NCBI GenBank assembly: GCA_033980235.1
Contig: CM067075.1
Location: forward strand, 11,382,292-11,446,291
Source: Diadema setosum
Taxonomy: Eukaryota; Echinodermata; Echinoidea; Diadematoida; Diadematidae
DNA length: 64,000 nucleotides
Reading direction: 5' to 3'
The notes under the pieces: model-generated
Told to the model about the DNA's origin: nothing
What the model saw: the letters and a program-made list of their open reading frames with translations, nothing else
The model's database searches: none
Shown: in pieces, positions 1 to 64,000 of the stretch
How positions within the stretch are numbered: position 1 is the first letter of the stretch
How the letters are laid out: each line of letters starts with the position of its first letter
Position numbers and translations under genes: made by a program

Positions 1-154
1 CGCTTACTTGCAAGTTCACCTGTGTATTTGTTGTAAATTTTGAAAACATTCTTATTCTTCACCCCTCCCAATCATTGAAAATTCTGAAATTCTGTACTCA
101 GTATAACTAATTTATAGTTGTTCAAATGTTAAAGTCTGAAAATCATCCTATTAC

Positions 155-299
155 CCATTGTCTGATAGGAAGAATGTTAGTGTGTTCTCTGTCTGACCAG
201 TCTCTTGTACAGTCTTCATGACGTCACCGACTGCCGCATCTAGCTCGAAGAGGGCGTCACCAAAGATGCCCCGTCGGCTTGAGTTCGTAAAATCTTTGC
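155..299 (-). CDS. Arylsulfatase A-like gene, third coding exon; gene continues left of the window
   Basis: The acceptor CTACAG lies just before 299. The first two bases GC complete a split Gly codon to give FAG-KDFTNSS. The exon encodes RGIFGDALFELDAAVGDVM and ends TFFLSDNG. The D-N pair (residues ~312-313) is the second half of the sulfatase calcium site. The donor is GG|GTAATA at 154, phase 2. Introns of the gene are therefore phase 2, 1 and 2. Still missing are the remaining core with the family's C-terminal active-site lysine, the C-terminal subdomain and the stop codon, which must lie beyond position 1. Confidence 0.88.
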
Positions 300-825
300 C
301 TGTAGATTGGGCAAGGGAGCGATAAGGCAAAACTGGCGCGTAACATTGTGTAATGGGAAATCTATACAAACTTGGCAGAGGTGGCTAGAAACAAAACAAC
401 AACAAAAAAGATGTGATGATAGAGATACATTGAAATATAACTAAACAAATATAACAAGTGAAGAACGAAACAAAAGAAATCTCTCCGATGTCAAGTTCGT
501 GCTGAACATCAGGATGACATAGAAATAATCATAGTTATTATGAAAAATATAAACAATGTTGGTTTTCAAATTCCCTAGTATGTTTCATATATCCCAGTCT
601 CTTCGTTAAAGGAACATTATCATTGGCCTCATTTTTTTTTTTTTTTTAATCACGACAACATACTGGAGATATTATTTCATTACCACAGTTAGGCCTTTCT
701 ATATGCCGTGCTTTTTTTAACCTTATGAAAATAATGTTCCGTGGTCGGATGAATATTAAGCAATGGCAATGTCCCCATATAAACTGTATACTATATAAAA
801 AGATAATTCTAATAATCCAGCGTAC
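300..825 (-). other. Intron 2 of the arylsulfatase gene
   Basis: Defined by the donor GTACGC at 825 and the acceptor ACAG at 300. It is 526 bp, AT-rich, with a T17-like run near 630-648. I see no other feature in it. Confidence 0.8.
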
Positions 826-1325
826 CAGCAAATTGAGGAAAGTGTACGTGATTGAAAGCGTAGTACAGGAAAAATGGATTATCCTTTTCTGCGCTCTCGG
901 AAATCCACTGGCGTGCTTTCGCGGTGTACTCTTGCGTGAGCGTCGTCGGATTCATGGGTTGTTTGTATATGTCATCATCGGAGAAGATAGCGCAAGGTGC
1001 GATGTCGTCCGATGCGCACGTGTCCACATTCTCGTCGGCGTAGACGCAGGGCTGATCCGGGTACGTGCATACCGGACAAGGGCACTGGTCATTGGAGAAA
1101 GGCAAACCGTAGTAGCGATGAAAGCCTTGCTTTGTTGGCAAAAACTCCCGTTCCCTTCCTACCCCCAAGTGCCACTTCCCGACCATGTACGTGTCGTAGC
1201 CTCGTGGTTCCAGGATTTCGGCTATGGTGATCTCACTTAGGGGTAGTCCTCCAGAGGAATTTGGGCGGAAAACTAGCGGGTAAGCACCTACCCTTGTCTG
1301 ATATCTTCCAGTCATAAGAGACGCT
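826..1325 (-). CDS. Arylsulfatase A-like gene, second coding exon
   Basis: The exon begins after TATAG at 1326 and completes the signature C-T-P-S-R-A-S-L-M-T-G-R, the sulfatase C-x-P-S-R-x-x-x-x-T-G motif. It then carries GKWHLG (Lys149 and His151, equivalent to the sulfate-binding Lys and His of the family) and GLPFSNDQCPCPVC, as in human arylsulfatase A. It ends with FFLYYAFNHVHFPQFAG, whose H-x-H-F-P-Q matches the ARSA active-site histidine region. The donor is G|GTACGC at 825, phase 1. No stop or frameshift is seen in 500 bp. The order of motifs and the Cys-rich loop after GLPFSND favour the ARSA branch over ARSB or N-sulfoglucosamine sulfohydrolase. The gene is probably intact despite the transposons in the intron between this exon and the first. 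Confidence 0.9.
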
Positions 1326-1559
1326 CTATAATTTTAAGAGAAAAAAAAAGAAACACAGAGACATAATCTAAAGCGTTTATCGCAAAACAAATTGAATCCC
1401 TTCTCGCAGTCTCAAGTTGAGATATTTGCGGTTAATCCTGTGAAAAATGGAAATGTACATTTTTAATCATAACTTTCAAAAAATGTTCCTTTTTATGGAA
1501 CAAGTTAAGTATTAGTGTACTACGAAAGCTTTATTTTATTCTATCTGGTGATGCACTTT

Positions 1560-2045
1560 AAAATGATTGATATTGGCACTTAAAGGGGTATTCCAGACGA
1601 TTTTCATAATTTCACATCATGTAGTACATAAATCAACAGCTCCACGTATAGACTCGAGGAATTTATCGTGGCCCTTGAGCAGAGAAACCAATAATTTGCA
1701 AATCTTAAACAAATTACACTGAACAGAGTTGATGACATCATCACATAATCAGAAATGTAGCAGTGTAATTCCGTTACAATGCCGCTTCCTTAACAAATTC
1801 ACCCTTGTAGAATCTATGCATGCCTTCTTCTTTTGTTCTGTTTCCTTCAGCCCCAACTCGTGCATTCCTACGGTGAGGCTGCCATGTCATCACCCTTGTT
1901 CATTGCAAATTTTGAAAACATCACTATTCCTCATCCCAGTCACTATAAATTCTGAAACTCTGCACTCAGTATAACTTATTAATAATTGTAATGTAAAAGT
2001 TTGAAAATCTTCCGGAGATCCCATTTAACACATTCTACGTATTCT
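1560..2045. repeat. Dispersed repeat with diverged copies at 1-150 and 44150-44300
   Basis: Shared blocks include ATTTCACATCATGTAGTACAT and AAATTACACTGAACA (this copy versus 44150-44300), and ACTCAGTATAACT and TCTGAAA (this copy versus 1-150). The left edge starts TTAAAGGGGTATTCCAG, like other TTAAAGGG-ended MITEs in the window. Coding capacity is absent. I take it as an old non-autonomous DNA transposon whose partial copy lies in intron 3 of the sulfatase. Confidence 0.6.
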
Positions 2046-2296
2046 TTATATAATTCATCAACGGAGTTTGTGTTCAATATATTGATGGTATATCAAACAA
2101 CTCAGTAAACGCTTAAAAATAAAAAATAAAAAAATAAAAAAATCATGTGCAATTCAACCTTGGTAGCTGTGAGAGCGAACCAGAGGAATAAACCATTAAG
2201 TATTAATCAATATTTATATAGAAATATAACGACATCAAATTGTATGACTAACTCAACAACTGCTAATTACGTATACGAAGTACAAAGGAAACCTTT

Positions 2297-2520
2297 TCAA
2301 TTCAATTCAATAGTTCATTTATTTCCATCATCAAAAAAGAAAAGGGGAACATGATCCAAAATGGTACAATTTTTCAGTTTGTCTTATATTCGTCTGATAA
2401 AGGCATTTTTTCAAATACAATATGAAGTATATGCACGAATGATGTCATAAAAAAAGAAACAATGCACTTTGCCATGGCAACAAAAAATAGTAAATAATAC
2501 ATAAATAATAACCTTTATTA
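2297..2520 (-). repeat. LINE 3' end, reverse orientation, (TTGAA)n tail
   Basis: On the minus strand the segment ends in GGAAATAAATGAACTATTGAATTGAATTG, the AATAAA plus short-tandem tail seen at other LINE 3' ends here (compare 54840-54890). No reverse-transcriptase coding is left. Confidence 0.45.
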
Positions 2521-2684
2521 TAGAAGCGTGGAGATACCATGGGGTGTGACGGCTGGCCCGGCTCTGATACAATATTAGAGATTCCTCATATTATGAAACA
2601 AATTGTGTACGGAGTAAAGTGAATCATAGTTCTGGTAAGGGTTTGAGAAGCCGTCTTACACCATTTCATAATATTTGCTCGCAA

Positions 2685-2990
2685 TACAGTCGACTCCCGT
2701 TAAACGAAGTCCTTGATCGGGACCAGCAGTTCTGTTTCGTTATACATGTATCGAAATTTCGTTGTAACCAAACAAAATAATAATAAGAAGAAAACAATAT
2801 AAATATAAAAAATACGACACTGTACAGTCCAGAGGGACAACTCGGCCCGTCATTAAAGTGAGGCCGAGTTGTCCCCGAGTTAGAGTAAGCCTGACCCCAA
2901 TCGGGTAAGTTCTGAGATGCGAATACTGTTTCGATTTTCGTGGTTTACCCAAAGAATATCTTGTTATTACAGCGATATTCCACACATTTC
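2685..2990. repeat. Partial pogo/Tigger-like MITE
   Basis: Starts TACAGTCGACTCCCGTTA followed by AACGAAGTCC, the typical terminus of pogo-class Tc1/mariner elements flanked by TA. An internal hairpin pairs ACAACTCGGCC with GGCCGAGTTGT. I could not find the opposite terminus, so the copy is truncated or diverged. No transposase. Confidence 0.5.
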
Positions 2991-3132
2991 ATATAGGCAT
3001 GTATACACATGTACATTTTGGAGTGAAATTTGACAATTTTGCAGGCGTATCAGAACTATGTTTTGCCTTTAATCCCTGATATCTCAGAAAGTAGACACAC
3101 AGCCGAAGAATGTCGATTGGAGTTGACCATAT

Positions 3133-3753
3133 TGTAACGAAAGTGGGTAAAATTTCCTTTCTTCTGGTGATGAGAATACAGGGAACCTTCGTTATCAGTT
3201 AATGAGAAATGTATTGTAATGCATTGCACCACACACTCAGCACGCAGTTCAGTCGGACAGCTAGTAGAAAGTAAAGGGGACACAATGTCTTCCGGACCTG
3301 ACAGCAAGTTTATTGTCTCATTCCAACTCGCAGTGTTACACAATTCAGAACAGAATCCTTTGGCTGACTCTCCAGCCCGACTCGAGTCCGACCCCGCAAT
3401 CGCAATCTCAATCCGACTGACTACTCTCTAATTTCTGCAAGGAGCCGGTATTTATACCATTCTACGTCCCTGGGCCTGGCCTGGGCGGCACGCGACCAAG
3501 CCTCAAGAGAGTACAGTTAATTGGCAACAAGGCTGGACCTAAGACTTAGTCCTTGACCTAATTCGCTGAGGGCAAGTTGAGGACATGGCCAAGTCAGGTC
3601 AGTGGGGCGAGGACACTGTGGTCCCGAAGGAGAAGATAACAGTCGGGAGAATCAAAGGGACTTGGAAGGGAGAAGGACTTGTCGCAGACAAATAGAATAG
3701 CAGATGGGGGAAGGGAAAGCGAGACCAAGACCCTTACATTCCAAAGCGTTACA
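3133..3753 (-). repeat. Probable solo LTR of a second gypsy family
   Basis: Begins TGTAACG and ends CGTTACA, a 7-bp inverted end of the same style as the TGTAGCG/CGCTACA LTR at 4732. It contains TATAAATA on the minus strand (3449-3456) in the context GGTATAAATACC, as in that LTR. Against it, I see no target-site duplication. If real, it is a recombined or truncated insertion in the same orientation as the intact-LTR element. Confidence 0.5.
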
Positions 3754-3774
3754 TAACCATAATAGCAGGCTATA

Positions 3775-3808
3775 GTCTAACCAGGGAGGTTCACCTCCCT
3801 GGTCTAAC
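3775..3808. repeat. Micro-palindrome site B: 20-bp insert with 7-bp duplication GTCTAAC
   Basis: The insert at 3782-3801 is CAGGGAGGT, TC, ACCTCCCTG. It is flanked by GTCTAAC at 3775-3781 and again at 3802-3808. It lies 28 bp beyond the right end of the probable solo LTR. See the findings for the family. Confidence 0.85.
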
Positions 3809-4230
3809 TCACAAGACGTAGTTATTTGTAATATTATCATCAAAAATCCGTAACAATATGATACCGATGAGCATTAGCTTCGGTGCACAGAACTATATTC
3901 GTTGACCGGTGCAATAGAGTGGTCTTCGAATGTACACCGGTGGGCAGCGAATTAATGGGGCCACTAAATGAACCCAACGCCACTGGGTCATCAACCCTTT
4001 ATGTACCAATGGGTCAAATGTGCACAACTCTCACACACAAACCTATGAGCAGATAATTTAATGTGGCACGCAGATGGTTCACAAGCTGATACCGGAAGAC
4101 TACCGAGCAAAGCGAGATTGATCTCCGGACTGTCGTTCACCACGAAGCCTATAACCAAAGACTTGTAATAAGACACGAAAGTGCTCGCTAATCCTGTGCA
4201 AAACAATGGACAGCGCGTGGTCATCAAGCG

Positions 4231-4500
4231 TATTACGCACATCACCTGAGACCACAGTACCTAACTTCAAAGATAGCGCGTCTGGGGGGGGGGGGGGGGG
4301 GTGTTTCATCAACGTTTGTCAGCGCAAAAAGTTGCCATCGCTGACAATCATCATAGTAACAGTCAGTGACCAGAGCATCTCAGCCAATCAAAACCAAGGA
4401 TTTTGCTGAAATTGTCAGCGCTGACAAACGTTGATGAAACACCCCCAGGTGATGTGCGTCTTTGCCTGAGACCAGTGCCTGAGACGCGCTATCTTTGAAG
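4231..4500. repeat. Foldback MITE with G18 run
   Basis: Inner TIRs GTGTTTCATCAACGTTTGTC (4301) and its complement ending at 4446 enclose about 95 bp. The outer flanks ACTTCAAAGATAGCGCGTCT (4264) and its complement (near 4480-4500), and CGCACATCACCTGAGACCA with its complement, are also inverted but in rearranged order. A homopolymer of ~18 G sits at the left junction and a run of C at the right. Confidence 0.65.
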
Positions 4501-4731
4501 TTGTTGTTGTTTATCAATTGACGTCTTTCGGGGAGTGTAGCCTGAACTCTATTTTTAGATCAAGTTGTTGCCAAAAATCCTTATTACTTTAAAATCTCGT
4601 TCTTCAGAATAATCCCCTTAATCGATAAAAAGCTACGACTATAATTTCTAAATCTTTTTAAAATAATAAAAATACCACTACCTATGGAAATGAATGATGT
4701 TCCTAGGTGTACTGAGTTTGTACTTAGCTCT

Positions 4732-5542
4732 TGTAGCGTAGCCGGGGAGCGGTCCAAGAGCCTTAATTCTTGTGTCTACGTACAGGTATAATGTGTACTA
4801 TGTGTAGCAGCACATCAGCACCTTATTCATATAGCTCTCATATGCAGCCTACATGTATCTCATACACCACGTCTCTATACGTGCATTCGGACTCACTAGG
4901 CGCATTAGAAACCCAGGCATATCATTCTCCCAATCAACCATACAGCAACCCATTCACAGGGTCTAGTATTACAGACTACCAGTTGCAAGAAGGAGGCTGG
5001 TGTGGAAACGACAGTCCGAAATACGGTTCAGTGCAGCATTGCTATATTATGTTTCCTGCTGTACATTACAACCGATGGTTTTCTCTGCTAAGCTCTGAGT
5101 GGTTCCCCATTAATTCTATAGTTTATTACCAAAAAGGAGAGAGTGCTGTGGTCCCGCACCTACCCCCCAACCCAACTGAAAAGTTGTGCAGTGAGCTCGC
5201 GGTATTTATACCCTCTCGAGCCAGGGTCACGTGACCAATCCTGTCTTATTAACCCATCATGTATCAAAATGTATTGGAGTACTATGCGACCCTACTTCTA
5301 TGGCTTAATAATTTCTGAGCCCTTTTCCCTAGGGCTTCTGGCCTTTTTTCCCTACTTTGGACATCATTAACCTTGGTTTCTGTACAGGGTGTTTCACAAA
5401 ACTATAGGGTGTTCCAAAACCTTCTATACAATTTCTCCATTGGAAATGCACGGGGGCAAACTCTATGGGATTTTTACACATGTTCAGAAATTAAGGGCAT
5501 GAGCCGCATATTTTAAAGGTGCTCTGTCGCATTTTCGCTACA
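4732..5542 (-). repeat. 3' LTR of the gypsy element
   Basis: Same 811-bp sequence as 9261-10071; I found no difference by reading. TATAAATA on the minus strand at 5203-5210. Preceded on the minus strand by the purine tract at 5543-5556. Confidence 0.95.
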
Positions 5543-5556
5543 CTACCCCCTCCTTA
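5543..5556 (-). promoter_or_regulatory. Polypurine tract
   Basis: Minus strand AAGGAGGGGGTAG abuts the TGTAGCG start of the 3' LTR. This is where plus-strand synthesis is primed in LTR elements. Confidence 0.75.
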
Positions 5557-6479
5557 AAATGAAACCTACTCCTGGAGGTTGGTGTGGAATGTTTTGTCAT
5601 TACTCTCTCCACTATCAACTGTATCAAAAATCAAACATATCAAGTTATATTATTCCCACTATCATCTTGTAATTCCCCTATGAGCTTTTGGGTGTCTACA
5701 GAGCTTGCAGATTACAAACGTGAAAATGTATTTACAAAGTGTACATATATACATCCTGAATCATGGAGTTTGAATTTTGGTGGGGCATTTCTCCCCATTC
5801 CCAGGCCGAAATGTTAGGACATAGTTGGGTTTTCCTGTAATTTGCTTCTTCTACCAATTTCTCATTTATGTAAACCGGGAACAAAATCAAACTTTTCCAA
5901 ACAATATAATTTGGGACCTCCATGATTCGGGCTTACAGGTTCAAAACAATCCAATTCAACAGTTAGACTTATGTCTATACTATCTTCGTCTTCTCTTCTT
6001 CATCTTCTTCATCTTCTTCGAGAACTTCAATTTCTTCTATGTCTCATTACATGCATTATTTAACATCTCAGATTTTCTTCATCAATTCTTCTTCTCAAAC
6101 GGGCACGGTAGTCACCGGGGTTTGTGTGGTCGATCATCCTCAGCTGCAAAACCAATGTGTGTGTCGTTGATCATCCTCTGCTGCATTTCCCAGGTTTGTG
6201 TCGTTGGTTCTCAGCAGCTAGCCAAGACGTGGGGCTAGCTTCGATTTATAAAACAGTCCAAAATGTCTTCTTTCTTTCTATCTTTTTTTTCTACTCGTTC
6301 CTATTCAAACCAAAATTTGCCAGAATAAATCAGGATACAATTTGGGTTGGATGAGTGTGGACCAGTGTCTGTATGTTAAACCGCATACAGTGAAAGGTGC
6401 TACCACTACTCATCCGAATTTGGATAAAACGCGCTATGTATTAACGACGGAGGACGATCACTGCCACTCGCACATTAAT
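5557..6479 (-). other. 3' non-coding part of the gypsy element
   Basis: No integrase motif in any frame. A CTTCTTCATCTTCTTC run lies near 5994-6030. Three imperfect ~50-bp units built on TGTGTNGTNGATCATCCTCNGCTGC fill 6115-6240. Otherwise featureless. Confidence 0.6.
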
Positions 6480-7316
6480 CTAGCCCATCAGACCCGTCTC
6501 TTGTGGTCCCAGTATGTCTTCATATTTTGTGATCGTGAAGCTGTTCAACGCTTCTGCCTTTAAATTTTCAGGTACGTTGAGCTGCCAGATGATTTCACTG
6601 CCAGCTTCACTTTCCAATCTATGGTAGAGCAGACCATTCCTCAGATACAACCTGTCCCATTGCATCCAATATGCTTTGAGTTCCGGTCCTTCCAGTGACA
6701 CTTCTTCCCACGGTGGTCGATAATCTGCCTGTTTCCAAGCCATAACCTTCCGAAGACACCTGTCTTCTTGTTGAGCATCGGCCACATGCCCAACTCTCCA
6801 GCTCCCTATACCAGAGCAATTATCCGGTCTGTCCTGAGCGTCCTCAGGCTGACCCGACTGTATCCCTACACTGTGAACCCGGACATTAGTCCCATGAGCT
6901 TCCTGCTCATCATCCGAAGCAAAGCCCTTTGCCTCTTTCTGCTCACAATGCTTACAGTCCACGCATGGTCTACGTGAAAGTCCATCAGCGTTCCCATGCG
7001 AATTTCCTGCTCTATGCTGGATCCGAAAGTTATAAGTACCGAGGAGTTCAAGCCATCGTGCTACTTGCCCCTCCGGGTTTTTAAACCCCATCAACCACCG
7101 CAGTGCCCCATGATCAGTACGGATCAGGAATTCTGCTCCATAGATGTAAGGGTGAAAGTGTTTCACTCCCTGAACGAGTGCCAACAACTCCTTCCTAGTC
7201 ACACAATACTGCCTCTCTGCTTTATTCAAGGCACGGCTGAAGTAAGCTACAACACGTTCCTGGCCATCTTGTACCTGTGAGAGTACTGCGCCGATTCCGT
7301 CATTGCTTGCGTCTGT
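6480..7316 (-). pseudogene. Gypsy pol remnant: RNase H and start of integrase; RT deleted
   Basis: Opens with TDASNDGIGAVLSQ, the first RNase H motif, followed by RKELLAL, RTDHGALRWL and GNADGLSRR, so all four acidic RNase H residues are present. Then comes a tether and LLYHRLESEAGSEIIWQL, the beginning of the integrase zinc-binding domain. Near 6540 the expected frame is lost and the integrase core (D,D-35-E) is absent. The reverse transcriptase that should lie between protease and RNase H is entirely missing, and the RNase H frame is offset from protease. The remnant is not expressible as a Pol protein. Confidence 0.9.
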
Positions 7317-8105
7317 TGTCTTTGCTTGTTCTGATAGACTCTACTGTAGTCTCGTCATTGGCTAGCACCTCATCTACTTCCTGACATGTTGCTACCTTAG
7401 TGTTCTTGTATATCGTCTGTGTCTCTTCAGCGACGTTTGCTATCCTTATTGGGACTGTGTCTCTGCCTGTGCCTATTAGTACTCTAGCTACTAATAGTGG
7501 GTATTTCTCCACGAACTTCTCATTCGGCTCCATAATCATACCATTTGGTAATGTGGTTGGTACCGCATCTAATCTCCCTGGGACAATGGTCTCTTCTCCT
7601 GCCTTAATGCATATTGTCTCTGTTAAACGCACTGTGTAGACGGTTGGGTAGTCATGCTGCTCTGCATCAATAATTTCATCTCCAACCCGAACCATATTCT
7701 GACTTGGTTCAATCGTACATTTGAAAAGCTTTAACAGATCCATCCCGATTATTGCTTGTGGCTCTATGTCAGCTATCCAAATGTCATGACGCAGGGTGAC
7801 ATTTCCAATTTTGATGCTCATTTTGCCCTTCCCTTGTATTGGTTTGGTTTCCCCATCTGCCATGGTCATGTCTACATCAGTCCACTGTAATTCAGGCTTT
7901 TGATTTGGTTCAAATTTCTCAAACGTCTTTGTACTAAGTATTGTTGCATTTGCTCCTGTATCTACCAAAGAGTGGATTTCTTGCCCATTGAATTCTACAG
8001 GTATAATGATGCCGTCTGTTTCTCCACTGCAGAAGCGCGTAAACACTGTATGGGGCCGTGAGCTATCTACTGCCGGTCCCCGACCCCTGGACTCGGCTGG
8101 GCTGA
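7300..8105 (-). CDS. Gypsy aspartic protease, expressed by frameshift from gag
   Basis: Open frame continuous from the frameshift site to a stop at 7300. LVDTGANATIL carries the retropepsin D-T-G catalytic motif and AIIGMDLLK the conserved I-I-G-x-D-x-L segment. It would cleave the Gag-Pro polyprotein. No separate start is needed; the first in-frame ATG is at 8046. The C-terminal ~100 residues are the linker that normally leads into reverse transcriptase. Here the frame runs out at a deletion junction near 7300-7316, where an RNase H segment follows in a different frame. Confidence 0.9.
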
Positions 8106-9176
8106 GTTTCCCTGCCTACTTTCTGAAGTTCCACCGTGTTGTGTATGCATTCTACCTCCGGGGCTCTGGTTCTTACAGTCTTTCTGCAAATGCCCAAGTC
8201 TTCCACATTTCCAGCATCTCGGCGGACCAGATGAACGCCCGCCCATTTGTGTGGGCTCAGAATCTCTGTGGAAGCCAGTCTTTTTCGCCACCCCTGCCTT
8301 TGACAGCTCTGCCATAACTGCAGCTACAATTTTCTCCACTGCATCTGAAGAAATGACTGCTCCATCATCTTTTACACTGCCCATCTTATTATCAACGTTA
8401 ACGTTACGGACCTGTTTCCTTTGTGGGAAATTTCGCCTACGCTCTGCTATTTGGAAAGCCTCAACTTCTACAGCAGCCCCAATAGCCTCCGTAAGTGAAG
8501 TAGGATGAGCGTTATACACTCCAAATCGGATATCGGGGTCCTGAATCGCATCTATGAAATGGTCTTTAGCTAGAACATCTTGCAGCTCCGCCTTTGCTGT
8601 AGGATACGCCCTCCTAGTAAGGCGCCGCACCGCTTGCCCTAGCTCTGGTAGGGATTCATCCTTCCCCCTCCTCCTGTTTCTTAATTCTGCGCGATGCATC
8701 TCGGTTTGGTTTTCGGGTTGAAACCTAGCCTTTAGGGCAGCCTCCAATGACTTGAAATCGTGCCTTTTCTCTGATTCGAGATCGCTCAAGACGGCTCGAG
8801 CATCTCCCCTCAAACTGGCTGCTAGCTGCATTGATTTTGTCTTGTAACCCCATCCATTCAGTTCTGCAATAACATCAAACTGGACTGCAAAATCATCCCA
8901 AGCTGACGATCCATCATAAGTGGGAGCCTTAGCTGTGTTACTGCGTTTGTTTTTGGGAGCTTTGTTCTGCTTTAAAAGCCTGCCAAGCATTGTAGCCAAA
9001 TCCTCATTTTCCTCCCTGTCAGATACATCTGTTTCCGATGAATCTCTGGCTTCATTACCCTCATCTTGCCTGCCTTGTGGTTGAAAAATAATTTCATCGC
9101 TTTCCATGCCTGGGCTGCCAACGTCATTCTCCATTGTGATAGTATGGGCTCGTATCACTGGATCTTGGGATTTCAA
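8067..9176 (-). CDS. Gypsy Gag polyprotein with CCHC zinc knuckle
   Basis: 369-residue open frame. The acidic N-terminal ~60 residues are followed by a capsid-like region typical of retrotransposon Gag (TYDGSSAWDDFAVQFD near residues 86-101, LRGDARAVLSDL). Near the C-terminus a zinc knuckle CWKCGRLGHLQKDC (C-x2-C-x4-H-x4-C) starts at residue 321. Gag packages element RNA into particles. The frame is undamaged. It starts 61 bp after the primer site and ends at 8067, after the -1 frameshift heptamer at 8106-8112, so Gag is the default product and the frameshift gives Gag-protease. The first ATG (9176) is taken as start. Confidence 0.92.
   Translation of the reverse strand: MKSQDPVIRAHTITMENDVGSPGMESDEIIFQPQGRQDEGNEARDSSETDVSDREENEDLATMLGRLLKQNKAPKNKRSNTAKAPTYDGSSAWDDFAVQFDVIAELNGWGYKTKSMQLAASLRGDARAVLSDLESEKRHDFKSLEAALKARFQPENQTEMHRAELRNRRRGKDESLPELGQAVRRLTRRAYPTAKAELQDVLAKDHFIDAIQDPDIRFGVYNAHPTSLTEAIGAAVEVEAFQIAERRRNFPQRKQVRNVNVDNKMGSVKDDGAVISSDAVEKIVAAVMAELSKAGVAKKTGFHRDSEPTQMGGRSSGPPRCWKCGRLGHLQKDCKNQSPGGRMHTQHGGTSESRQGNSAQPSPGVGDRQ
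8072..8112 (-). promoter_or_regulatory. Programmed -1 ribosomal frameshift signal (gag to pro)
   Basis: In the gag frame the codons read CAG GGA AAC, giving the slippery heptamer G GGA AAC (8112-8106). An 8-nt spacer is followed by GCCGAGTCC (8097-8089) and GGACCGGC (8079-8072), which pair with one bulged A around a 9-nt loop. The protease frame is exactly -1 relative to gag and is open through this point. Heptamer, spacer and stem fit the standard retroviral-type signal. Confidence 0.8.
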
Positions 9177-9236
9177 AACGCTTTTCTCAACGTATACCCA
9201 TGTATTCTACAATTGCCTGTTTCAAAATCTTCCCAA

Positions 9237-9255
9237 AATCCCACCGCTGCCACCA
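9237..9255 (-). promoter_or_regulatory. Primer binding site matching tRNA-Leu 3' end
   Basis: Five bases inside the 5' LTR the minus strand reads TGGTGGCAGCGGTGGGATT. Its complement, AATCCCACCGCTGCCACCA, equals CCA plus the acceptor and T-arm of animal tRNA-Leu (AAG/TAG type) as I remember it. Minus-strand DNA synthesis would start here. Confidence 0.8.
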
Positions 9256-9260
9256 ATTTT

Positions 9261-10071
9261 TGTAGCGTAGCCGGGGAGCGGTCCAAGAGCCTTAATTCTT
9301 GTGTCTACGTACAGGTATAATGTGTACTATGTGTAGCAGCACATCAGCACCTTATTCATATAGCTCTCATATGCAGCCTACATGTATCTCATACACCACG
9401 TCTCTATACGTGCATTCGGACTCACTAGGCGCATTAGAAACCCAGGCATATCATTCTCCCAATCAACCATACAGCAACCCATTCACAGGGTCTAGTATTA
9501 CAGACTACCAGTTGCAAGAAGGAGGCTGGTGTGGAAACGACAGTCCGAAATACGGTTCAGTGCAGCATTGCTATATTATGTTTCCTGCTGTACATTACAA
9601 CCGATGGTTTTCTCTGCTAAGCTCTGAGTGGTTCCCCATTAATTCTATAGTTTATTACCAAAAAGGAGAGAGTGCTGTGGTCCCGCACCTACCCCCCAAC
9701 CCAACTGAAAAGTTGTGCAGTGAGCTCGCGGTATTTATACCCTCTCGAGCCAGGGTCACGTGACCAATCCTGTCTTATTAACCCATCATGTATCAAAATG
9801 TATTGGAGTACTATGCGACCCTACTTCTATGGCTTAATAATTTCTGAGCCCTTTTCCCTAGGGCTTCTGGCCTTTTTTCCCTACTTTGGACATCATTAAC
9901 CTTGGTTTCTGTACAGGGTGTTTCACAAAACTATAGGGTGTTCCAAAACCTTCTATACAATTTCTCCATTGGAAATGCACGGGGGCAAACTCTATGGGAT
10001 TTTTACACATGTTCAGAAATTAAGGGCATGAGCCGCATATTTTAAAGGTGCTCTGTCGCATTTTCGCTACA
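9261..10071 (-). repeat. 5' LTR of the gypsy element
   Basis: 811 bp, ends TGTAGCG/CGCTACA. A minus-strand TATAAATA at 9732-9739 (context GGTATAAATACC) is the likely core promoter of the element. Plus-strand open frames inside both LTRs are duplicates and look non-coding. Confidence 0.95.
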
Positions 10072-10639
10072 CTCTTTTTGATCTTTTGTATCGTCATGTA
10101 GGGTAGCCATGTTGTGTCCATTTTTATCGCGCGCCTTCGTATCTTGTATCTCTACTATCTTTGCTATAACGCATTCAGGTAAAACAAACAAACAAATAAA
10201 CAAACAAAAACAAACAACCAAAACTCCTGCATCAACTCGACACCCTCATCATTATTTTCTTGAATCCGCATCTCCCAGTTTAACCCAAGAGATAGACCAA
10301 GTCCAACGAAGAAAGGAAAGGCATGCATGGCTAGCTGTATCTATATCTTCATCTTTTCCTCCAACTGATCTACTGACCTCTACACCATGAGAATCAGATC
10401 AGTTAGCAGCGTCAAGGCTGCATCATGGTGTGTGTCATGCACCTTCCTGCCCGGGGATATACTGCAGTGACCACCAAGAATAAGATTGTGAATAATGTGC
10501 CTTAGCCATGATTGTCTTCTTCACAACAGATTTGTGAATGGGTCATGATCCGTTGCCAAGCGCAGCGAATTAGTGTCTATAGTATAATATAGACCTACAT
10601 CACTGACCCCAGATTACCGGGTCCTACTGAGCAATGTTG

Positions 10640-11215
10640 CGTGTAATCATAGATTACCGTCCCCTGTTAGTATAGTAAGAGGCAAAACACTCTGTCCCTC
10701 GAATAGGACATAAAATGGAGGTCCAATGCTTGAGAGAGCATAGGTCCATGGAGAGAGTCACAACTCATGCACGTAAAAGATGCCGCTTCATTTATTCACA
10801 GCAAAGAGCAGGCTATTCAACCTGGCGAAGTGGTGCCGCCTTATACGACAGTCGTGTTAGTCCAGATACTGGACGATTTTAATCGTCCGCATTCCCCACA
10901 CTAACACACGCATACACAATCGATCATGCATGCACCCACACAATGCGCCCAAACGCTGATTGCGACACTCCACCAATTGGTACTCCCGAAAAAAATGTTT
11001 TCAGGAGGGGTGATCTTGTGTAATACAGTGTACATACAGACACCATCAACATACGTCAGTACGTCACTGCATGTCAGTGCAGGGAGGTGATGCTACGAAT
11101 ACAGTCCAGGAAGTGGAATACGGTCGTGTACATCCAACTGGACCCCATGGAAGACCAGCTATTGCACTGAAAATGGACTATCCAGCCATTTTCTCAGTTG
11201 GAAATGAAGTAAACA
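10640..11215 (+). repeat. SINE copy lacking the tRNA head
   Basis: Shares GTGTAATCAT, ACCGTCCCCT, GAGGCAAAACACT, GTAAAAGAT, CGCTTCATT and CCCATGGAAGACCAGCTAT in the same order with the SINE at 56878, and ends with the same AAAC-type tail (GAAGTAAACAAACAAA). It is longer in the middle (about 10820-11130), so it is either a fuller version or carries an insertion. Confidence 0.6.
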
Positions 11216-11336
11216 AACAAATTATTGTGAACGACTAGTTTCGGTTGAGATGGGGTTTCAAGTTTTCAACGTTTATTGACGGTATTCTTTTTTTTTTTTT
11301 AGATACTGAGAAACCTGTTATGAAGTAATTATGTAA

Positions 11337-11558
11337 GAGCATATAATTCTAAGAGGAATTCAAAGTTCATTTTGACGAAAATTGGTTTTAAAATGGCTGA
11401 GATGTCAAAAACAAAGCAAACGTAATAAAAGGTGGGACCCACCTTTTATTACACACGCTTTGTTTTACTTTGTTTTTACATATCTCAGCTATTTCAAAAC
11501 CGATTCTCAGCAAATAAACTTTGAATTCCTCTTAGACTGAAGTGTACTTTGCTCTTTT
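11337..11558. repeat. Palindromic foldback MITE, ~110 bp arms
   Basis: Centre at AAAGGTGGGACCCACCTTT (about 11429-11447). Arms carry CTAAGAGGAATTCAAAGTT and its complement. No coding capacity. Confidence 0.8.
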
Positions 11559-12200
11559 AAATTTCATAGAGGGATGTCTATGAAGTATCTCCCCAAAAGT
11601 TAAAGGCTTAATCTTCACCTCAACCAATACTACGCCATCCCTTTTAGGATTCGCTCATTTTGGGGCTTTTATTCCGGGAGGGGGTCATGGTGGTCACTTG
11701 AACAATTTAGATCAAGTTGCCAAGTTTGGTCAGATCCGTCATGGGGTTTCGCAAGAAGAAGTTTAAAGGCATTATTTTCCCTTTAGGCAGATGAAACAAA
11801 AACCCAGCTTTACAGCGCTTCAAAATAATTCTAAAATGTAAGTAAGGGGCAGAAGCAACCAATGTAAAATGTTTATCAGTATGATATGTTAAGAATTGTT
11901 GAATATACAAAATATGACAATAGTTACGATGAAATCGTTTCTATAGAATAAACCGTCTACATTTATGGTTTAGTGAGAAAATGGTGATATCTATACTATT
12001 CATATTTTAGGTTTTTAATTGCAAATGTTTTATATGGTAGGATGATTTGTGATACAACTGACCTAAACAGGATACGCATCGAATGTGATAAGTCGAACAT
12101 TTTTTTTTTTCAGTCACTGCTCCCAATGGTGAACAGTACCTTTAAACGACAGACTCTGGACAGTGAATGATTAGTTTAAATGCACAAACCCTTGTTGATC

Positions 12201-12806
12201 TTAAAGGGGAAATCCAGTCCAAATATAAGTTAGCCTGATAAGAAAGAGTGAAATATTACGAGTTCAACGGTATAATCTTAATCGAAATCGGATGAAAAGT
12301 AAGGAAGTTATGACATTTTGAAGTTTCGCTATTTTGTGGGAAAACAGTTCTTGAACAGTCATTTTGAATATGCAAATGACAAAGTGAGTATGTCATTCCC
12401 TCACAACTTACCATATAGTTTGTCCACAAAATTCTGAAATTTCCAATTTTTTCATTCAAACGTGATTATGCCCGAGGCTCAAATCCTTGTATATCTAACT
12501 GACCACTATTCTGAAGTTATTCAACCAGGAATAACATCATGTTTCAGACTTCAATGACAGAAACATTTAATTTTCGTCATTTTTTTTTTTTTGTACACGA
12601 TCAATGGAAAATTATGAGGGTATGACATGGTTAGCTCACTCATTTGCATATTCATACCCACTGTACAAGAATTGTTTTGCAGAAATTAGCAAAACTTCAA
12701 AATGTCATAACTTCCTAATTTTTCATCCGATTTCAGTCAAATGTTTACCCTTGAACTCGTAAGATTTTACTCTTTTTATCAGAATAACTTATATTTGGAC
12801 TGTCCC
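12201..12806. repeat. Long-TIR MITE beginning TTAAAGGGG
   Basis: Left arm TCCAGTCCAAATATAAGTTA and right arm TAACTTATATTTGGACTG, with further inverted matches (GAAGTTATGACATTTTGAAG / CTTCAAAATGTCATAACTTC) covering about 200 bp per arm. The two arms are diverged, so the copy is old. Confidence 0.8.
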
Positions 12807-13080
12807 ATCATACAGTATTACAGTGCCATCGGTGCATGTAGTAGTCTTAGCGCAGACTCCTTTACAATCAACAAGTTGTTTGTGTCTGCAAACTGAATGA
12901 TTGCCATGGTTCACTTGAGCCTTTGATTCTGGTGAGATAAAAATGAAGGGCAGTGTAGCGCACTGTCCCCAGTTGTTAGTAGCATTCAATACACCACAGA
13001 TCTCAAAGGAGTTGGTTCGTAATAAGAAATAGACTGACGATTTTAATGTATTTGTTGTTGTTCTTTTCTCTTTAGCTCAC

Positions 13081-13376
13081 CTGGATGGAGTACAAATAGG
13101 AGTAGCATAAAACTGGGTAAACTTCATCCCGTTCTGGGCCATGGAGTCAATGTTGGGCGTCTGTGACGTCGGATGTCCATAGCAGGCCAGATCTCCGTAG
13201 CCCAGGTCGTCGGCCAAGAAAATAATGACATTTGGCTTCTCCCGCTGACTCGTGGCTAGCAGGGCATCCTCTATAACTCCTTCCCATTTAAGACTGTGAC
13301 TCCCATCGATCCGGGCAAAGTTGCCAATTAGGAAAATCAGAGTCTCGAAAACTTTGATGAACATTTTGCGTTCCAT
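13081..13376 (-). CDS. Arylsulfatase A-like gene, first coding exon (signal peptide and active-site cysteine)
   Basis: This exon encodes the N-terminus of a secreted or lysosomal sulfatase, which hydrolyses sulfate esters. I chose the ATG at 13376 because it is followed by MERK and a hydrophobic stretch that reads as a signal peptide; an upstream in-frame ATG at 13439 would add 21 mostly charged residues. Visible sulfatase features are the metal-binding pair in LADDLGYGD (residues ~56-57) and CTPSR (Cys95, the residue normally converted to formylglycine, and Arg99). The exon ends CTCCATCCAG followed by GTGAGC at 13080, a canonical donor in phase 2. The Arg codon of CTPSR is split across the intron: AG here and A in the next exon. 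The neighbouring exons at 826-1325 and 155-299 complete the same reading frame. Upstream 5' exons or a promoter were not identified. Confidence 0.88.
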
Positions 13377-14599
13377 GTCGATGGGGATCTCTTCTCGCCG
13401 TCGGTTGGTGCGTATACGCAAATCGTCCTCTGCAAGCATTCAACAATTCGAGCCGATCTGTGCAATGGTATGTAAGGGCAAACGGCTGAATGCATTTCTG
13501 CAAGGCTATTCTGAATTCATTTGCCCTTCCGTGACGGCCCCGTTTTATCAAAAGATAAAATCGATTATAAATTTCCTTACCACACAGTCTGCCATAGACT
13601 TACAGTTGAAATCAACTTTATAATCGATTTTAACTCTTCATAAAACAGGGCCCACGTGTAGGGCCCTGTTTTATCAAAAGATAAATTTAACGTTAAATCA
13701 AAATAATCTATGATTAACCTCTCAAATCAACTCCAAGTCCACTTAATCTATGATTAACTTCAAGGTCCACTTGAAGTCCGTCTTATCAAGACACCCAGAG
13801 TTGACATCAACTCCAACTTCCTAAAAAATCAACACATAAGTTTTCTCAACCGCTCCAAATCTATGATTAACACTAACGGGTGATAGATATCAACATTAAG
13901 TAGAAACAGTCTAGGTAGACTCAATAATGTAAGGCAATTTACAGAAGAAAGATGACTGTCACACTTTCCTAGTCTAGCTGGGGTCTTGTCACAAATGTTT
14001 GTCTGTTAAATGCTAACCTTTCTCTTACATTTTGTTGCGTTTCTTTCATGTAATTATGGTCTTTTCCTTGCATGAAATTCACGATCGGCACGCATTGCTT
14101 ACGCGACTGCTGCACGCAAACACCCTCGACAGCAGTCGCAATCCCAGCCTGCGCGCCTGGCGCCTCGGCACGCCGTCCGCCCGCCAATCAAGCTATCGCC
14201 AGCAAGCAAGTAACCGAGTACAGTACTGGAACTGGAACCGCGTCTGTATGTAATGCATATCTTGCCAAAGTAAAGAACTCATATGCGAGGAAACCAGTGA
14301 TTTCTGACGTACGTAAGCCTACGTAGAGTTCGACAATAGATACTAATTAAGAGTTTAGTAGGCATATTATACAGAAAATAAAGAGTTTAATTCTATATAG
14401 CACCGAGTACGACAGGAACTTGAGATCCAGCTTAACGTTAGGCCCAACTGGTTATAGATAGAGCGTCTAAGTAAGTCATTCTAGAATTTCGACATGTTGA
14501 TGTTGTAGACTTGCGATCTATTCTTTTAATACAAAGCCGATCTGCGCCGTGGAGGTAAAAACAAGCTACTGTAATCACCACACTCTCACAAGTTTCCAT
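13377..14599. other. Region upstream of the sulfatase start, with short MITEs
   Basis: A ~116-bp element at 13538-13653 has ends CCGTTTTATCAAAAGAT and CTTCATAAAACAGGGCC with inner arms AATCGATTATAAA. A second end, GGGCCCTGTTTTATCAAAAG, starts at 13661, and a related one lies at 23560-23695. I see no TATA box or CpG-rich promoter that I would assign to the gene; 13970-14300 is locally GC-rich and is the likeliest place. Confidence 0.5.
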
Positions 14600-14636
14600 A
14601 ATTCCTAAATTATACAAGTAATAAGAAGTATAATTA

Positions 14637-14797
14637 GAATTCTATTAGTAATAATGAAGTATAAGTCGAAGAGGTTAGCATTTCCCAGGTGTTTAAGGCA
14701 GTGAAGTCACATAATGAAATTCAAAGTAGGTAAAAATTCCAGGCAGTCCCAGCTGGCTATAAATACCCGTGTCAGTGAGCAGTGAGCATCTTTTCAA
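14637..14797. repeat. DIRS left (3') inverted terminal repeat
   Basis: Contains GAGGTTAGCATTTCCCAGGT, GGCAGTCCCAGCTGGCTA and TATAAATA (14758-14765). Inverted copy at 23022-23181 with only a few differences. Confidence 0.9.
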
Positions 14798-15089
14798 AGA
14801 GAATACGGCTTTAAATAGACAGACCAGCAACACCATGCAGTATTGGGTGCAATGCAGACAATTAGCTCACTGGTCCTTCTCATCATACAGACAAGCAATA
14901 AATAAAGCACAATCATTGCTGTTCCAAAGGCACGGAGCATTCTCATACGTATGGACATCTCAAGTCAAGAAATTAAGCAGAACATCAGTATACAGTATAA
15001 GGGCCCACCAGTTTCGACTTCTGTACAGTGATGTAAAGGGAGGGTTCAGAACTGAAGAGTATCGATCAAATGAGATGCTGGGTGGGAAC

Positions 15090-15207
15090 CTCTTCGACTT
15101 ATACTTCATTATTACTAATAGAATTCTAATTATACTTCTTAATCTTATTTCTTGTATAATTTAGGAATTCTATTACGTAATACTCGTATAAGTCTTCAGA
15201 GGTTAGC
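15090..15207. repeat. DIRS internal complementary region
   Basis: The left half (about 15090-15165) is the complement of the outer left end 14600-14680, including TCTAATTATACTTCTTA and TTGTATAATTTAGGAATT. The right half (about 15163-15207) has the same TATTACGTAATACTCGTATA as the complement of the outer right end 23140-23180. In DIRS elements this region guides circle formation before tyrosine-recombinase integration. Confidence 0.88.
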
Positions 15208-16329
15208 ATGTTCAAAGTTCCGTACAGAAGTCAGTCTGGTGGCATGAGTGAGGGCAAGAGGACAAGAAGGATGATGGACAGTTTTCACAACAAGGTTGAA
15301 ACTTTGGTCATGACTCCTCATGCATAGAGAATGTCTATCGATGGTGACACACATTGTCGCAAACAAGAGAAGAACTCGAGCAAAGTTTGCTTGAGAACCT
15401 ACTAGTATAAGGTGCAAGGCATAGGTTTTGAGTATGATCATTTTGATACCTTGCGTGCTTTAACTGGAGCAGGATTAAGCATGATAGCGCACAGACCAAT
15501 TAATCAAATACAATGGACCTCTTGTACCGATTTTCCAATCAAGACATAATCCTAATCATGTTCCTTAATATTCATGTACATTTGAAGGAAGAATTAGACA
15601 TTAACCAGTTCATACTCGGCATAGTAATATTGCAGCAATAATTAGAGGCAAGCCCATTGCATTTTGGGTTGATATTAGAGTTTAAATTCATCAGTTTGGT
15701 GGACCGAATCTCCTAAACGAGTGGCCGAATAATGTGTCGCCATTTTCCAATGCACAACGTAACGTGATTTATGGTCTTGTGTCTTATCTGACTCGTATTA
15801 TGACATTGTTCTTAACTGAGATACTAATATACAGGTATACACATACTATCACAATTTACATGTATCTTTCTAACTCAGCAGAACTGAGAATTGTTGAACT
15901 AATGTGGAATCAATTGTTAGAAGGTAGAAGGTTCAAAATGTACCAGCGTTCGTCCAGTCAGTTGTGGACAAGATTTCATTATGACCTTTATACTTCATGA
16001 GCGAAAGTTTAGAAGTTGCGGTGCTTCTGTAGCTATGAGCTGAGAATGTGATACAACTTTCATATTAGCATCCGTGGATGTCTTACCAGACCAGAGTCTG
16101 GGATGAACGCGGGATGACTGTGCTCCCAAATCCTTATGTATATGAACACGAGGTACGTCCTGTGGTACCCTTTCATACTGATCTGGAAGACAGAACAAAC
16201 TCGGTGCATGTTCCCATGGCAACAAAACATTCATACCTAATTGTATGCAGCAGTCAGTACAGTGTACAGGGATGTATACGTACAGCTATTGACAGTATAT
16301 TAGTTATATTTTAAGTGTTTATACAAGCA

Positions 16330-16870
16330 GCTGCGAGGGACTGGCTTTCAGCCTCCGCTCCAAGATGCTTGTCGTCACCGATTTGTTGGGATGTTTCGGA
16401 GAAATTATGAGTTTGCTTTCTGAACTTGCTCGTTGGAGATGTTCTGTGCATTTAATATACTCATGAAGAGTTGATCGGAACACAGAGTTTAGGGTTGGAG
16501 GTAAAAGAAGGCACTTTAATTACCTGGTTAGAGATATACCTTCCATATCTCTAATGTGCAAACGTGGCATCATCTTCCGGTAATGACATAAGAACTATAT
16601 GTCTCAGCATTTGTGTACGTTTTGCCGAAACGAGCTAGGAATTTTTTTTTTTTTTTTTTGGCTCAAGGCACTGACGGAATCTATAGTTCATAGGTATCTT
16701 GAAACGATGAAAAGTGATTCAAAACAATTGAAACATCCCAAGTGTTGTTGTATTTAGGCTTGCGAGGGTCGGAGTTAGATACGCCCTTCATAAGTCTGAC
16801 TATAGGGGCTGTTTGCCTGTGTCATAGCTCTCGGTTTCAGGTAGTATGGAAGACCGAGCAGGGTCTATGA
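16330..16870 (-). pseudogene. DIRS tyrosine recombinase remnant
   Basis: In one frame IVRLMKGVSNSDPRKPKY leads into NNTWDVSIVLNHFSS (about 16690-16823), the core segment of DIRS/Ngaro recombinases. Further on, IKVPSFTSNPKLCV and, one base out of frame, RSTLHEYIKCTEHL (about 16400-16530) correspond to the next conserved block. I did not find the C-terminal R-H-x-x-R/Y part, and stops and frameshifts separate the blocks. Confidence 0.75.
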
Positions 16871-17099
16871 GTAAAAAAAAATAGTGGAGTGGGCTTTGTT
16901 GAAAAGCTATGCTATAGGCCTAGATGTTAACAACGTGTTCTGTAGACGGGTTGAAAAGGATCACAAGATTGTTCAGAATACAGACATTGCTACTGTCTTC
17001 AAGCACCCTCATTTGTTTTGTTTATTGGTATTGTCTCGCCATGATGATGAAAGGAGCTTTGCAATGTGCTGCGATGTGTCTGCCACTTGTCATCGCTAG

Positions 17100-17850
17100 C
17101 AGAGAGCACCCATGCAGGCGGCTAGTGTGAGCTGGAGGCTCGTCGGTGGGTGAGGGTGTGGGGAAAGAATTATCTCTTGGAGTAATAGAGGTTGGGCTAT
17201 TCGCATTTTGAGCGATAATGAGACCCATGGCTGCCGCCACCATTGGGGCAGTGAGGATTGCTCAGGTCACCTTGTTCAGTTGAAGCTTGTGGAGGACTGA
17301 AAACGTTCTAGGGTAAGGGAAAAAGGCATCAAAATTCAGGGCAATAAAACTTGGCTTCCATTTGACATGAGGAGTGTTGCTAATCCATATGTAGAGTTTG
17401 TGGATTGTGTGGTGAAAAACATGTAAAATAGTAATTACTTGTTCATGTCTCTGCGAGACAAGCAGAAAACTTCAGAATTATCTACATCTGTTGAATGTGA
17501 AGCTGATATCCAATTGCTAGACACCAATTCCAATGTTGGCCGTGAGTTCGTTCGGGTCAGGTATGCTACTAGCTGTAGAAATGTCTGGCCGAATTATGAG
17601 TAAGCACATTTTTTGTACACGAGCCACACAGGGCTTCAAGACCGTTCTGAATTGCAAGAGGTTCACACACATTGCTATGCGGGGAATTCTGTTTGGCACT
17701 CCAGACTCTCTGAGCAAAGGAATTGTCATTGTTCAGAATTAACTACTCTCCATACTGAGATGCAAGCATCGCTTTAAATTATCATGCTAATGAAGGTGGA
17801 AAATAATTCTTTGTCTTGCGAGACAGCCACCACCAAAGAATGTTTTGTAT
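17100..17850 (-). pseudogene. DIRS RNase H region, heavily decayed
   Basis: Lies between the RT palm and the recombinase. A WWLSRK-like stretch just downstream of RT, NIWNWCL-like words near 17520, and a Pro-rich linker (SFPTPSPTDEPPAH, near 17140) resemble the RT-RNase H to recombinase junction of DIRS elements. Individual catalytic residues could not be assigned. Confidence 0.45.
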
Positions 17851-18468
17851 CTAGATAACGACACCAAACTTCGTGTCGATGTCATCTTCTGCTTTACGCA
17901 GAGCATTAGTTGATTTGTTTTTTCTAGTCCCAAGTGACGAGAATGTAAATTTCTTTGTGGAAGGCATTAAAATCCCGAAATTTGGTTTCGTTGCCATACA
18001 AGATTGAATTTCCAAGGGCAGTAACCTTGTCAATCTTGTTCTGAGGAAAAAACTGAAAATCATTTGCTGGGAATTAATATGAGAACCAAGGAAGGTCTCG
18101 TCGTGCTTTGGGTTGAAACTGGATTTGTCGAAATCCTTACTGAAACTCTTTAAGGGTGACAAGTTGATCATTGGCTTTGTCAAGACACTCTTCTCTGGAG
18201 AAAGAATATGGATATCATCGAAATAGGTGATTGTTCTAATGCCACTACTCACCGAGGCAAAGACAGGTTTCATAACTTTAAGGAAATTCTGTGGGGTCGA
18301 ATTAAGGCCAGATGGAAGGCACTGAAGGAATGCAGTGAAAATACTACTTAGTATTTCCATTCGAAAGACTATACTTGATGAACAAGGTGAACGGATACGG
18401 ATAAATATGCACCCTTTGGAGGGGCAAAATTAAGGCCGTAATCAAGCGAAACTGTTCCACTCTGAAGT
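17851..18468 (-). pseudogene. DIRS reverse transcriptase, C-terminal half
   Basis: EHFRVEQFR near 18430-18460, then CLPSGLNSTPQNFLKVMKP and the palm motif ITYFDDIHIL, followed by FLGSHINSQQM. These are the RT blocks of DIRS-like elements. The matching N-terminal half is at 21559-21801, on the other side of an inserted DNA transposon. Confidence 0.85.
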
Positions 18469-21400
18469 GTTCGTATGTTGAGGTGCAAAAGTGCGAATTG
18501 GTGCAAAACCGCGAATTGCCGCCTAAGCTGGTGGAAAAAATACCAAAAACAAAAACCAAAGAGCGTGATCGGCAGAGCGTGAGATCGGGTACAATTCGGA
18601 TAGGGGAACAGAGATGGCGGCTCGGCAAGATCTAGAGTCCCATATTAATATAGTTTGGAAACAACGTGGCGTTCATATTTAATGGTTTTCGCAACTCTTT
18701 CTAGCTACATAGCATAGATCTATAGCTGATCTCATTCTCATAAAGATGACTATCTTCTTGCGTTTGTCGTCATTTTTATCGTTATTGTTGTTGATGGTGG
18801 TAGCAGGAGTTGGGATAATGTGTTGTTTGCATGTTTCTATCACGCATGAGCTTCATGGTAGTTTGATTGTCATTCTAAACTGGCACAACCAAGATACTTT
18901 CGTAGCTTAAGGCACGATAAAATCTCTATAGATTGAAAGAGAAATTATCAGAGGCAGATTGGAAAGATGTGCCCCAGGAATATGACACTGATGTTGCATT
19001 TGATAAATTTATGGACATAATACTTTCAATGAGTGTATTCCCCCTATGATTATCAAGCAGAAAAATTACAAGTGTCGAGCCCGGCAACCCTGGGTTACAA
19101 AATCTCTGCTTAGGTGTATAAATCGGAAAAATAAACTTATAGATTCCGTTCTAATCCTTCAGATGCATCTCGTAAAAAATATGTTAAGTATAGAAATACC
19201 TTGACTTCTTTATTGCGAATTGCGAAGAATGATTATTATTGCTCTCAGTTTGATTTGTCTCAGAATAATACTTAAGCCACTTTGAATGTTATTAATAATG
19301 TGCTGAATAGAAATAGTTAAAAGAAGCAACCCACTAGAATTTCATTAATAATGAGTGTATTGAAAATAGCAAGATGATTGCTTATACCTTTAATGACTTT
19401 TTTTTTTTGCAGACATAGAACCCATCCTTGCTAAAGAGGTATATACCTTCCACTGATTACAGTTTTTCTTCTTTCTTGAAAGATCGTAGAATAAACCTAG
19501 TTTTGGCCATAATTGTATTAGCTACATTGTGCTAAAGAAAGTAGTGGATGAAATTTTGACTCCTTTGGAACATATATTCAATCTTTCATTGGTGAGTGGT
19601 GTTGTTCCGGGAAAAATGAAAATTGGTAAGGTCGTTCCAGTTTCTAAGACAGGAGATAGGATAGAACTAAACATTAATAAATGAGTGACTCTGTAATTAA
19701 AGAACTACGATGTGGGGTACCTCAAGGATCTCTCCTCAGCCCATTGTTGTTTATTTTATATATAAATGATTTTCAAAATGCATCAAGTGCGTTATCATTG
19801 ATATTATTTGCTGATGATTCAAATGTATTTCTTTCTAACAGAGAGCGTAAGTTACTTTTGAAACAAACTAATAAGGAGATTAATGGCGTGCATGATTGCG
19901 TATGTGCAAATAGACTATCTCTCAATTTGGATAAAACACGATGTATGTTGTTCAGTAATTCAATCGCATCTCTTGATAGTGATGTAATACTTTAAGAACA
20001 CCACAATCAAAATGGTTGAGGAGTTAAAGTTTCTTGAGTTATTGAGTGATAAAAAGTTGTCTTGGAAACCACACACTGTGCATCTAAATAAGTTACTCTC
20101 TGGAAATGTTGGAATTATAAACAAGTTAAAATACTTGTTTCCCTCACATGTGATTATTGTTGTTATATTCCACACTTGTTTTACCCTATATATAAATTAT
20201 GGTAATTTTGCATGATGGGGCAACTCCAGTAAGTCTCAGTTGGATAGACTCTCAATTATACAAAAAAGGGCGATGAGAATAATCTTGAATACGTATATAT
20301 ATATATATATATATATATATACTATTCTTTGAAAATAAAGTGTCGAAACTAAACGATTTGTTCTATCAGCAGCTAGGCTGTTTAATGTATCAAGCACGCT
20401 TTCACGATTTACCTGAGGTATTACAATCAGTGTTCGTAATAATGATGGAATACATAGGCATTCTACACGCCAAGCTTCTTTCTTTCATTTACCACTTCTT
20501 CGTACTCACCTCGCCCGAAAGTCATTAATTTACACTGGACCCTATTTTTGGAATCATCTTGATTTAAATCTACAGCAAGCCGCCTCTCTCAAGTCTTTTA
20601 GGAGAAATCTTAAACATCATTACTTACCTGTTATAGTATGAGTCCATGATAAACATTTTCGTACTTATTTTGCTTGTGTCTATATTGTAAAATTAATGTA
20701 AGAAAAAAAAAACTTCCTGCAAAATATCATTTTTTATTATACTTCCACAAACATGTGCTTTGATTGATGTATCTGGATTTTCTACTACATGTACTATACA
20801 TCTATAAGGCTAAATATTCAATTGCTCTTGTATTATTTTGATGCTCATTTGTGGTTATTTCCTTTTCTATTTTTTCTGTATATCTCCTGTGTATCTTTGT
20901 ATTGTCTCTTCGTATTCACTTGCCATATTTGTACATGCATATACATAATCACATAATGTTGTTTACTTTTAAATTGGGGAACCTAGTTCTAACAAGCTGT
21001 GCTTTCCATAGGTTCCCCTCATAATACTGGCATGTCTATGGAATACTGAAATTCCACATTGAACATAGAAAATTGTTATTGATTATATCTTTGTTTGATA
21101 ATGAAATGTATACATATGTATACTCTGAAATGTATTTTTTATGGCAAAGCTCTGCAGTATTGTCAAATAAATAAACTTGACACTTGAAACTTGAATTTTC
21201 GGCTTTTTTTCGGGGTATTATTTATTTTCATTTTTGTAGTCTAGGTGTTCCTTTTCATTTCAAACTGTTTTCATTTAATTAAACAGATTTGTAGTTCCAT
21301 TTCGTCCTGAGAAATCTGTAATAGGCCTATGCAAATAGGCCTACTAGTTTCCAATTCGCCTTCTTTCGATCATTTTCGAACAAACTCTATGCAATTTAGT

Positions 21401-21558
21401 CATTTGTCACACATTCTTGTTAAGCACACGTGTGTGTGAATCCAGCAGCTGTGTGTGTACTGTACGTACCTCTACCTCTACCGATCTATTTTCTACCAGC
21501 TTAGGCGGCAATTCGCGGTTTTGCACCAATTTACGCTTTTGCACCTTAACATTCGTAT
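18469..21558. mobile_element. 3.07 kb DNA transposon inserted in the DIRS RT
   Basis: TIRs of ~62 bp at 18477-18538 and 21489-21550 begin GTTGAGGTGCAAAAG / GTTAAGGTGCAAAAG and share 37 identical bases ending at GCCTAAGCTGGT. Flanks GTTCGTAT (18469-18476) and ATTCGTAT (21551-21558) are a 7-of-8 match, consistent with an 8-bp target duplication. The motif GGTGCAAAA is repeated inside each TIR. No transposase frame was found; the interior is mostly a LINE. hAT is possible from the 8-bp duplication, but the ends are not typical. Confidence 0.85.
18905..21197 (+). pseudogene. CR1/jockey-like LINE ORF2 fragment inside the DNA transposon
   Basis: Readable RT motifs at 19681-19995: GVPQGSLLSPLLFILYINDF and ILFADDSNVFLSN (catalytic A-D-D). 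After a frameshift, FLELLSDKKLSWKPH and KLKYLFPSHV continue at 20012-20215, with LARKSLIYTGPYFWNHLDL near 20510-20560. Upstream coding (18910-19350, e.g. KLSEADWKDVPQEYDTDVAF) is broken by stops. The 3' end carries CAAATAAATAAACTTGACAC. A (TA)n run interrupts it at 20297-20322. Dead copy. Confidence 0.85.
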
Positions 21559-21801
21559 CCTACAAATTTGTTTAAGTTTTTCAAATTTATGATTGGACTT
21601 AGACCGCCAGTCTTTGGTAGTGCTAGAATAGAGTTGATACTCCCTGTGAGGAATCTCTATAATAGCTTGCTTTGCGAGAATGTTCGGAGACAATTCTTCA
21701 TGGGTTGCCTTTTCCTCCTCGGTAGAATGTACACTTTGTAGAGGAAAAAATTTATTGGTATGGGGTTGAAATGAAATTATTGGCTTCAGAATCATAGTCA
21801 A
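21559..21801 (-). pseudogene. DIRS reverse transcriptase, N-terminal end
   Basis: ILAKQAIIEIPHREYQLYSS then FEKLKQI matches the start of DIRS RT, just before the block that continues at 18460. The frame runs directly into the TIR of the inserted transposon at 21550. The usual VPKK(D/N) motif is not readable here. Confidence 0.75.
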
Positions 21802-22225
21802 ATATTGTGGCCAATATCCAAGGCTCGGGAATTATTTTGACCAGTCATCTTTGGAAGGCTTGAGATTTCCAGCACTGAACGGTTTTGGATAGTACTCATC
21901 CTTTTTTCTTTTTTCTTTTTTTTTTCTGGCTTGCGTAGAGACATTCATGACACACGATGTATGCTTTTGTGACACTTGTCAATTTTTCTCAGATGTCTTT
22001 CTGAACAACTTTCTACCAAGTGGAATCGACTTGCTGCGCAAGTGTTGTTGAGAGGGGTTGAGAAGGGGTTTCAAGATACCTCGATGGTGCATGCTCAGAT
22101 CATACGATAAGCAAAGCCCGGGAGTGTCAGGCCATCGATGGTGACATGAGTTGTTAAAATTCTCGTTGTGTCAATTGCATGGATGATTATCCGTGCATGA
22201 TCTGTGAATTTCAGAAAGGATTTAT

Positions 22226-23018
22226 CTATGTGGTAGAAGTCCCTTCACTACATTTGGTTGTAGAAGTTGGGAGCTCACAAGACCCAAGGCCTCGTGAAGG
22301 AGGGTCGCCCAATTTTTGCTCTCGATTTTTGGTGTGAGAACTGCTTGGCCATTCGATGGCAATTGAGCATTTGCTTCGCGATTTTATAGAGCACTTACCT
22401 TCTGATATGGGCAGTGTGACTGCCTTCATTAGCAAATCAGCCAATTTTTATATTTGGCCCAAATGAGATCAGAATTTAAGTTAAAATCAAATTTGGTACC
22501 AGGCTTTGAAAGAGTTTGGCTGTAAGGACATGGCATCCGGATCAATTCGGTTGTCAAAATGACCATAACCACAAGGGCAGAGTCGAGCTGGCCACCCATA
22601 CAGGGCAACGCAATCAGTTTTGCCAGGAAGGAGGCTGACATGAGAATATCGTCGTCTGTTGAGCTGCCGATGGGGATGGCTAGCTCGCTGAAGTCTTCGA
22701 TGGGCGGGGCAGCGCCCCTGTCCCCGCGGACATGGCTCGCATGTCCGGACTAATCGCCGGGAGGAGAAGCTCTCCTGCACCAGCTGGCATGGCTCGCATG
22801 CCGTTTGTCATTACCACGGTGTGCCGCCGCCCTATCCATGAAGCGGGAGAGTATCTCGGTCCCTCTAGTTGAGCTTCAAGGCGGCCTTCCATGCCCTGAT
22901 CTCCCCGCGGGGATGGGGGCTGAGAGGTAGCGTCGTCTTCCTGATCAATAGACATTGGAGTTTGAGATGTATAATCAGGGAGGTGTCTCACCTCCCTGGT
23001 ATAATTCACTGCCGTCAC
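22226..23018 (-). pseudogene. DIRS gag-like ORF1 remnant in three frames
   Basis: Frames of 112 aa (22680-23018), 70 aa (22429-22641) and 72 aa (22226-22444) lie end to end in different registers, which suggests one ORF1 broken by frameshifts. The segment with CMGGQLDSALVVMVILTTEL and KFDFNLNSDLIWAKYKNW is the best preserved. Function is inferred from position only: first ORF after the 5' terminal repeat. A micro-palindrome sits in the N-terminal part. Confidence 0.5.
22969..23005. repeat. Micro-palindrome site A: 23-bp insert with 7-bp duplication GTATAAT
   Basis: The insert 22976-22998 has arms CAGGGAGGTG / CACCTCCCTG around TCT. GTATAAT is at 22969-22975 and 22999-23005. Insert plus duplication is 30 bp, so it adds ten codons to the DIRS gag-like frame without shifting it. 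Confidence 0.85.
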
Positions 23019-23021
23019 ACT

Positions 23022-23181
23022 TGAAAAAGATGCTTACTGCCCACTGACACGGGTATTTATAGCCAGCTGGGACTGCCTGGAATTTTTACCTACTTTGAAT
23101 TTCATTATGTGACTTCACTGCCTTAAACACCTGGGAAATGCTAACCTCTGAAGACTTATACGAGTATTACGTAATAGAATC
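23022..23181. repeat. DIRS right (5') inverted terminal repeat with TATA box
   Basis: Reverse complement of 14637-14797. On the minus strand TATAAATA (complement of 23054-23061) followed by CCCGTGTCAGT lies ~40 bp upstream of the gag-like frame, a plausible promoter for the element. Confidence 0.9.
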
Positions 23182-23182
23182 C

Positions 23183-24422
23183 TACACATAAACACACAGG
23201 ACTTCAGCCTATTGAATTAAGACTTGAAGTAATCCTACGTATGTGCGGAATCTTTACGGTACACGCGTACGCAGATTTTCGTTGAGCTCGGAATGTGCTA
23301 GATCTATCGACCTACTTTTTTCAATACAACGCAAAACGGCGTATTTTGCGGTTTTGTTGCAAACTTTACTTTAATTCAGCGGCTGTATAGCGCTAATAAT
23401 ACTGCGTCGCACTAGCAGACTACGAATCCGTGGCCATGGCAAACAATCATGTTTTTGTTGTTGGTTTTGTTTTTAAGCAGACAGTACCGGAAACCAACCT
23501 CGTCCCGTGTTTTTAGTTTTCACTAAATCAATAATTAAGTCATGGTGATGGGCTATAACTATAATCGACTATTAAGTCTCTTCGTAAAACGGAAACTTGC
23601 AGTTGATTTAAAGTTATAGCAGACTTGAAGTTGGATAAAGTTAGCGTTGATTTCACGATCAACGCTAACTTTATCTTGATAAAGCAGGGCCCAGAGCTCT
23701 TTGTCCTGTTGTATTGCCCGTTCATGTTAAGCGACGAGAAAAGGAAATCTTGCAATGCAATAACACTTTCAGCCTGTTTGTTCATGTTGTTACATAATAT
23801 TATAATGCAAACTGTTGAGATCGATCTCGTAACACAGCAACTTACGAAGTTATACGTGACTGTATATTATCTCCAGGTCCAAGACATACGAGATCCAAGA
23901 ACGTACTGCTTTATGTACTTTGAAAACGAAAGAATGTTTGTAATTGATTGGTTTGATCTTTTCTCTATATTCTTTTTTTTTGTCCAGAAGAAACGTTAAT
24001 AAATGTAAACATGTTTTATTTATAAAGAAATAGCATTATATAATTTTATAAAGCGAATCATATATTACGGTACAAAGCAGTTGATCAATCCTCAAAAGTT
24101 TCGATCATGGACAGCGTTACAACCTTTGGCATGCTCTCGACTTTCTAATCTGTTTTTCTTTCACACCTACCGTGAGCATTTTGTGCCATAATACACCATT
24201 TCTGACATTCTTATCTCTTATATTTTCACCCCTAACATTGTCATCACTGACACTTTTACTCGTGGCATTTTATCCCAGACTTTTTTTTTCTTTTCTTTTT
24301 TTTTTTACCCTGACGTCTTTTCACCCGGATATTTTGCCCGCTTACATTTTTTATCCACCTGAAATTGTTACAGCTGACATTTTACGGCTTAGATTTTTAA
24401 CCCCCACACTTTTCAAACTACT

Positions 24423-24423
<1 letters not shown>
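23183..24423. other. Unassigned AT-rich DNA with a short MITE
   Basis: A small palindromic element at 23560-23695 carries AGTTAGCGTTGAT/ATCAACGCTAACT and ends GATAAAGCAGGGCCC, like those near 13538-13680. A pyrimidine-rich stretch with T runs lies at 24170-24420. No gene seen. Confidence 0.5.

Positions 24424-24470
<47 letters not shown>
24424..24470. repeat. (TA)n microsatellite
   Basis: About 23 TA units directly abutting the left end of the large foldback element. Confidence 0.95.
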
Positions 24471-24473
<3 letters not shown>

Positions 24474-26997
24474 GAAAGAAATTGGACTGAGGCGGGACGT
24501 TGCTTTCGATCTTAGTCTCCCTTTTATTTGTCAAGCTTTCGGCCCGTCATTGGGCCTTCGTCAGGACCTACCAACAGAACGATTATTATATGAATAACCT
24601 GATGTGTCATATAATATATAATGCAATTTCACATATTACCAATCTTCTAAATCATTTCCTTTATATACACAAATCAATCATTCAATTCAATACAAATATC
24701 CAATCTAACCTCAAATCATCATCAGAATAACATCATATGTCCAAAAAATATATAAATAAATTCTTATATCATAATGCTGCCATATAATAATCATATTGTC
24801 TTATAATAATCGCTTAGCATAATGATCACAAACAGAATCATTATACATATCATATTCATATGTCTATTTGCATTGCGTATATGTATACATCCGCATACGC
24901 ACACATACATAAATTCTTATATCATAATGCTGCCATATAATAATCATATTGTCTTACAATATGATTATTCTTAGCATGATGATCACAAGCAGAATCATTA
25001 TACATATATATCATATTCATATGTCTATTTGCATTGCGTGTATGTATACATCCGCATACGCACACACACACACACCCACATACATACGCACATATATACA
25101 TATTCACATAATTCAGACACACACAAGCAAACACACACACACACTCACATACGCACGCACACACACACACAACTCCGGTTGATGTAATACTATCTAAATC
25201 AACATATCCTATTTTATTTCGTATATTACCGAAATATAATAGCGTCAACCCTGCCAAAAATATATCAGCTCTTAGATCAAATGTGTAAACAACAACAATT
25301 TCTGTAAATTACCTGCGTGGTACTCGTGTGGTTATCGTTCATCCCAGCACCGTGTGCTCATATTCTGTTCAAAAATACAATAATTACCATTCAATCATTC
25401 ATAATACCTCTTATTTTGCAGATATAATCAAACATAATCATATTAAAACATCACAAGATCATATTCACAAATCCATCATACACTATTTTCCATATCATTC
25501 TTATCCATGCAGTCAGATCAACTCGTGACGCTCAACAGTAATCATGAATCGTGTGATCATACAATAAATATCAACAGAATTTCACAATAATAGTATTCAA
25601 TCATAATATCTATTATGTTACATAATATAAAAATACAGTCAAAAATAATCATATCAGAAATCACAGATTCATACATTTTCCCAAATGCATCATTGTACAC
25701 CATTATACATTTCATTCATATCAAATCACATGAACTTATTACACTCAACTTTATTCATACATCTTGTGATCACACAATATATCAGTACATATACAAATGA
25801 AATCTCAATAATCACAATATATCTAACCTGAAATTATTTAGGGTGTTTTAACTGTATATGTTGGGTTGTATTTTGTCCTGTCTGGTCATGGCCAAGTTTT
25901 CTGCTACGGGTGTTTTACTGTGAGTCTGAAGTTAGAGTGAGGGGGTTCGGGATGGATAAGAATGACTCTGCATGGATAAGAATGATATGGAAAATAGTGT
26001 ATGATGGATTTGTGAATATGATCTTGTGATGTTTTAATATGATTATGTTTGATTATATCTGCAAAATAAGAGGCATTATGAATGATTGAATGGTAATTAT
26101 TGTATTTTTGAACAGAATATGAGCACACGGTGCTGGGATGCACGATAACCACACGAGTCCCACGCAGGTAATTTACAGAAATTGTTGTTGTTTACACATT
26201 TGATCTAAGAGTTGATATATTTTTGGCAGGGTTGACGCTATTATTTCGGTAATATACGAAATGAAATAGGATATGTTGATTTAGATAGTATTATATCAAC
26301 CGGAGTTGTGAGTGTGTGTGCGTGCGTATGTGAGTGTGTGTGTGTGTGTTTGCTTGTGTGTGTGTATGTGAATATGTATATATGTGCATATGTATGTGGG
26401 TGTGTATGTGTGCGTATGCGGATGTATCATATACGCAATGCAAATAGACATATGAATATGATATATATGTATAATGATTCTGCTTGTGATCATCATGCTA
26501 AGAATTGTAAGACAATATGATTATTATATGGCAGCATTATGATATAAGAATTTATGTATGTGTGCGTATGCGGATGTATACATATACGCAATGCAAATAG
26601 ACATATGAATATGATATGTATAATGATTCTGTTTGTGATCATTATGCTAAGCGATTATTATAAGACAATATGATTATTATATGGCAGCATTATGATATAA
26701 GAATTTATTTATATATTTTTTGGACTTATGATGTTATTCTGATGATGATTTGAGGTTAGATTTGATATTTGTATTGAATTGAATGATTGATTTGTGTATA
26801 TAAAGGAAATGATTTAGAAGATTGGTAATATGTGAAATTGCATTATATATTATATGACATATCAGGTTATTCATATAATAATCGTTCTGTTGGTAGGTCC
26901 TGACGAAGGCCCAATGACGGGCCGAAAGCTTGACAAATAAAAGGGAGACTAAGATCGAGAGCAACGTCCCGCCTCAGTCCAATTTCTTTCAACTATA
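24467..26997. mobile_element. 2.5 kb foldback element with ~1 kb inverted arms
   Basis: Left arm 24471-25511 and right arm 25968-26993 are near-perfect reverse complements; outer ends read TATAGTTGAAAG and CTTTCAACTATA. A ~456-bp unpaired loop (25512-25967) lies between. Each arm contains its own internal ~160-bp tandem duplication (24755-25060; 26380-26720) and a CA/TG microsatellite. No transposase or RT. Insertion next to (TA)n and the core described at 26900 suggest a terminal-repeat derivative of a Penelope-like element, but this is an inference. Confidence 0.85.
26900..26927 (+). ncRNA. Hammerhead-like core in the foldback arm
   Basis: CTGACGA, then GGCCC-AATGAC-GGGCC as a stem-loop, then GAAA: the CUGANGA / helix II / GAAA arrangement of hammerhead ribozymes. 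The mirror copy is in the left arm near 24539-24566 (minus strand). I cannot find convincing helix III and helix I partners, so activity is unproven. Confidence 0.35.
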
Positions 26998-27929
26998 TGC
27001 ATCCAACAATGCAGCACCGCGTACGTTCGGGACCCAGGGAACTATTTCTCACATTATATATATATATATATATATAATACATATATACATACATCTGAAG
27101 ACTCTGAATCTCGACATCTTTACATGGCGTCGGTCTAGGTTGAATATTGTTTTGAATGAGCTCCTACGGGGGGGGGGGGGGGGGAGAGGGGGAGGGGAAA
27201 GGGTGCATTAATGAGCTCTGAACCAATACAAAACTGCATCCGGCAGTAACTGTAACATCATCACAGCAAATTTATCATCTACGACTTTCCGTCGTCGCTA
27301 GAATTTGTCTGTACATTTGCACACGAACCGCAAGGAAGGCCACGTTGCCATAACAATATATTATCTAATTGTGAATTGACAATGTCATGACACAAAGACT
27401 GTAGAAACAGGATGGGGCACATACAATTCCGAACACGCGCACTCACTGGATTACCATTGCCTTGAAACCCCAATGAATTCCTTATTGCTCATCTGCAATA
27501 CCGGGGGGGGGGGGGGGGGATGGGGGAGGGGACGGGTTAACATCACACTAACTTGGCTAATTGATAAATCCATAAAGTGATTTCAAGTGCCTTGATATGG
27601 TTATGTAGTCCTAATAAACTCTTCACGAGAATCTGATCTATCAACACCATGTTCGTGTTGACTAATGAAATAGACTAAAAGAGAAAGAAGGATACTGGTG
27701 ATAAAAGGAAAAAAAAGTCGACACGGAATAAGACTGTTTCACACGTTTCCACTAAATTGCGTTGGTCGCAAGAACAGGTTCATAATACCTTTGGCGATGA
27801 ATGTAGGGATCGAGTCACAACTCTAGCTACCACTGGTGTGTAGGAAAAAAAAAGTTAAACCCCCCCCCCCCCCCACACACACACACACAAAACAAATTTG
27901 TTTTGCACGATGACGTAGCGCAGCGCATC
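26998..27929. other. Unassigned, with G and C homopolymer runs
   Basis: (TA)n at 27055-27075, G-runs at 27169-27185 and 27502-27519, C-run plus (AC)n at 27860-27890. No gene seen. Confidence 0.5.
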
Positions 27930-28830
27930 ACACGTAATTCACATCAACTCAAACTTGAACCTCCTAGATGTAATACTGAATTTTACAAGCGATCATTTAT
28001 ATGCTCAGCAATATCCGATTAGAATAATCTGCCCAAAGAGACACGCTGTTCCCCTAATTTAGAATTGTTTAAAGTAAATTATGATATACACATATGTTTT
28101 TCATACCAGGAGGACCCCTTCTCAATAGTCAATACCCACAAAGGATAAATTATACCAGAGGTTTAATTTATGTAATAAATGTTATTGTTCATTTTCCCCA
28201 ATCAATTTCACAATTCAACTTTAAAAAATCTTCCCAGTAATAAATGACAAAATGCAAGAATTCCTTTTTTTCCTACAAGAAAACAATAATACTACTTGAA
28301 GTTGTTATATTTACATCAATTATGTCACTTGTTGCAAAGTCCATTTTATCCATTTCTGTTTCTATTAATTATGATTTGTTTAATCATGTACTTATGCCAT
28401 TTCTATAAAACGGTTTATTATGAAATAATCATGAGTATGTATATTACTATACATGATTTTATATGCACTATCTAAAGTTACCATTGTACACTGGATTGTT
28501 GTAAGCATATGTCTTTCAATTCTTAAAACCTATTCTCATTGTATCAACTGAATTTATTCGGGGTACCAATTTAAATGTAATTTTGATGTATGTTTTTTCC
28601 CCTTCATTTAACCTAGGAATCGTTTTAGTATTTAATTTTTTTTATCTACCATACTAGTATCATCATGCTTTGTCCTTCGATTTGTATTTAAATGTTTTGA
28701 AATGTATTGTTAGTAACTTTGATTCTGCACTGTTTTTATGTATTTTGCAAGAGGGCCCCGATGAAAACTAGCTAATGCTGACTCGGGCTACCCTTTTTAA
28801 AGATGTGAAATAAATAAATGAAATAAATAA
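27930..28830 (+). pseudogene. CR1/L2-like LINE 3' end
   Basis: The C-terminal ORF2 end reads EFYKRSFICSAISD*NNLPKE (about 27975-28040). The 3' end contains GAGGGCCCCGATGAAAACTA, GGGCTACCCTTTTT and AAATAAATAAATGAAATAAA, the conserved tail of this LINE group. Confidence 0.75.
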
Positions 28831-29714
28831 AACACATACACAGGGTAAAATACTGCATACGGCCTAAGTCTGTTAGGTATGTAGTTATTTTGTAGTGATT
28901 TCTAGAAAGAAAGCATGCATGCTGGATTTATACTTCCGAGTCTGAAGCGGAGTAAAAAGTTGTGATGAAATAAATTACTTTTTTTTATTGATCAGAATCA
29001 GGAGAGCAATACAGAATCAAAACAATAACTTTTTTGGGTAACACAGAACTATAATACGAATAGAGGAAACACAGAAGACTTTTTAAACCACGTCGAATGG
29101 TAAATGCAGTTCTTACAAAAATAATGGTGAATCTTGCAAAAGACCTGTAAAATTCAAAACAAACAAGCAAACTATTCTTTGCAAAACTTTCTACAAAACT
29201 TTTACAAAATATACAAGCTCTCGAGGAATCAGTAAAGTTGGCACTCCCCAAAGTATTGTCTTTTGTAACAACGTAACATCGTAGCATTAAGCTGCTGGAA
29301 TACCGAAATTTCAAAGGTCCACATAGTATAAATATCGTATAAAAAGAGTTTCACTCAATCTCTTCCGTCTGATTTTGTGCCCGAAAAGAGAAAGCACGTC
29401 AATCGACCGTAGGGAAACGACACAGTCAAATTAAAATATTGTTTTTTCTATCGCTTTCTCGTATACAAATAAGCCTTGACAAATTTGGTTGACATTTCTC
29501 TTATGATAGAAAGGTATTTTATGCACAAAATGGAAAAAAGTGGCAAAAATAATGCTTTGACACAAGTTTTTCCATTGAACATAAATTTCTTGCATGCCAG
29601 CAAGTTTAAGTTCTTCCATTTCTTTAAGTTAACCTTGCGAGTTTGTGAAACAAATAACTACTACAAAAGAAAGTTTCAACAATTACGTTTTTATAATTGC
29701 CCTTTTAAAACGAA
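28831..29714. other. Unassigned AT-rich DNA
   Basis: Only short overlapping frames on both strands; no domain, repeat partner or RNA gene recognised. Confidence 0.5.
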
Positions 29715-30110
29715 GATTTTTGTTCCTTTTCTTTTCTCTTTCTTTCCTCTTCATTTCTTGCTTCATTCATTTTCTTTCTTTCTCTCTCTTTCTTTCCCTT
29801 CCTTCCCTCCTCCCCTTCTTTCTTCATTCATTTTTGACTTTCTTTCTTTTTTTCTTTCTTTAGTTCTTTCGTTCGTTCTTTCTTTCTTTCTTTCTTTCTT
29901 CTTCCTTTCTTTAGTTTTCTCTGAATTCCTTCTTTCTTTTTACTTATTCTTTCTTTTCTTTTTTTATTTTTCTTTCTTTCTTTCTTTAAATCCTTCTTTC
30001 TTTGCATTCATTCATTCTTCTTTTTTTCTTTATTTTCTTTGATTTCTTTCTTTCTGGTATTTTTCTTTTATTCAGACTCACTTTCTCTGCGTCTTTCTAC
30101 AGAAAGAACT
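29715..30110. repeat. ~390-bp polypyrimidine (CTTT)n tract
   Basis: The plus strand is almost entirely C and T with CTTT/TTTC units, which gives a long artificial open frame rich in F, S and L. Capable of triplex (H-DNA) structure in principle. Confidence 0.9.
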
Positions 30111-30306
30111 TTTTTTCAGACTTACGATGGGCCCTCTTGATAAACAAAATAAGGAGAAATCTGTAGTTTTTTAATGAATATCTCATCATTTTTGAAGACG
30201 TCTCATACTTTCGTTCACTATATATGTTATTTTGTTTCCTGAATTGTTTTCATCTCGACCGAACTTGTGCAGTTTTATTCTATAGACTTTTTGCTTTCGA
30301 TCATAC

Positions 30307-30656
30307 CTACAGTCAGACCATTATGTTATGTTACTCCCGCACGCAGTGCGCACGGGGCTGCTTCGTGCGGCTGCGTGCAGGTTCGTGCGATCTCGCACGG
30401 GAGCGTTATGGCTCCGTGCGCCCCTGTACGCGCCCGTGCGTAGTCGTGCACCTCCGTGCGGATCTGCACGCCCCCGTGCAGATCCGCACGCTGCGTGCGA
30501 ATCTGTACGCCCGCGTGCGGATCCATACTCCCTCGCACGCTGTCGCACGGGCCCGTGCGAGTGTGGCGCACGGACCCGTGCAGCTCTGCCGCACGGACCC
30601 GTGCGGCTATGGGGTGCGATTTCGCACGGCCCCGTGCCGCCAGTGCTTGGTTCCCG
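30307..30656 (+). repeat. GC-rich array with 10-bp period, copy 1
   Basis: Starts CTACAGTCAGACCATTATGT, then TTACTCCCGCACGCAGTGCG, identical (inverted) to the other copy at 53160-53508. The body is a run of ~10-bp units of the form CGTGCNNNNN or its complement GCACG, e.g. CGTGCGGCTG, CGTGCAGGTT, CGTGCGATCT, CGCACGGGAG. The array has few stops, so several frames stay open; I read them as artefacts. Confidence 0.85.
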
Positions 30657-30686
30657 CATGATCCCATCCAACCTCCCTGGTTCCCG
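30650..30686. repeat. Micro-palindrome site F (imperfect): insert with 7-bp duplication GTTCCCG
   Basis: GTTCCCG at 30650-30656 and 30680-30686 flank a 23-bp insert beginning CATGATCCC and ending ACCTCCCTG. The right arm belongs to the CAGGGAGGT family; the left arm instead resembles CATGGACCC of the insert at 49255. Confidence 0.6.
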
Positions 30687-30718
30687 CAGTGCTTACATGG
30701 TACATGTACAGTACGTGT

Positions 30719-30756
30719 GTGTTATCAGGGAGGTGAGTGTACCTCCCTGGTGTTAT
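30719..30756. repeat. Micro-palindrome site C: 24-bp insert with 7-bp duplication GTGTTAT
   Basis: Insert 30726-30749 has arms CAGGGAGGT / ACCTCCCTG and loop GAGTGT. GTGTTAT is at 30719-30725 and 30750-30756. Confidence 0.85.
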
Positions 30757-30980
30757 CAGGCGTGTACCGCGTGCGAGTCCATGTGCCATCCCCCCCCCCC
30801 CCCCCCCCCCTCGGCATATGAAATGAGATGATTCCCGACAAGACTAGTGCGTACAAGGGTTGTTATTTGCGCATTTCCAGTCAGTTGGCAAGCCGAAAAC
30901 CCCGTCTAGAATATCCAAGTTCTCGCACGCGTGACCTCGAGTTGACCCCGCAGAAGATGATCAGTGAATTACGTTTTCAC

Positions 30981-31013
<33 letters not shown>

Positions 31014-32248
31014 GGACAGGTTAAGGTTAAAACCTGAATGCAATACTGTTTAAATTTTCACGAATGACATGAAAGGCCATCAGGCATCAACTTCGTGCAT
31101 GGCTATATACCGATGTACCGGCACCGGAAATAATGGGTTCACATACTCTTCTAAAATTCTCCGACAAGTCTTCTTTTTCATCGTAGGGCACCAACGAACG
31201 TATATAGTAACATGTAAACGGAAGATTATGTAAGATGATACCTACAAGGTGTGACGTGCGTGATGATTAGATGGGTCAACAGCCAGCTGAAATCATAGGG
31301 ATATCGGGATATCATGCCTTAATTTACTCTGCACGAAATCTCGAAAATATCGTACTGTCCCACATATAGAAATTGACGTTTTCTGGATGCCCTTGTTTGT
31401 GTGTTATGAGCGACCCAAGCGTAACTGACATGGTCAGTTATAAGCGTCTACTATCTGTGATATACTGTACTTGTGTCTGTCGTTGGGCATTATGTACAAG
31501 TAGCCTACTGCCTCTTTCTTGGCCACTCTCTCTCTCTCTTTTCTCTCTCTCTTTCTTCGATTGTTTGTCTTCCTTGATCTTGTAATTCATAATACAGTGT
31601 ATGTTTATTTGGTTTGTTTTTTTTTCAATCCTGATGATTTCTTCGACTGGAAGTGCTGTCTGATTCTCAGTTTCTTTCTCCACGGTGAAAATCCAATCGA
31701 ATTCCCATTGAAAATAATGCCACCAATCATTCAGATCACTCTCTCTCAATTCAAAGCATCCTAGGCATACACTCAAATACCAGTATACTATAACTACTAG
31801 TTATACCGTTCACTTCCGTGAACACAGTTAATTAACCGTATATCGAAATTCCGCTTACATTATCCACTCTGTTGTTGTTTTTTTGTTTTTTCTCGGTGAA
31901 AACAACATTTTGACGTAGCAAAAGAAACTGCTGCTCCCAAGGACTGGTACTATGGGAGGCCATTGTATCTATTCTTACTACATTAGTAGGCCTACATAAC
32001 TAGGCAAAGAACCTTTGATACATCATTACACATACCTTTATCATTATTTAGTAAAATACCAGTACATTCTTTTTCATTATTATTATTAATAACAGAGAAA
32101 GGAGCACAATCGACGAGTTGTTTTCCTTTATAAATGTATATACATACACGTGTATCCATATATTTATTACCGGGTACATGTAGGTGTTGAAAGAACTACA
32201 TTGTAGTGAAGTTTCAAGGTATCCATCAATCTTCATGGCAATGTATCA
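30757..32248. other. Unassigned, with homopolymers
   Basis: A ~22-bp C run at 30789-30810, a ~29-bp T run near 30985-31013, and (CT)n near 31525-31555. No gene recognised. Confidence 0.5.
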
Positions 32249-32465
32249 TACTGTAAAAGTGGAAATTTTCGCGGTGTTGAAATTTCCGTGCATTTTGCGC
32301 AACCAGAAACTAGCGCGAAAATAAAAACACGTACTCGAATATTTTTGCTTGCCATACGTTCCTGTGCGTGATGTCTTGATTCCGCGGAGTTAGAAACATG
32401 TGAAACTCTTCTGACCCGGCCTAGTGCGAAAAATTAGTCGCGCGAAAATATCCACTTTTACAGTA
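32249..32465. repeat. MITE, TACTGTAAAAGTGGA family, copy 1
   Basis: TIRs TACTGTAAAAGTGGAAATTT and ATATCCACTTTTACAGTA. The interior (AACTAGCGCGAAAATAAAA, TTTTTGCTTGCCATA, GATGTCTTGATTCC) matches copy 2 at 33686. Confidence 0.88.
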
Positions 32466-33685
32466 CACATAACAAAAATATGTACAGTATGTTACCAAAA
32501 GTAAGAGCTGTATAAGCAGTTTTTCTTACTCTTTAGCAGCATAGTCAAATGTGGTTTATACTATTTTATTCATTAATTTATTTACTCATCTATGTATTTA
32601 TTTATTCATCCATTTATTTTATTCTTCTATTTATTTATTCATTCATTTATTTTTGGTGATTAATTTTTTGGTGGTGGCCTTGGTCTCAGTCTCCAGCCAA
32701 GTCACATGTAAGACCCTTATGCAATTAAGGTACAACTGTCAGCGATCTTGTGAGTAGGAATGCGAGTAGGAACAGTCGGTCTCGACTACGACAGTGATGT
32801 ACAGTGAACATTTAAAAAAATATAAACACCGTGTATATATTCGTCTGGTGCAGCTCATGTAAAAGGCAAATGCATGTACCAGCTAGTTTGAACAATTGCA
32901 GAGCTACACTGTGTCAAGCAGATCTATGCAAATAATTTGCCATCAAGTTTTCACACTGGCAATAAACTACACTATATCATGTTACACAAACAGGATTCTG
33001 AATATTGCTTGAATATTTGTAAGTGAATAAAATAAAGCTAGAATATCACAAATGCTTTTGAGGCAATACCCTGTAAATTACAACATTGTACATGCCATCT
33101 GCACTTTTGGCAAGGTTTTACTTAATTCAGACAGAGATAACTTCAATAACAGTCCAAACTGCATAAAGGTTTGAGGGGGTACAAATGCCCTTGAGTACTC
33201 TGAAGGCAGGTATGTGTATCTACTAGTACAGTGTATTCACGTCCCCAAGGTTACACGATATACACTGTAGGCCTACATCAAATAGAGGGTCACATAAACC
33301 GACAGCTGCAAAAGAAATTTGAAGATGTGCATGACTACATATGAAGTGTATTTACTGTAAACAAAATAAAACATGTTCAAAAAATATGAACTTCATCAAC
33401 AGTCCAAACAGCAAAGAATTTTTGAAGGTGTTGTCTGTAATATGAAGCATGCTTATTGGAAACAAAACGGATTAACTTTGAATACACTTCAAAACATCGA
33501 TAATTACTAGAAATCAAAGGAGAAAATTTTCAGTACAATTGACCCTTATACGTGTAGCACCTGGCAAAATATTTATGTGAAGAAATCTTTCATCCCAACT
33601 TTACCATTATACTGTACACAATCTTATCTGAAATGTCCATAGGCAATCTAATCGTCCAAACATCTGTATTAACTGAATACACATG
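32466..33685. other. Unassigned DNA between two MITE copies
   Basis: TTTAT-rich stretch at 32560-32655. Recurrent phrases such as AACAGTCCAAAC near 33150 and 33395 hint at a tandem-derived repeat. No gene. Confidence 0.4.
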
Positions 33686-33871
33686 TACTGTGAAAGTGGA
33701 AATTTTTTCGCGCAACCAGAAACTAGCGCGAAAATAAAAGCATGCAAATATTTTTGCTTGCCATATGTTTCTGTGCCTGATGTCTTGATTCCACAGATTT
33801 AAAAACACGTGAAGCTCTTCTTATCCAGCCAAATGCTAACAATATGTCGCTAGATATCCACTTTTACAGTA
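33686..33871. repeat. MITE, TACTGTAAAAGTGGA family, copy 2
   Basis: TIRs TACTGTGAAAGTGGAAATTT and ATATCCACTTTTACAGTA; same interior as 32249-32465 with more substitutions and deletions. Confidence 0.88.
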
Positions 33872-34683
33872 TCAGACACATTTAAAATACATGTATACAT
33901 GTATACAATGAATGTGTGTCATTTTTTCATGGACCTTATGAATAAGTGAATGATATTCGACCCCGTTACCAGTAACAACACTCGACTTGTGGAGTATTAA
34001 TTAATTGGCCTACATGACTGATAAGAACAAGTTCGTTCATGCGAACATGTAGGCAGATTTGGTGGAAACTTTTTGTACACATTTGCACATATAATGTACC
34101 ATCATCTGTCCAACTGCTGTGTCAGAATCTTCATTTTCCTTATCCCTTCTTGACCGTTCAATTCCTTTTGGTAACAGACCTTGTGTATTTACCTGTTAAA
34201 AAACAGAATTCTTACATCTTTGAAACCTCTTCTGAAATGGGTCAGAACCCAGATATCAACAATACAAGATGAATACTCACTAAACCTCTCATAGTGCTTC
34301 ATTGGTGATGTACAAACATACCTTCAGCGGCAATTAAGACATGCCCCCTGTTGAGTATTGGCTGGAAGTGCAGCTACTACTTCATATACAGTAATGTACT
34401 TGCTTTCATAACGTTTATCAAGGATATCATAGTTCCATGCATTGAATATCTGTAATGGTCGAACTTCACATTTACTACAACACCCTTTTGCTTTTCAAAG
34501 GACATAAATGTACCATCGTCTTTACTAAAAATTTGAAAAAAAAGTAAAATAAATGTTCTCGTAAAGATGAATGAAAAATTAAGTTGATAGAACATATATG
34601 TTTTATCAATTTCATTCTTCTTGTTGTATCATACCACATATTTAGCACCTTTGTGAGGTAGATTATCGTGATCACATACTGTT
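33872..34683. other. Unassigned DNA
   Basis: No repeat partner or coding domain seen. Confidence 0.4.
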
Positions 34684-35125
34684 CATGGCCAATGCAGGCA
34701 TGGGGGCCATGGGCGCTCAGTTTTTGTGCACCATACAGAAGGTGTCAGCACTTTGGGCCCCACACTTTTTTCAACCCGGTAATAGGTACCGGTAAGTGGC
34801 ACTAAGAAAAATATAGATACACCTTGAAGTATGGTGGTGGTAAGGTTATGTTTTTTCTCTGAATAGCTTTTTCCTACTTGTCAGGCGAAAACACCTGGAA
34901 GTGGACTGGTAGAGATGAGCTGAGGACCTTTTTTTTTTTTTTTTCGCTTGTCAGCCGAAAAAACCGGAAGTGGATGGTAAGAAAAGATGTTGTGTTTTTT
35001 TTGTTGTTGTTGTTATCTTGTTGTTGGTTGTTTTTTTTTTTTTTCCTGCTTGCTAGCTCATGAAACCCGGAAGTGGGCCCCCACACTTTTTTGAAAATGC
35101 TGTGCCGGGCACGCTGTTCTAGGTT
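34684..35125. repeat. Repeat with three degenerate ~85-bp units
   Basis: Units share CTTGTCAGNCGAAAANACC, GGAAGTGGA and T runs (about 34868, 34945, 35040). The outer parts TGGGCCCCACACTTTTTT and GGCCCCCACACTTTTTTGA are also repeated. Confidence 0.6.
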
Positions 35126-36585
35126 TGTCAATGAACTGACAAAGTCTCCTAATCAATGTTTCTATTCTTGTTAGAAAGTCATTAAGCGCTTGCAACAACA
35201 GTGCTCTACGGTACTTGATAAAATCTGTCAGAGATTGAATGGTGTTCATCCAGGGAAACAAAATATAGCAGTGTGCAATATGATAAGTAGATCTTCTCGT
35301 TTATGTCCTGCAGGTTATCCTGGAGGCCATAAAGAGGAGAATCATCATAAATATGCACGGTCAGGTACCGGTACTGTACTGTGGTAACCGCAGCAGCGAC
35401 CCCAACACTACTGGTTACGGCGCCCCGCGCCGGGGTTAGTACTGGGGATACCTACATGCAAGTGTACAATGCAACACAGATAGAGAAAGGATTAGAAAAC
35501 GCATAACAATTTTTCCAACCATTACTCAAAATTAATCATAATACGGTTAGTCAGGGCACCAGTTTGCCACGTCTACAGGTAGGACCCAGGTTTCGACACC
35601 CAGCAGATAATTCTTGTTAAATTTCATACTAAATACAAATGTCTGACTTCAACAATCAACAAAGTTATCAATCACATTTCTAGTTTTTATAAACCCTGTT
35701 TGTCACTTGTCATCCTAATCCGATGGTGGAATATTTAGGGGAAAAGCAACACAGTGTCAGCAGAAATGCTGATATCAGCCATTTTTAGGGGTTCAAAACA
35801 ATATGATGCATTTTGTATGACATCGCCGTAAAATGAAATTCACCCATGACCATTATTTTACTTTAGTATCAATTTGTTTGCCATATCCTGATGTTTGATT
35901 TCTGTAATCGCCTTAAGTAATTGCATGGCTGAAATTCGTAATTAATGAGCAAACTTGTAGAAGGCGTTGGCTTTGAGAATGTGGCACCAGATTTCGACAA
36001 TGAAACAACAAGTTCTTGCGCTGGTGTGATTGCTGGTTTGCGTTTACAATGCAGTGTATGCGTACTGTATGCACCATGTGTTTTATGTGTGATGCGTGCT
36101 GCATGATTGCGTCGAAAAATGATGCTGGGCGTCCAAATCTGATGCCAGCGACAGCGTGACGGAAATCGCTTAAAATTGAACAAGAGCGCATTCAAATGGG
36201 AATTTGTTTAAGGCATATCATTATTGGCCTTTAAAATAGCTCAATTTCATATCGAAATTCTCAGGTAAAACGGTGCAGTATTGATGGTAAACAAGGAAAT
36301 GTGCTAAAGTGTCGAAAACTGTAACTACGACCAGCAGCCCCATACGCATCTACGCTGTGCACAGAATGGGCTGCCGGTCGCAGCTACGAAAACCGGCACC
36401 CTAGCTGTATACTAGTATATCAGCGGCAGCGTAATTCTGATCATTCTTTATTAGTAAGCCTATAGGTGATCCCGGTGAGCTGTAAAATCCAATCCATAAT
36501 CTCAGGGCCACCAACATTGGAAACTAGATTAGATCTACAATTGTAGTTGTACAGTTGTAGTTCAGTGTTAGACTCCCATATGCTA
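35126..36585. other. Unassigned DNA
   Basis: Two local hairpins stand out: GGTTACGGCGCCCCGCGCCG near 35412 and a stem GACCAGCAGCCC/GGGCTGCCGGTC at 36329-36382. No gene recognised. Confidence 0.4.
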
Positions 36586-39500
36586 TAATGCAGCTGTCAT
36601 TTGTATGACGCACCTCTTGACCCCCGGGAAATGTGCGTCATGGTCGCGTCAAGTACCACCAATTTGATGACGCGTGGTGCCGTCACGGGAGCAAAATGTC
36701 CGTCACAATACTGACCCATAATGTGCGTCATAGTCGGTCATTTAACCAGAGTGTGTCAAAAGGTTCGTTAATGGGACCGTCATGTAATTTTGCGAGGCTT
36801 CTTGCATGGGGCATGGTATCCCTCCGTAACAGCATAAAACAAACTCGCGATCGCGAGTCGGCCGAATTCACCGGCTTCTGGAAACGCGAAAATGACACAA
36901 TTTTCAATCAGTTTTATTATAACATACTGATACTCACTTCATTCTCGTATGTCTTCTTTTTCTATCTGATGTCAGACTAAAGGTCTTTTCAGAAAGTTTG
37001 AGTACAAATTTGCTCCAAAACCACACTACCAAACACGATTTGTGATTAAAATCATCACATACAGCCCGCGGCATCGCGAAGCTCGCTATCCTTCAATCGC
37101 ATTCACAACTGTAGTGTAGCATCGACCGTCGACCGTGGAACCTGAAGCAAAACCACGTGCGTGATGTCGACCATGTGGTACATGTATACATACAGTACAC
37201 GCGTACATACGTATACAGAAGGCGAGGCATGGCAGAGGCCAGGCCCCAAAACATACAAACGATTATGGAACTAACATTACTGAGAGTCTATTAAAACCTG
37301 CATTAACTTAAAATAGTAAATTCTATTTAAACACTAGCCATATAAACCATGTACCTAACTTGGGTTTAATAAGGTTCGTGTTTAAATAGGCAGGGGCTTC
37401 AATCAAGCTGTTTTCGAATCGGGGAAGGGAAGGCGGGAGGTTACGGAAAAAATTACTGTGGCCAGGCCGTAGTTTCGCGAAACTAGATAGTTTGCCATAG
37501 CAACGTGTATATCAAAACACGCGTTTCTATGGGATGTCCATGAACTAGGGAACGGTTTAGAGAAATTCGAAGTCATTCGAGGTTGAAGTGGTTTTTTCCT
37601 ACGCATTTTTTTTTTTTTTGTTCATATCTAAAAAATTCGATTTCTTAATTTTTTTTGAACTGGTATTTGGGAGTCTTGTAATATATTTAAAATGTTGATA
37701 GAAATTTCTGAATATATTCAGAAAGTACGCCTAGGCGCCTACTGTTTGGATAAACGGTAAACATGCAGTCTACGTTCGATACGAAGAAATCATTACGTCT
37801 TTCACGAGGAAAAAACATACAAAACAAACAAAAAACACCTACGAACGAATGTTGATAGCCAAAACTTTGATAAGTAATAAGCAGTTATCATGAGCGTGAA
37901 CTGAAATTAATTGTCATGATTTTGTTGTCTAACCAGGTGATGACTGCATCTCATTGAACCTACTCGTAGTGAATTTCTCTGGGCATACGAGACCTTTTAA
38001 GTATTTCTGGCTCAGTTGCATTTTTAATTGACTGATTAATCGATCTTTTTTTTATTGTTCAGGGAACATAAGATATTCGATCAAGTACATTATATTCGAC
38101 TGTTTGATGTTTCCTACTATGCGCCAAAAGAAAGGCTATAGAATCACGATATCACGAATGATTCCTTTAATTCAACTAATGAGCTGGTTCTTCGATCGAT
38201 ATTTCCATGATATTTACACGCTGTTTATTCCAGTGCGCGCATTCTTCCGTCTGGCACGCACCTGGGTGTGGCACATGCTTTTGTGGAAATTTCCACAAGG
38301 GGAGAGGGGTGGGGTGTCAAGTTTCTTCGAGCCGAAGAGACTACGTGTAAAACAATCTCTTCGCTCTAATTTATTGTCATTCGTGCTTTCCCCTTATTCT
38401 TTGCTGATATTGAACATTTAGATTTAACTTTACGAAGGTTGGTAGCACGTGGTTCTATTTTGTTGTGAGGTGTATGTAATTTCTTTTTTTTTTATCATTC
38501 TTGGAAAGGAAAAGAAGAGTAAGGGGGAAAGAAGAATAAGAGGGAAAGTAAAATGGAACGAACGGCACGTACGCTCAGCATTCACAGTAAGCCGTCTTTT
38601 TACACCAGCATAGTTATCATCATCACCATCAGACATCACTCAGACCATTTTAGCCTTTTCCTATCAACATTAAGAAAAATAAATAACAAATACAAAGTAT
38701 CAACACCTCCCAACAACACAAATATTTAGAAAAGACAACACACGGCACACTACAGCGGCTGGTATCAAACTTCGTCGCTTCGATTCGAAAAAAGTATTGC
38801 AGCAAAGCGGAGAAATCGCCGTTACGAAAATAGCAGTGCGAGACACTTGAAAGAATTACGTCAAATACTTCAAAGTATAAAGGGAACGGATAAAGTGATA
38901 TAAAATGGAAGAAATCGTACCAAACCATGTGTGAAAAACGACACTGCGGAACGGTAAGTTTAGTACATAGTAGGCTTAGTCCCTAGCAACAGTTTACAGC
39001 ACCGAAAGCTACGCGAAAATAAGGTGAAAATAAATACACATTGGAAACTCGGTATTGCGACAAGATCCTTAGGATCAAGTCAATAAACGATACAAAACAA
39101 AGGAAATCAATTCAATTTGACCGGAAAATAGTTTGTTATAAGTATTCTGTTGTATGAGATCTCCTTTGATAGGCCGAGAAATACATCGAGCTTCCACGAT
39201 ACTCGGGAAAGACAGTTCGAACGCTTTTCACCTGCACATACTGCAGTGCACATCAATACACGAACAGAAACTCACCTCTTCTTGCAGAAAAATGATGCAA
39301 TAACGTTACAAAAAACACACACAACACTCTAAAAATCATTTCATACTTGGGAGGCAAGGGACAAGCGGATGAAGAAGAAGAGAAAAAGAAGCAGACATTG
39401 CACAACGGAACGCTTCTACCCCGATTCGAATCGAAACAGGGTACTGGAGTGTAGTAGCAGCTGGCTACAGTGTGCAGCTAAGCTACTATACTAACGCTCC

Positions 39501-39881
39501 CCAGCCGCCCACAACATGGGGATACAGTACCACGGCGATCGAAGTAAACATCCAGGGTCCGTAGGCGAGAGGGATTCACGCGGGCGAAGTTCCGTTCGGT
39601 GTACACAGTTCGCAGGCAGCGAATTGCGTGAGCGCACACAGAGCTCTGCAGCATTCCAGTCTGGCACGTACTGCGAATAACATGTGCGTCAAGGGTCAGT
39701 CATTTTCACGAAGAGGTGCGTCACCATTTTGACTGGTTAATGCGTCAATGTCTCATAGAGGTGGGTCACTTTTTGTGACGGAGGGTACGTCATGGTACCT
39801 AAAAGGTATGACGCACATTGGTACTTTGACGCACCTATCCCGGGGGTCAAGAGGTGCGTCATACAAATGACAGCTGCATAA
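36586..39881. mobile_element. 3.3 kb Harbinger-like DNA transposon, non-autonomous
   Basis: 41-bp perfect TIRs at 36589-36629 and 39838-39878 start TGCAGCTGTCATTTGTATGA and are flanked by TAA on both sides (36586-36588, 39879-39881). The 3-bp TAA duplication is typical of PIF/Harbinger. Both subterminal zones are dense in TGCGTCA/TGACGCA. I find no transposase or Myb-like frame, so I take it as non-autonomous or decayed. Confidence 0.8.
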
Positions 39882-40905
39882 TTTGGGTGTCAAAATGAGT
39901 GAGATCAATAGAAATGTATGCAAATGAAATGAAGCTTTAACAATTAGACGTGTAAACTGAGCAGTCAGTCTGAGGATGATGAGGTGAGCTGTGAGAAAGG
40001 AACAAAATGAGCCGAGTTGAGCGAGTCTCACTCTCAGTGTGAGTGAGAGTTGCAGTTGGCATGAAATCTAACCTAGGCCTTAACTGCGACAGCCGCCACA
40101 CGCAGTCGGCGGCGCGGTCTCCGGGGCTAACCTAGGCCTATGCCTACTAGTGTTTACATCTTTGTACACTGTACGGTTAATGAACAGTGCTAAAGTAATT
40201 GTAAATTAGATGTGCGGTCATGCCATCGCCACATAGATTACACATGTATGCAAATATCACACATGATGTCCCCTGTCCCCCTATTCCCACATCCTGTCCC
40301 CCTATTCCCAATACTCTGGTACTAGACCTAGTCAATTCTGATGTGGGATGAGCAGTAATTAATTTTTAGGTGTACCAGCCTGTCTGCCTTGCCTTTTTTT
40401 TTTTTTTTTTTTTTTTTTTGAACTGACGATATGCGATACAGTGTAGATGAGGATAGACCTGGACTGAGTGGAAGCTCGACTGCTGCTACACAGCAGTCTT
40501 CCAGTATCTTCGGTAAAGGTAGAGGTAAATGATCACGGGCATGGCACCACGGGCCACCACCACCATGACCACGGCCATCGTAATCGCCGGCCACGGAGTT
40601 TCATTTGACGAATGAGCAACGCTAATTTCAATGTATGGGACTACCTCCGCACAAATTACCATCATCAGCAGCAGCACGGATAACTACAATACACAGCAAC
40701 AGAACGGAAGTTCCATAATTCCATTACGCTGTGGTCAGGTGGAGATTTGACTTACAACTTATTTTAAGCGGCTTTGAATTTATCTATGGACGGCATTGAT
40801 GTATCAATAGGGTTCCCCATCAATAGCAAAGGGCAGATCTGATCCAGAGTCCCGTACCAGTATGCATGGTTTGCTATAAACGGTGCATTTGCGGTCAGTC
40901 CTAAA
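39882..40905. other. Unassigned DNA
   Basis: A T run near 40397-40420 and short GC-rich patches at 40080-40130. No gene recognised. Confidence 0.4.
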
Positions 40906-40943
40906 GTCGACCCGCCTTTTGTTTTAGACGGCACAGATTGGGG

Positions 40944-40975
40944 ACCCTAACCCTAAACCTAACCCTATACCCTAA
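40944..40975. repeat. Interstitial telomere-like repeat, left part
   Basis: ACCCTAACCCTAAACCTAAC then CCTATACCCTAAAG: degenerate CCCTAA units, cut by the insertion at ~40979. Confidence 0.85.
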
Positions 40976-41006
<31 letters not shown>

Positions 41007-41007
41007 T

Positions 41008-41726
41008 GTTGTATTGGCGTAACCCGCCCGACCCTAAAAATTCCGCCGACCCTATGTTTTTTTATTATTTTTTTTTTGCTATCGATATCAAGTATCTTGT
41101 TGACTGCGATCGTGATCGCAAAAAAACCCGGAAGTGGAAACGGCTCTGGGGATATCGGATGTGATGTACGACTGAAAGATCACGAGAGAGATCTCGCTAG
41201 CGCTAGCGCCTCGCATAGCCTCGCTTGATCCAGGGAGGTACCACCTCCCTGCTTGATCAGTACGTCATCTGTTTCCAACACGGACGCGTACTCTATCAAG
41301 ATTTATACAGTGTATACTTGCATTCAGACTGCAATGTATTGTGCATAGTTTTGCCATAGGTTTCTTGTGTGGAGAACTTACACGAATCTGTATATGTGGG
41401 ACTGTAATAGAGATCGCCGTGTGCGATGAAAAGATCGTACATATGGGTCAATTTGCATCTATCTTATCTAAGTCAAAATAGTAAAATATGAAGTGAAAAC
41501 ATTCAGGATAATGATTTCAACATCTTTAAATTCCGTGAAGGGGTATAATTTGAGTAATATCGGCCTCATAAATGATTTGTAGAATAGATGAACACAGCAC
41601 ACGGTGCGGCAGTTGTAACTGTTTACTGTGAGCGCGAGTTTTACACGTAAAATGCAGGTAGCAAAAAAAAAAAAAAAAACCGCCCGACCGACCCTATTTG
41701 AAAATCTCATGTTACGCCAATACAAC
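41008..41726. repeat. MITE with GTTGTATTGGCGTAAC ends, copy 1
   Basis: TIRs at 41008-41023 and 41711-41726, bordered outside by ~27 A on the left and ~28 T on the right. The interior (GCTATCGATATCAAGTATCT, GATATCGGATGT, ATTTATACAGTG, GTAAAATATGAAGTGAAAAC) matches the copy at 52345-53010. Contains micro-palindrome site D. Confidence 0.88.
41224..41258. repeat. Micro-palindrome site D: 21-bp insert with 7-bp duplication CTTGATC
   Basis: Insert 41231-41251 has arms CAGGGAGGT / ACCTCCCTG around ACC. CTTGATC at 41224-41230 and 41252-41258. The paralogous MITE copy at 52525-52531 has a single CTTGATC and no insert, so this is an empty-site proof. Confidence 0.92.
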
Positions 41727-41755
41727 CTTTTTTTTTTTTTTTTTTTTTTTTTTTT

Positions 41756-41851
41756 GCCTAATCCTATTCCTAACCCTGACCATCAAACCCTAACCCTATT
41801 ATCCTAACCCTGGCCCTAACCCTAACCCTAACACTCAGACTCGTGTATTTC
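41756..41851. repeat. Interstitial telomere-like repeat, right part
   Basis: Degenerate CCTAAT/CCCTAA units ending in ACCCTAACCCTAACACTC; continuation of 40944-40975 on the other side of the inner MITE. Confidence 0.85.
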
Positions 41852-41921
41852 CCATAGGTAACTTATGCGCCATGCCCCAATCTGTGCCGTCTAAGGAAAA
41901 AAAAAAAAAAGCAGGCGGGAC

Positions 41922-43344
41922 ACAGAAAAAAAAAAATGCCTTCGTTCGATCATGGAGCTACTCACGGTCGATCCAACCGGTTTGACTGCATGGGGTGGTC
42001 GGTTGGACCCTCTGGAACACCCGTAGGAAGTATGTGATTCCAAATTATGGTGTTCATGAAATTTTACAGTCCACTTAGAAACGACAAGATCTTATTGTTC
42101 GAAAAAAAAGGTCTGCGCATTCTAAGACTACTACTGTACACACAACAGTGGTACCAAGTGAACCGTTTTGTTGTTGTTGTTGTTGTTTTTTTTGTTTTTG
42201 TCCTTGTCGCAATCACTGGCTATGCGCCCTCACTCGGCTTAGAGCCGTTGATGTAAGAACAGAAAACTGTTGATCCCATGATCCGAAGGACTCCTTTACA
42301 AGGTTACAGCTTGTTATTCCAAAGGCTCTTTATTCCTAAAATTCGTTATTCCAAAGGTTCATTGTTCCGAATTTTATTTTCGGATTAACCAATCTTCTGA
42401 ATAACGAACCTTCGGAATAACGAACAGCACCCCTTTACAATGGGAGGCCATTGTACACTTTCTCTTTGATGTGTTCTACTAATATTGCTGCATTGTTCAC
42501 TCAATCCGCATGTCTATGAAGGTGAACTTGTCCTTTAACTTTTGTTCCTGCTATAATGGGAGCTGCTTTTGTTCCTCGAAGCGAGAGGGTCAGCTTTTTT
42601 CTGGTGGTCAAGTCTTTTATGCTTTTTCATCTTGATGAATTTCACTAATCGTCCCCGATGCTATAACACAAAAGAAGAAAACGTTTTGTTCTTGTCTATG
42701 CGTGACACGCGTACATTGAACAGCTAGAGCAGAGAAAGGACCCTTGAACTATGCCGCCAGTGAGGTGGTACCACACGCACAATGTACATTCCCCAGCTGT
42801 GTGTTCGTGTGTTGTTGTCGTCAGTGATTGTCTCCTAAGTTCGAAGAATAACTGAAGTCATTTAGACATAGTAATCGATCAGGGTAACATAATATTATGA
42901 CATAAGTATAGAGAGTTGAAGATTGTAGGCCTAGTTATTTTGATATAGGCTAAGTATCAGAATAAGCCCATAGGCAGTGTTCGCACCAGCAATAAGTGTA
43001 TGTACTATTAAAAATCAGCGCTGGTTTTCACCCAAAGCCGATTTGGTTCACGCTTACTATATAACACTTGAAATAATATGTGTGTATGTACACGTTATGC
43101 ATATGTATTAGTATACATGTATGTGTACATCGTCCATTGTGTTGGACTTGGAATAGCATTATAAGAAGAGGAAATCTCGAGTAAGGCATTAATTTTGTAG
43201 TTCCAGAAAAGTTTTCAATAACAAAACTTTCTAGAAGGCTGGGCGCGAATGACGGCTTTCAGAGGCGTAAACCCGCCTTCATACAATGTATCGCACAGGG
43301 CGTTCTTTTAGTGAGGGTTAGGTAATACCATTAAGATTATGTCA
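41922..43344. other. Unassigned, with a GTTATTCCGAA repeat
   Basis: At 42310-42430 variants of TTCGTTATTCCGAAGGTTC occur on both strands, forming a loose palindrome. 42440-42545 resembles one arm of the TTAAAGGG MITE at 47265. No gene recognised. Confidence 0.5.
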
Positions 43345-43900
43345 TTTATTTATTTATTTATTCATTTATTAAGTCTTCTTTAAAAGCAGGTCAAGTAGTC
43401 CCATTCAGTGCCACAAAGGCCTGCTTTACAAGGGAGTCCTGTGTCGCTGTACATCGCAACATTACATGTGCACACACGTGGGTAAAACAAAGAACAAAAC
43501 CGGCGAACACACTATAGTAAATGGGATACGGCTAAATAGCAATCGGTTTGTAAGAACATAAAACACATAGGAAAGAACATAAAACGAGCAGAGGAAAAAG
43601 ATATATTCACAGTTCATACACTTTGCTAGTGCAAAGGGTTCATATCAAATGAGACTTGAGAGATTGATGTTGGCGTACACGATTCTTAAATGTTTGCAAT
43701 GAGGAGGCTTTTTGAATAAAAATGGGTAACTCATTGAATAATTGTTACTTGCAGCACGTGATAGAACATTTCTTTATTCATATTCATGATTAAGTTTGGG
43801 TATATGTAATTGGCAAAAAAGGTATGAAAATATCAATATTAGTGGCAGAGTCAAGTCAAGAGAATAAGATGAGATCCAGTCTCACGAAAAGCGAACAAAG
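43345..43900 (-). repeat. LINE 3' end in reverse orientation
   Basis: On the minus strand GACTACTTGACCTGCTTTTA leads to AAGAAGACTTAATAAATGAA and AATAAATAAATAAATG, the tail of a CR1/L2-like LINE. The rest has no readable RT. Confidence 0.5.
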
Positions 43901-44713
43901 TAAAGAAGGTTTCAAAGAGAAATAATTTGCGTACATATGCCCCCCCTTTTTTTTACATTTGTGCATACTGAACATTGTTATATCTGTCGAAATCATTGGT
44001 GAATTGTGTTGGCTAGGCATATCGTATTTCAAGAAGGATTCATATTCAAATGGAGTATTGTCTTGGACAAAGCGCACGTATACATTGGACTGTACAGCTG
44101 TACATGTAACTTCTAACGGAGTGTATAAGAGAGATTCTTGTTTCCTCTCATTTTTTAGAGGGGCAATCCTGACAATTTTCTCAATTTCACATCATGTGTG
44201 TACATAAATGAACAGATCAATGTGATCCTTGAGCAGATGAACCTATACCTAGAAAAACAAAAACAAAACAAACCCTAACAAATTACACTGAACAATGTGG
44301 GTAACGTATAGACTATTGGCAGATAGGGATGTCTTCGCGCAATTCCGAAATGAGAACGCTTGTTCTGTGTATGATTATAATATGCATGAGAAAACTGAAA
44401 AACTCGGTTCCTAGCTGAAGTGTCATGTATCCAAAACTAAAAACTAAAACTGCAGTTAATGTCTGTATGCCATTACCTTATTGAATGAGCTTATGAAAGA
44501 GTGTGGAATACTGACAGACGTGAACAGCGTCATCTCTGCATAATATAATTGCAAATGCATGTGTTGCGTTGTTGTTGTGTTGGTGTTTTCTTATTCTTGT
44601 GTTACCAATTTTGACACTTTTGGGTTTGCCGTTCCGCGTTCCACTGTACAGGATTACATCGTTTTGTAGTGTGCCATAAAGCTTGTTCTTTCATTTTAAA
44701 ATTTGTGAATGTG

Positions 44714-44714
44714 C

Positions 44715-44764
<50 letters not shown>
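44714..44764. repeat. (TG)n microsatellite
   Basis: About 22 uninterrupted TG units. Confidence 0.95.
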
Positions 44765-44768
<4 letters not shown>

Positions 44769-45749
44769 CTTTTTCCGACTGGAAATACAGGTCCTACACA
44801 ATTATTCATCATACTTTTAAAGCTTGAAAATCATTCTCAATGATTTTAGAACGCTAAACAGTATCAACTGGTGCGCTATACCGCTATCGGGAAAATTTCC
44901 CAAGTCAGAAAATAGCGCGCTATCTCGAAACATCGGGCTGATGTGAAAACGCCTAGTGTTATCTGATATATAGTTTATGAATTATTAAGAATCACGAGTG
45001 GAAGATGTTTTCTGAAACACCTAGTACAAGTTTCCAATACAGGCACGACAGGCGCACTAGGCAGAAACCCTTGTGTGTATAGTAAAGTCTGTGTGCGCCA
45101 AGACTATTACACGCACCACTGCACTACAGCCGCTCCCAACAAGAAAGAGATAAGATAAGATACAATGCACGGTAAACATAATAATAGGCATGAATGTTTA
45201 TTGATTCATTGAGCTATTAAACATTTTGAATAAGAGTGCACATTTTCCAGAACGATTGAAATCCGAAATCTTGCGTAAGCTAATTTTCAATTGAATTCAT
45301 CGATCCTTGCAGGTTATAGTTGATCATGTGTCTAAGCTCCTTGATGGGCCCATTTGCAAGTATTTTGCTGACATTTTAAAAACTTCAAGTTTGTATCAAT
45401 CTGTATAATGATGAAAGTACTAATAATAACCTACATACGTACGTCTGTAGGATAAGGATGTAGGCCTGTAAGGTGATCTTTGTTCGATTGTTTGATATAA
45501 TACTATTTATTTTCCGCAAATCAGCATACCTAACTTACATAAGCAGTAACATATTGGAAATAAATGATTATCCAAATTAATTTAATACAGAGTCGTTTGA
45601 CTTGCATAAACAATGGTAATAAAAGAAAATTAATGATTTGATTTACTATACAGTAAGCATGTCTAGGTAGCGGTGATTACAATAACAATGTAGTTAGGAA
45701 GCGGTTATGCAGAGGGCGGTCATTCCTTCCGCAATTCTCTGGGTGCTTA
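44765..45749. other. Unassigned DNA
   Basis: No repeat partner, RNA gene or coding domain recognised. Confidence 0.4.
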
Positions 45750-45792
45750 CACGAAACAGGGAGGCGATTTCCTCTCACCTCCCTGCATGAAA
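45750..45792. repeat. Micro-palindrome site E: 29-bp insert with duplication CACGAAA/CATGAAA
   Basis: Insert 45757-45785 starts CAGGGAGG and ends TCTCACCTCCCTG; flanks match 6 of 7. It retains the longest arm of the set. Insert plus duplication is 36 bp. Confidence 0.78.
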
Positions 45793-47264
45793 CGAGACCT
45801 TTTTGCCCGTCGATAAGAGGCAGACAGGTTGGTAATCCAGCAGTGTGAAGGTAGTCAAGCGGTACATTGCATCCCCTTTCCACGGTCAACTATAACATGT
45901 GCCAATGAACGATGGAAATATCGATCGGGTGCGAGGTATGAATAGAGCGTGCGCTGATGAGCCCACAGAATCTTTTGTTCTACACAAAACCAGGTACCTG
46001 AAAGAGGTGACTGGGGAAAGCGAACCCACATATCTAACTGATCTCAGCCTTGATCGCTATGTGCATGTTCGTACGAGTTCACAGCAGAACAAGCAAAAAA
46101 CTAAATCAGGAAAAGGCACATAATACTGTCAAACACGCAATTTTCAAACAGAAAGAGAACAAATGCTAATAGAATTAACTCTATTTTTTTTTATTAAACC
46201 CACTTTTCTGAGCATTAAAACACAAAGAAACATGACTTTAGAATGACTTAAGAATGTCAACCGTGTTGTGAAAGCATACAGAAAATGTTGAGAAAACTAG
46301 AATTTGGGGTCATAGAGTAAACTATAATTTGGACTCATAGAGGTTGTTTGACACATGGATTAATAATGCATGCCAAGGTCCAATAAAACTATATTTCCTA
46401 CATGGAAGGAAGACTAATGTGACCATGAAAAAATTCTGTTGAATGCCATTCATTTGAACTGTTTTATGTGAATGGAGTGTATACTTTACCTCCAGAATAA
46501 ATCATCAAGTAACTCTTTTATGAAGAGGTTCATTGAAAGAGAGGTTGAAAATGGAGGAAAAATGTTTGTCTTAGGTAGGCCTATGTGATAATAAAGAGCA
46601 GATAATAACTGAAGTGAGAGATAGATTAGAGAAAAACGAAACAAAAAGAAATTAGAGATGGGGCGTAGAAGAGATAAAAAATGTAAAGAGATAGAGAGTA
46701 ATTCAAGGAGTTAAAAGTTGGGAGACAAAAATTAGTCGCAGAGAAGTAAAAAGAAAAAAGGTTTGGTAGAAGAGAGAGAGAGAGAGAGGGTGAGAGCTTT
46801 TTAAGCTTTTATACTTTAGTCAGAGTTGCGGGTGTGTTTTACCATGGACTGATTTTCTAAATTATCTCCCTGAAGCAAGCTTCGGCTCAATACATGAAAT
46901 AATCATAATTAATAGCGTCAGGTGATAGGAGATTTTTCGCCCCATGAAGTACAAAGTCTTATGTAACAGATCAAACCACCACGTGGCTTTCTACTCAGGT
47001 TAACCTTTAGGTCAGGGGCGGTCAGACCATGGGTCAGGTCCTTGGGCCACCAAATTTTTTTTGAAAAGTGTCATTTACAGGTGTATCTATGTCAAGATGT
47101 TGCAGCCCATGTGTCTGTCGATGAATATACTAACTTAGTCTTGCCATTCAGCAGAAGGATGGATGAAAAGGTCTGAATGAGTGCCTGAGAGTGAGTGTTG
47201 CGAGTTTGTTGAGGTTTATTTATGAGTAGATATGTCCAGCTTCCAATTCTTACTATGATAAAAC
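45793..47264. other. Unassigned, GA-rich in part
   Basis: (GA)n near 46770-46790 in a purine-rich zone 46600-46800. Short frames at 45800-46120 have no recognisable domain. Confidence 0.4.
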
Positions 47265-47830
47265 TTAAAGGGAAGATAAACCCCATGAACAATGTGGATT
47301 GAGTGAAAGCAGCAACATTAGTAGAACACATCAGTGAAAGTTTGAAGAAAATCGGACAATCGATGCAAAAGTTATGAATTTTTAAAGTTTTGGTGTTGGA
47401 ACCGCTGGATGAGGAGACTACTAGAGGTTATGACGTATGAGTGGACTACAATATCAAGAAAATATAAAGAAAATACTACAAAAATCCATTTTTCATGAAA
47501 ATTACAAATTCCATCAACTTGATATTGACATATGTTAAGGGTAGCAATTATTCCCCCTGCTTTCTGCAAGCGGTTGGTCTACTGCTCTTTCACAATTCTA
47601 GAAAAGTGAATTTTTGTTGAATATCCTTTATATTTTCTTTGTATTGTTGTCCACTCATACGTCATATCCTCTAGTAGTCTCCTCATCCAGCGGTTCCAAC
47701 ACCAAAACTTTAAAAATTCATAACTTTTGCATCGATTGTCCGATTTTTCTCAAACTTTCACTGATGTGTTCTACTAATGTTGCTGCTTTCACTCAATCCA
47801 CATTGCTCTTGGGGTTTACCTTCCCTTTAA
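47265..47830. repeat. Long-TIR MITE with TTAA ends
   Basis: Begins TTAAAGGGAAGATAAACCCC and ends with the complement CTTCCCTTTAA. Arms of ~200 bp (CAACATTAGTAGAACACATC, GAATTTTTAAAGTTTTGGTG and complements) flank a ~150-bp centre. TTAA at both ends suggests a Kolobok or piggyBac-type target. Confidence 0.85.
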
Positions 47831-48049
47831 TATTCTACTCATCAAAAAAAAAAAATAGGGGGGCAGGAATTTTAATCTTTTTCATTGTTTTTGGGGGGCT
47901 ACCAAATTTTTCTCTCTGTCCACCAAAAATTTGAAATTGATGATTTTGGTGGCCCTATCGGGCCACCAAATAAGAAAAGTTAGTGTGGAGCCCTGTGTTA
48001 GGGCTCTGATCATGGAGTTACCACTGAATAAAAGATGGACGGTGGCCAG

Positions 48050-48310
48050 CACCTAGCGTGTTGACAAGGTCTCGTGGCTGAAGATCGAGTCTAACTCGGC
48101 ACACCGAGAACTGCGAGAAAACGGATGAACGCGAGAGAGAGTGGCGTTCGGTCTCACGTTCATCCGTTGTCTCGCAGTTAGTCTCTTTCACAGCCACAAG
48201 GCCTTGCCAAAAAGGTTAATCGGTCTCGCATTCACCGGTTCTCTCGCAACTAGTCTCTTTCACAGCCACGAGGCCTTGCCAAAAGGCTAGCCAGCACCAC
48301 GCACGGTAGC
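48050..48310. repeat. Foldback with tandem arm
   Basis: ACTGCGAGAAAACGGATGAACG and its complement form the hairpin. The unit AGTCTCTTTCACAGCCAC with GAGGCCTTGCCAAAA occurs twice in tandem on the right. Confidence 0.65.
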
Positions 48311-48630
48311 CTTTTGTCAAGGCCCTCTCGCTGTATGGTGTAGCGAGCCCAGCCGAGTGGGTTATAGTGGCTATTGATATCATTTAATCATGAAAGAATT
48401 TTATTTTTGCGGATAGCCTGTAGTCACCCTAATCATGACTGCAGTGCATACATCGCCGGCAGGTAAGTTGAATAAGTGGATAAGCAACCCACAAGAAGAT
48501 TGGGAACATCAAGAAGAAAAAATGAAGAACAAAGAACAGGCATACACAAATATATAAAAAAAAAAGGACAAATGGGAAGAAAAAGACAGACGGGCTGAGT
48601 AGTCCAGTGTTATTGTTCCATTACTCATAG

Positions 48631-48808
48631 CAGTGGTGGATCTAGAGTAAGTGCGCACACAGAACTCAGTGCTGTGGGTGCACCGGGCGGACACCCCTCT
48701 TATTTTTGGTTAAAACAAAAGAAATAAACACGAAGGACAGATGTGTCCGGGCCCCTTTAATTTTGCAAAGGCGTGATCCCCTGTATGAAATTCCTGGATC
48801 CGCCCCTG
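48631..48808. repeat. CAGTGGCGGATCCAGG-type MITE, copy 1
   Basis: Ends CAGTGGTGGATCTAGAG and CTGGATCCGCCCCTG, the common hAT-like terminus; 178 bp, no coding. No clear target duplication. Confidence 0.7.
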
Positions 48809-49194
48809 AATAGAATTAGTATTTCGAGTGGAAATTCTCATCACGTGTAACTTTAACACTTATCCATTCATGACATTGATTGACATTAACGAACATTTTG
48901 TTTCTCTTTATAATAGTATATCAAAAGTGTTCATTAGGCAGTATGAACGTACATTAGCGAACAAAATTTGTAGTTCGAATCATGCGATTATTAAATGGTA
49001 CATGTTCCCAAGAGTCAGTCCTCTATGTTTGTTTGTTTGTTTTGTTCTATGTTGTTTGTTCGTTTGTTTGTTTTTATTTTGCTTTTGGCGTCCGGACATA
49101 AGTACCGATTATTGCAGTTGAATTGCCGGACGCTGTAGATACACGTGTACGTTCACCTCCATTGTGAGGACGGTAAAGCGTGCTACCTTCTTGC

Positions 49195-49735
49195 GAGTAC
49201 ACGTAAGACGCGATAATTGATTTGTTTCTGTTTTACTCGCTTAGACTCTTATACCATGGACCCTACCGTAGGGTCCATGCTTATACTGATGTCGGACACC
49301 GAAGAACGTATTCCGAATCACTTGCCATTTCAGTGTATTAAAGGGAGAAATAAAGGTGCAGCATCTTAAGTACAGCGCTATAATTGACCAGCTTTGTGAC
49401 CGACTTAAACTAAGACGCTTTTGACCTTTTTTTTTTTTTGCTTTGTTTCACCAACCACTCACCAATGAACTTTTATAGTGATGTCGCACACCTAAGAGCG
49501 TATTCAAAATCAATGGCCCATTCAGTGTATTAGTATGACGGAGTATAAAAAGTGGAGCTTCAAAGCGTTCATTGTCCAGCTAATTGTTGGCCGTCTTACA
49601 CGTAAGACGCTATTGATTCTTTATCTCTGTTTTATCCACCTTTTAACAATGGACTTTTCTCGTGATCTCGCACACCTTATAAACAGCGTTTTCAAAGTCA
49701 ATTGCCCTTTTACTGTATTCGAGGGACAGCGCTAA
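49195..49735. repeat. Three diverged ~190-bp tandem units
   Basis: Each unit carries GTAAGACGC or AAGACGC, then TTGTTTC/TTTTA-type text, GATGTCGCACACC or GATGTCGGACACC, a CATTTCAGTGTATTA-like phrase and AGCGCT or AAGCG...CCAGCT. Units start near 49205, 49405 and 49600. Unit 1 contains the palindromic insert at 49255. Confidence 0.75.
49248..49286. repeat. Micro-palindrome of a second family: 25-bp insert with duplication CTTATAC
   Basis: Insert 49255-49279 has arms CATGGACCCTA / TAGGGTCCATG around CCG. CTTATAC is at 49248-49254 and 49280-49286. Neighbouring tandem units read TTTTATAGTGATGTCGCACA without an insert. Confidence 0.85.
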
Positions 49736-49737
49736 TT

Positions 49738-50230
49738 GGCCAGCTTGTAAAAGCCAGTGTGACTAGTGTGTCATTTTCTCACCTTGTTTAAGCCAGCGTG
49801 ACAAGTGTATCATTACCGGGATTTTGCTCAGCTTGTAAAAGCCATCGTGACTCGTTTATTATTTACTCAGCTTGTTTAAGCCAGCGTGACTCGTGTATCA
49901 TTTTCTCAGCTTGTCGCCCAAAGTGACTCGTGTAACATTTTCTCAGCTTGTTTAAGCCAGCGTAACACGTGTATCATTTGCTCAGCTTGTAAAAACCATC
50001 GCGACTCTTTTATGATTGGCTCAGCTTGTTTAAGCCAGCGTGACTCGTGTATTATTTTCTCAGCTTGTTTAAGCCAACGTGACTCGTGTATCATTTTCTC
50101 AGCTTGTTTCAGCCAGCGTGACACGTGTATCATTTTTTTTCAGCTTGTAAAAGCTAACGTGACTCGTGTATAATTTTCTCAACTTGTAAAGAAAAAGCCG
50201 GCGTGACTCTTTTTTATTATCTGGAAGTCA
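49738..50230. repeat. 39-bp minisatellite, about 12 units
   Basis: Unit of the type CAGCTTGTTTAAGCCAGCGT then GACTCGTGTATCATTTTCT. Because 39 is a multiple of 3, both strands keep open frames: plus 49886-50173 with a 13-residue period (ACLSQRDSCIIFS), minus 49906-50133 (IHESRWLKQAEKM). I treat both as non-coding. Confidence 0.92.
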
Positions 50231-50458
50231 GCGTGCCTCTTGGATTAATTTTCCTTGCTCATCGAAAAAAGCAGGGCGAGTGACGTGTACTCTGTCGTTT
50301 CTATGTTATAAATATACTCTTAATATACTTAATATACTTTTATACGTGCCATGCCACGTCTGAGCGATGCCGACCGTGAGAAGGTCATACACTGGTGTAT
50401 ACAGTCCATCTCTGAGTCTGTTGGGTGTAAGGTCGCATGCACTGAATGTTTGATGTGT

Positions 50459-50492
<34 letters not shown>

Positions 50493-50539
50493 GAGGCAAG
50501 ATGGGGGAATGCTTCATCTATGGATAACCGGAAGGTTAA

Positions 50540-50554
50540 CATACCGCTGAACGT

Positions 50555-50599
<45 letters not shown>

Positions 50600-50687
50600 G
50601 AATATATATATATATACAGCTGTATATACATATATATATCGATACATATATATAAAGCAGTGTATACGCGTACATATATATACAATG

Positions 50688-50743
<56 letters not shown>

Positions 50744-50754
50744 CATAAAGATGA
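50540..50754. repeat. (TA)n-rich microsatellite
   Basis: Interrupted TATATA arrays; further ones at 51078-51100, 51334-51404, 51540-51612 and 51864-51903. (GT)n at 50463-50492. Confidence 0.95.
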
Positions 50755-50946
50755 GTAACAAAATTGCAACAAAGTTGCAACAAAGTTCATGCTATATTCC
50801 CCTACGGTTTATTTCTTGACACAAATTTTCGAGCGTCTCGCCGCCCTTTCTCAAGTGTTGATACTTGAGTGCTAGAAAGGTCAAAATTTGTGTCAAAAAA
50901 TAAACCATTGGTGAATACAGCATGAACTCTGTGGCAATTTTGTTAA
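50755..50946. repeat. ~192-bp palindromic element, copy 1
   Basis: Arms GTAACAAAATTGCAACAAAG... and complement, with ACACAAATTTT and CTCAAGTGTTGATACTTGAG at the centre. More diverged than copy 2 at 51631. Bordered by (TA)n. Confidence 0.8.
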
Positions 50947-51331
50947 TTATCTTTTCATCTTCATTTCATTTCATGTCATTTTTATTTCATTTCCGGCCAA
51001 AGCATATAATATGACAATTTCATATAAACAAATTAAAAAAATCTTGCCAACACGTGGAGTACCTTATCAACATTGTAATATATATATATATATATATACA
51101 TATTACATCATATATCAGATGAGAGTTTCTTCACTTTGTCTCCCTTCATTAAATTTGTTGCGATCGCAACTGCTGAGCTTTATACCTTTTCCGACAGGTC
51201 ATGTTTGCTAACCAGATCAGCAGGTGTAAAGCCATCTATACAAAATTTAATTTGTAGACGGAGACGAAGTGAAGAAACTCGCATTTGAACCTTCATCCCT
51301 TTAAATGAATAAATAAATAGAATAAATATAT

Positions 51332-51408
<77 letters not shown>

Positions 51409-51560
51409 ATCATCTCTATCGAGTGAAACTTTTTTTAAAGAAAGTTAGTTTCCATCGGGCTTCGATCCCCGAGACCTTGGGATAACTAGACCGGTTTTCT
51501 TGAATAAAGAAACGATTCAATCAAAAAATATATATGTTTATATAATGTATATATATATAC

Positions 51561-51618
<58 letters not shown>

Positions 51619-51630
51619 CTATTTATGTAA

Positions 51631-51822
51631 GTAACAAAGCTGCAACAAAGTTCATGCTGTATTCACCAACGGTTTATTTCTTCACACAAATTTTCTCGAG
51701 TCTCGCCGCCCTTCTCAAGTGTTGATATATCAACACTTGAGAAAGGGCGGCGAGACGCAAAATTTGTGTGAAGAAATAAACCGTTGGTGAATACAGCATG
51801 AACTTTGTTGCGGCTTTGTTAC
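51631..51822. repeat. ~192-bp palindromic element, copy 2
   Basis: Near-perfect palindrome centred on GTGTTGATATATCAACAC (51719-51736). Arms include CACCAACGGTTTATTTCTTC and CTCGCCGCCC. Bordered by (TA)n on both sides. Confidence 0.9.
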
Positions 51823-51858
51823 TTATCTTTTTTCTTGCCAACACGTGGACTACCTTAT

Positions 51859-51903
<45 letters not shown>

Positions 51904-51905
<2 letters not shown>

Positions 51906-52344
51906 AATATAGATATACATGTATAATGCCCGTGTTTTGTTTCAAGCACGACAGCTAACAGCGCACTTGCTCCTTTGTGAAAAGTCGTAGCCTTCTGATT
52001 CTGATCATTATCAAAGGGGCATGTTGGTCCATAAGTCATCACATGAAACGTTTTAAATCCACATATGACTTCGCTCTCTTCTATAGCAATCTAGTATAGT
52101 TGTCAGTATTTTGCCAAGATTACAAAACTTTCGAGACGGAAACTGTTGATATACAGACCTATCCTTCTGCTTCTGCTTACGACAATGTGTAAGCTCTACA
52201 TATATTTCAAGGCTTTGGGGGAATATCAGAAAGGACAATGAATGTGTGCGTGTGTGTTTTTTTTTTTTTTTTCAAGAGAGGAGACCCCGTGTAGATCTTT
52301 TTTTTTTCCGAGGCCCCCCCCCCCAAAAAAAAAAAAAAAAAATT
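51904..52344. other. Unassigned DNA with homopolymers
   Basis: T run at 52257-52272, C run and A run at 52313-52342 leading into the next MITE. No gene recognised. Confidence 0.5.
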
Positions 52345-53010
52345 GTTGTATTGGCGTAACACACCCGACCCTACTTTCTTTGTTATTTTTTTTTTTTTGC
52401 TATCGATATCAAGTATCTTGTTGATTGCGATCACGATCGCAAAAACCCGAAAGTGGAAACGGCTCTGGGGATATCGGATGTACGAAGGAGAGATCTAGCT
52501 TGCGACTCGACTCGCATAGCCTCGCTTGATCAGTACTACAGTAGTTGTTTCCCACACGGACGCGTATTCTATCAAGATTTATACAGTGAATACTTAGCAT
52601 TCAGACTGCAATGTACTATGTGTAGTATTGTGCAGCGTTTCGCCATAGGTTCTTCTGTGGAGAACTTACGCGCATCTCTATATGTGGGACTGTATAGAGA
52701 TCGCCGTGTGCGATGAAAAGATCGTACACATGGGGTCAATTTGCACCTATCTTATCTAATTCAAAATAGTAAAATATGAAGTGAAAACATTCAGGATAGG
52801 GATTTCAACATCTTTAAATTCTGTGAAGGGGTATAATTCCAGTAATATCGGCCCCATAAATGATTTGTAGAATAGATGAACGCAGCAAATTCGGTGCGGC
52901 AGTTGTGACTGTTTACTGAGCCCGAGTTGTACGTAAAATGCACGTAAAAAAAAAAAAAAAAAAAAAAAAAAACTACCCTATTTGAAAATCTCATGTTACG
53001 CCAAAGCAAC
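52345..53010. repeat. MITE with GTTGTATTGGCGTAAC ends, copy 2 (empty at site D)
   Basis: TIRs at 52345-52360 and 52995-53010 (GTTACGCCAAAGCAAC). Colinear with 41008-41726. At 52525-52531 it has one CTTGATC followed by AGTAC, the uninterrupted state of micro-palindrome site D. Confidence 0.88.
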
Positions 53011-53159
53011 TTCTCTCTCTCTCTCTCTCTTTTTTTTTTTTTTTTTGGGGGGGGGGGGGGGGGCTTAGTGGACTCGCGCGATGCGATCGAGAAGACCTCG
53101 CGCTACCGCCAATGATGAGAGAGTGAGAAAAAAGAAAAGAGTCCCGCATCGGGACTAGC

Positions 53160-53508
53160 AGGATGCTGGATTCGCACGGATTCGCACGGTAGCGTGCCAA
53201 CACCACGCACGGTACCGTGCCAACACCTCGCACGGTACCGTGCCAATTAGTACGCACTCGACGGTGGCACGCAGCCGCACGGAGGCGCACTGACTGGCAC
53301 GCAGCCGCACGGGGGCGCACGAGGGGGCACGAAGGCGCACGAGGTCGCACGGGGTCGCACGGGGGCGTACAGAAGCGCACGCACCCGCACGAGGCCGTCC
53401 GAAATGGCACGGAGCCGCACGCACCCGTGCGAAACCGCACGCAGCCGCACGAAGCAGCCCCGTGCGCACTGCGTGCGGGAGTAACATAACATAATGGTCT
53501 GACTGTAG
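53160..53508 (-). repeat. GC-rich array with 10-bp period, copy 2
   Basis: Inverted relative to 30307. Successive 10-bp units near 53337-53458 read GCACGAGGTC, GCACGGGGTC, GCACGGGGGC, GTACAGAAGC, GCACGCACCC, GCACGAGGCC and so on. The end GACTGTAG (53501-53508) matches the start of copy 1. Confidence 0.9.
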
Positions 53509-54599
53509 TTACCATGTGACGTCACAGCGGGAGGGGGCAGGGGCTAGACTGCCCCTAATGAATTTCAAAAATTCACAAGGGAGATTCAAAAATTCACAAG
53601 GGAAAATAAAAGGAGAGGAAAGAAGAAAGAAAGGGGAAGGGAAAGGGAAAAGAAAGAAGAGGAAAACTGAAGGACGAAATGAGAAAGAAGAAAGGGAAAA
53701 TATTTTTTTCAAGAAAAATGTAATATAAAAGGAAAGAGAAAAGAAAAAAAAGCTAGAGTCCTTTTTACTCGTCCATCAGGGTTGCCGCACGCTGAGTGTC
53801 CATGACTGGCTATGGCTCCATTGCAATTGCTACTCCTTCGCTTCTTTGCCATCTTTTTCGGAATGAAGCGTGTCGTCAACAAATTACAAAAATGCGTTCA
53901 GCAGAAGCAAAACATATGCGAGAAACACAGTCCAAAGAATGCAAAGCAAAAGTTCTCCTCAAATTGGGATGTTGTTTGACTGTTTGTTAGTTACAAGACC
54001 ATTTCAAAATTTCTCTCAGGATCTGAAGTTGATTTAAATTAGAGACAACACAAAACATGTCGATAGAAATTGTTCTGGTCAACGATCCTGCAACTAAAAG
54101 AGATCACCTAATAACCTCCCATTGAGCTAACCCTAAAAAACAACAACCCTTTGTGATACATGTATCTCTCTTTCATGCTAAGAGCAGGAGTACATTGAAA
54201 AAATAGCCAGCGACAAGGGTATTTGTTTAAAGCGTACACGCAATCCAAAACATCCCTAACGGGCTTTTTATTTTGTTTGTTTACTGGTTTTTTTTTTTTA
54301 TTTATGTATGATTTTGCATTAAAAAAGAAAGAAAGAAAGAGAAAGAAACAAAAATAAACAAACAAAAAGAAAAGGGAAAGGAGAAGAGAAGAGAAAGAGC
54401 GAGGATTAAAAAAAAAAAAAGATTGCCCCATGATTATAAACCTATATGTGGGTCTAAAATTTACATTATTTCCTACTGCGAAAAAGAATACGTGGATAAT
54501 GGATTTGTTATTGGGTTTCTTGGGGGGGTGGGGGGTGTTAAAACATGGCCAGAAGAAATCTACGATTTTAAATCGGTAGTTAATCATGATGATACCCCA
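53509..54599. other. Unassigned, purine-rich in part
   Basis: AATTCACAAGGGA repeated at 53570-53600, then a purine-rich GGAAAG stretch to 53755. T, A and G runs at 54290, 54408 and 54520. No gene recognised. Confidence 0.45.
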
Positions 54600-54893
54600 C
54601 TTATTACTTTGATAACACTATAATTGATTTAGCAATGTTACAGTTCGCTGAATTATGTTAATGGTAATGTTTCATAGATACGTATTTTCTGATTTTGCTA
54701 TTCATGTGTTTGTTATTTTGTCAATTGTAAAAGTCATATTAGTTTGTTATTTTGAAAATTGTGAAAGTCATATTATTTCGTTATTTCCTCAATTGTGAAA
54801 GTCATATACTATTTGTCGAAAATTTATTGTAATCCTTTTTGTTTGGATCAGATCAATAAACTCAACTGAATTGAATTGAATTGAATTGAACAC
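54600..54893 (+). repeat. LINE 3' end with (TTGAA)n tail and 40-bp triplication
   Basis: Ends in AATAAACTCAACTGAATTGA and further TTGAA units. Upstream, GTTATTTTGTCAATTGTAAA and AGTCATATTA-like text is repeated three times (54708-54815). Confidence 0.6.
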
Positions 54894-55209
54894 ATGGGCG
54901 TCGGAGCGAGAGGCAAAGTGGGCCCTTGCCTCCCCCCCCCCCCCAAAGAATTTTTCTTCGGGGGGAATGAATGTGCCTCCGGAAGGTTAAGAAATAATTA
55001 ATAAATCAATTAATTAAAGACAAAATTAAAAAATAAGGCACTTTTCTTGTCTAAAACTTGTCAATGATACAACTGAAAAATTGCGAAATTTTCGCCCCTG
55101 CTGGACGGGGCGCTTAAAATTAATGTATTTCAATTTTAATTCAATTTTTATTCCAGCGCTGACGGTGTCGTGTTTGATGTTCTTAACTTTATATGTGAAC
55201 GGTACTTCA
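54894..55209. other. Unassigned DNA
   Basis: A 14-C run at 54932-54945. No gene recognised. Confidence 0.4.
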
Positions 55210-55566
55210 CAGGGGCGGATCCAGGAATTTCGTAAAGGGGAGGCACCTCTTATATGGAAAATTCATTAGCACTTTCGTCCCTGACGAAGGGGGAGGCCCC
55301 CGAAAATTCGGATTTTGAATTAAAATCAATGCAATTGGCATTTAATGCATTCCTCTATGGTAACATTATGTTATATATAACATGCTATTGTGAACAATGG
55401 TCCACAAGGCGTGACACCAAGTATCAAAATCATGCATACTTTATAATATTAAAGGGGGGCTCACGCCCACCCCCATATTTTTTCTTTTTATTTCTTTTGT
55501 TTTAACAAAAAAAAAGGGGGCGCACAGGTGCGCCCGGTGCCGCCCCCCCCCCCCGATCCGCCACTG
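55210..55566. repeat. CAGTGGCGGATCCAGG-type MITE, copy 2
   Basis: Ends CAGGGGCGGATCCAGGAATT and CGATCCGCCACTG, same family as 48631. Contains AAAGGGGAGGCACCTCTTAT. No coding. Confidence 0.75.
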
Positions 55567-56877
55567 CTTCATTCTTTAAATATCACTTAATTTTGTTCTC
55601 ATCATGGAAGACGTAGTGTATTTATAGATTCTGGACTCTTTTCATGAGATCTATATTATCAAGCTATTAAACCTGCAAGCGTTAAGTCGAGTGATGGCGC
55701 AATCCCCGAATCCTGAGAACAGCAGAAAAAAAAGTCTAGATGTTGCCTTTTAGCAGACGACAGAGGTCAAAAATTCACGCACTTGTAATTCACGTGTCCA
55801 CTGATCTCTCCGTAACTACCATCAGTGGTACGCTCTATCAAAACGAAGAAAAATAAGGCGACTATTATTTTTTTCTTTCTCCTTTTCTCGGGATCGCGCC
55901 ATCACTCGACTTGAAGCGTACAGGTTTAATAGCTTGAGTTCAGATTTCATAAAAACAGTTCAGACTCTAGACTATAAAAGAAGTATAGACAAGGCATACA
56001 ATAATACTGCCTTGTAAGATGTGAGAACACGATTTCCCTTTGGGCTTTTGCGTTTTTCACCCGCCTTTGTCATAACTGCGAAAATTCAGACATGCGGAAA
56101 TGTTGAAAAAAAAGGCAGCAACGTATATGGATGGAACAGAAAAGACAGACTGCTTCTGTCATACTGGCTGCATTCACAGTTTTAATAAAGATTTATCAAG
56201 AGAAACACTCGCTATACTTAATTTTTCTCCATCTCGTCCTCCTTTTTCCGATTTTACAGGCAACAAGGTGATTTTTGCCTGGTTTTTCCAGCGCGCCTTG
56301 TAAGTGACACTACCACAATAGTGTGTATAAAAACATCCAATATTTCAAGTCTTGGGGAGCGCGGAATGGTGGGAGGCGGGGGGGGGGGGGAGTCAAGGAT
56401 CAATGATAACACTCCCTCCCCTCTCCAATGGGAAGAATCTCTGGGCGTATAACCCTTGCGTAGTCATGGTTTGTCGTGATTTTTTTTAAAGATTTTTTTC
56501 TTTCTGTTAAGACCAGAAAAATGTGTACGTGTGTGTGTGTGGGGGGGGGGGGGCTGCACCCCTCCCCCAATTCTGCGGTTTCTGCAAGGGATTTATTGCA
56601 CAGCATATTTATAATCTAATGGTCATTATGTCTGGTAGAATATCAATAGAGGAAGGAAAGAGAAAAAAGTAAGAAATCGCAGGTATGGCAGGTGCTAACA
56701 TTCTGAAGAACTTCTAGATGGAGGGATTTCTTGTTGTCAGATGAGGATAAACATATAGGCGAATATGTACAGATTCTTGTTGGACGCCCACATTCACAAA
56801 GTCATGCAGCCATAATCATATTAATTATGACGACAAGATACATGTATACTAATGCAACCTTTCCCACCCGGTGATCG
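55567..56877. other. Unassigned DNA
   Basis: Short inverted echoes (TATCAAGCTATTAAACCTGC at 55648 versus CAGGTTTAATAGCTTGA at 55920) suggest a diverged foldback of ~290 bp. G runs at 56378 and 56540. No gene recognised. Confidence 0.45.
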
Positions 56878-57185
56878 TAAGTTGGCGCATGCAGTCGGTA
56901 GCGCGTCTGCCTCAAGATCCAAAGGACATGGGTTCGATTCTCGAGTGATCGTTGTGTGTAATCATACCGTCCCCTCTATATAGGAAGAGGCAAAACACTG
57001 TCCCTCGGGGTAATGAGGTCCCGTTTGTGAGAGAGTAACAGCTCATCCATGTAAAAGATCCCGCTTCATTCATACATTGCAAGGAGGGCCTCACATCCAC
57101 ATGGATCCCATGGAAGACCAGCTATAGTGCAGCTGAATGGAGGCTATCCAATCGTCTCAGATTGAAATATGAAACAAACAAGGGT
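56878..57185 (+). repeat. tRNA-derived SINE
   Basis: The head TTGGCGCATGCAGTCGGTAG with GCGCGTCTGCCTC resembles a tRNA A-box and anticodon arm, and GGGTTCGATTC is a B-box, an internal pol III promoter. The body matches 10640-11215 and the end is AAATATGAAACAAACAAG. It does not fold as an intact tRNA. Confidence 0.8.
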
Positions 57186-57649
57186 TAGTCATATATTACG
57201 GGAATAGGTTCTGGTAGAGGACTTCTCGGGATCGGTCGCATCCCATCTGCATAGTTGTTGAAAAAGAAAATATTATATCCTGGCAGTCGTCTGTATAATC
57301 ATGGAGAGTTTTTGTAATCATTCATAGTCATCATTTGGTCATAGGAGAAAAAGTTTTGCACATGTTGTTGACTTTAATATAGCATAAATACTCGAAAAAC
57401 TGCAAGGGATTGGGTGGATGGCAGGCCGTGTAATAATTCATATTGTAGCGTGATCAACTAAGCATTTTTTTTTTGTGTGTGTGTGGGGGGGTGGGTGATT
57501 TAAGCACTGACTCGTTAATAACCTTCTTACAGTCACGAAAAAAAGAAAAAGAAAAATGAAGATTTATTTGCAGATCCCCTAAAAGTACAGTTGCATCAAT
57601 TTCATTTATTTTCATTCATTTTTTGTTTGTTTTGATAATGATTTCAACG
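57186..57649. other. Unassigned DNA
   Basis: Nothing recognised apart from short T and G runs near 57466-57495. Confidence 0.4.
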
Positions 57650-57994
57650 ATTTATGTTACAAACTGGACTTTGCCTCAATTATTTACTAATATTTTTCAT
57701 AAGAATTTATTAATTCATAGATACCTCACCAGACGATCTGAAAAATATAATTTACCTTTGTTGAGGTCCATGTTAGCACACAATACGTTCATACAATGAC
57801 GGGCCAAGATTCTGGAATGCATTAAGCAATGATATTGAAATGCCCCATCATTTCCTGTATTTAAAAGGAAACTGAAGTGGATATTGTGAAAATCATATAT
57901 ATGAATAAAATGTACGATTGTAATTTTATGGATTAGTATGATCAGTGTTTTGTTGTTGTTGTTGTTATTATTATTATTATAATTATTATTATCA

Positions 57995-58041
<47 letters not shown>

Positions 58042-58054
58042 GTTATTATTATTA

Positions 58055-58107
<53 letters not shown>

Positions 58108-58690
58108 GTTATTATTATCAAGCCATAGCCTGTTCCGTGCATTTGAATGTCTTCACCACACGTCTTTCCTCTCTCCTTTTCTTCTTTCTTATCTCCTTTC
58201 TCAACACCCGTCCCGATTTTCGTTGCATTGTTGCATATGCAGTGTTCTCGTTCGTACTTCAGTGTGTCCTTGTCTTGTATCTTGCTTGTTTGTGCTGTAT
58301 AGTCTCGTCTCTGTTGGATTTTTACGTTTCATTTAGTGTATCACCCCTATGAAACAATACAGACTTATGTATGTATTCATGTTTACTGTAGGTAATTGTT
58401 CAAGCAATATGAATTGGGTTTTGGTGACCATGAATATCTTGTATACATTGTATATTGCAACTGGGGCCCCACAATCTTCAAGCTTCGCTTTTCAGTGGGT
58501 CCCCCATCTCCATACTCTGACCGATATAATGCTTATTTGTATGAGCCCCTTCTAAAGTACATGTAAAATGTATTTCACCTTACTTAATATGTTGAAACTC
58601 TTTACTTTCACGTGCATTGTATATGTTATTGATTATGTTGCGTTGGAAAAAAAAATGGAATGACATGAAGTGAAGTGAAGATTGAGTGAA
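57650..58690 (+). pseudogene. LINE ORF2 C-terminus and 3' end
   Basis: LPQLFTNIFHKNLLIHRYLT then RRSEKYNLPLLRSM, followed by FWNALSNDIE-type text in shifted frames (57660-57870), is the C-terminal end of CR1/jockey-like ORF2. The 3' region ends in GACATGAAGTGAAGTGAAGA. A (TTA)n block splits it at 57951-58120. Confidence 0.7.
57951..58120. repeat. (TTA/TTG)n microsatellite
   Basis: About 55 trinucleotide units, mostly TTA, on the plus strand. Confidence 0.95.
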
Positions 58691-60031
58691 AGGCATGTCA
58701 ATATGCCTACATCCTCAATATAGGACAAAGCTCAAACAATTCCGAGTCAGATAAACTAATACTAAATACATTAATACTAAATGAATAATGCTAAAACTAA
58801 TAAAGGGTTACATATGAATAAATTAATAATTCTTCAGATTTATACAAGACGATTCAAAACTCGAAAAATTATTTTATTTTTTTTTTCCAAGGAAATTTCA
58901 TGATTAAGGGGCCACTACGAATAGACGATGATCTTTTTGTTTCTTCGAGTATTGTTGCAATTGCATACAAGGTGTCCTACGGAAGTGTGGGGAGATTTTG
59001 GGAAAAGTGCAGTGTGGAAGTTTTCGAAGGACGGTTTCAAGTTTAAGGAAGTATTAAAACAGGTAAGGATTGGGTAGAAGAAAGGGGAAAAGCTCGAATG
59101 CTTGAAGAAGAAAAAAAAAAGGACAACAACAACCAGGAGAACGAAGCGGAAGAGCATATGGTATGTAGTCTGGTTTCCAGACCATTTCCCAAATTTAAGT
59201 CTCTTCCACGAAATGCGCCCTCCGTGGCAGTGTAGCAGAACCACCTCAACCTGTCACTTCTTTCGTCGGTATAGAGGTAGAGGGCATTGATATCTGGGAG
59301 GCAAATGCGTCCAGGGCTCACACGGGTAAATATTAAATTCCCTACAGAGACGTGCGTTAAAATTTATATTTCAAAAATTTCTGTAAAATAGCTGGGAGAA
59401 ATGAGGTGTTTCATCTTCACTAACCTGGATAAGTGAGCTATATACCCTGTCATCCATCAAATTTCCAAGGCGTGTTCTTCAGCTCAAACTCTGTCCAAGG
59501 GTCCGCAAAGCCAGACTGTGAGATCTTTTCACTCAAAAAAAAAATCACCTTTTTTCCGTATATGCACCCAATGAAATATAGTCCCTTCAAATTCCATGAG
59601 AAAAGCTTTCATCTTCAAACCAAAATGCAGTTTGTAGTGGAATTCATGACTCCATATCTGCAGCTATTCAGTTTTATGCCAATATTCATTATTAATTTTT
59701 GATTATTTTTTTTTCTTCATTTATTTTGGTATCTTTGGTTCGAATTTGTGAAGGGGTCTGGGACATTCCATTTTATTTACAGGTGTGAGCTCTACAGTCA
59801 GCTGGTCTGGAAGCCAGACTTTTCTGGTATGCTACCAAGAGACAGTAGCATGGATAATCACGGATGTGTCAATGCATCTGTTTTTTTTTTTTTTCCATTA
59901 TTGCCCGCTTTTGTTTTTTATATTATTGTTGGTTCCTTCCGACTTCAAGAAGACGTATCCTTTTAACCTTGGAATAGTGTGTACGGAAGCTAGTACTTGT
60001 CGGTACCAAACGATGGCAGCATCATAGCACA

Positions 60032-60072
<41 letters not shown>

Positions 60073-61769
60073 TCACGCACTCACGCACTATACTATCACA
60101 GATAAATTAACTCTATATCATTTATTTCATTTTAGTGTATATTCATAGATATATGTCACATTGATATACCGGGTGTCCTTTTACTGTTTGATGGACATTT
60201 AAAGACCACCCAACAAGGAATTTTCACAATTTCAGACTTGTAATAACCCATTCACGATATCTTCATCTACTTGCACTTTGTATATGTAGTACAGTGTTGT
60301 AGTACACAATGTCATAAACATTTATCATCGTTTATAGGGGAGTTCAATATCAGACAAAAGTTATACTAAAAAGAAAGAGTACAATTTCACAAGCAAAAGA
60401 GGTCAGATTTTAGTAAAATAAAAAAGACGAAGTTATGAAACTATGAAGTGCGATATTGCGTGTTTTTGTAGATGTCCTTGTTAAATTTTTGATCATGTGT
60501 TTTTGAATGGACTCTAACCAATTTACACACTTTCTTGTCGGAAAGAAAAAAAAATCCTCGTGAATCCGTAGAATGTAAATAAAGAGTATTTTCTAATGTT
60601 TCCAAGAGAGAAGTTTTCTCATTTTCCAAGAGTTCTGGGGTTAATCTTGTGCAAAAACATGTGATGGAATTAGTATTCAATGATCAGAGCATTATCCACG
60701 AAAGGTGAGTATAGTAAATTCTAGGAATTCGGAATAAATCTATCAACGACGGAATCAAATAATTTACAACGTCAAGTTCCGTAGCTTCCTGGTTGTATAG
60801 CTGCTACAAACAATTTTGTGTGTGTGTTTTGTCCGTGATGTATATTATAACGACTCGTGAAACTAATACAGAGACATTCTAACGAGAATAATAACGGAGA
60901 TAGTGCACGGACTGATATATTGTCGTTGAGGAGATCAGTGTCCATTTTCTCTATGATAGCACTTCGACCGCTGACGAAATTTGACTACCTCCAGAGTTCA
61001 CTTGCCATTCAAGGTAAAATATTGTACTTTCCAGCTATCATATGAACCGGATTTGTAACACTTTTTTGTTATTCGAGTTGTGGGTATAAGCGAAGTTTAT
61101 TTTACTTCTTTTCAGGATGAGAAATGTTTACTCTTTAGAGTAAACCCAGTGGAATACGACATGCTACAACGGAGCGCCGATATTTTCATCAGATTTCGAT
61201 TCTAGACTGAAAGGCTGTGGAAGTTCGTTGGGAACTATTATACTCAGTTTGAGCAGAAAATAACAAAAAGCGGCGCCTTTCTTGCCAGTTTTTTTTTTTT
61301 TTTTTTCCTGAGAAGCTGTAAAAGTACATGCTTGGATACCGGAAATTGAAGAAAACTTGACCGTCGATATATCGAGACATGCACGGTAAGATATCAGTAT
61401 TTTACTTCTCTTATAGACTCCTGCACGATTATAATGATTATACAACATAGACAGGAAGAGTTTTATCGCTATTAACGAGCTAACTCCATTCTTGTTAAGT
61501 TGAGATATTTGTAATTAAAGCTGCTAGAAAACAATGAAAATAATAAGAAAATATGGGATATTTTCAATAAAAATTTCAGTAGAATATTCCTTGTTATGTT
61601 ACAAGTGAGGTATCACTAGAAAGGTTTTGTATTGCTCTATCGACGATGGACATACTTTAAAATATTTAAAAATGGTGCTCAGCTCATTTTGCAGTGAAAC
61701 TCTTCACATCTAGGTCAGGTATCTACGAACGTGATCTGTTAGTAGCCCCCCCCCCCCCAAAAAAAAAAA
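58691..61769. other. Unassigned DNA, with possible exon-like fragments
   Basis: (CA)n at 60030-60068. Two locally GC-richer patches (59160-59330 and 59440-59530) have protein-like minus-strand frames (DINALYLYTDERSD; FADPWTEFELKNTPWKF) but no family I recognise. At 60885-61015 a plus-strand frame ends at CATTCAAG|GTAAAATA, a possible donor. None is strong enough to call a gene. Confidence 0.35.
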
Positions 61770-61835
61770 AAACAACAAAAACAAAACAAAAACAAAAACA
61801 AAAACAAAAACAAAAACAAAAAACAAAAACAAACA
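61770..61835. repeat. (AAAAAC)n microsatellite
   Basis: About nine hexanucleotide units after a C13/A13 junction. Confidence 0.9.
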
Positions 61836-61919
61836 TGCAGACAATAAATGTGGTTCTTTATGTTAAAAGCTTGTTCAGAGAGTGAAGGAGATGATATGGT
61901 CTCCATTCGCGACGTTTAC

Positions 61920-62570
61920 TTTGAGGCTTACATGTACAATTATTGTACATGGGGAGTTGGTTTTAAATAGGTCTGGTTGGATAAGGATGGGGAGTTGGTT
62001 TTAAATAGGTCTGGTTGGATAAGGTTATCTAGGCTGCAGATTGATAGGTTGATACGGTCATTTCTACCAAGTGCAATGATGCTCTATAATAGTAAATTTA
62101 TTAGGTGAAGGTGGACAATGTTTGTCATGTAAACAATGTCTGACTTTTTATTGTACAGTTGAAGGGTTACCGGTAATGTACCCATGTGTGGATTTAGTCT
62201 GGCAATATACGGTAATTATTCGGAGACAAACTGATGTTTATATAAAGCAGCAGGATGATGATATTATTATCTTTTTGTTTTTTGGTACCATTGTACAGTG
62301 ATAGTATTTTTACTTACACCTGTACACATGACACACACGTGTGAGCACATACACCCATTGTGAAGGACTCATGCCACCCCTTACATGTACATGGGGAGTT
62401 GGTTTTCAGTAGGTCTGGTCGGATAAGATTACATAGGCAGCACACTGATAGGTTGAGACGGTTATTTTTACCAAGTTCAATGATGTTTTATAATAGTAAA
62501 TTTAGCAGAGGAAGGTAGATAATGTTTGTCATGCAAACAATGTCTTGACTCTTAAATTGTACAGTTGGAT
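61920..62570. repeat. ~220-bp direct repeat, two copies ~440 bp apart
   Basis: CATGGGGAGTTGGTTTTNA, GGTCTGGTTGGATAAG, GATAGGTTGANACGGT, ACCAAGTNCAATGATG and AAACAATGTCT occur in order at 61948-62165 and 62391-62570. The first copy also has a local 40-bp duplication (61948/61989). Confidence 0.85.
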
Positions 62571-63692
62571 ACAGGGGTGTGATAATTTGGCATTTTCTGG
62601 TGATGTATAAGTTTGGTTTGGGTGTTGTAACATGACAGGACTGGATTTCTCAGGATATTTGATTGTATATCAGTATATAGGAAAGTATATGTGTTATATG
62701 TATTTCCACCCCGTGCATGTTTTATACACACACTAACATACACACACACACATGCACACACATACACATACACACACGGGCACAAAACAAAACACACACA
62801 TACATGTACGATGTATTTGGTTTTTCAGTGGATGATATTTACATATCCGAATATAGGGGTTCAATAATCTGATTTGTATGTTTATAATGTACTTTATACA
62901 TGTATTCCAATTCTGGCAATAGTTATGGATTTTAACATACTGTACATGTTATGTAAACTGTATGTGTCCTTTCTTTATTTCATTTATCAATGTATAGACA
63001 TTTATTGTTTGAATAACATCCCTGCACATGCACGTGTACTGTGCATTTTCTTCCAATTGATGCAGACATGTGCGCACATGTTTGGGTACATGGAAACAGG
63101 AACTTGATAGGGTGTGTAAGTGTGTGTCTATGTCGTCTGCTTGGGTATGTGTATGTGGTATGCTTTTGCAGTGGGTGGATGTGTCAGTGTTTTGGGTGCG
63201 CAGCCGCACACTGACGCTGGGGGTGTGGATTATTGTGTAGGGGTATGTAGAGCCGCGGAGCTACTACAGTAGCCCTTTGGTTCAGCTGTACATTTGTGAT
63301 GTGGGCGTGTATGAGGTGTGGGGAGGTGCGGGTGTGTCTGTGTGTGTGTGTGTTTGTGTGTGTGTGTGGGTGTGTGTGGGTGGATGAGTGTGGGTTTGCG
63401 TGTACAATGTATAGTTTTTGAGTGTCGGATGGGTAGCCGGGTCACGAGCCATGCATGCTTTTTTTTGCGTGTAATAAGATAAGTCATGTACATGTGCAGG
63501 GACCAAGTGCAATATTTTGATTATTAAAATACATGTACGTGCACTTGCTGTACTTTGTTTAGTGTTATGTACCTTGTCCTTCAGTTATGTATACATATTT
63601 ATTTTCCTTTACATGTGAAATTTTTATGGAGACTGTTGCAAAGATTTTTATGCCGTAGTGCATGACAATAAACGATCTGAATCTGAATCTGA
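62571..63692 (+). repeat. Probable LINE 3' region ending in (AATCTG)n
   Basis: Ends GACAATAAACGATCTGAATC TGAATCTGAG, the polyadenylation-like AATAAA and short tandem tail of a LINE. CA/TG-rich microsatellites occupy 62725-62800 and 63330-63390. No readable ORF2. Confidence 0.5.
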
Positions 63693-64000
63693 GGCTATAC
63701 ACAACTTCCCCATCACGTCTCAAAAACTGCATATATTAGCAGTTTTTGTGTTATATTTTTTGAATAGGAATTGTCACTTTTCACATAACGTTACTCATGC
63801 TTCATTAGGTATTTAGGTATTTGGCTGATACGCCTTTTCATATTGAAACGCCTTTGAATAAACGCCAATGATGAGAAGCAGCAAACCTCAGAACATGACT
63901 GATTAACCATCACAATCCTTGCTCAGCTGCATGCATGCAGCACCAACTCTATGAAGCACATTCTCTACCATCCCCTGTTCCATTTCCCTTGTTAAGCGTG
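63693..64000. other. Unassigned right edge
   Basis: No feature recognised. Confidence 0.4.

What the first reader, a model, noticed from the sequence alone, without database searches (positions are those of the whole stretch)
3775..45792. A family of 20-29 bp palindromic inserts (arms CAGGGAGGT/ACCTCCCTG), each with a 7-bp target duplication
Five clear sites (3782-3801, 22976-22998, 30726-30749, 41231-41251, 45757-45785) and one half-site (30657-30679) share the same 9-bp arms but have different loops. Each lies between 7-bp direct repeats: GTCTAAC, GTATAAT, GTGTTAT, CTTGATC, CA(C/T)GAAA, GTTCCCG. One arm is often longer and then always extends the same way (GTGA, GTGAGA, GTGAGTG), so the inserts look like remnants of longer TIRs cut at different points. 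Inference: they are excision footprints of a cut-and-paste transposon whose ends stay at the donor site, as in P elements, where cleavage falls 17 nt inside the TIR and duplications are 7-8 bp. Alternatively they are an ultra-short mobile palindrome. At about one per 9 kb they may be a major, overlooked source of small insertions.
Basis: partly seen in the sequence, partly recalled or inferred. Interest (0 to 1): 0.92.

Follow-up and report, generated by a model that had tools for sequence, protein, structure and literature searches.

The report
Thousands of P-like transposon excision scars
The short palindromes are best read as scars left where P-element-like jumping genes cut themselves out of an animal (probably echinoderm) genome, which keeps thousands of such palindromes as a natural record of how these DNA breaks were repaired.

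Summary
Observation confirmed. All six listed inserts and their 7-bp repeats are as stated; a motif-blind scan adds a second family, 49255-49279. The window's 886-Mb genome holds 3359 exact CAGGGAGGT-N0-15-ACCTCCCTG palindromes, 0 of the reversed control. Of 52 with flanks read, 40 have perfect 7-bp duplications, 7 differ by one base, 5 by more; chance palindromes: 0 perfect of 135. At site C, 14 copies of one host repeat show 4 empty sites and four different palindromes at one insertion point: excision scars rather than a mobile palindrome. Duplications follow GTTNAAC, the 7-bp motif reported for the P-superfamily element 1360. The second family (90 palindromes) has a full-length source: 14,138 bp, 33-bp inverted repeats, perfect 7-bp duplication, P-type transposase domain inside. 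Retained ends stop at about 17-20 nt, as P's 17-nt staggered cut predicts. Not found: the autonomous CAGGGAGGT element; its P-like nature is inferred from shared anatomy and target motif.

The parts
3775..3808 (.). Site A: GTCTAAC - 20-bp scar (3782-3801) - GTCTAAC, family 1
22969..23005 (.). Site B: GTATAAT - 23-bp scar (22976-22998) - GTATAAT, family 1; a second genomic copy of this host stretch (L142) has a scar differing by one base
30650..30686 (.). Site F: GTTCCCG - 23-bp one-armed scar (30657-30679) - GTTCCCG, family 1; present in 30 of 30 host-repeat loci read, so old
30719..30756 (.). Site C: GTGTTAT - 24-bp scar (30726-30749) - GTGTTAT, family 1; 14 copies elsewhere give 4 empty sites and four scar versions
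41224..41258 (.). Site D: CTTGATC - 21-bp scar (41231-41251) - CTTGATC, family 1
45750..45792 (.). Site E: CACGAAA - 29-bp scar (45757-45785) - CATGAAA, family 1
49248..49286 (.). Site G: CTTATAC - 25-bp scar CATGGACCCTACCGTAGGGTCCATG (49255-49279) - CTTATAC, family 2; reads as 13+12 nt of the ends of the C11 full-length element
52325..52937 (+). Second copy of the repeat that holds site D; empty site, single CTTGATC (about 52525-52531)

Best explanation
Each insert is what remained after a P-superfamily-like DNA transposon excised. Insertion duplicated 7 bp of a GTTNAAC-like target (shown). The transposase cut each end with a long stagger, about 17-18 nt inside the element, leaving TIR-derived tails on both flanks (inferred from where the scars stop). 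The tails were closed by end joining with trimming or a few added bases, giving duplication - partial TIR - partial inverted TIR - duplication (shape shown; repair route inferred from Drosophila). Two TIR families left such scars here: CAGGGAGGTG(G/A)... and CATGGACCCTACCACAA.... The second has a full-length 14.1-kb source enclosing a P-type transposase domain (shown); for the first the source is inferred. Host repeats carrying an insertion were multiplied and then lost the element more than once (inferred from four scar versions at one site).
For: 3359 palindromes against 0 control; 40 of 52 perfect and 7 of 52 one-mismatch 7-bp duplications against 0 perfect of 135 decoys; empty site of D; 4 empty and four scar versions among 14 copies of site C; target motif GTTNAAC in both families, 0 of 5000 random draws as high, equal to 1360's motif; family 2: 90 palindromes, control 0, 7 of 9 perfect and 2 of 9 one-mismatch duplications, full-length inverted pair C11:7587517-7601654 with 33-bp TIRs and ATTTCAT on both sides enclosing PF21787 match C11:7597575-7598009; longest retained ends 11-20 nt in 26 distinct scars, 18+17 and 18+18 scars in family 1; same layout as Drosophila P repair junctions with 17-nt tails.
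Against: No autonomous CAGGGAGGT element found: candidate L241 has no matching duplication and its end is single-copy. In the family 2 transposase frame (L203) only the RNaseH-N domain was found, not the GTP-binding or RNaseH-C domains. 5 of 52 palindromes lack a good duplication. Two family 2 scars retain 20 nt and several family 1 ends 18-19, slightly beyond 17. Site C versions could in part be later small indels.
Confidence: 0.9

Rival explanations
1. Ultra-short mobile palindrome: the 18-31 bp units themselves transpose in trans with a 7-bp duplication.
For: High number and exact 7-bp duplications.
Against: Interiors differ from site to site and follow two truncated TIRs; four versions at one insertion point; a full-length source exists for family 2.
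Confidence: 0.04
2. Scars or remnants of a transposon of another superfamily (for instance hAT, whose ends also often read CAGGG, recalled).
For: Family 1 has no transposase linked to it.
Against: Duplication is 7, not 8 (0 of 52 equal at 8; hobo 8 bp in PMC3276498); motif equals 1360's; sister family with the same anatomy is P-type. That hAT excision does not leave TIR tails is recalled, not tested.
Confidence: 0.07
3. Extreme internal deletions made by interrupted gap repair, as in non-autonomous P elements, instead of simple end joining of the cut ends.
For: Interrupted repair after P excision is well documented in Drosophila (PMC2895639, passages).
Against: Deletion breakpoints would scatter along the element; here longest retained ends lie at 11-20 nt although up to 26 could have been seen for family 2 and its TIR is 33 bp.
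Confidence: 0.07
4. For site C only: one scar, later changed by indels within the palindrome, instead of separate excisions.
For: The versions can be related by deletions of 3-5 bases and small changes; other indels exist in these copies, many of them farther downstream.
Against: Four states within 24 bp, while alignment columns 694-1188 hold only two one-base indels outside the insert among the 10 insert-bearing copies; each version is itself a regular two-ended scar.
Confidence: 0.25

Closest known systems
Drosophila P element excision junctions (PMC2895639, section 7 with Table 1 read)
   Same: Duplication - partial TIR - partial inverted TIR - duplication; up to 17 nt of each end; short microhomology or filler at the joint
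   Different: 8-bp duplication; laboratory excisions in repair mutants, not thousands of fixed genomic copies
1360 (P superfamily, Drosophila; PMC3276498, passages)
   Same: 7-bp duplication with motif GTTNAAC
   Different: Known from insertions; no scars described in the passages seen; transposase relationship not tested
Galileo (P superfamily, Drosophila; PMC4168063, passages)
   Same: 7-bp duplication, motif GTANTAC / GTATTAC
   Different: Long foldback-like TIRs; no footprint mentioned in that text (0 occurrences of the word)
Zebrafish Pdre2 / THAP9 (PMC10983969, passages and section 6)
   Same: P-type transposase, CA...TG ends, excision shown in assays
   Different: 8-bp duplication, 13-bp TIR CATACCTGTCAAC

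Membership tests
P superfamily (family 2, CATGGACCCTACCACAA) | P-type transposase inside the element | tested here: met
   PF21787 match C11:7597575-7598009 lies between the facing ends C11:7587517 and 7601654
P superfamily (family 2, CATGGACCCTACCACAA) | GTP-binding insertion and RNaseH-C domains in the same transposase | tested here: inconclusive
   Not found in the single 623-aa open frame of L203; introns and the rest of the element not read
P superfamily (family 2, CATGGACCCTACCACAA) | N-terminal THAP domain | tested here: inconclusive
   No THAP match in the 9 open frames scanned, single frames without introns; some carry zf-AD-like or RAG1-N-like stretches instead
P superfamily (family 2, CATGGACCCTACCACAA) | TIRs and a 7-8 bp target duplication | tested here: met
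   33-bp identical ends, ATTTCAT on both sides; 7 of 9 scars perfect, 2 of 9 one mismatch
P superfamily (both families) | GT...AC type target motif | tested here: met
   Symmetrised GTTNAAC in 40 family 1 and 8 family 2 duplications, 0 of 5000 random draws as high
P superfamily (both families) | Cleavage about 17 nt inside the TIR | tested here: inconclusive
   Indirect: retained ends stop at 17-20 nt; cleavage itself not assayed
P superfamily (family 1, CAGGGAGGT) | P-type transposase inside an element with these TIRs | tested here: inconclusive
   L241 has such ends around a PF21787 frame but no matching duplication and a single-copy end; 18 of 48 transposase matches had no locus read
hAT superfamily (family 1) | 8-bp target duplication | tested here: not met
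   0 of 52 equal at 8 bp, 40 of 52 equal at 7
1360 / Galileo clade | Transposase grouping with 1360 or Galileo | not tested
   No tree was built

The most novel reading that the evidence does not exclude
This genome carries a scar-dominated P-like transposon load: scars vastly outnumber intact elements (3359 exact family 1 palindromes, and no facing pair that proved to be an intact element among the 100 listed of 626 family 1 18-mer ends; 90 family 2 palindromes against one intact facing pair among 43 17-mer ends). In this lineage excision breaks would be closed mostly by end joining instead of template repair that restores the element, so the elements burn themselves out and leave thousands of datable break-repair junctions.
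Probability: 0.45. Interest if true: 0.72.

Novelty: new member of a known kind. Interest (0 to 1): 0.57.

Why it matters
P-type excision scars are known as laboratory products. Here they form a countable class of genomic repeats with known ends, a known target motif and, through host repeats, several outcomes of what looks like one insertion. That makes germline end-joining choice, element loss and the generality of the P-type long-stagger cut testable by comparative genomics in an animal far from flies. It also warns that short palindromes between 7-bp repeats can be transposon scars.

Tried and rejected
Rejected: chance; mobile palindrome; hAT by duplication length. L241 as source of family 1: inverted ends but no matching duplication, single-copy end. 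L245, a facing pair of 18-mers on C2: an inverted host repeat with a whole scar at each side, not an element. L242-L244 (blocks 99.0-100% identical, with a P-type open frame, starting CATGGACCTACAACG): the right end guessed with its duplication was not found on C12 (5 matches elsewhere, reversed control 1). L181/L189 homology limits are not TIRs. Window 11080, a lone CAGGGAGGTGATG: no partner with a 7-bp duplication. Literature: (search listings) showed no paper on genome-wide P-type scars; most subscription journals are not held, so this does not prove novelty.
Full report
What is there. The window lies at G000:C17:11382292-11446291 of an 885.7-Mb assembly in 96 contigs. The best match with a named animal source to its sulfatase exon is an arylsulfatase A-like protein of the sea urchin Lytechinus pictus, 60% identical over 42% of the query, so an echinoderm is likely, species unknown. 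A scan blind to the motif found, among 382 inverted repeats, four with a flanking repeat of exactly 7 bp and none with 6 or 8-12; one of them, 49255-49279, has other arms (CATGGACCCTA) and is a second family.

More than chance. The genome holds 3359 exact CAGGGAGGT-N0-15-ACCTCCCTG palindromes and 0 of the reversed pattern. The listing shows 50 places, all on contig C1; I read the flanks of 48 of these 50 plus the four exact ones of the window. Of these 52, 40 have identical 7-bp flanks, 7 differ by one base and 5 by two to six. A few are copies of one insertion carried by host repeats (L156 repeats window sites C and D, L142 repeats site B), so the number of independent insertions is lower. 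Palindromes of the same form from prokaryotic and viral contigs gave 0 perfect 7-bp flanks of 135, 1 with one mismatch and 4 with two. The second family counts 90 palindromes, control 0; of 9 fetched, 7 have perfect and 2 one-mismatch 7-bp flanks. The genome average of family 1 is one per 264 kb, so the window is unusually rich.

Insertion and excision. Site D lies in a repeat whose other copy in the window, 52325-52937, has a single CTTGATC and no insert: an empty site. A search with the site C region gave 66 matches; 30 loci were read. Fourteen of the 30 carry the site C flanks. Four are empty (single GTGTTAT). Ten have an insert between GTGTTAT duplications, in four versions: core GTGAGTGTACC in six (the window among them), GTGAGACACC in two, GTGACC in one, GTGAGACC in one. 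The simplest reading is one insertion, multiplication of the host repeat, then separate excisions. Some versions could be later small indels: among the ten copies, alignment columns 694-1188 hold two one-base indels outside the insert, but many more lie farther downstream. Site F is in 30 of 30 loci and therefore older. In L174 the target GTTATAC was used twice, leaving two scars in a row.

How far the ends reach. The 18-mer CAGGGAGGTGGGAAGAGA gave 299 and 327 matches, control 0. Twenty small stretches were read; of the 17 single ends, 11 show the 7-bp target again a short way on (one mismatch allowed) and 6 do not; scars of 18+17 and 18+18 nt occur. Apart from a few that look like copies of one host repeat, the single ends share no sequence behind the 18 nt. 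Since the search demanded an A at position 18, this sample cannot tell a limit of 17 from 18. For family 2 the source TIR is known. Twelve of 26 join without added or lost bases, 13 have filler of 1-6 bases, one a one-base overlap. Drosophila P transposase leaves 17-nt 3' tails, and its repair junctions have this layout (PMC2895639, section 7 read; 17-nt staggered cut also in PMC7776569, passages).

Which transposon. The P-type transposase domain PF21787 gives 48 matches in this genome and none in 14 control genomes. The 17-mer CATGGACCCTACCACAA occurs 43 times; two copies face each other at C11:7587517 and C11:7601654 and enclose the transposase match C11:7597575-7598009. The two ends share 33 identical bases and are flanked by ATTTCAT on both sides, 7 and not 8 bases. 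This 14,138-bp element explains family 2, and window site G reads as 13+12 nt of its ends. In the open frame of L203 only the RNaseH-N domain was found; the rest of the gene was not read. Another gene, L181, has HTH, RNaseH-N, GTP-binding, RNaseH-C and THAP9-C domains and matches the solved Drosophila P transposase 6p5a at E 1.2e-15, but is not linked to these TIRs.

Family 1 has no such source yet. It shares with family 2 the 7-bp duplication, the target motif, the CA...TG ends and the scar shape. The symmetrised motif of its 40 perfect duplications is GTTNAAC, the motif reported for 1360, a P-superfamily element with 7-bp duplications (PMC3276498, passages), and close to Galileo's GTANTAC (PMC4168063, passages). 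None of 5000 random draws of window 7-mers scored as high, for either family. L241 is a suggestive but unproven source. I hold P-like excision as the mechanism for both families; membership is shown for family 2 at the level of the catalytic domain and inferred for family 1.

Novelty. P-type excision junctions are known; what I did not find in print (listings) are such numbers of fixed scars, two families side by side with a 14-kb source of 7-bp duplications, and several scars at what looks like one insertion. I rate it a new member of a known kind, with an open and testable question: why scars so outnumber intact elements.

Noticed in passing
window about 30300-49300; L211-L224: Sites C, F and probably G sit in one large host repeat: five family 2 places lie 15-20 kb from five matches, on the expected side, and C1 carries 30666-36589 and 39878-41311 at 98.5-98.8% identity without the 3.3 kb between them. 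What the host repeat is was not determined.
   Followed up: partly
L190, L199, L209, L241: A second group of P-type transposase genes carries zf-AD-like (L241; L209 below cut-off) or RAG1 importin-binding-like (L199; L190 below cut-off) N-terminal stretches before the RNaseH-N domain.
   Followed up: partly
L242, L243, L244: Three blocks 99.0-100% identical, at three places, start at CATGGACCTACAACG, a relative of the family 2 TIR, and carry a P-type open frame; right end not found: possibly a recently active P-like element.
   Followed up: partly
window 4770-9763: An LTR-retrotransposon-like element: the same 154-aa frame at 4770-5234 and 9299-9763, with gag, protease and RNase H matches on the minus strand between. 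Described only.
   Followed up: no
window 809-1315 and 13077-13439, minus strand: Sulfatase exons (PF00884) on either side of the LTR element.
   Followed up: no
L174: Two scars in a row sharing three copies of GTTATAC: a duplicated target used again.
   Followed up: no
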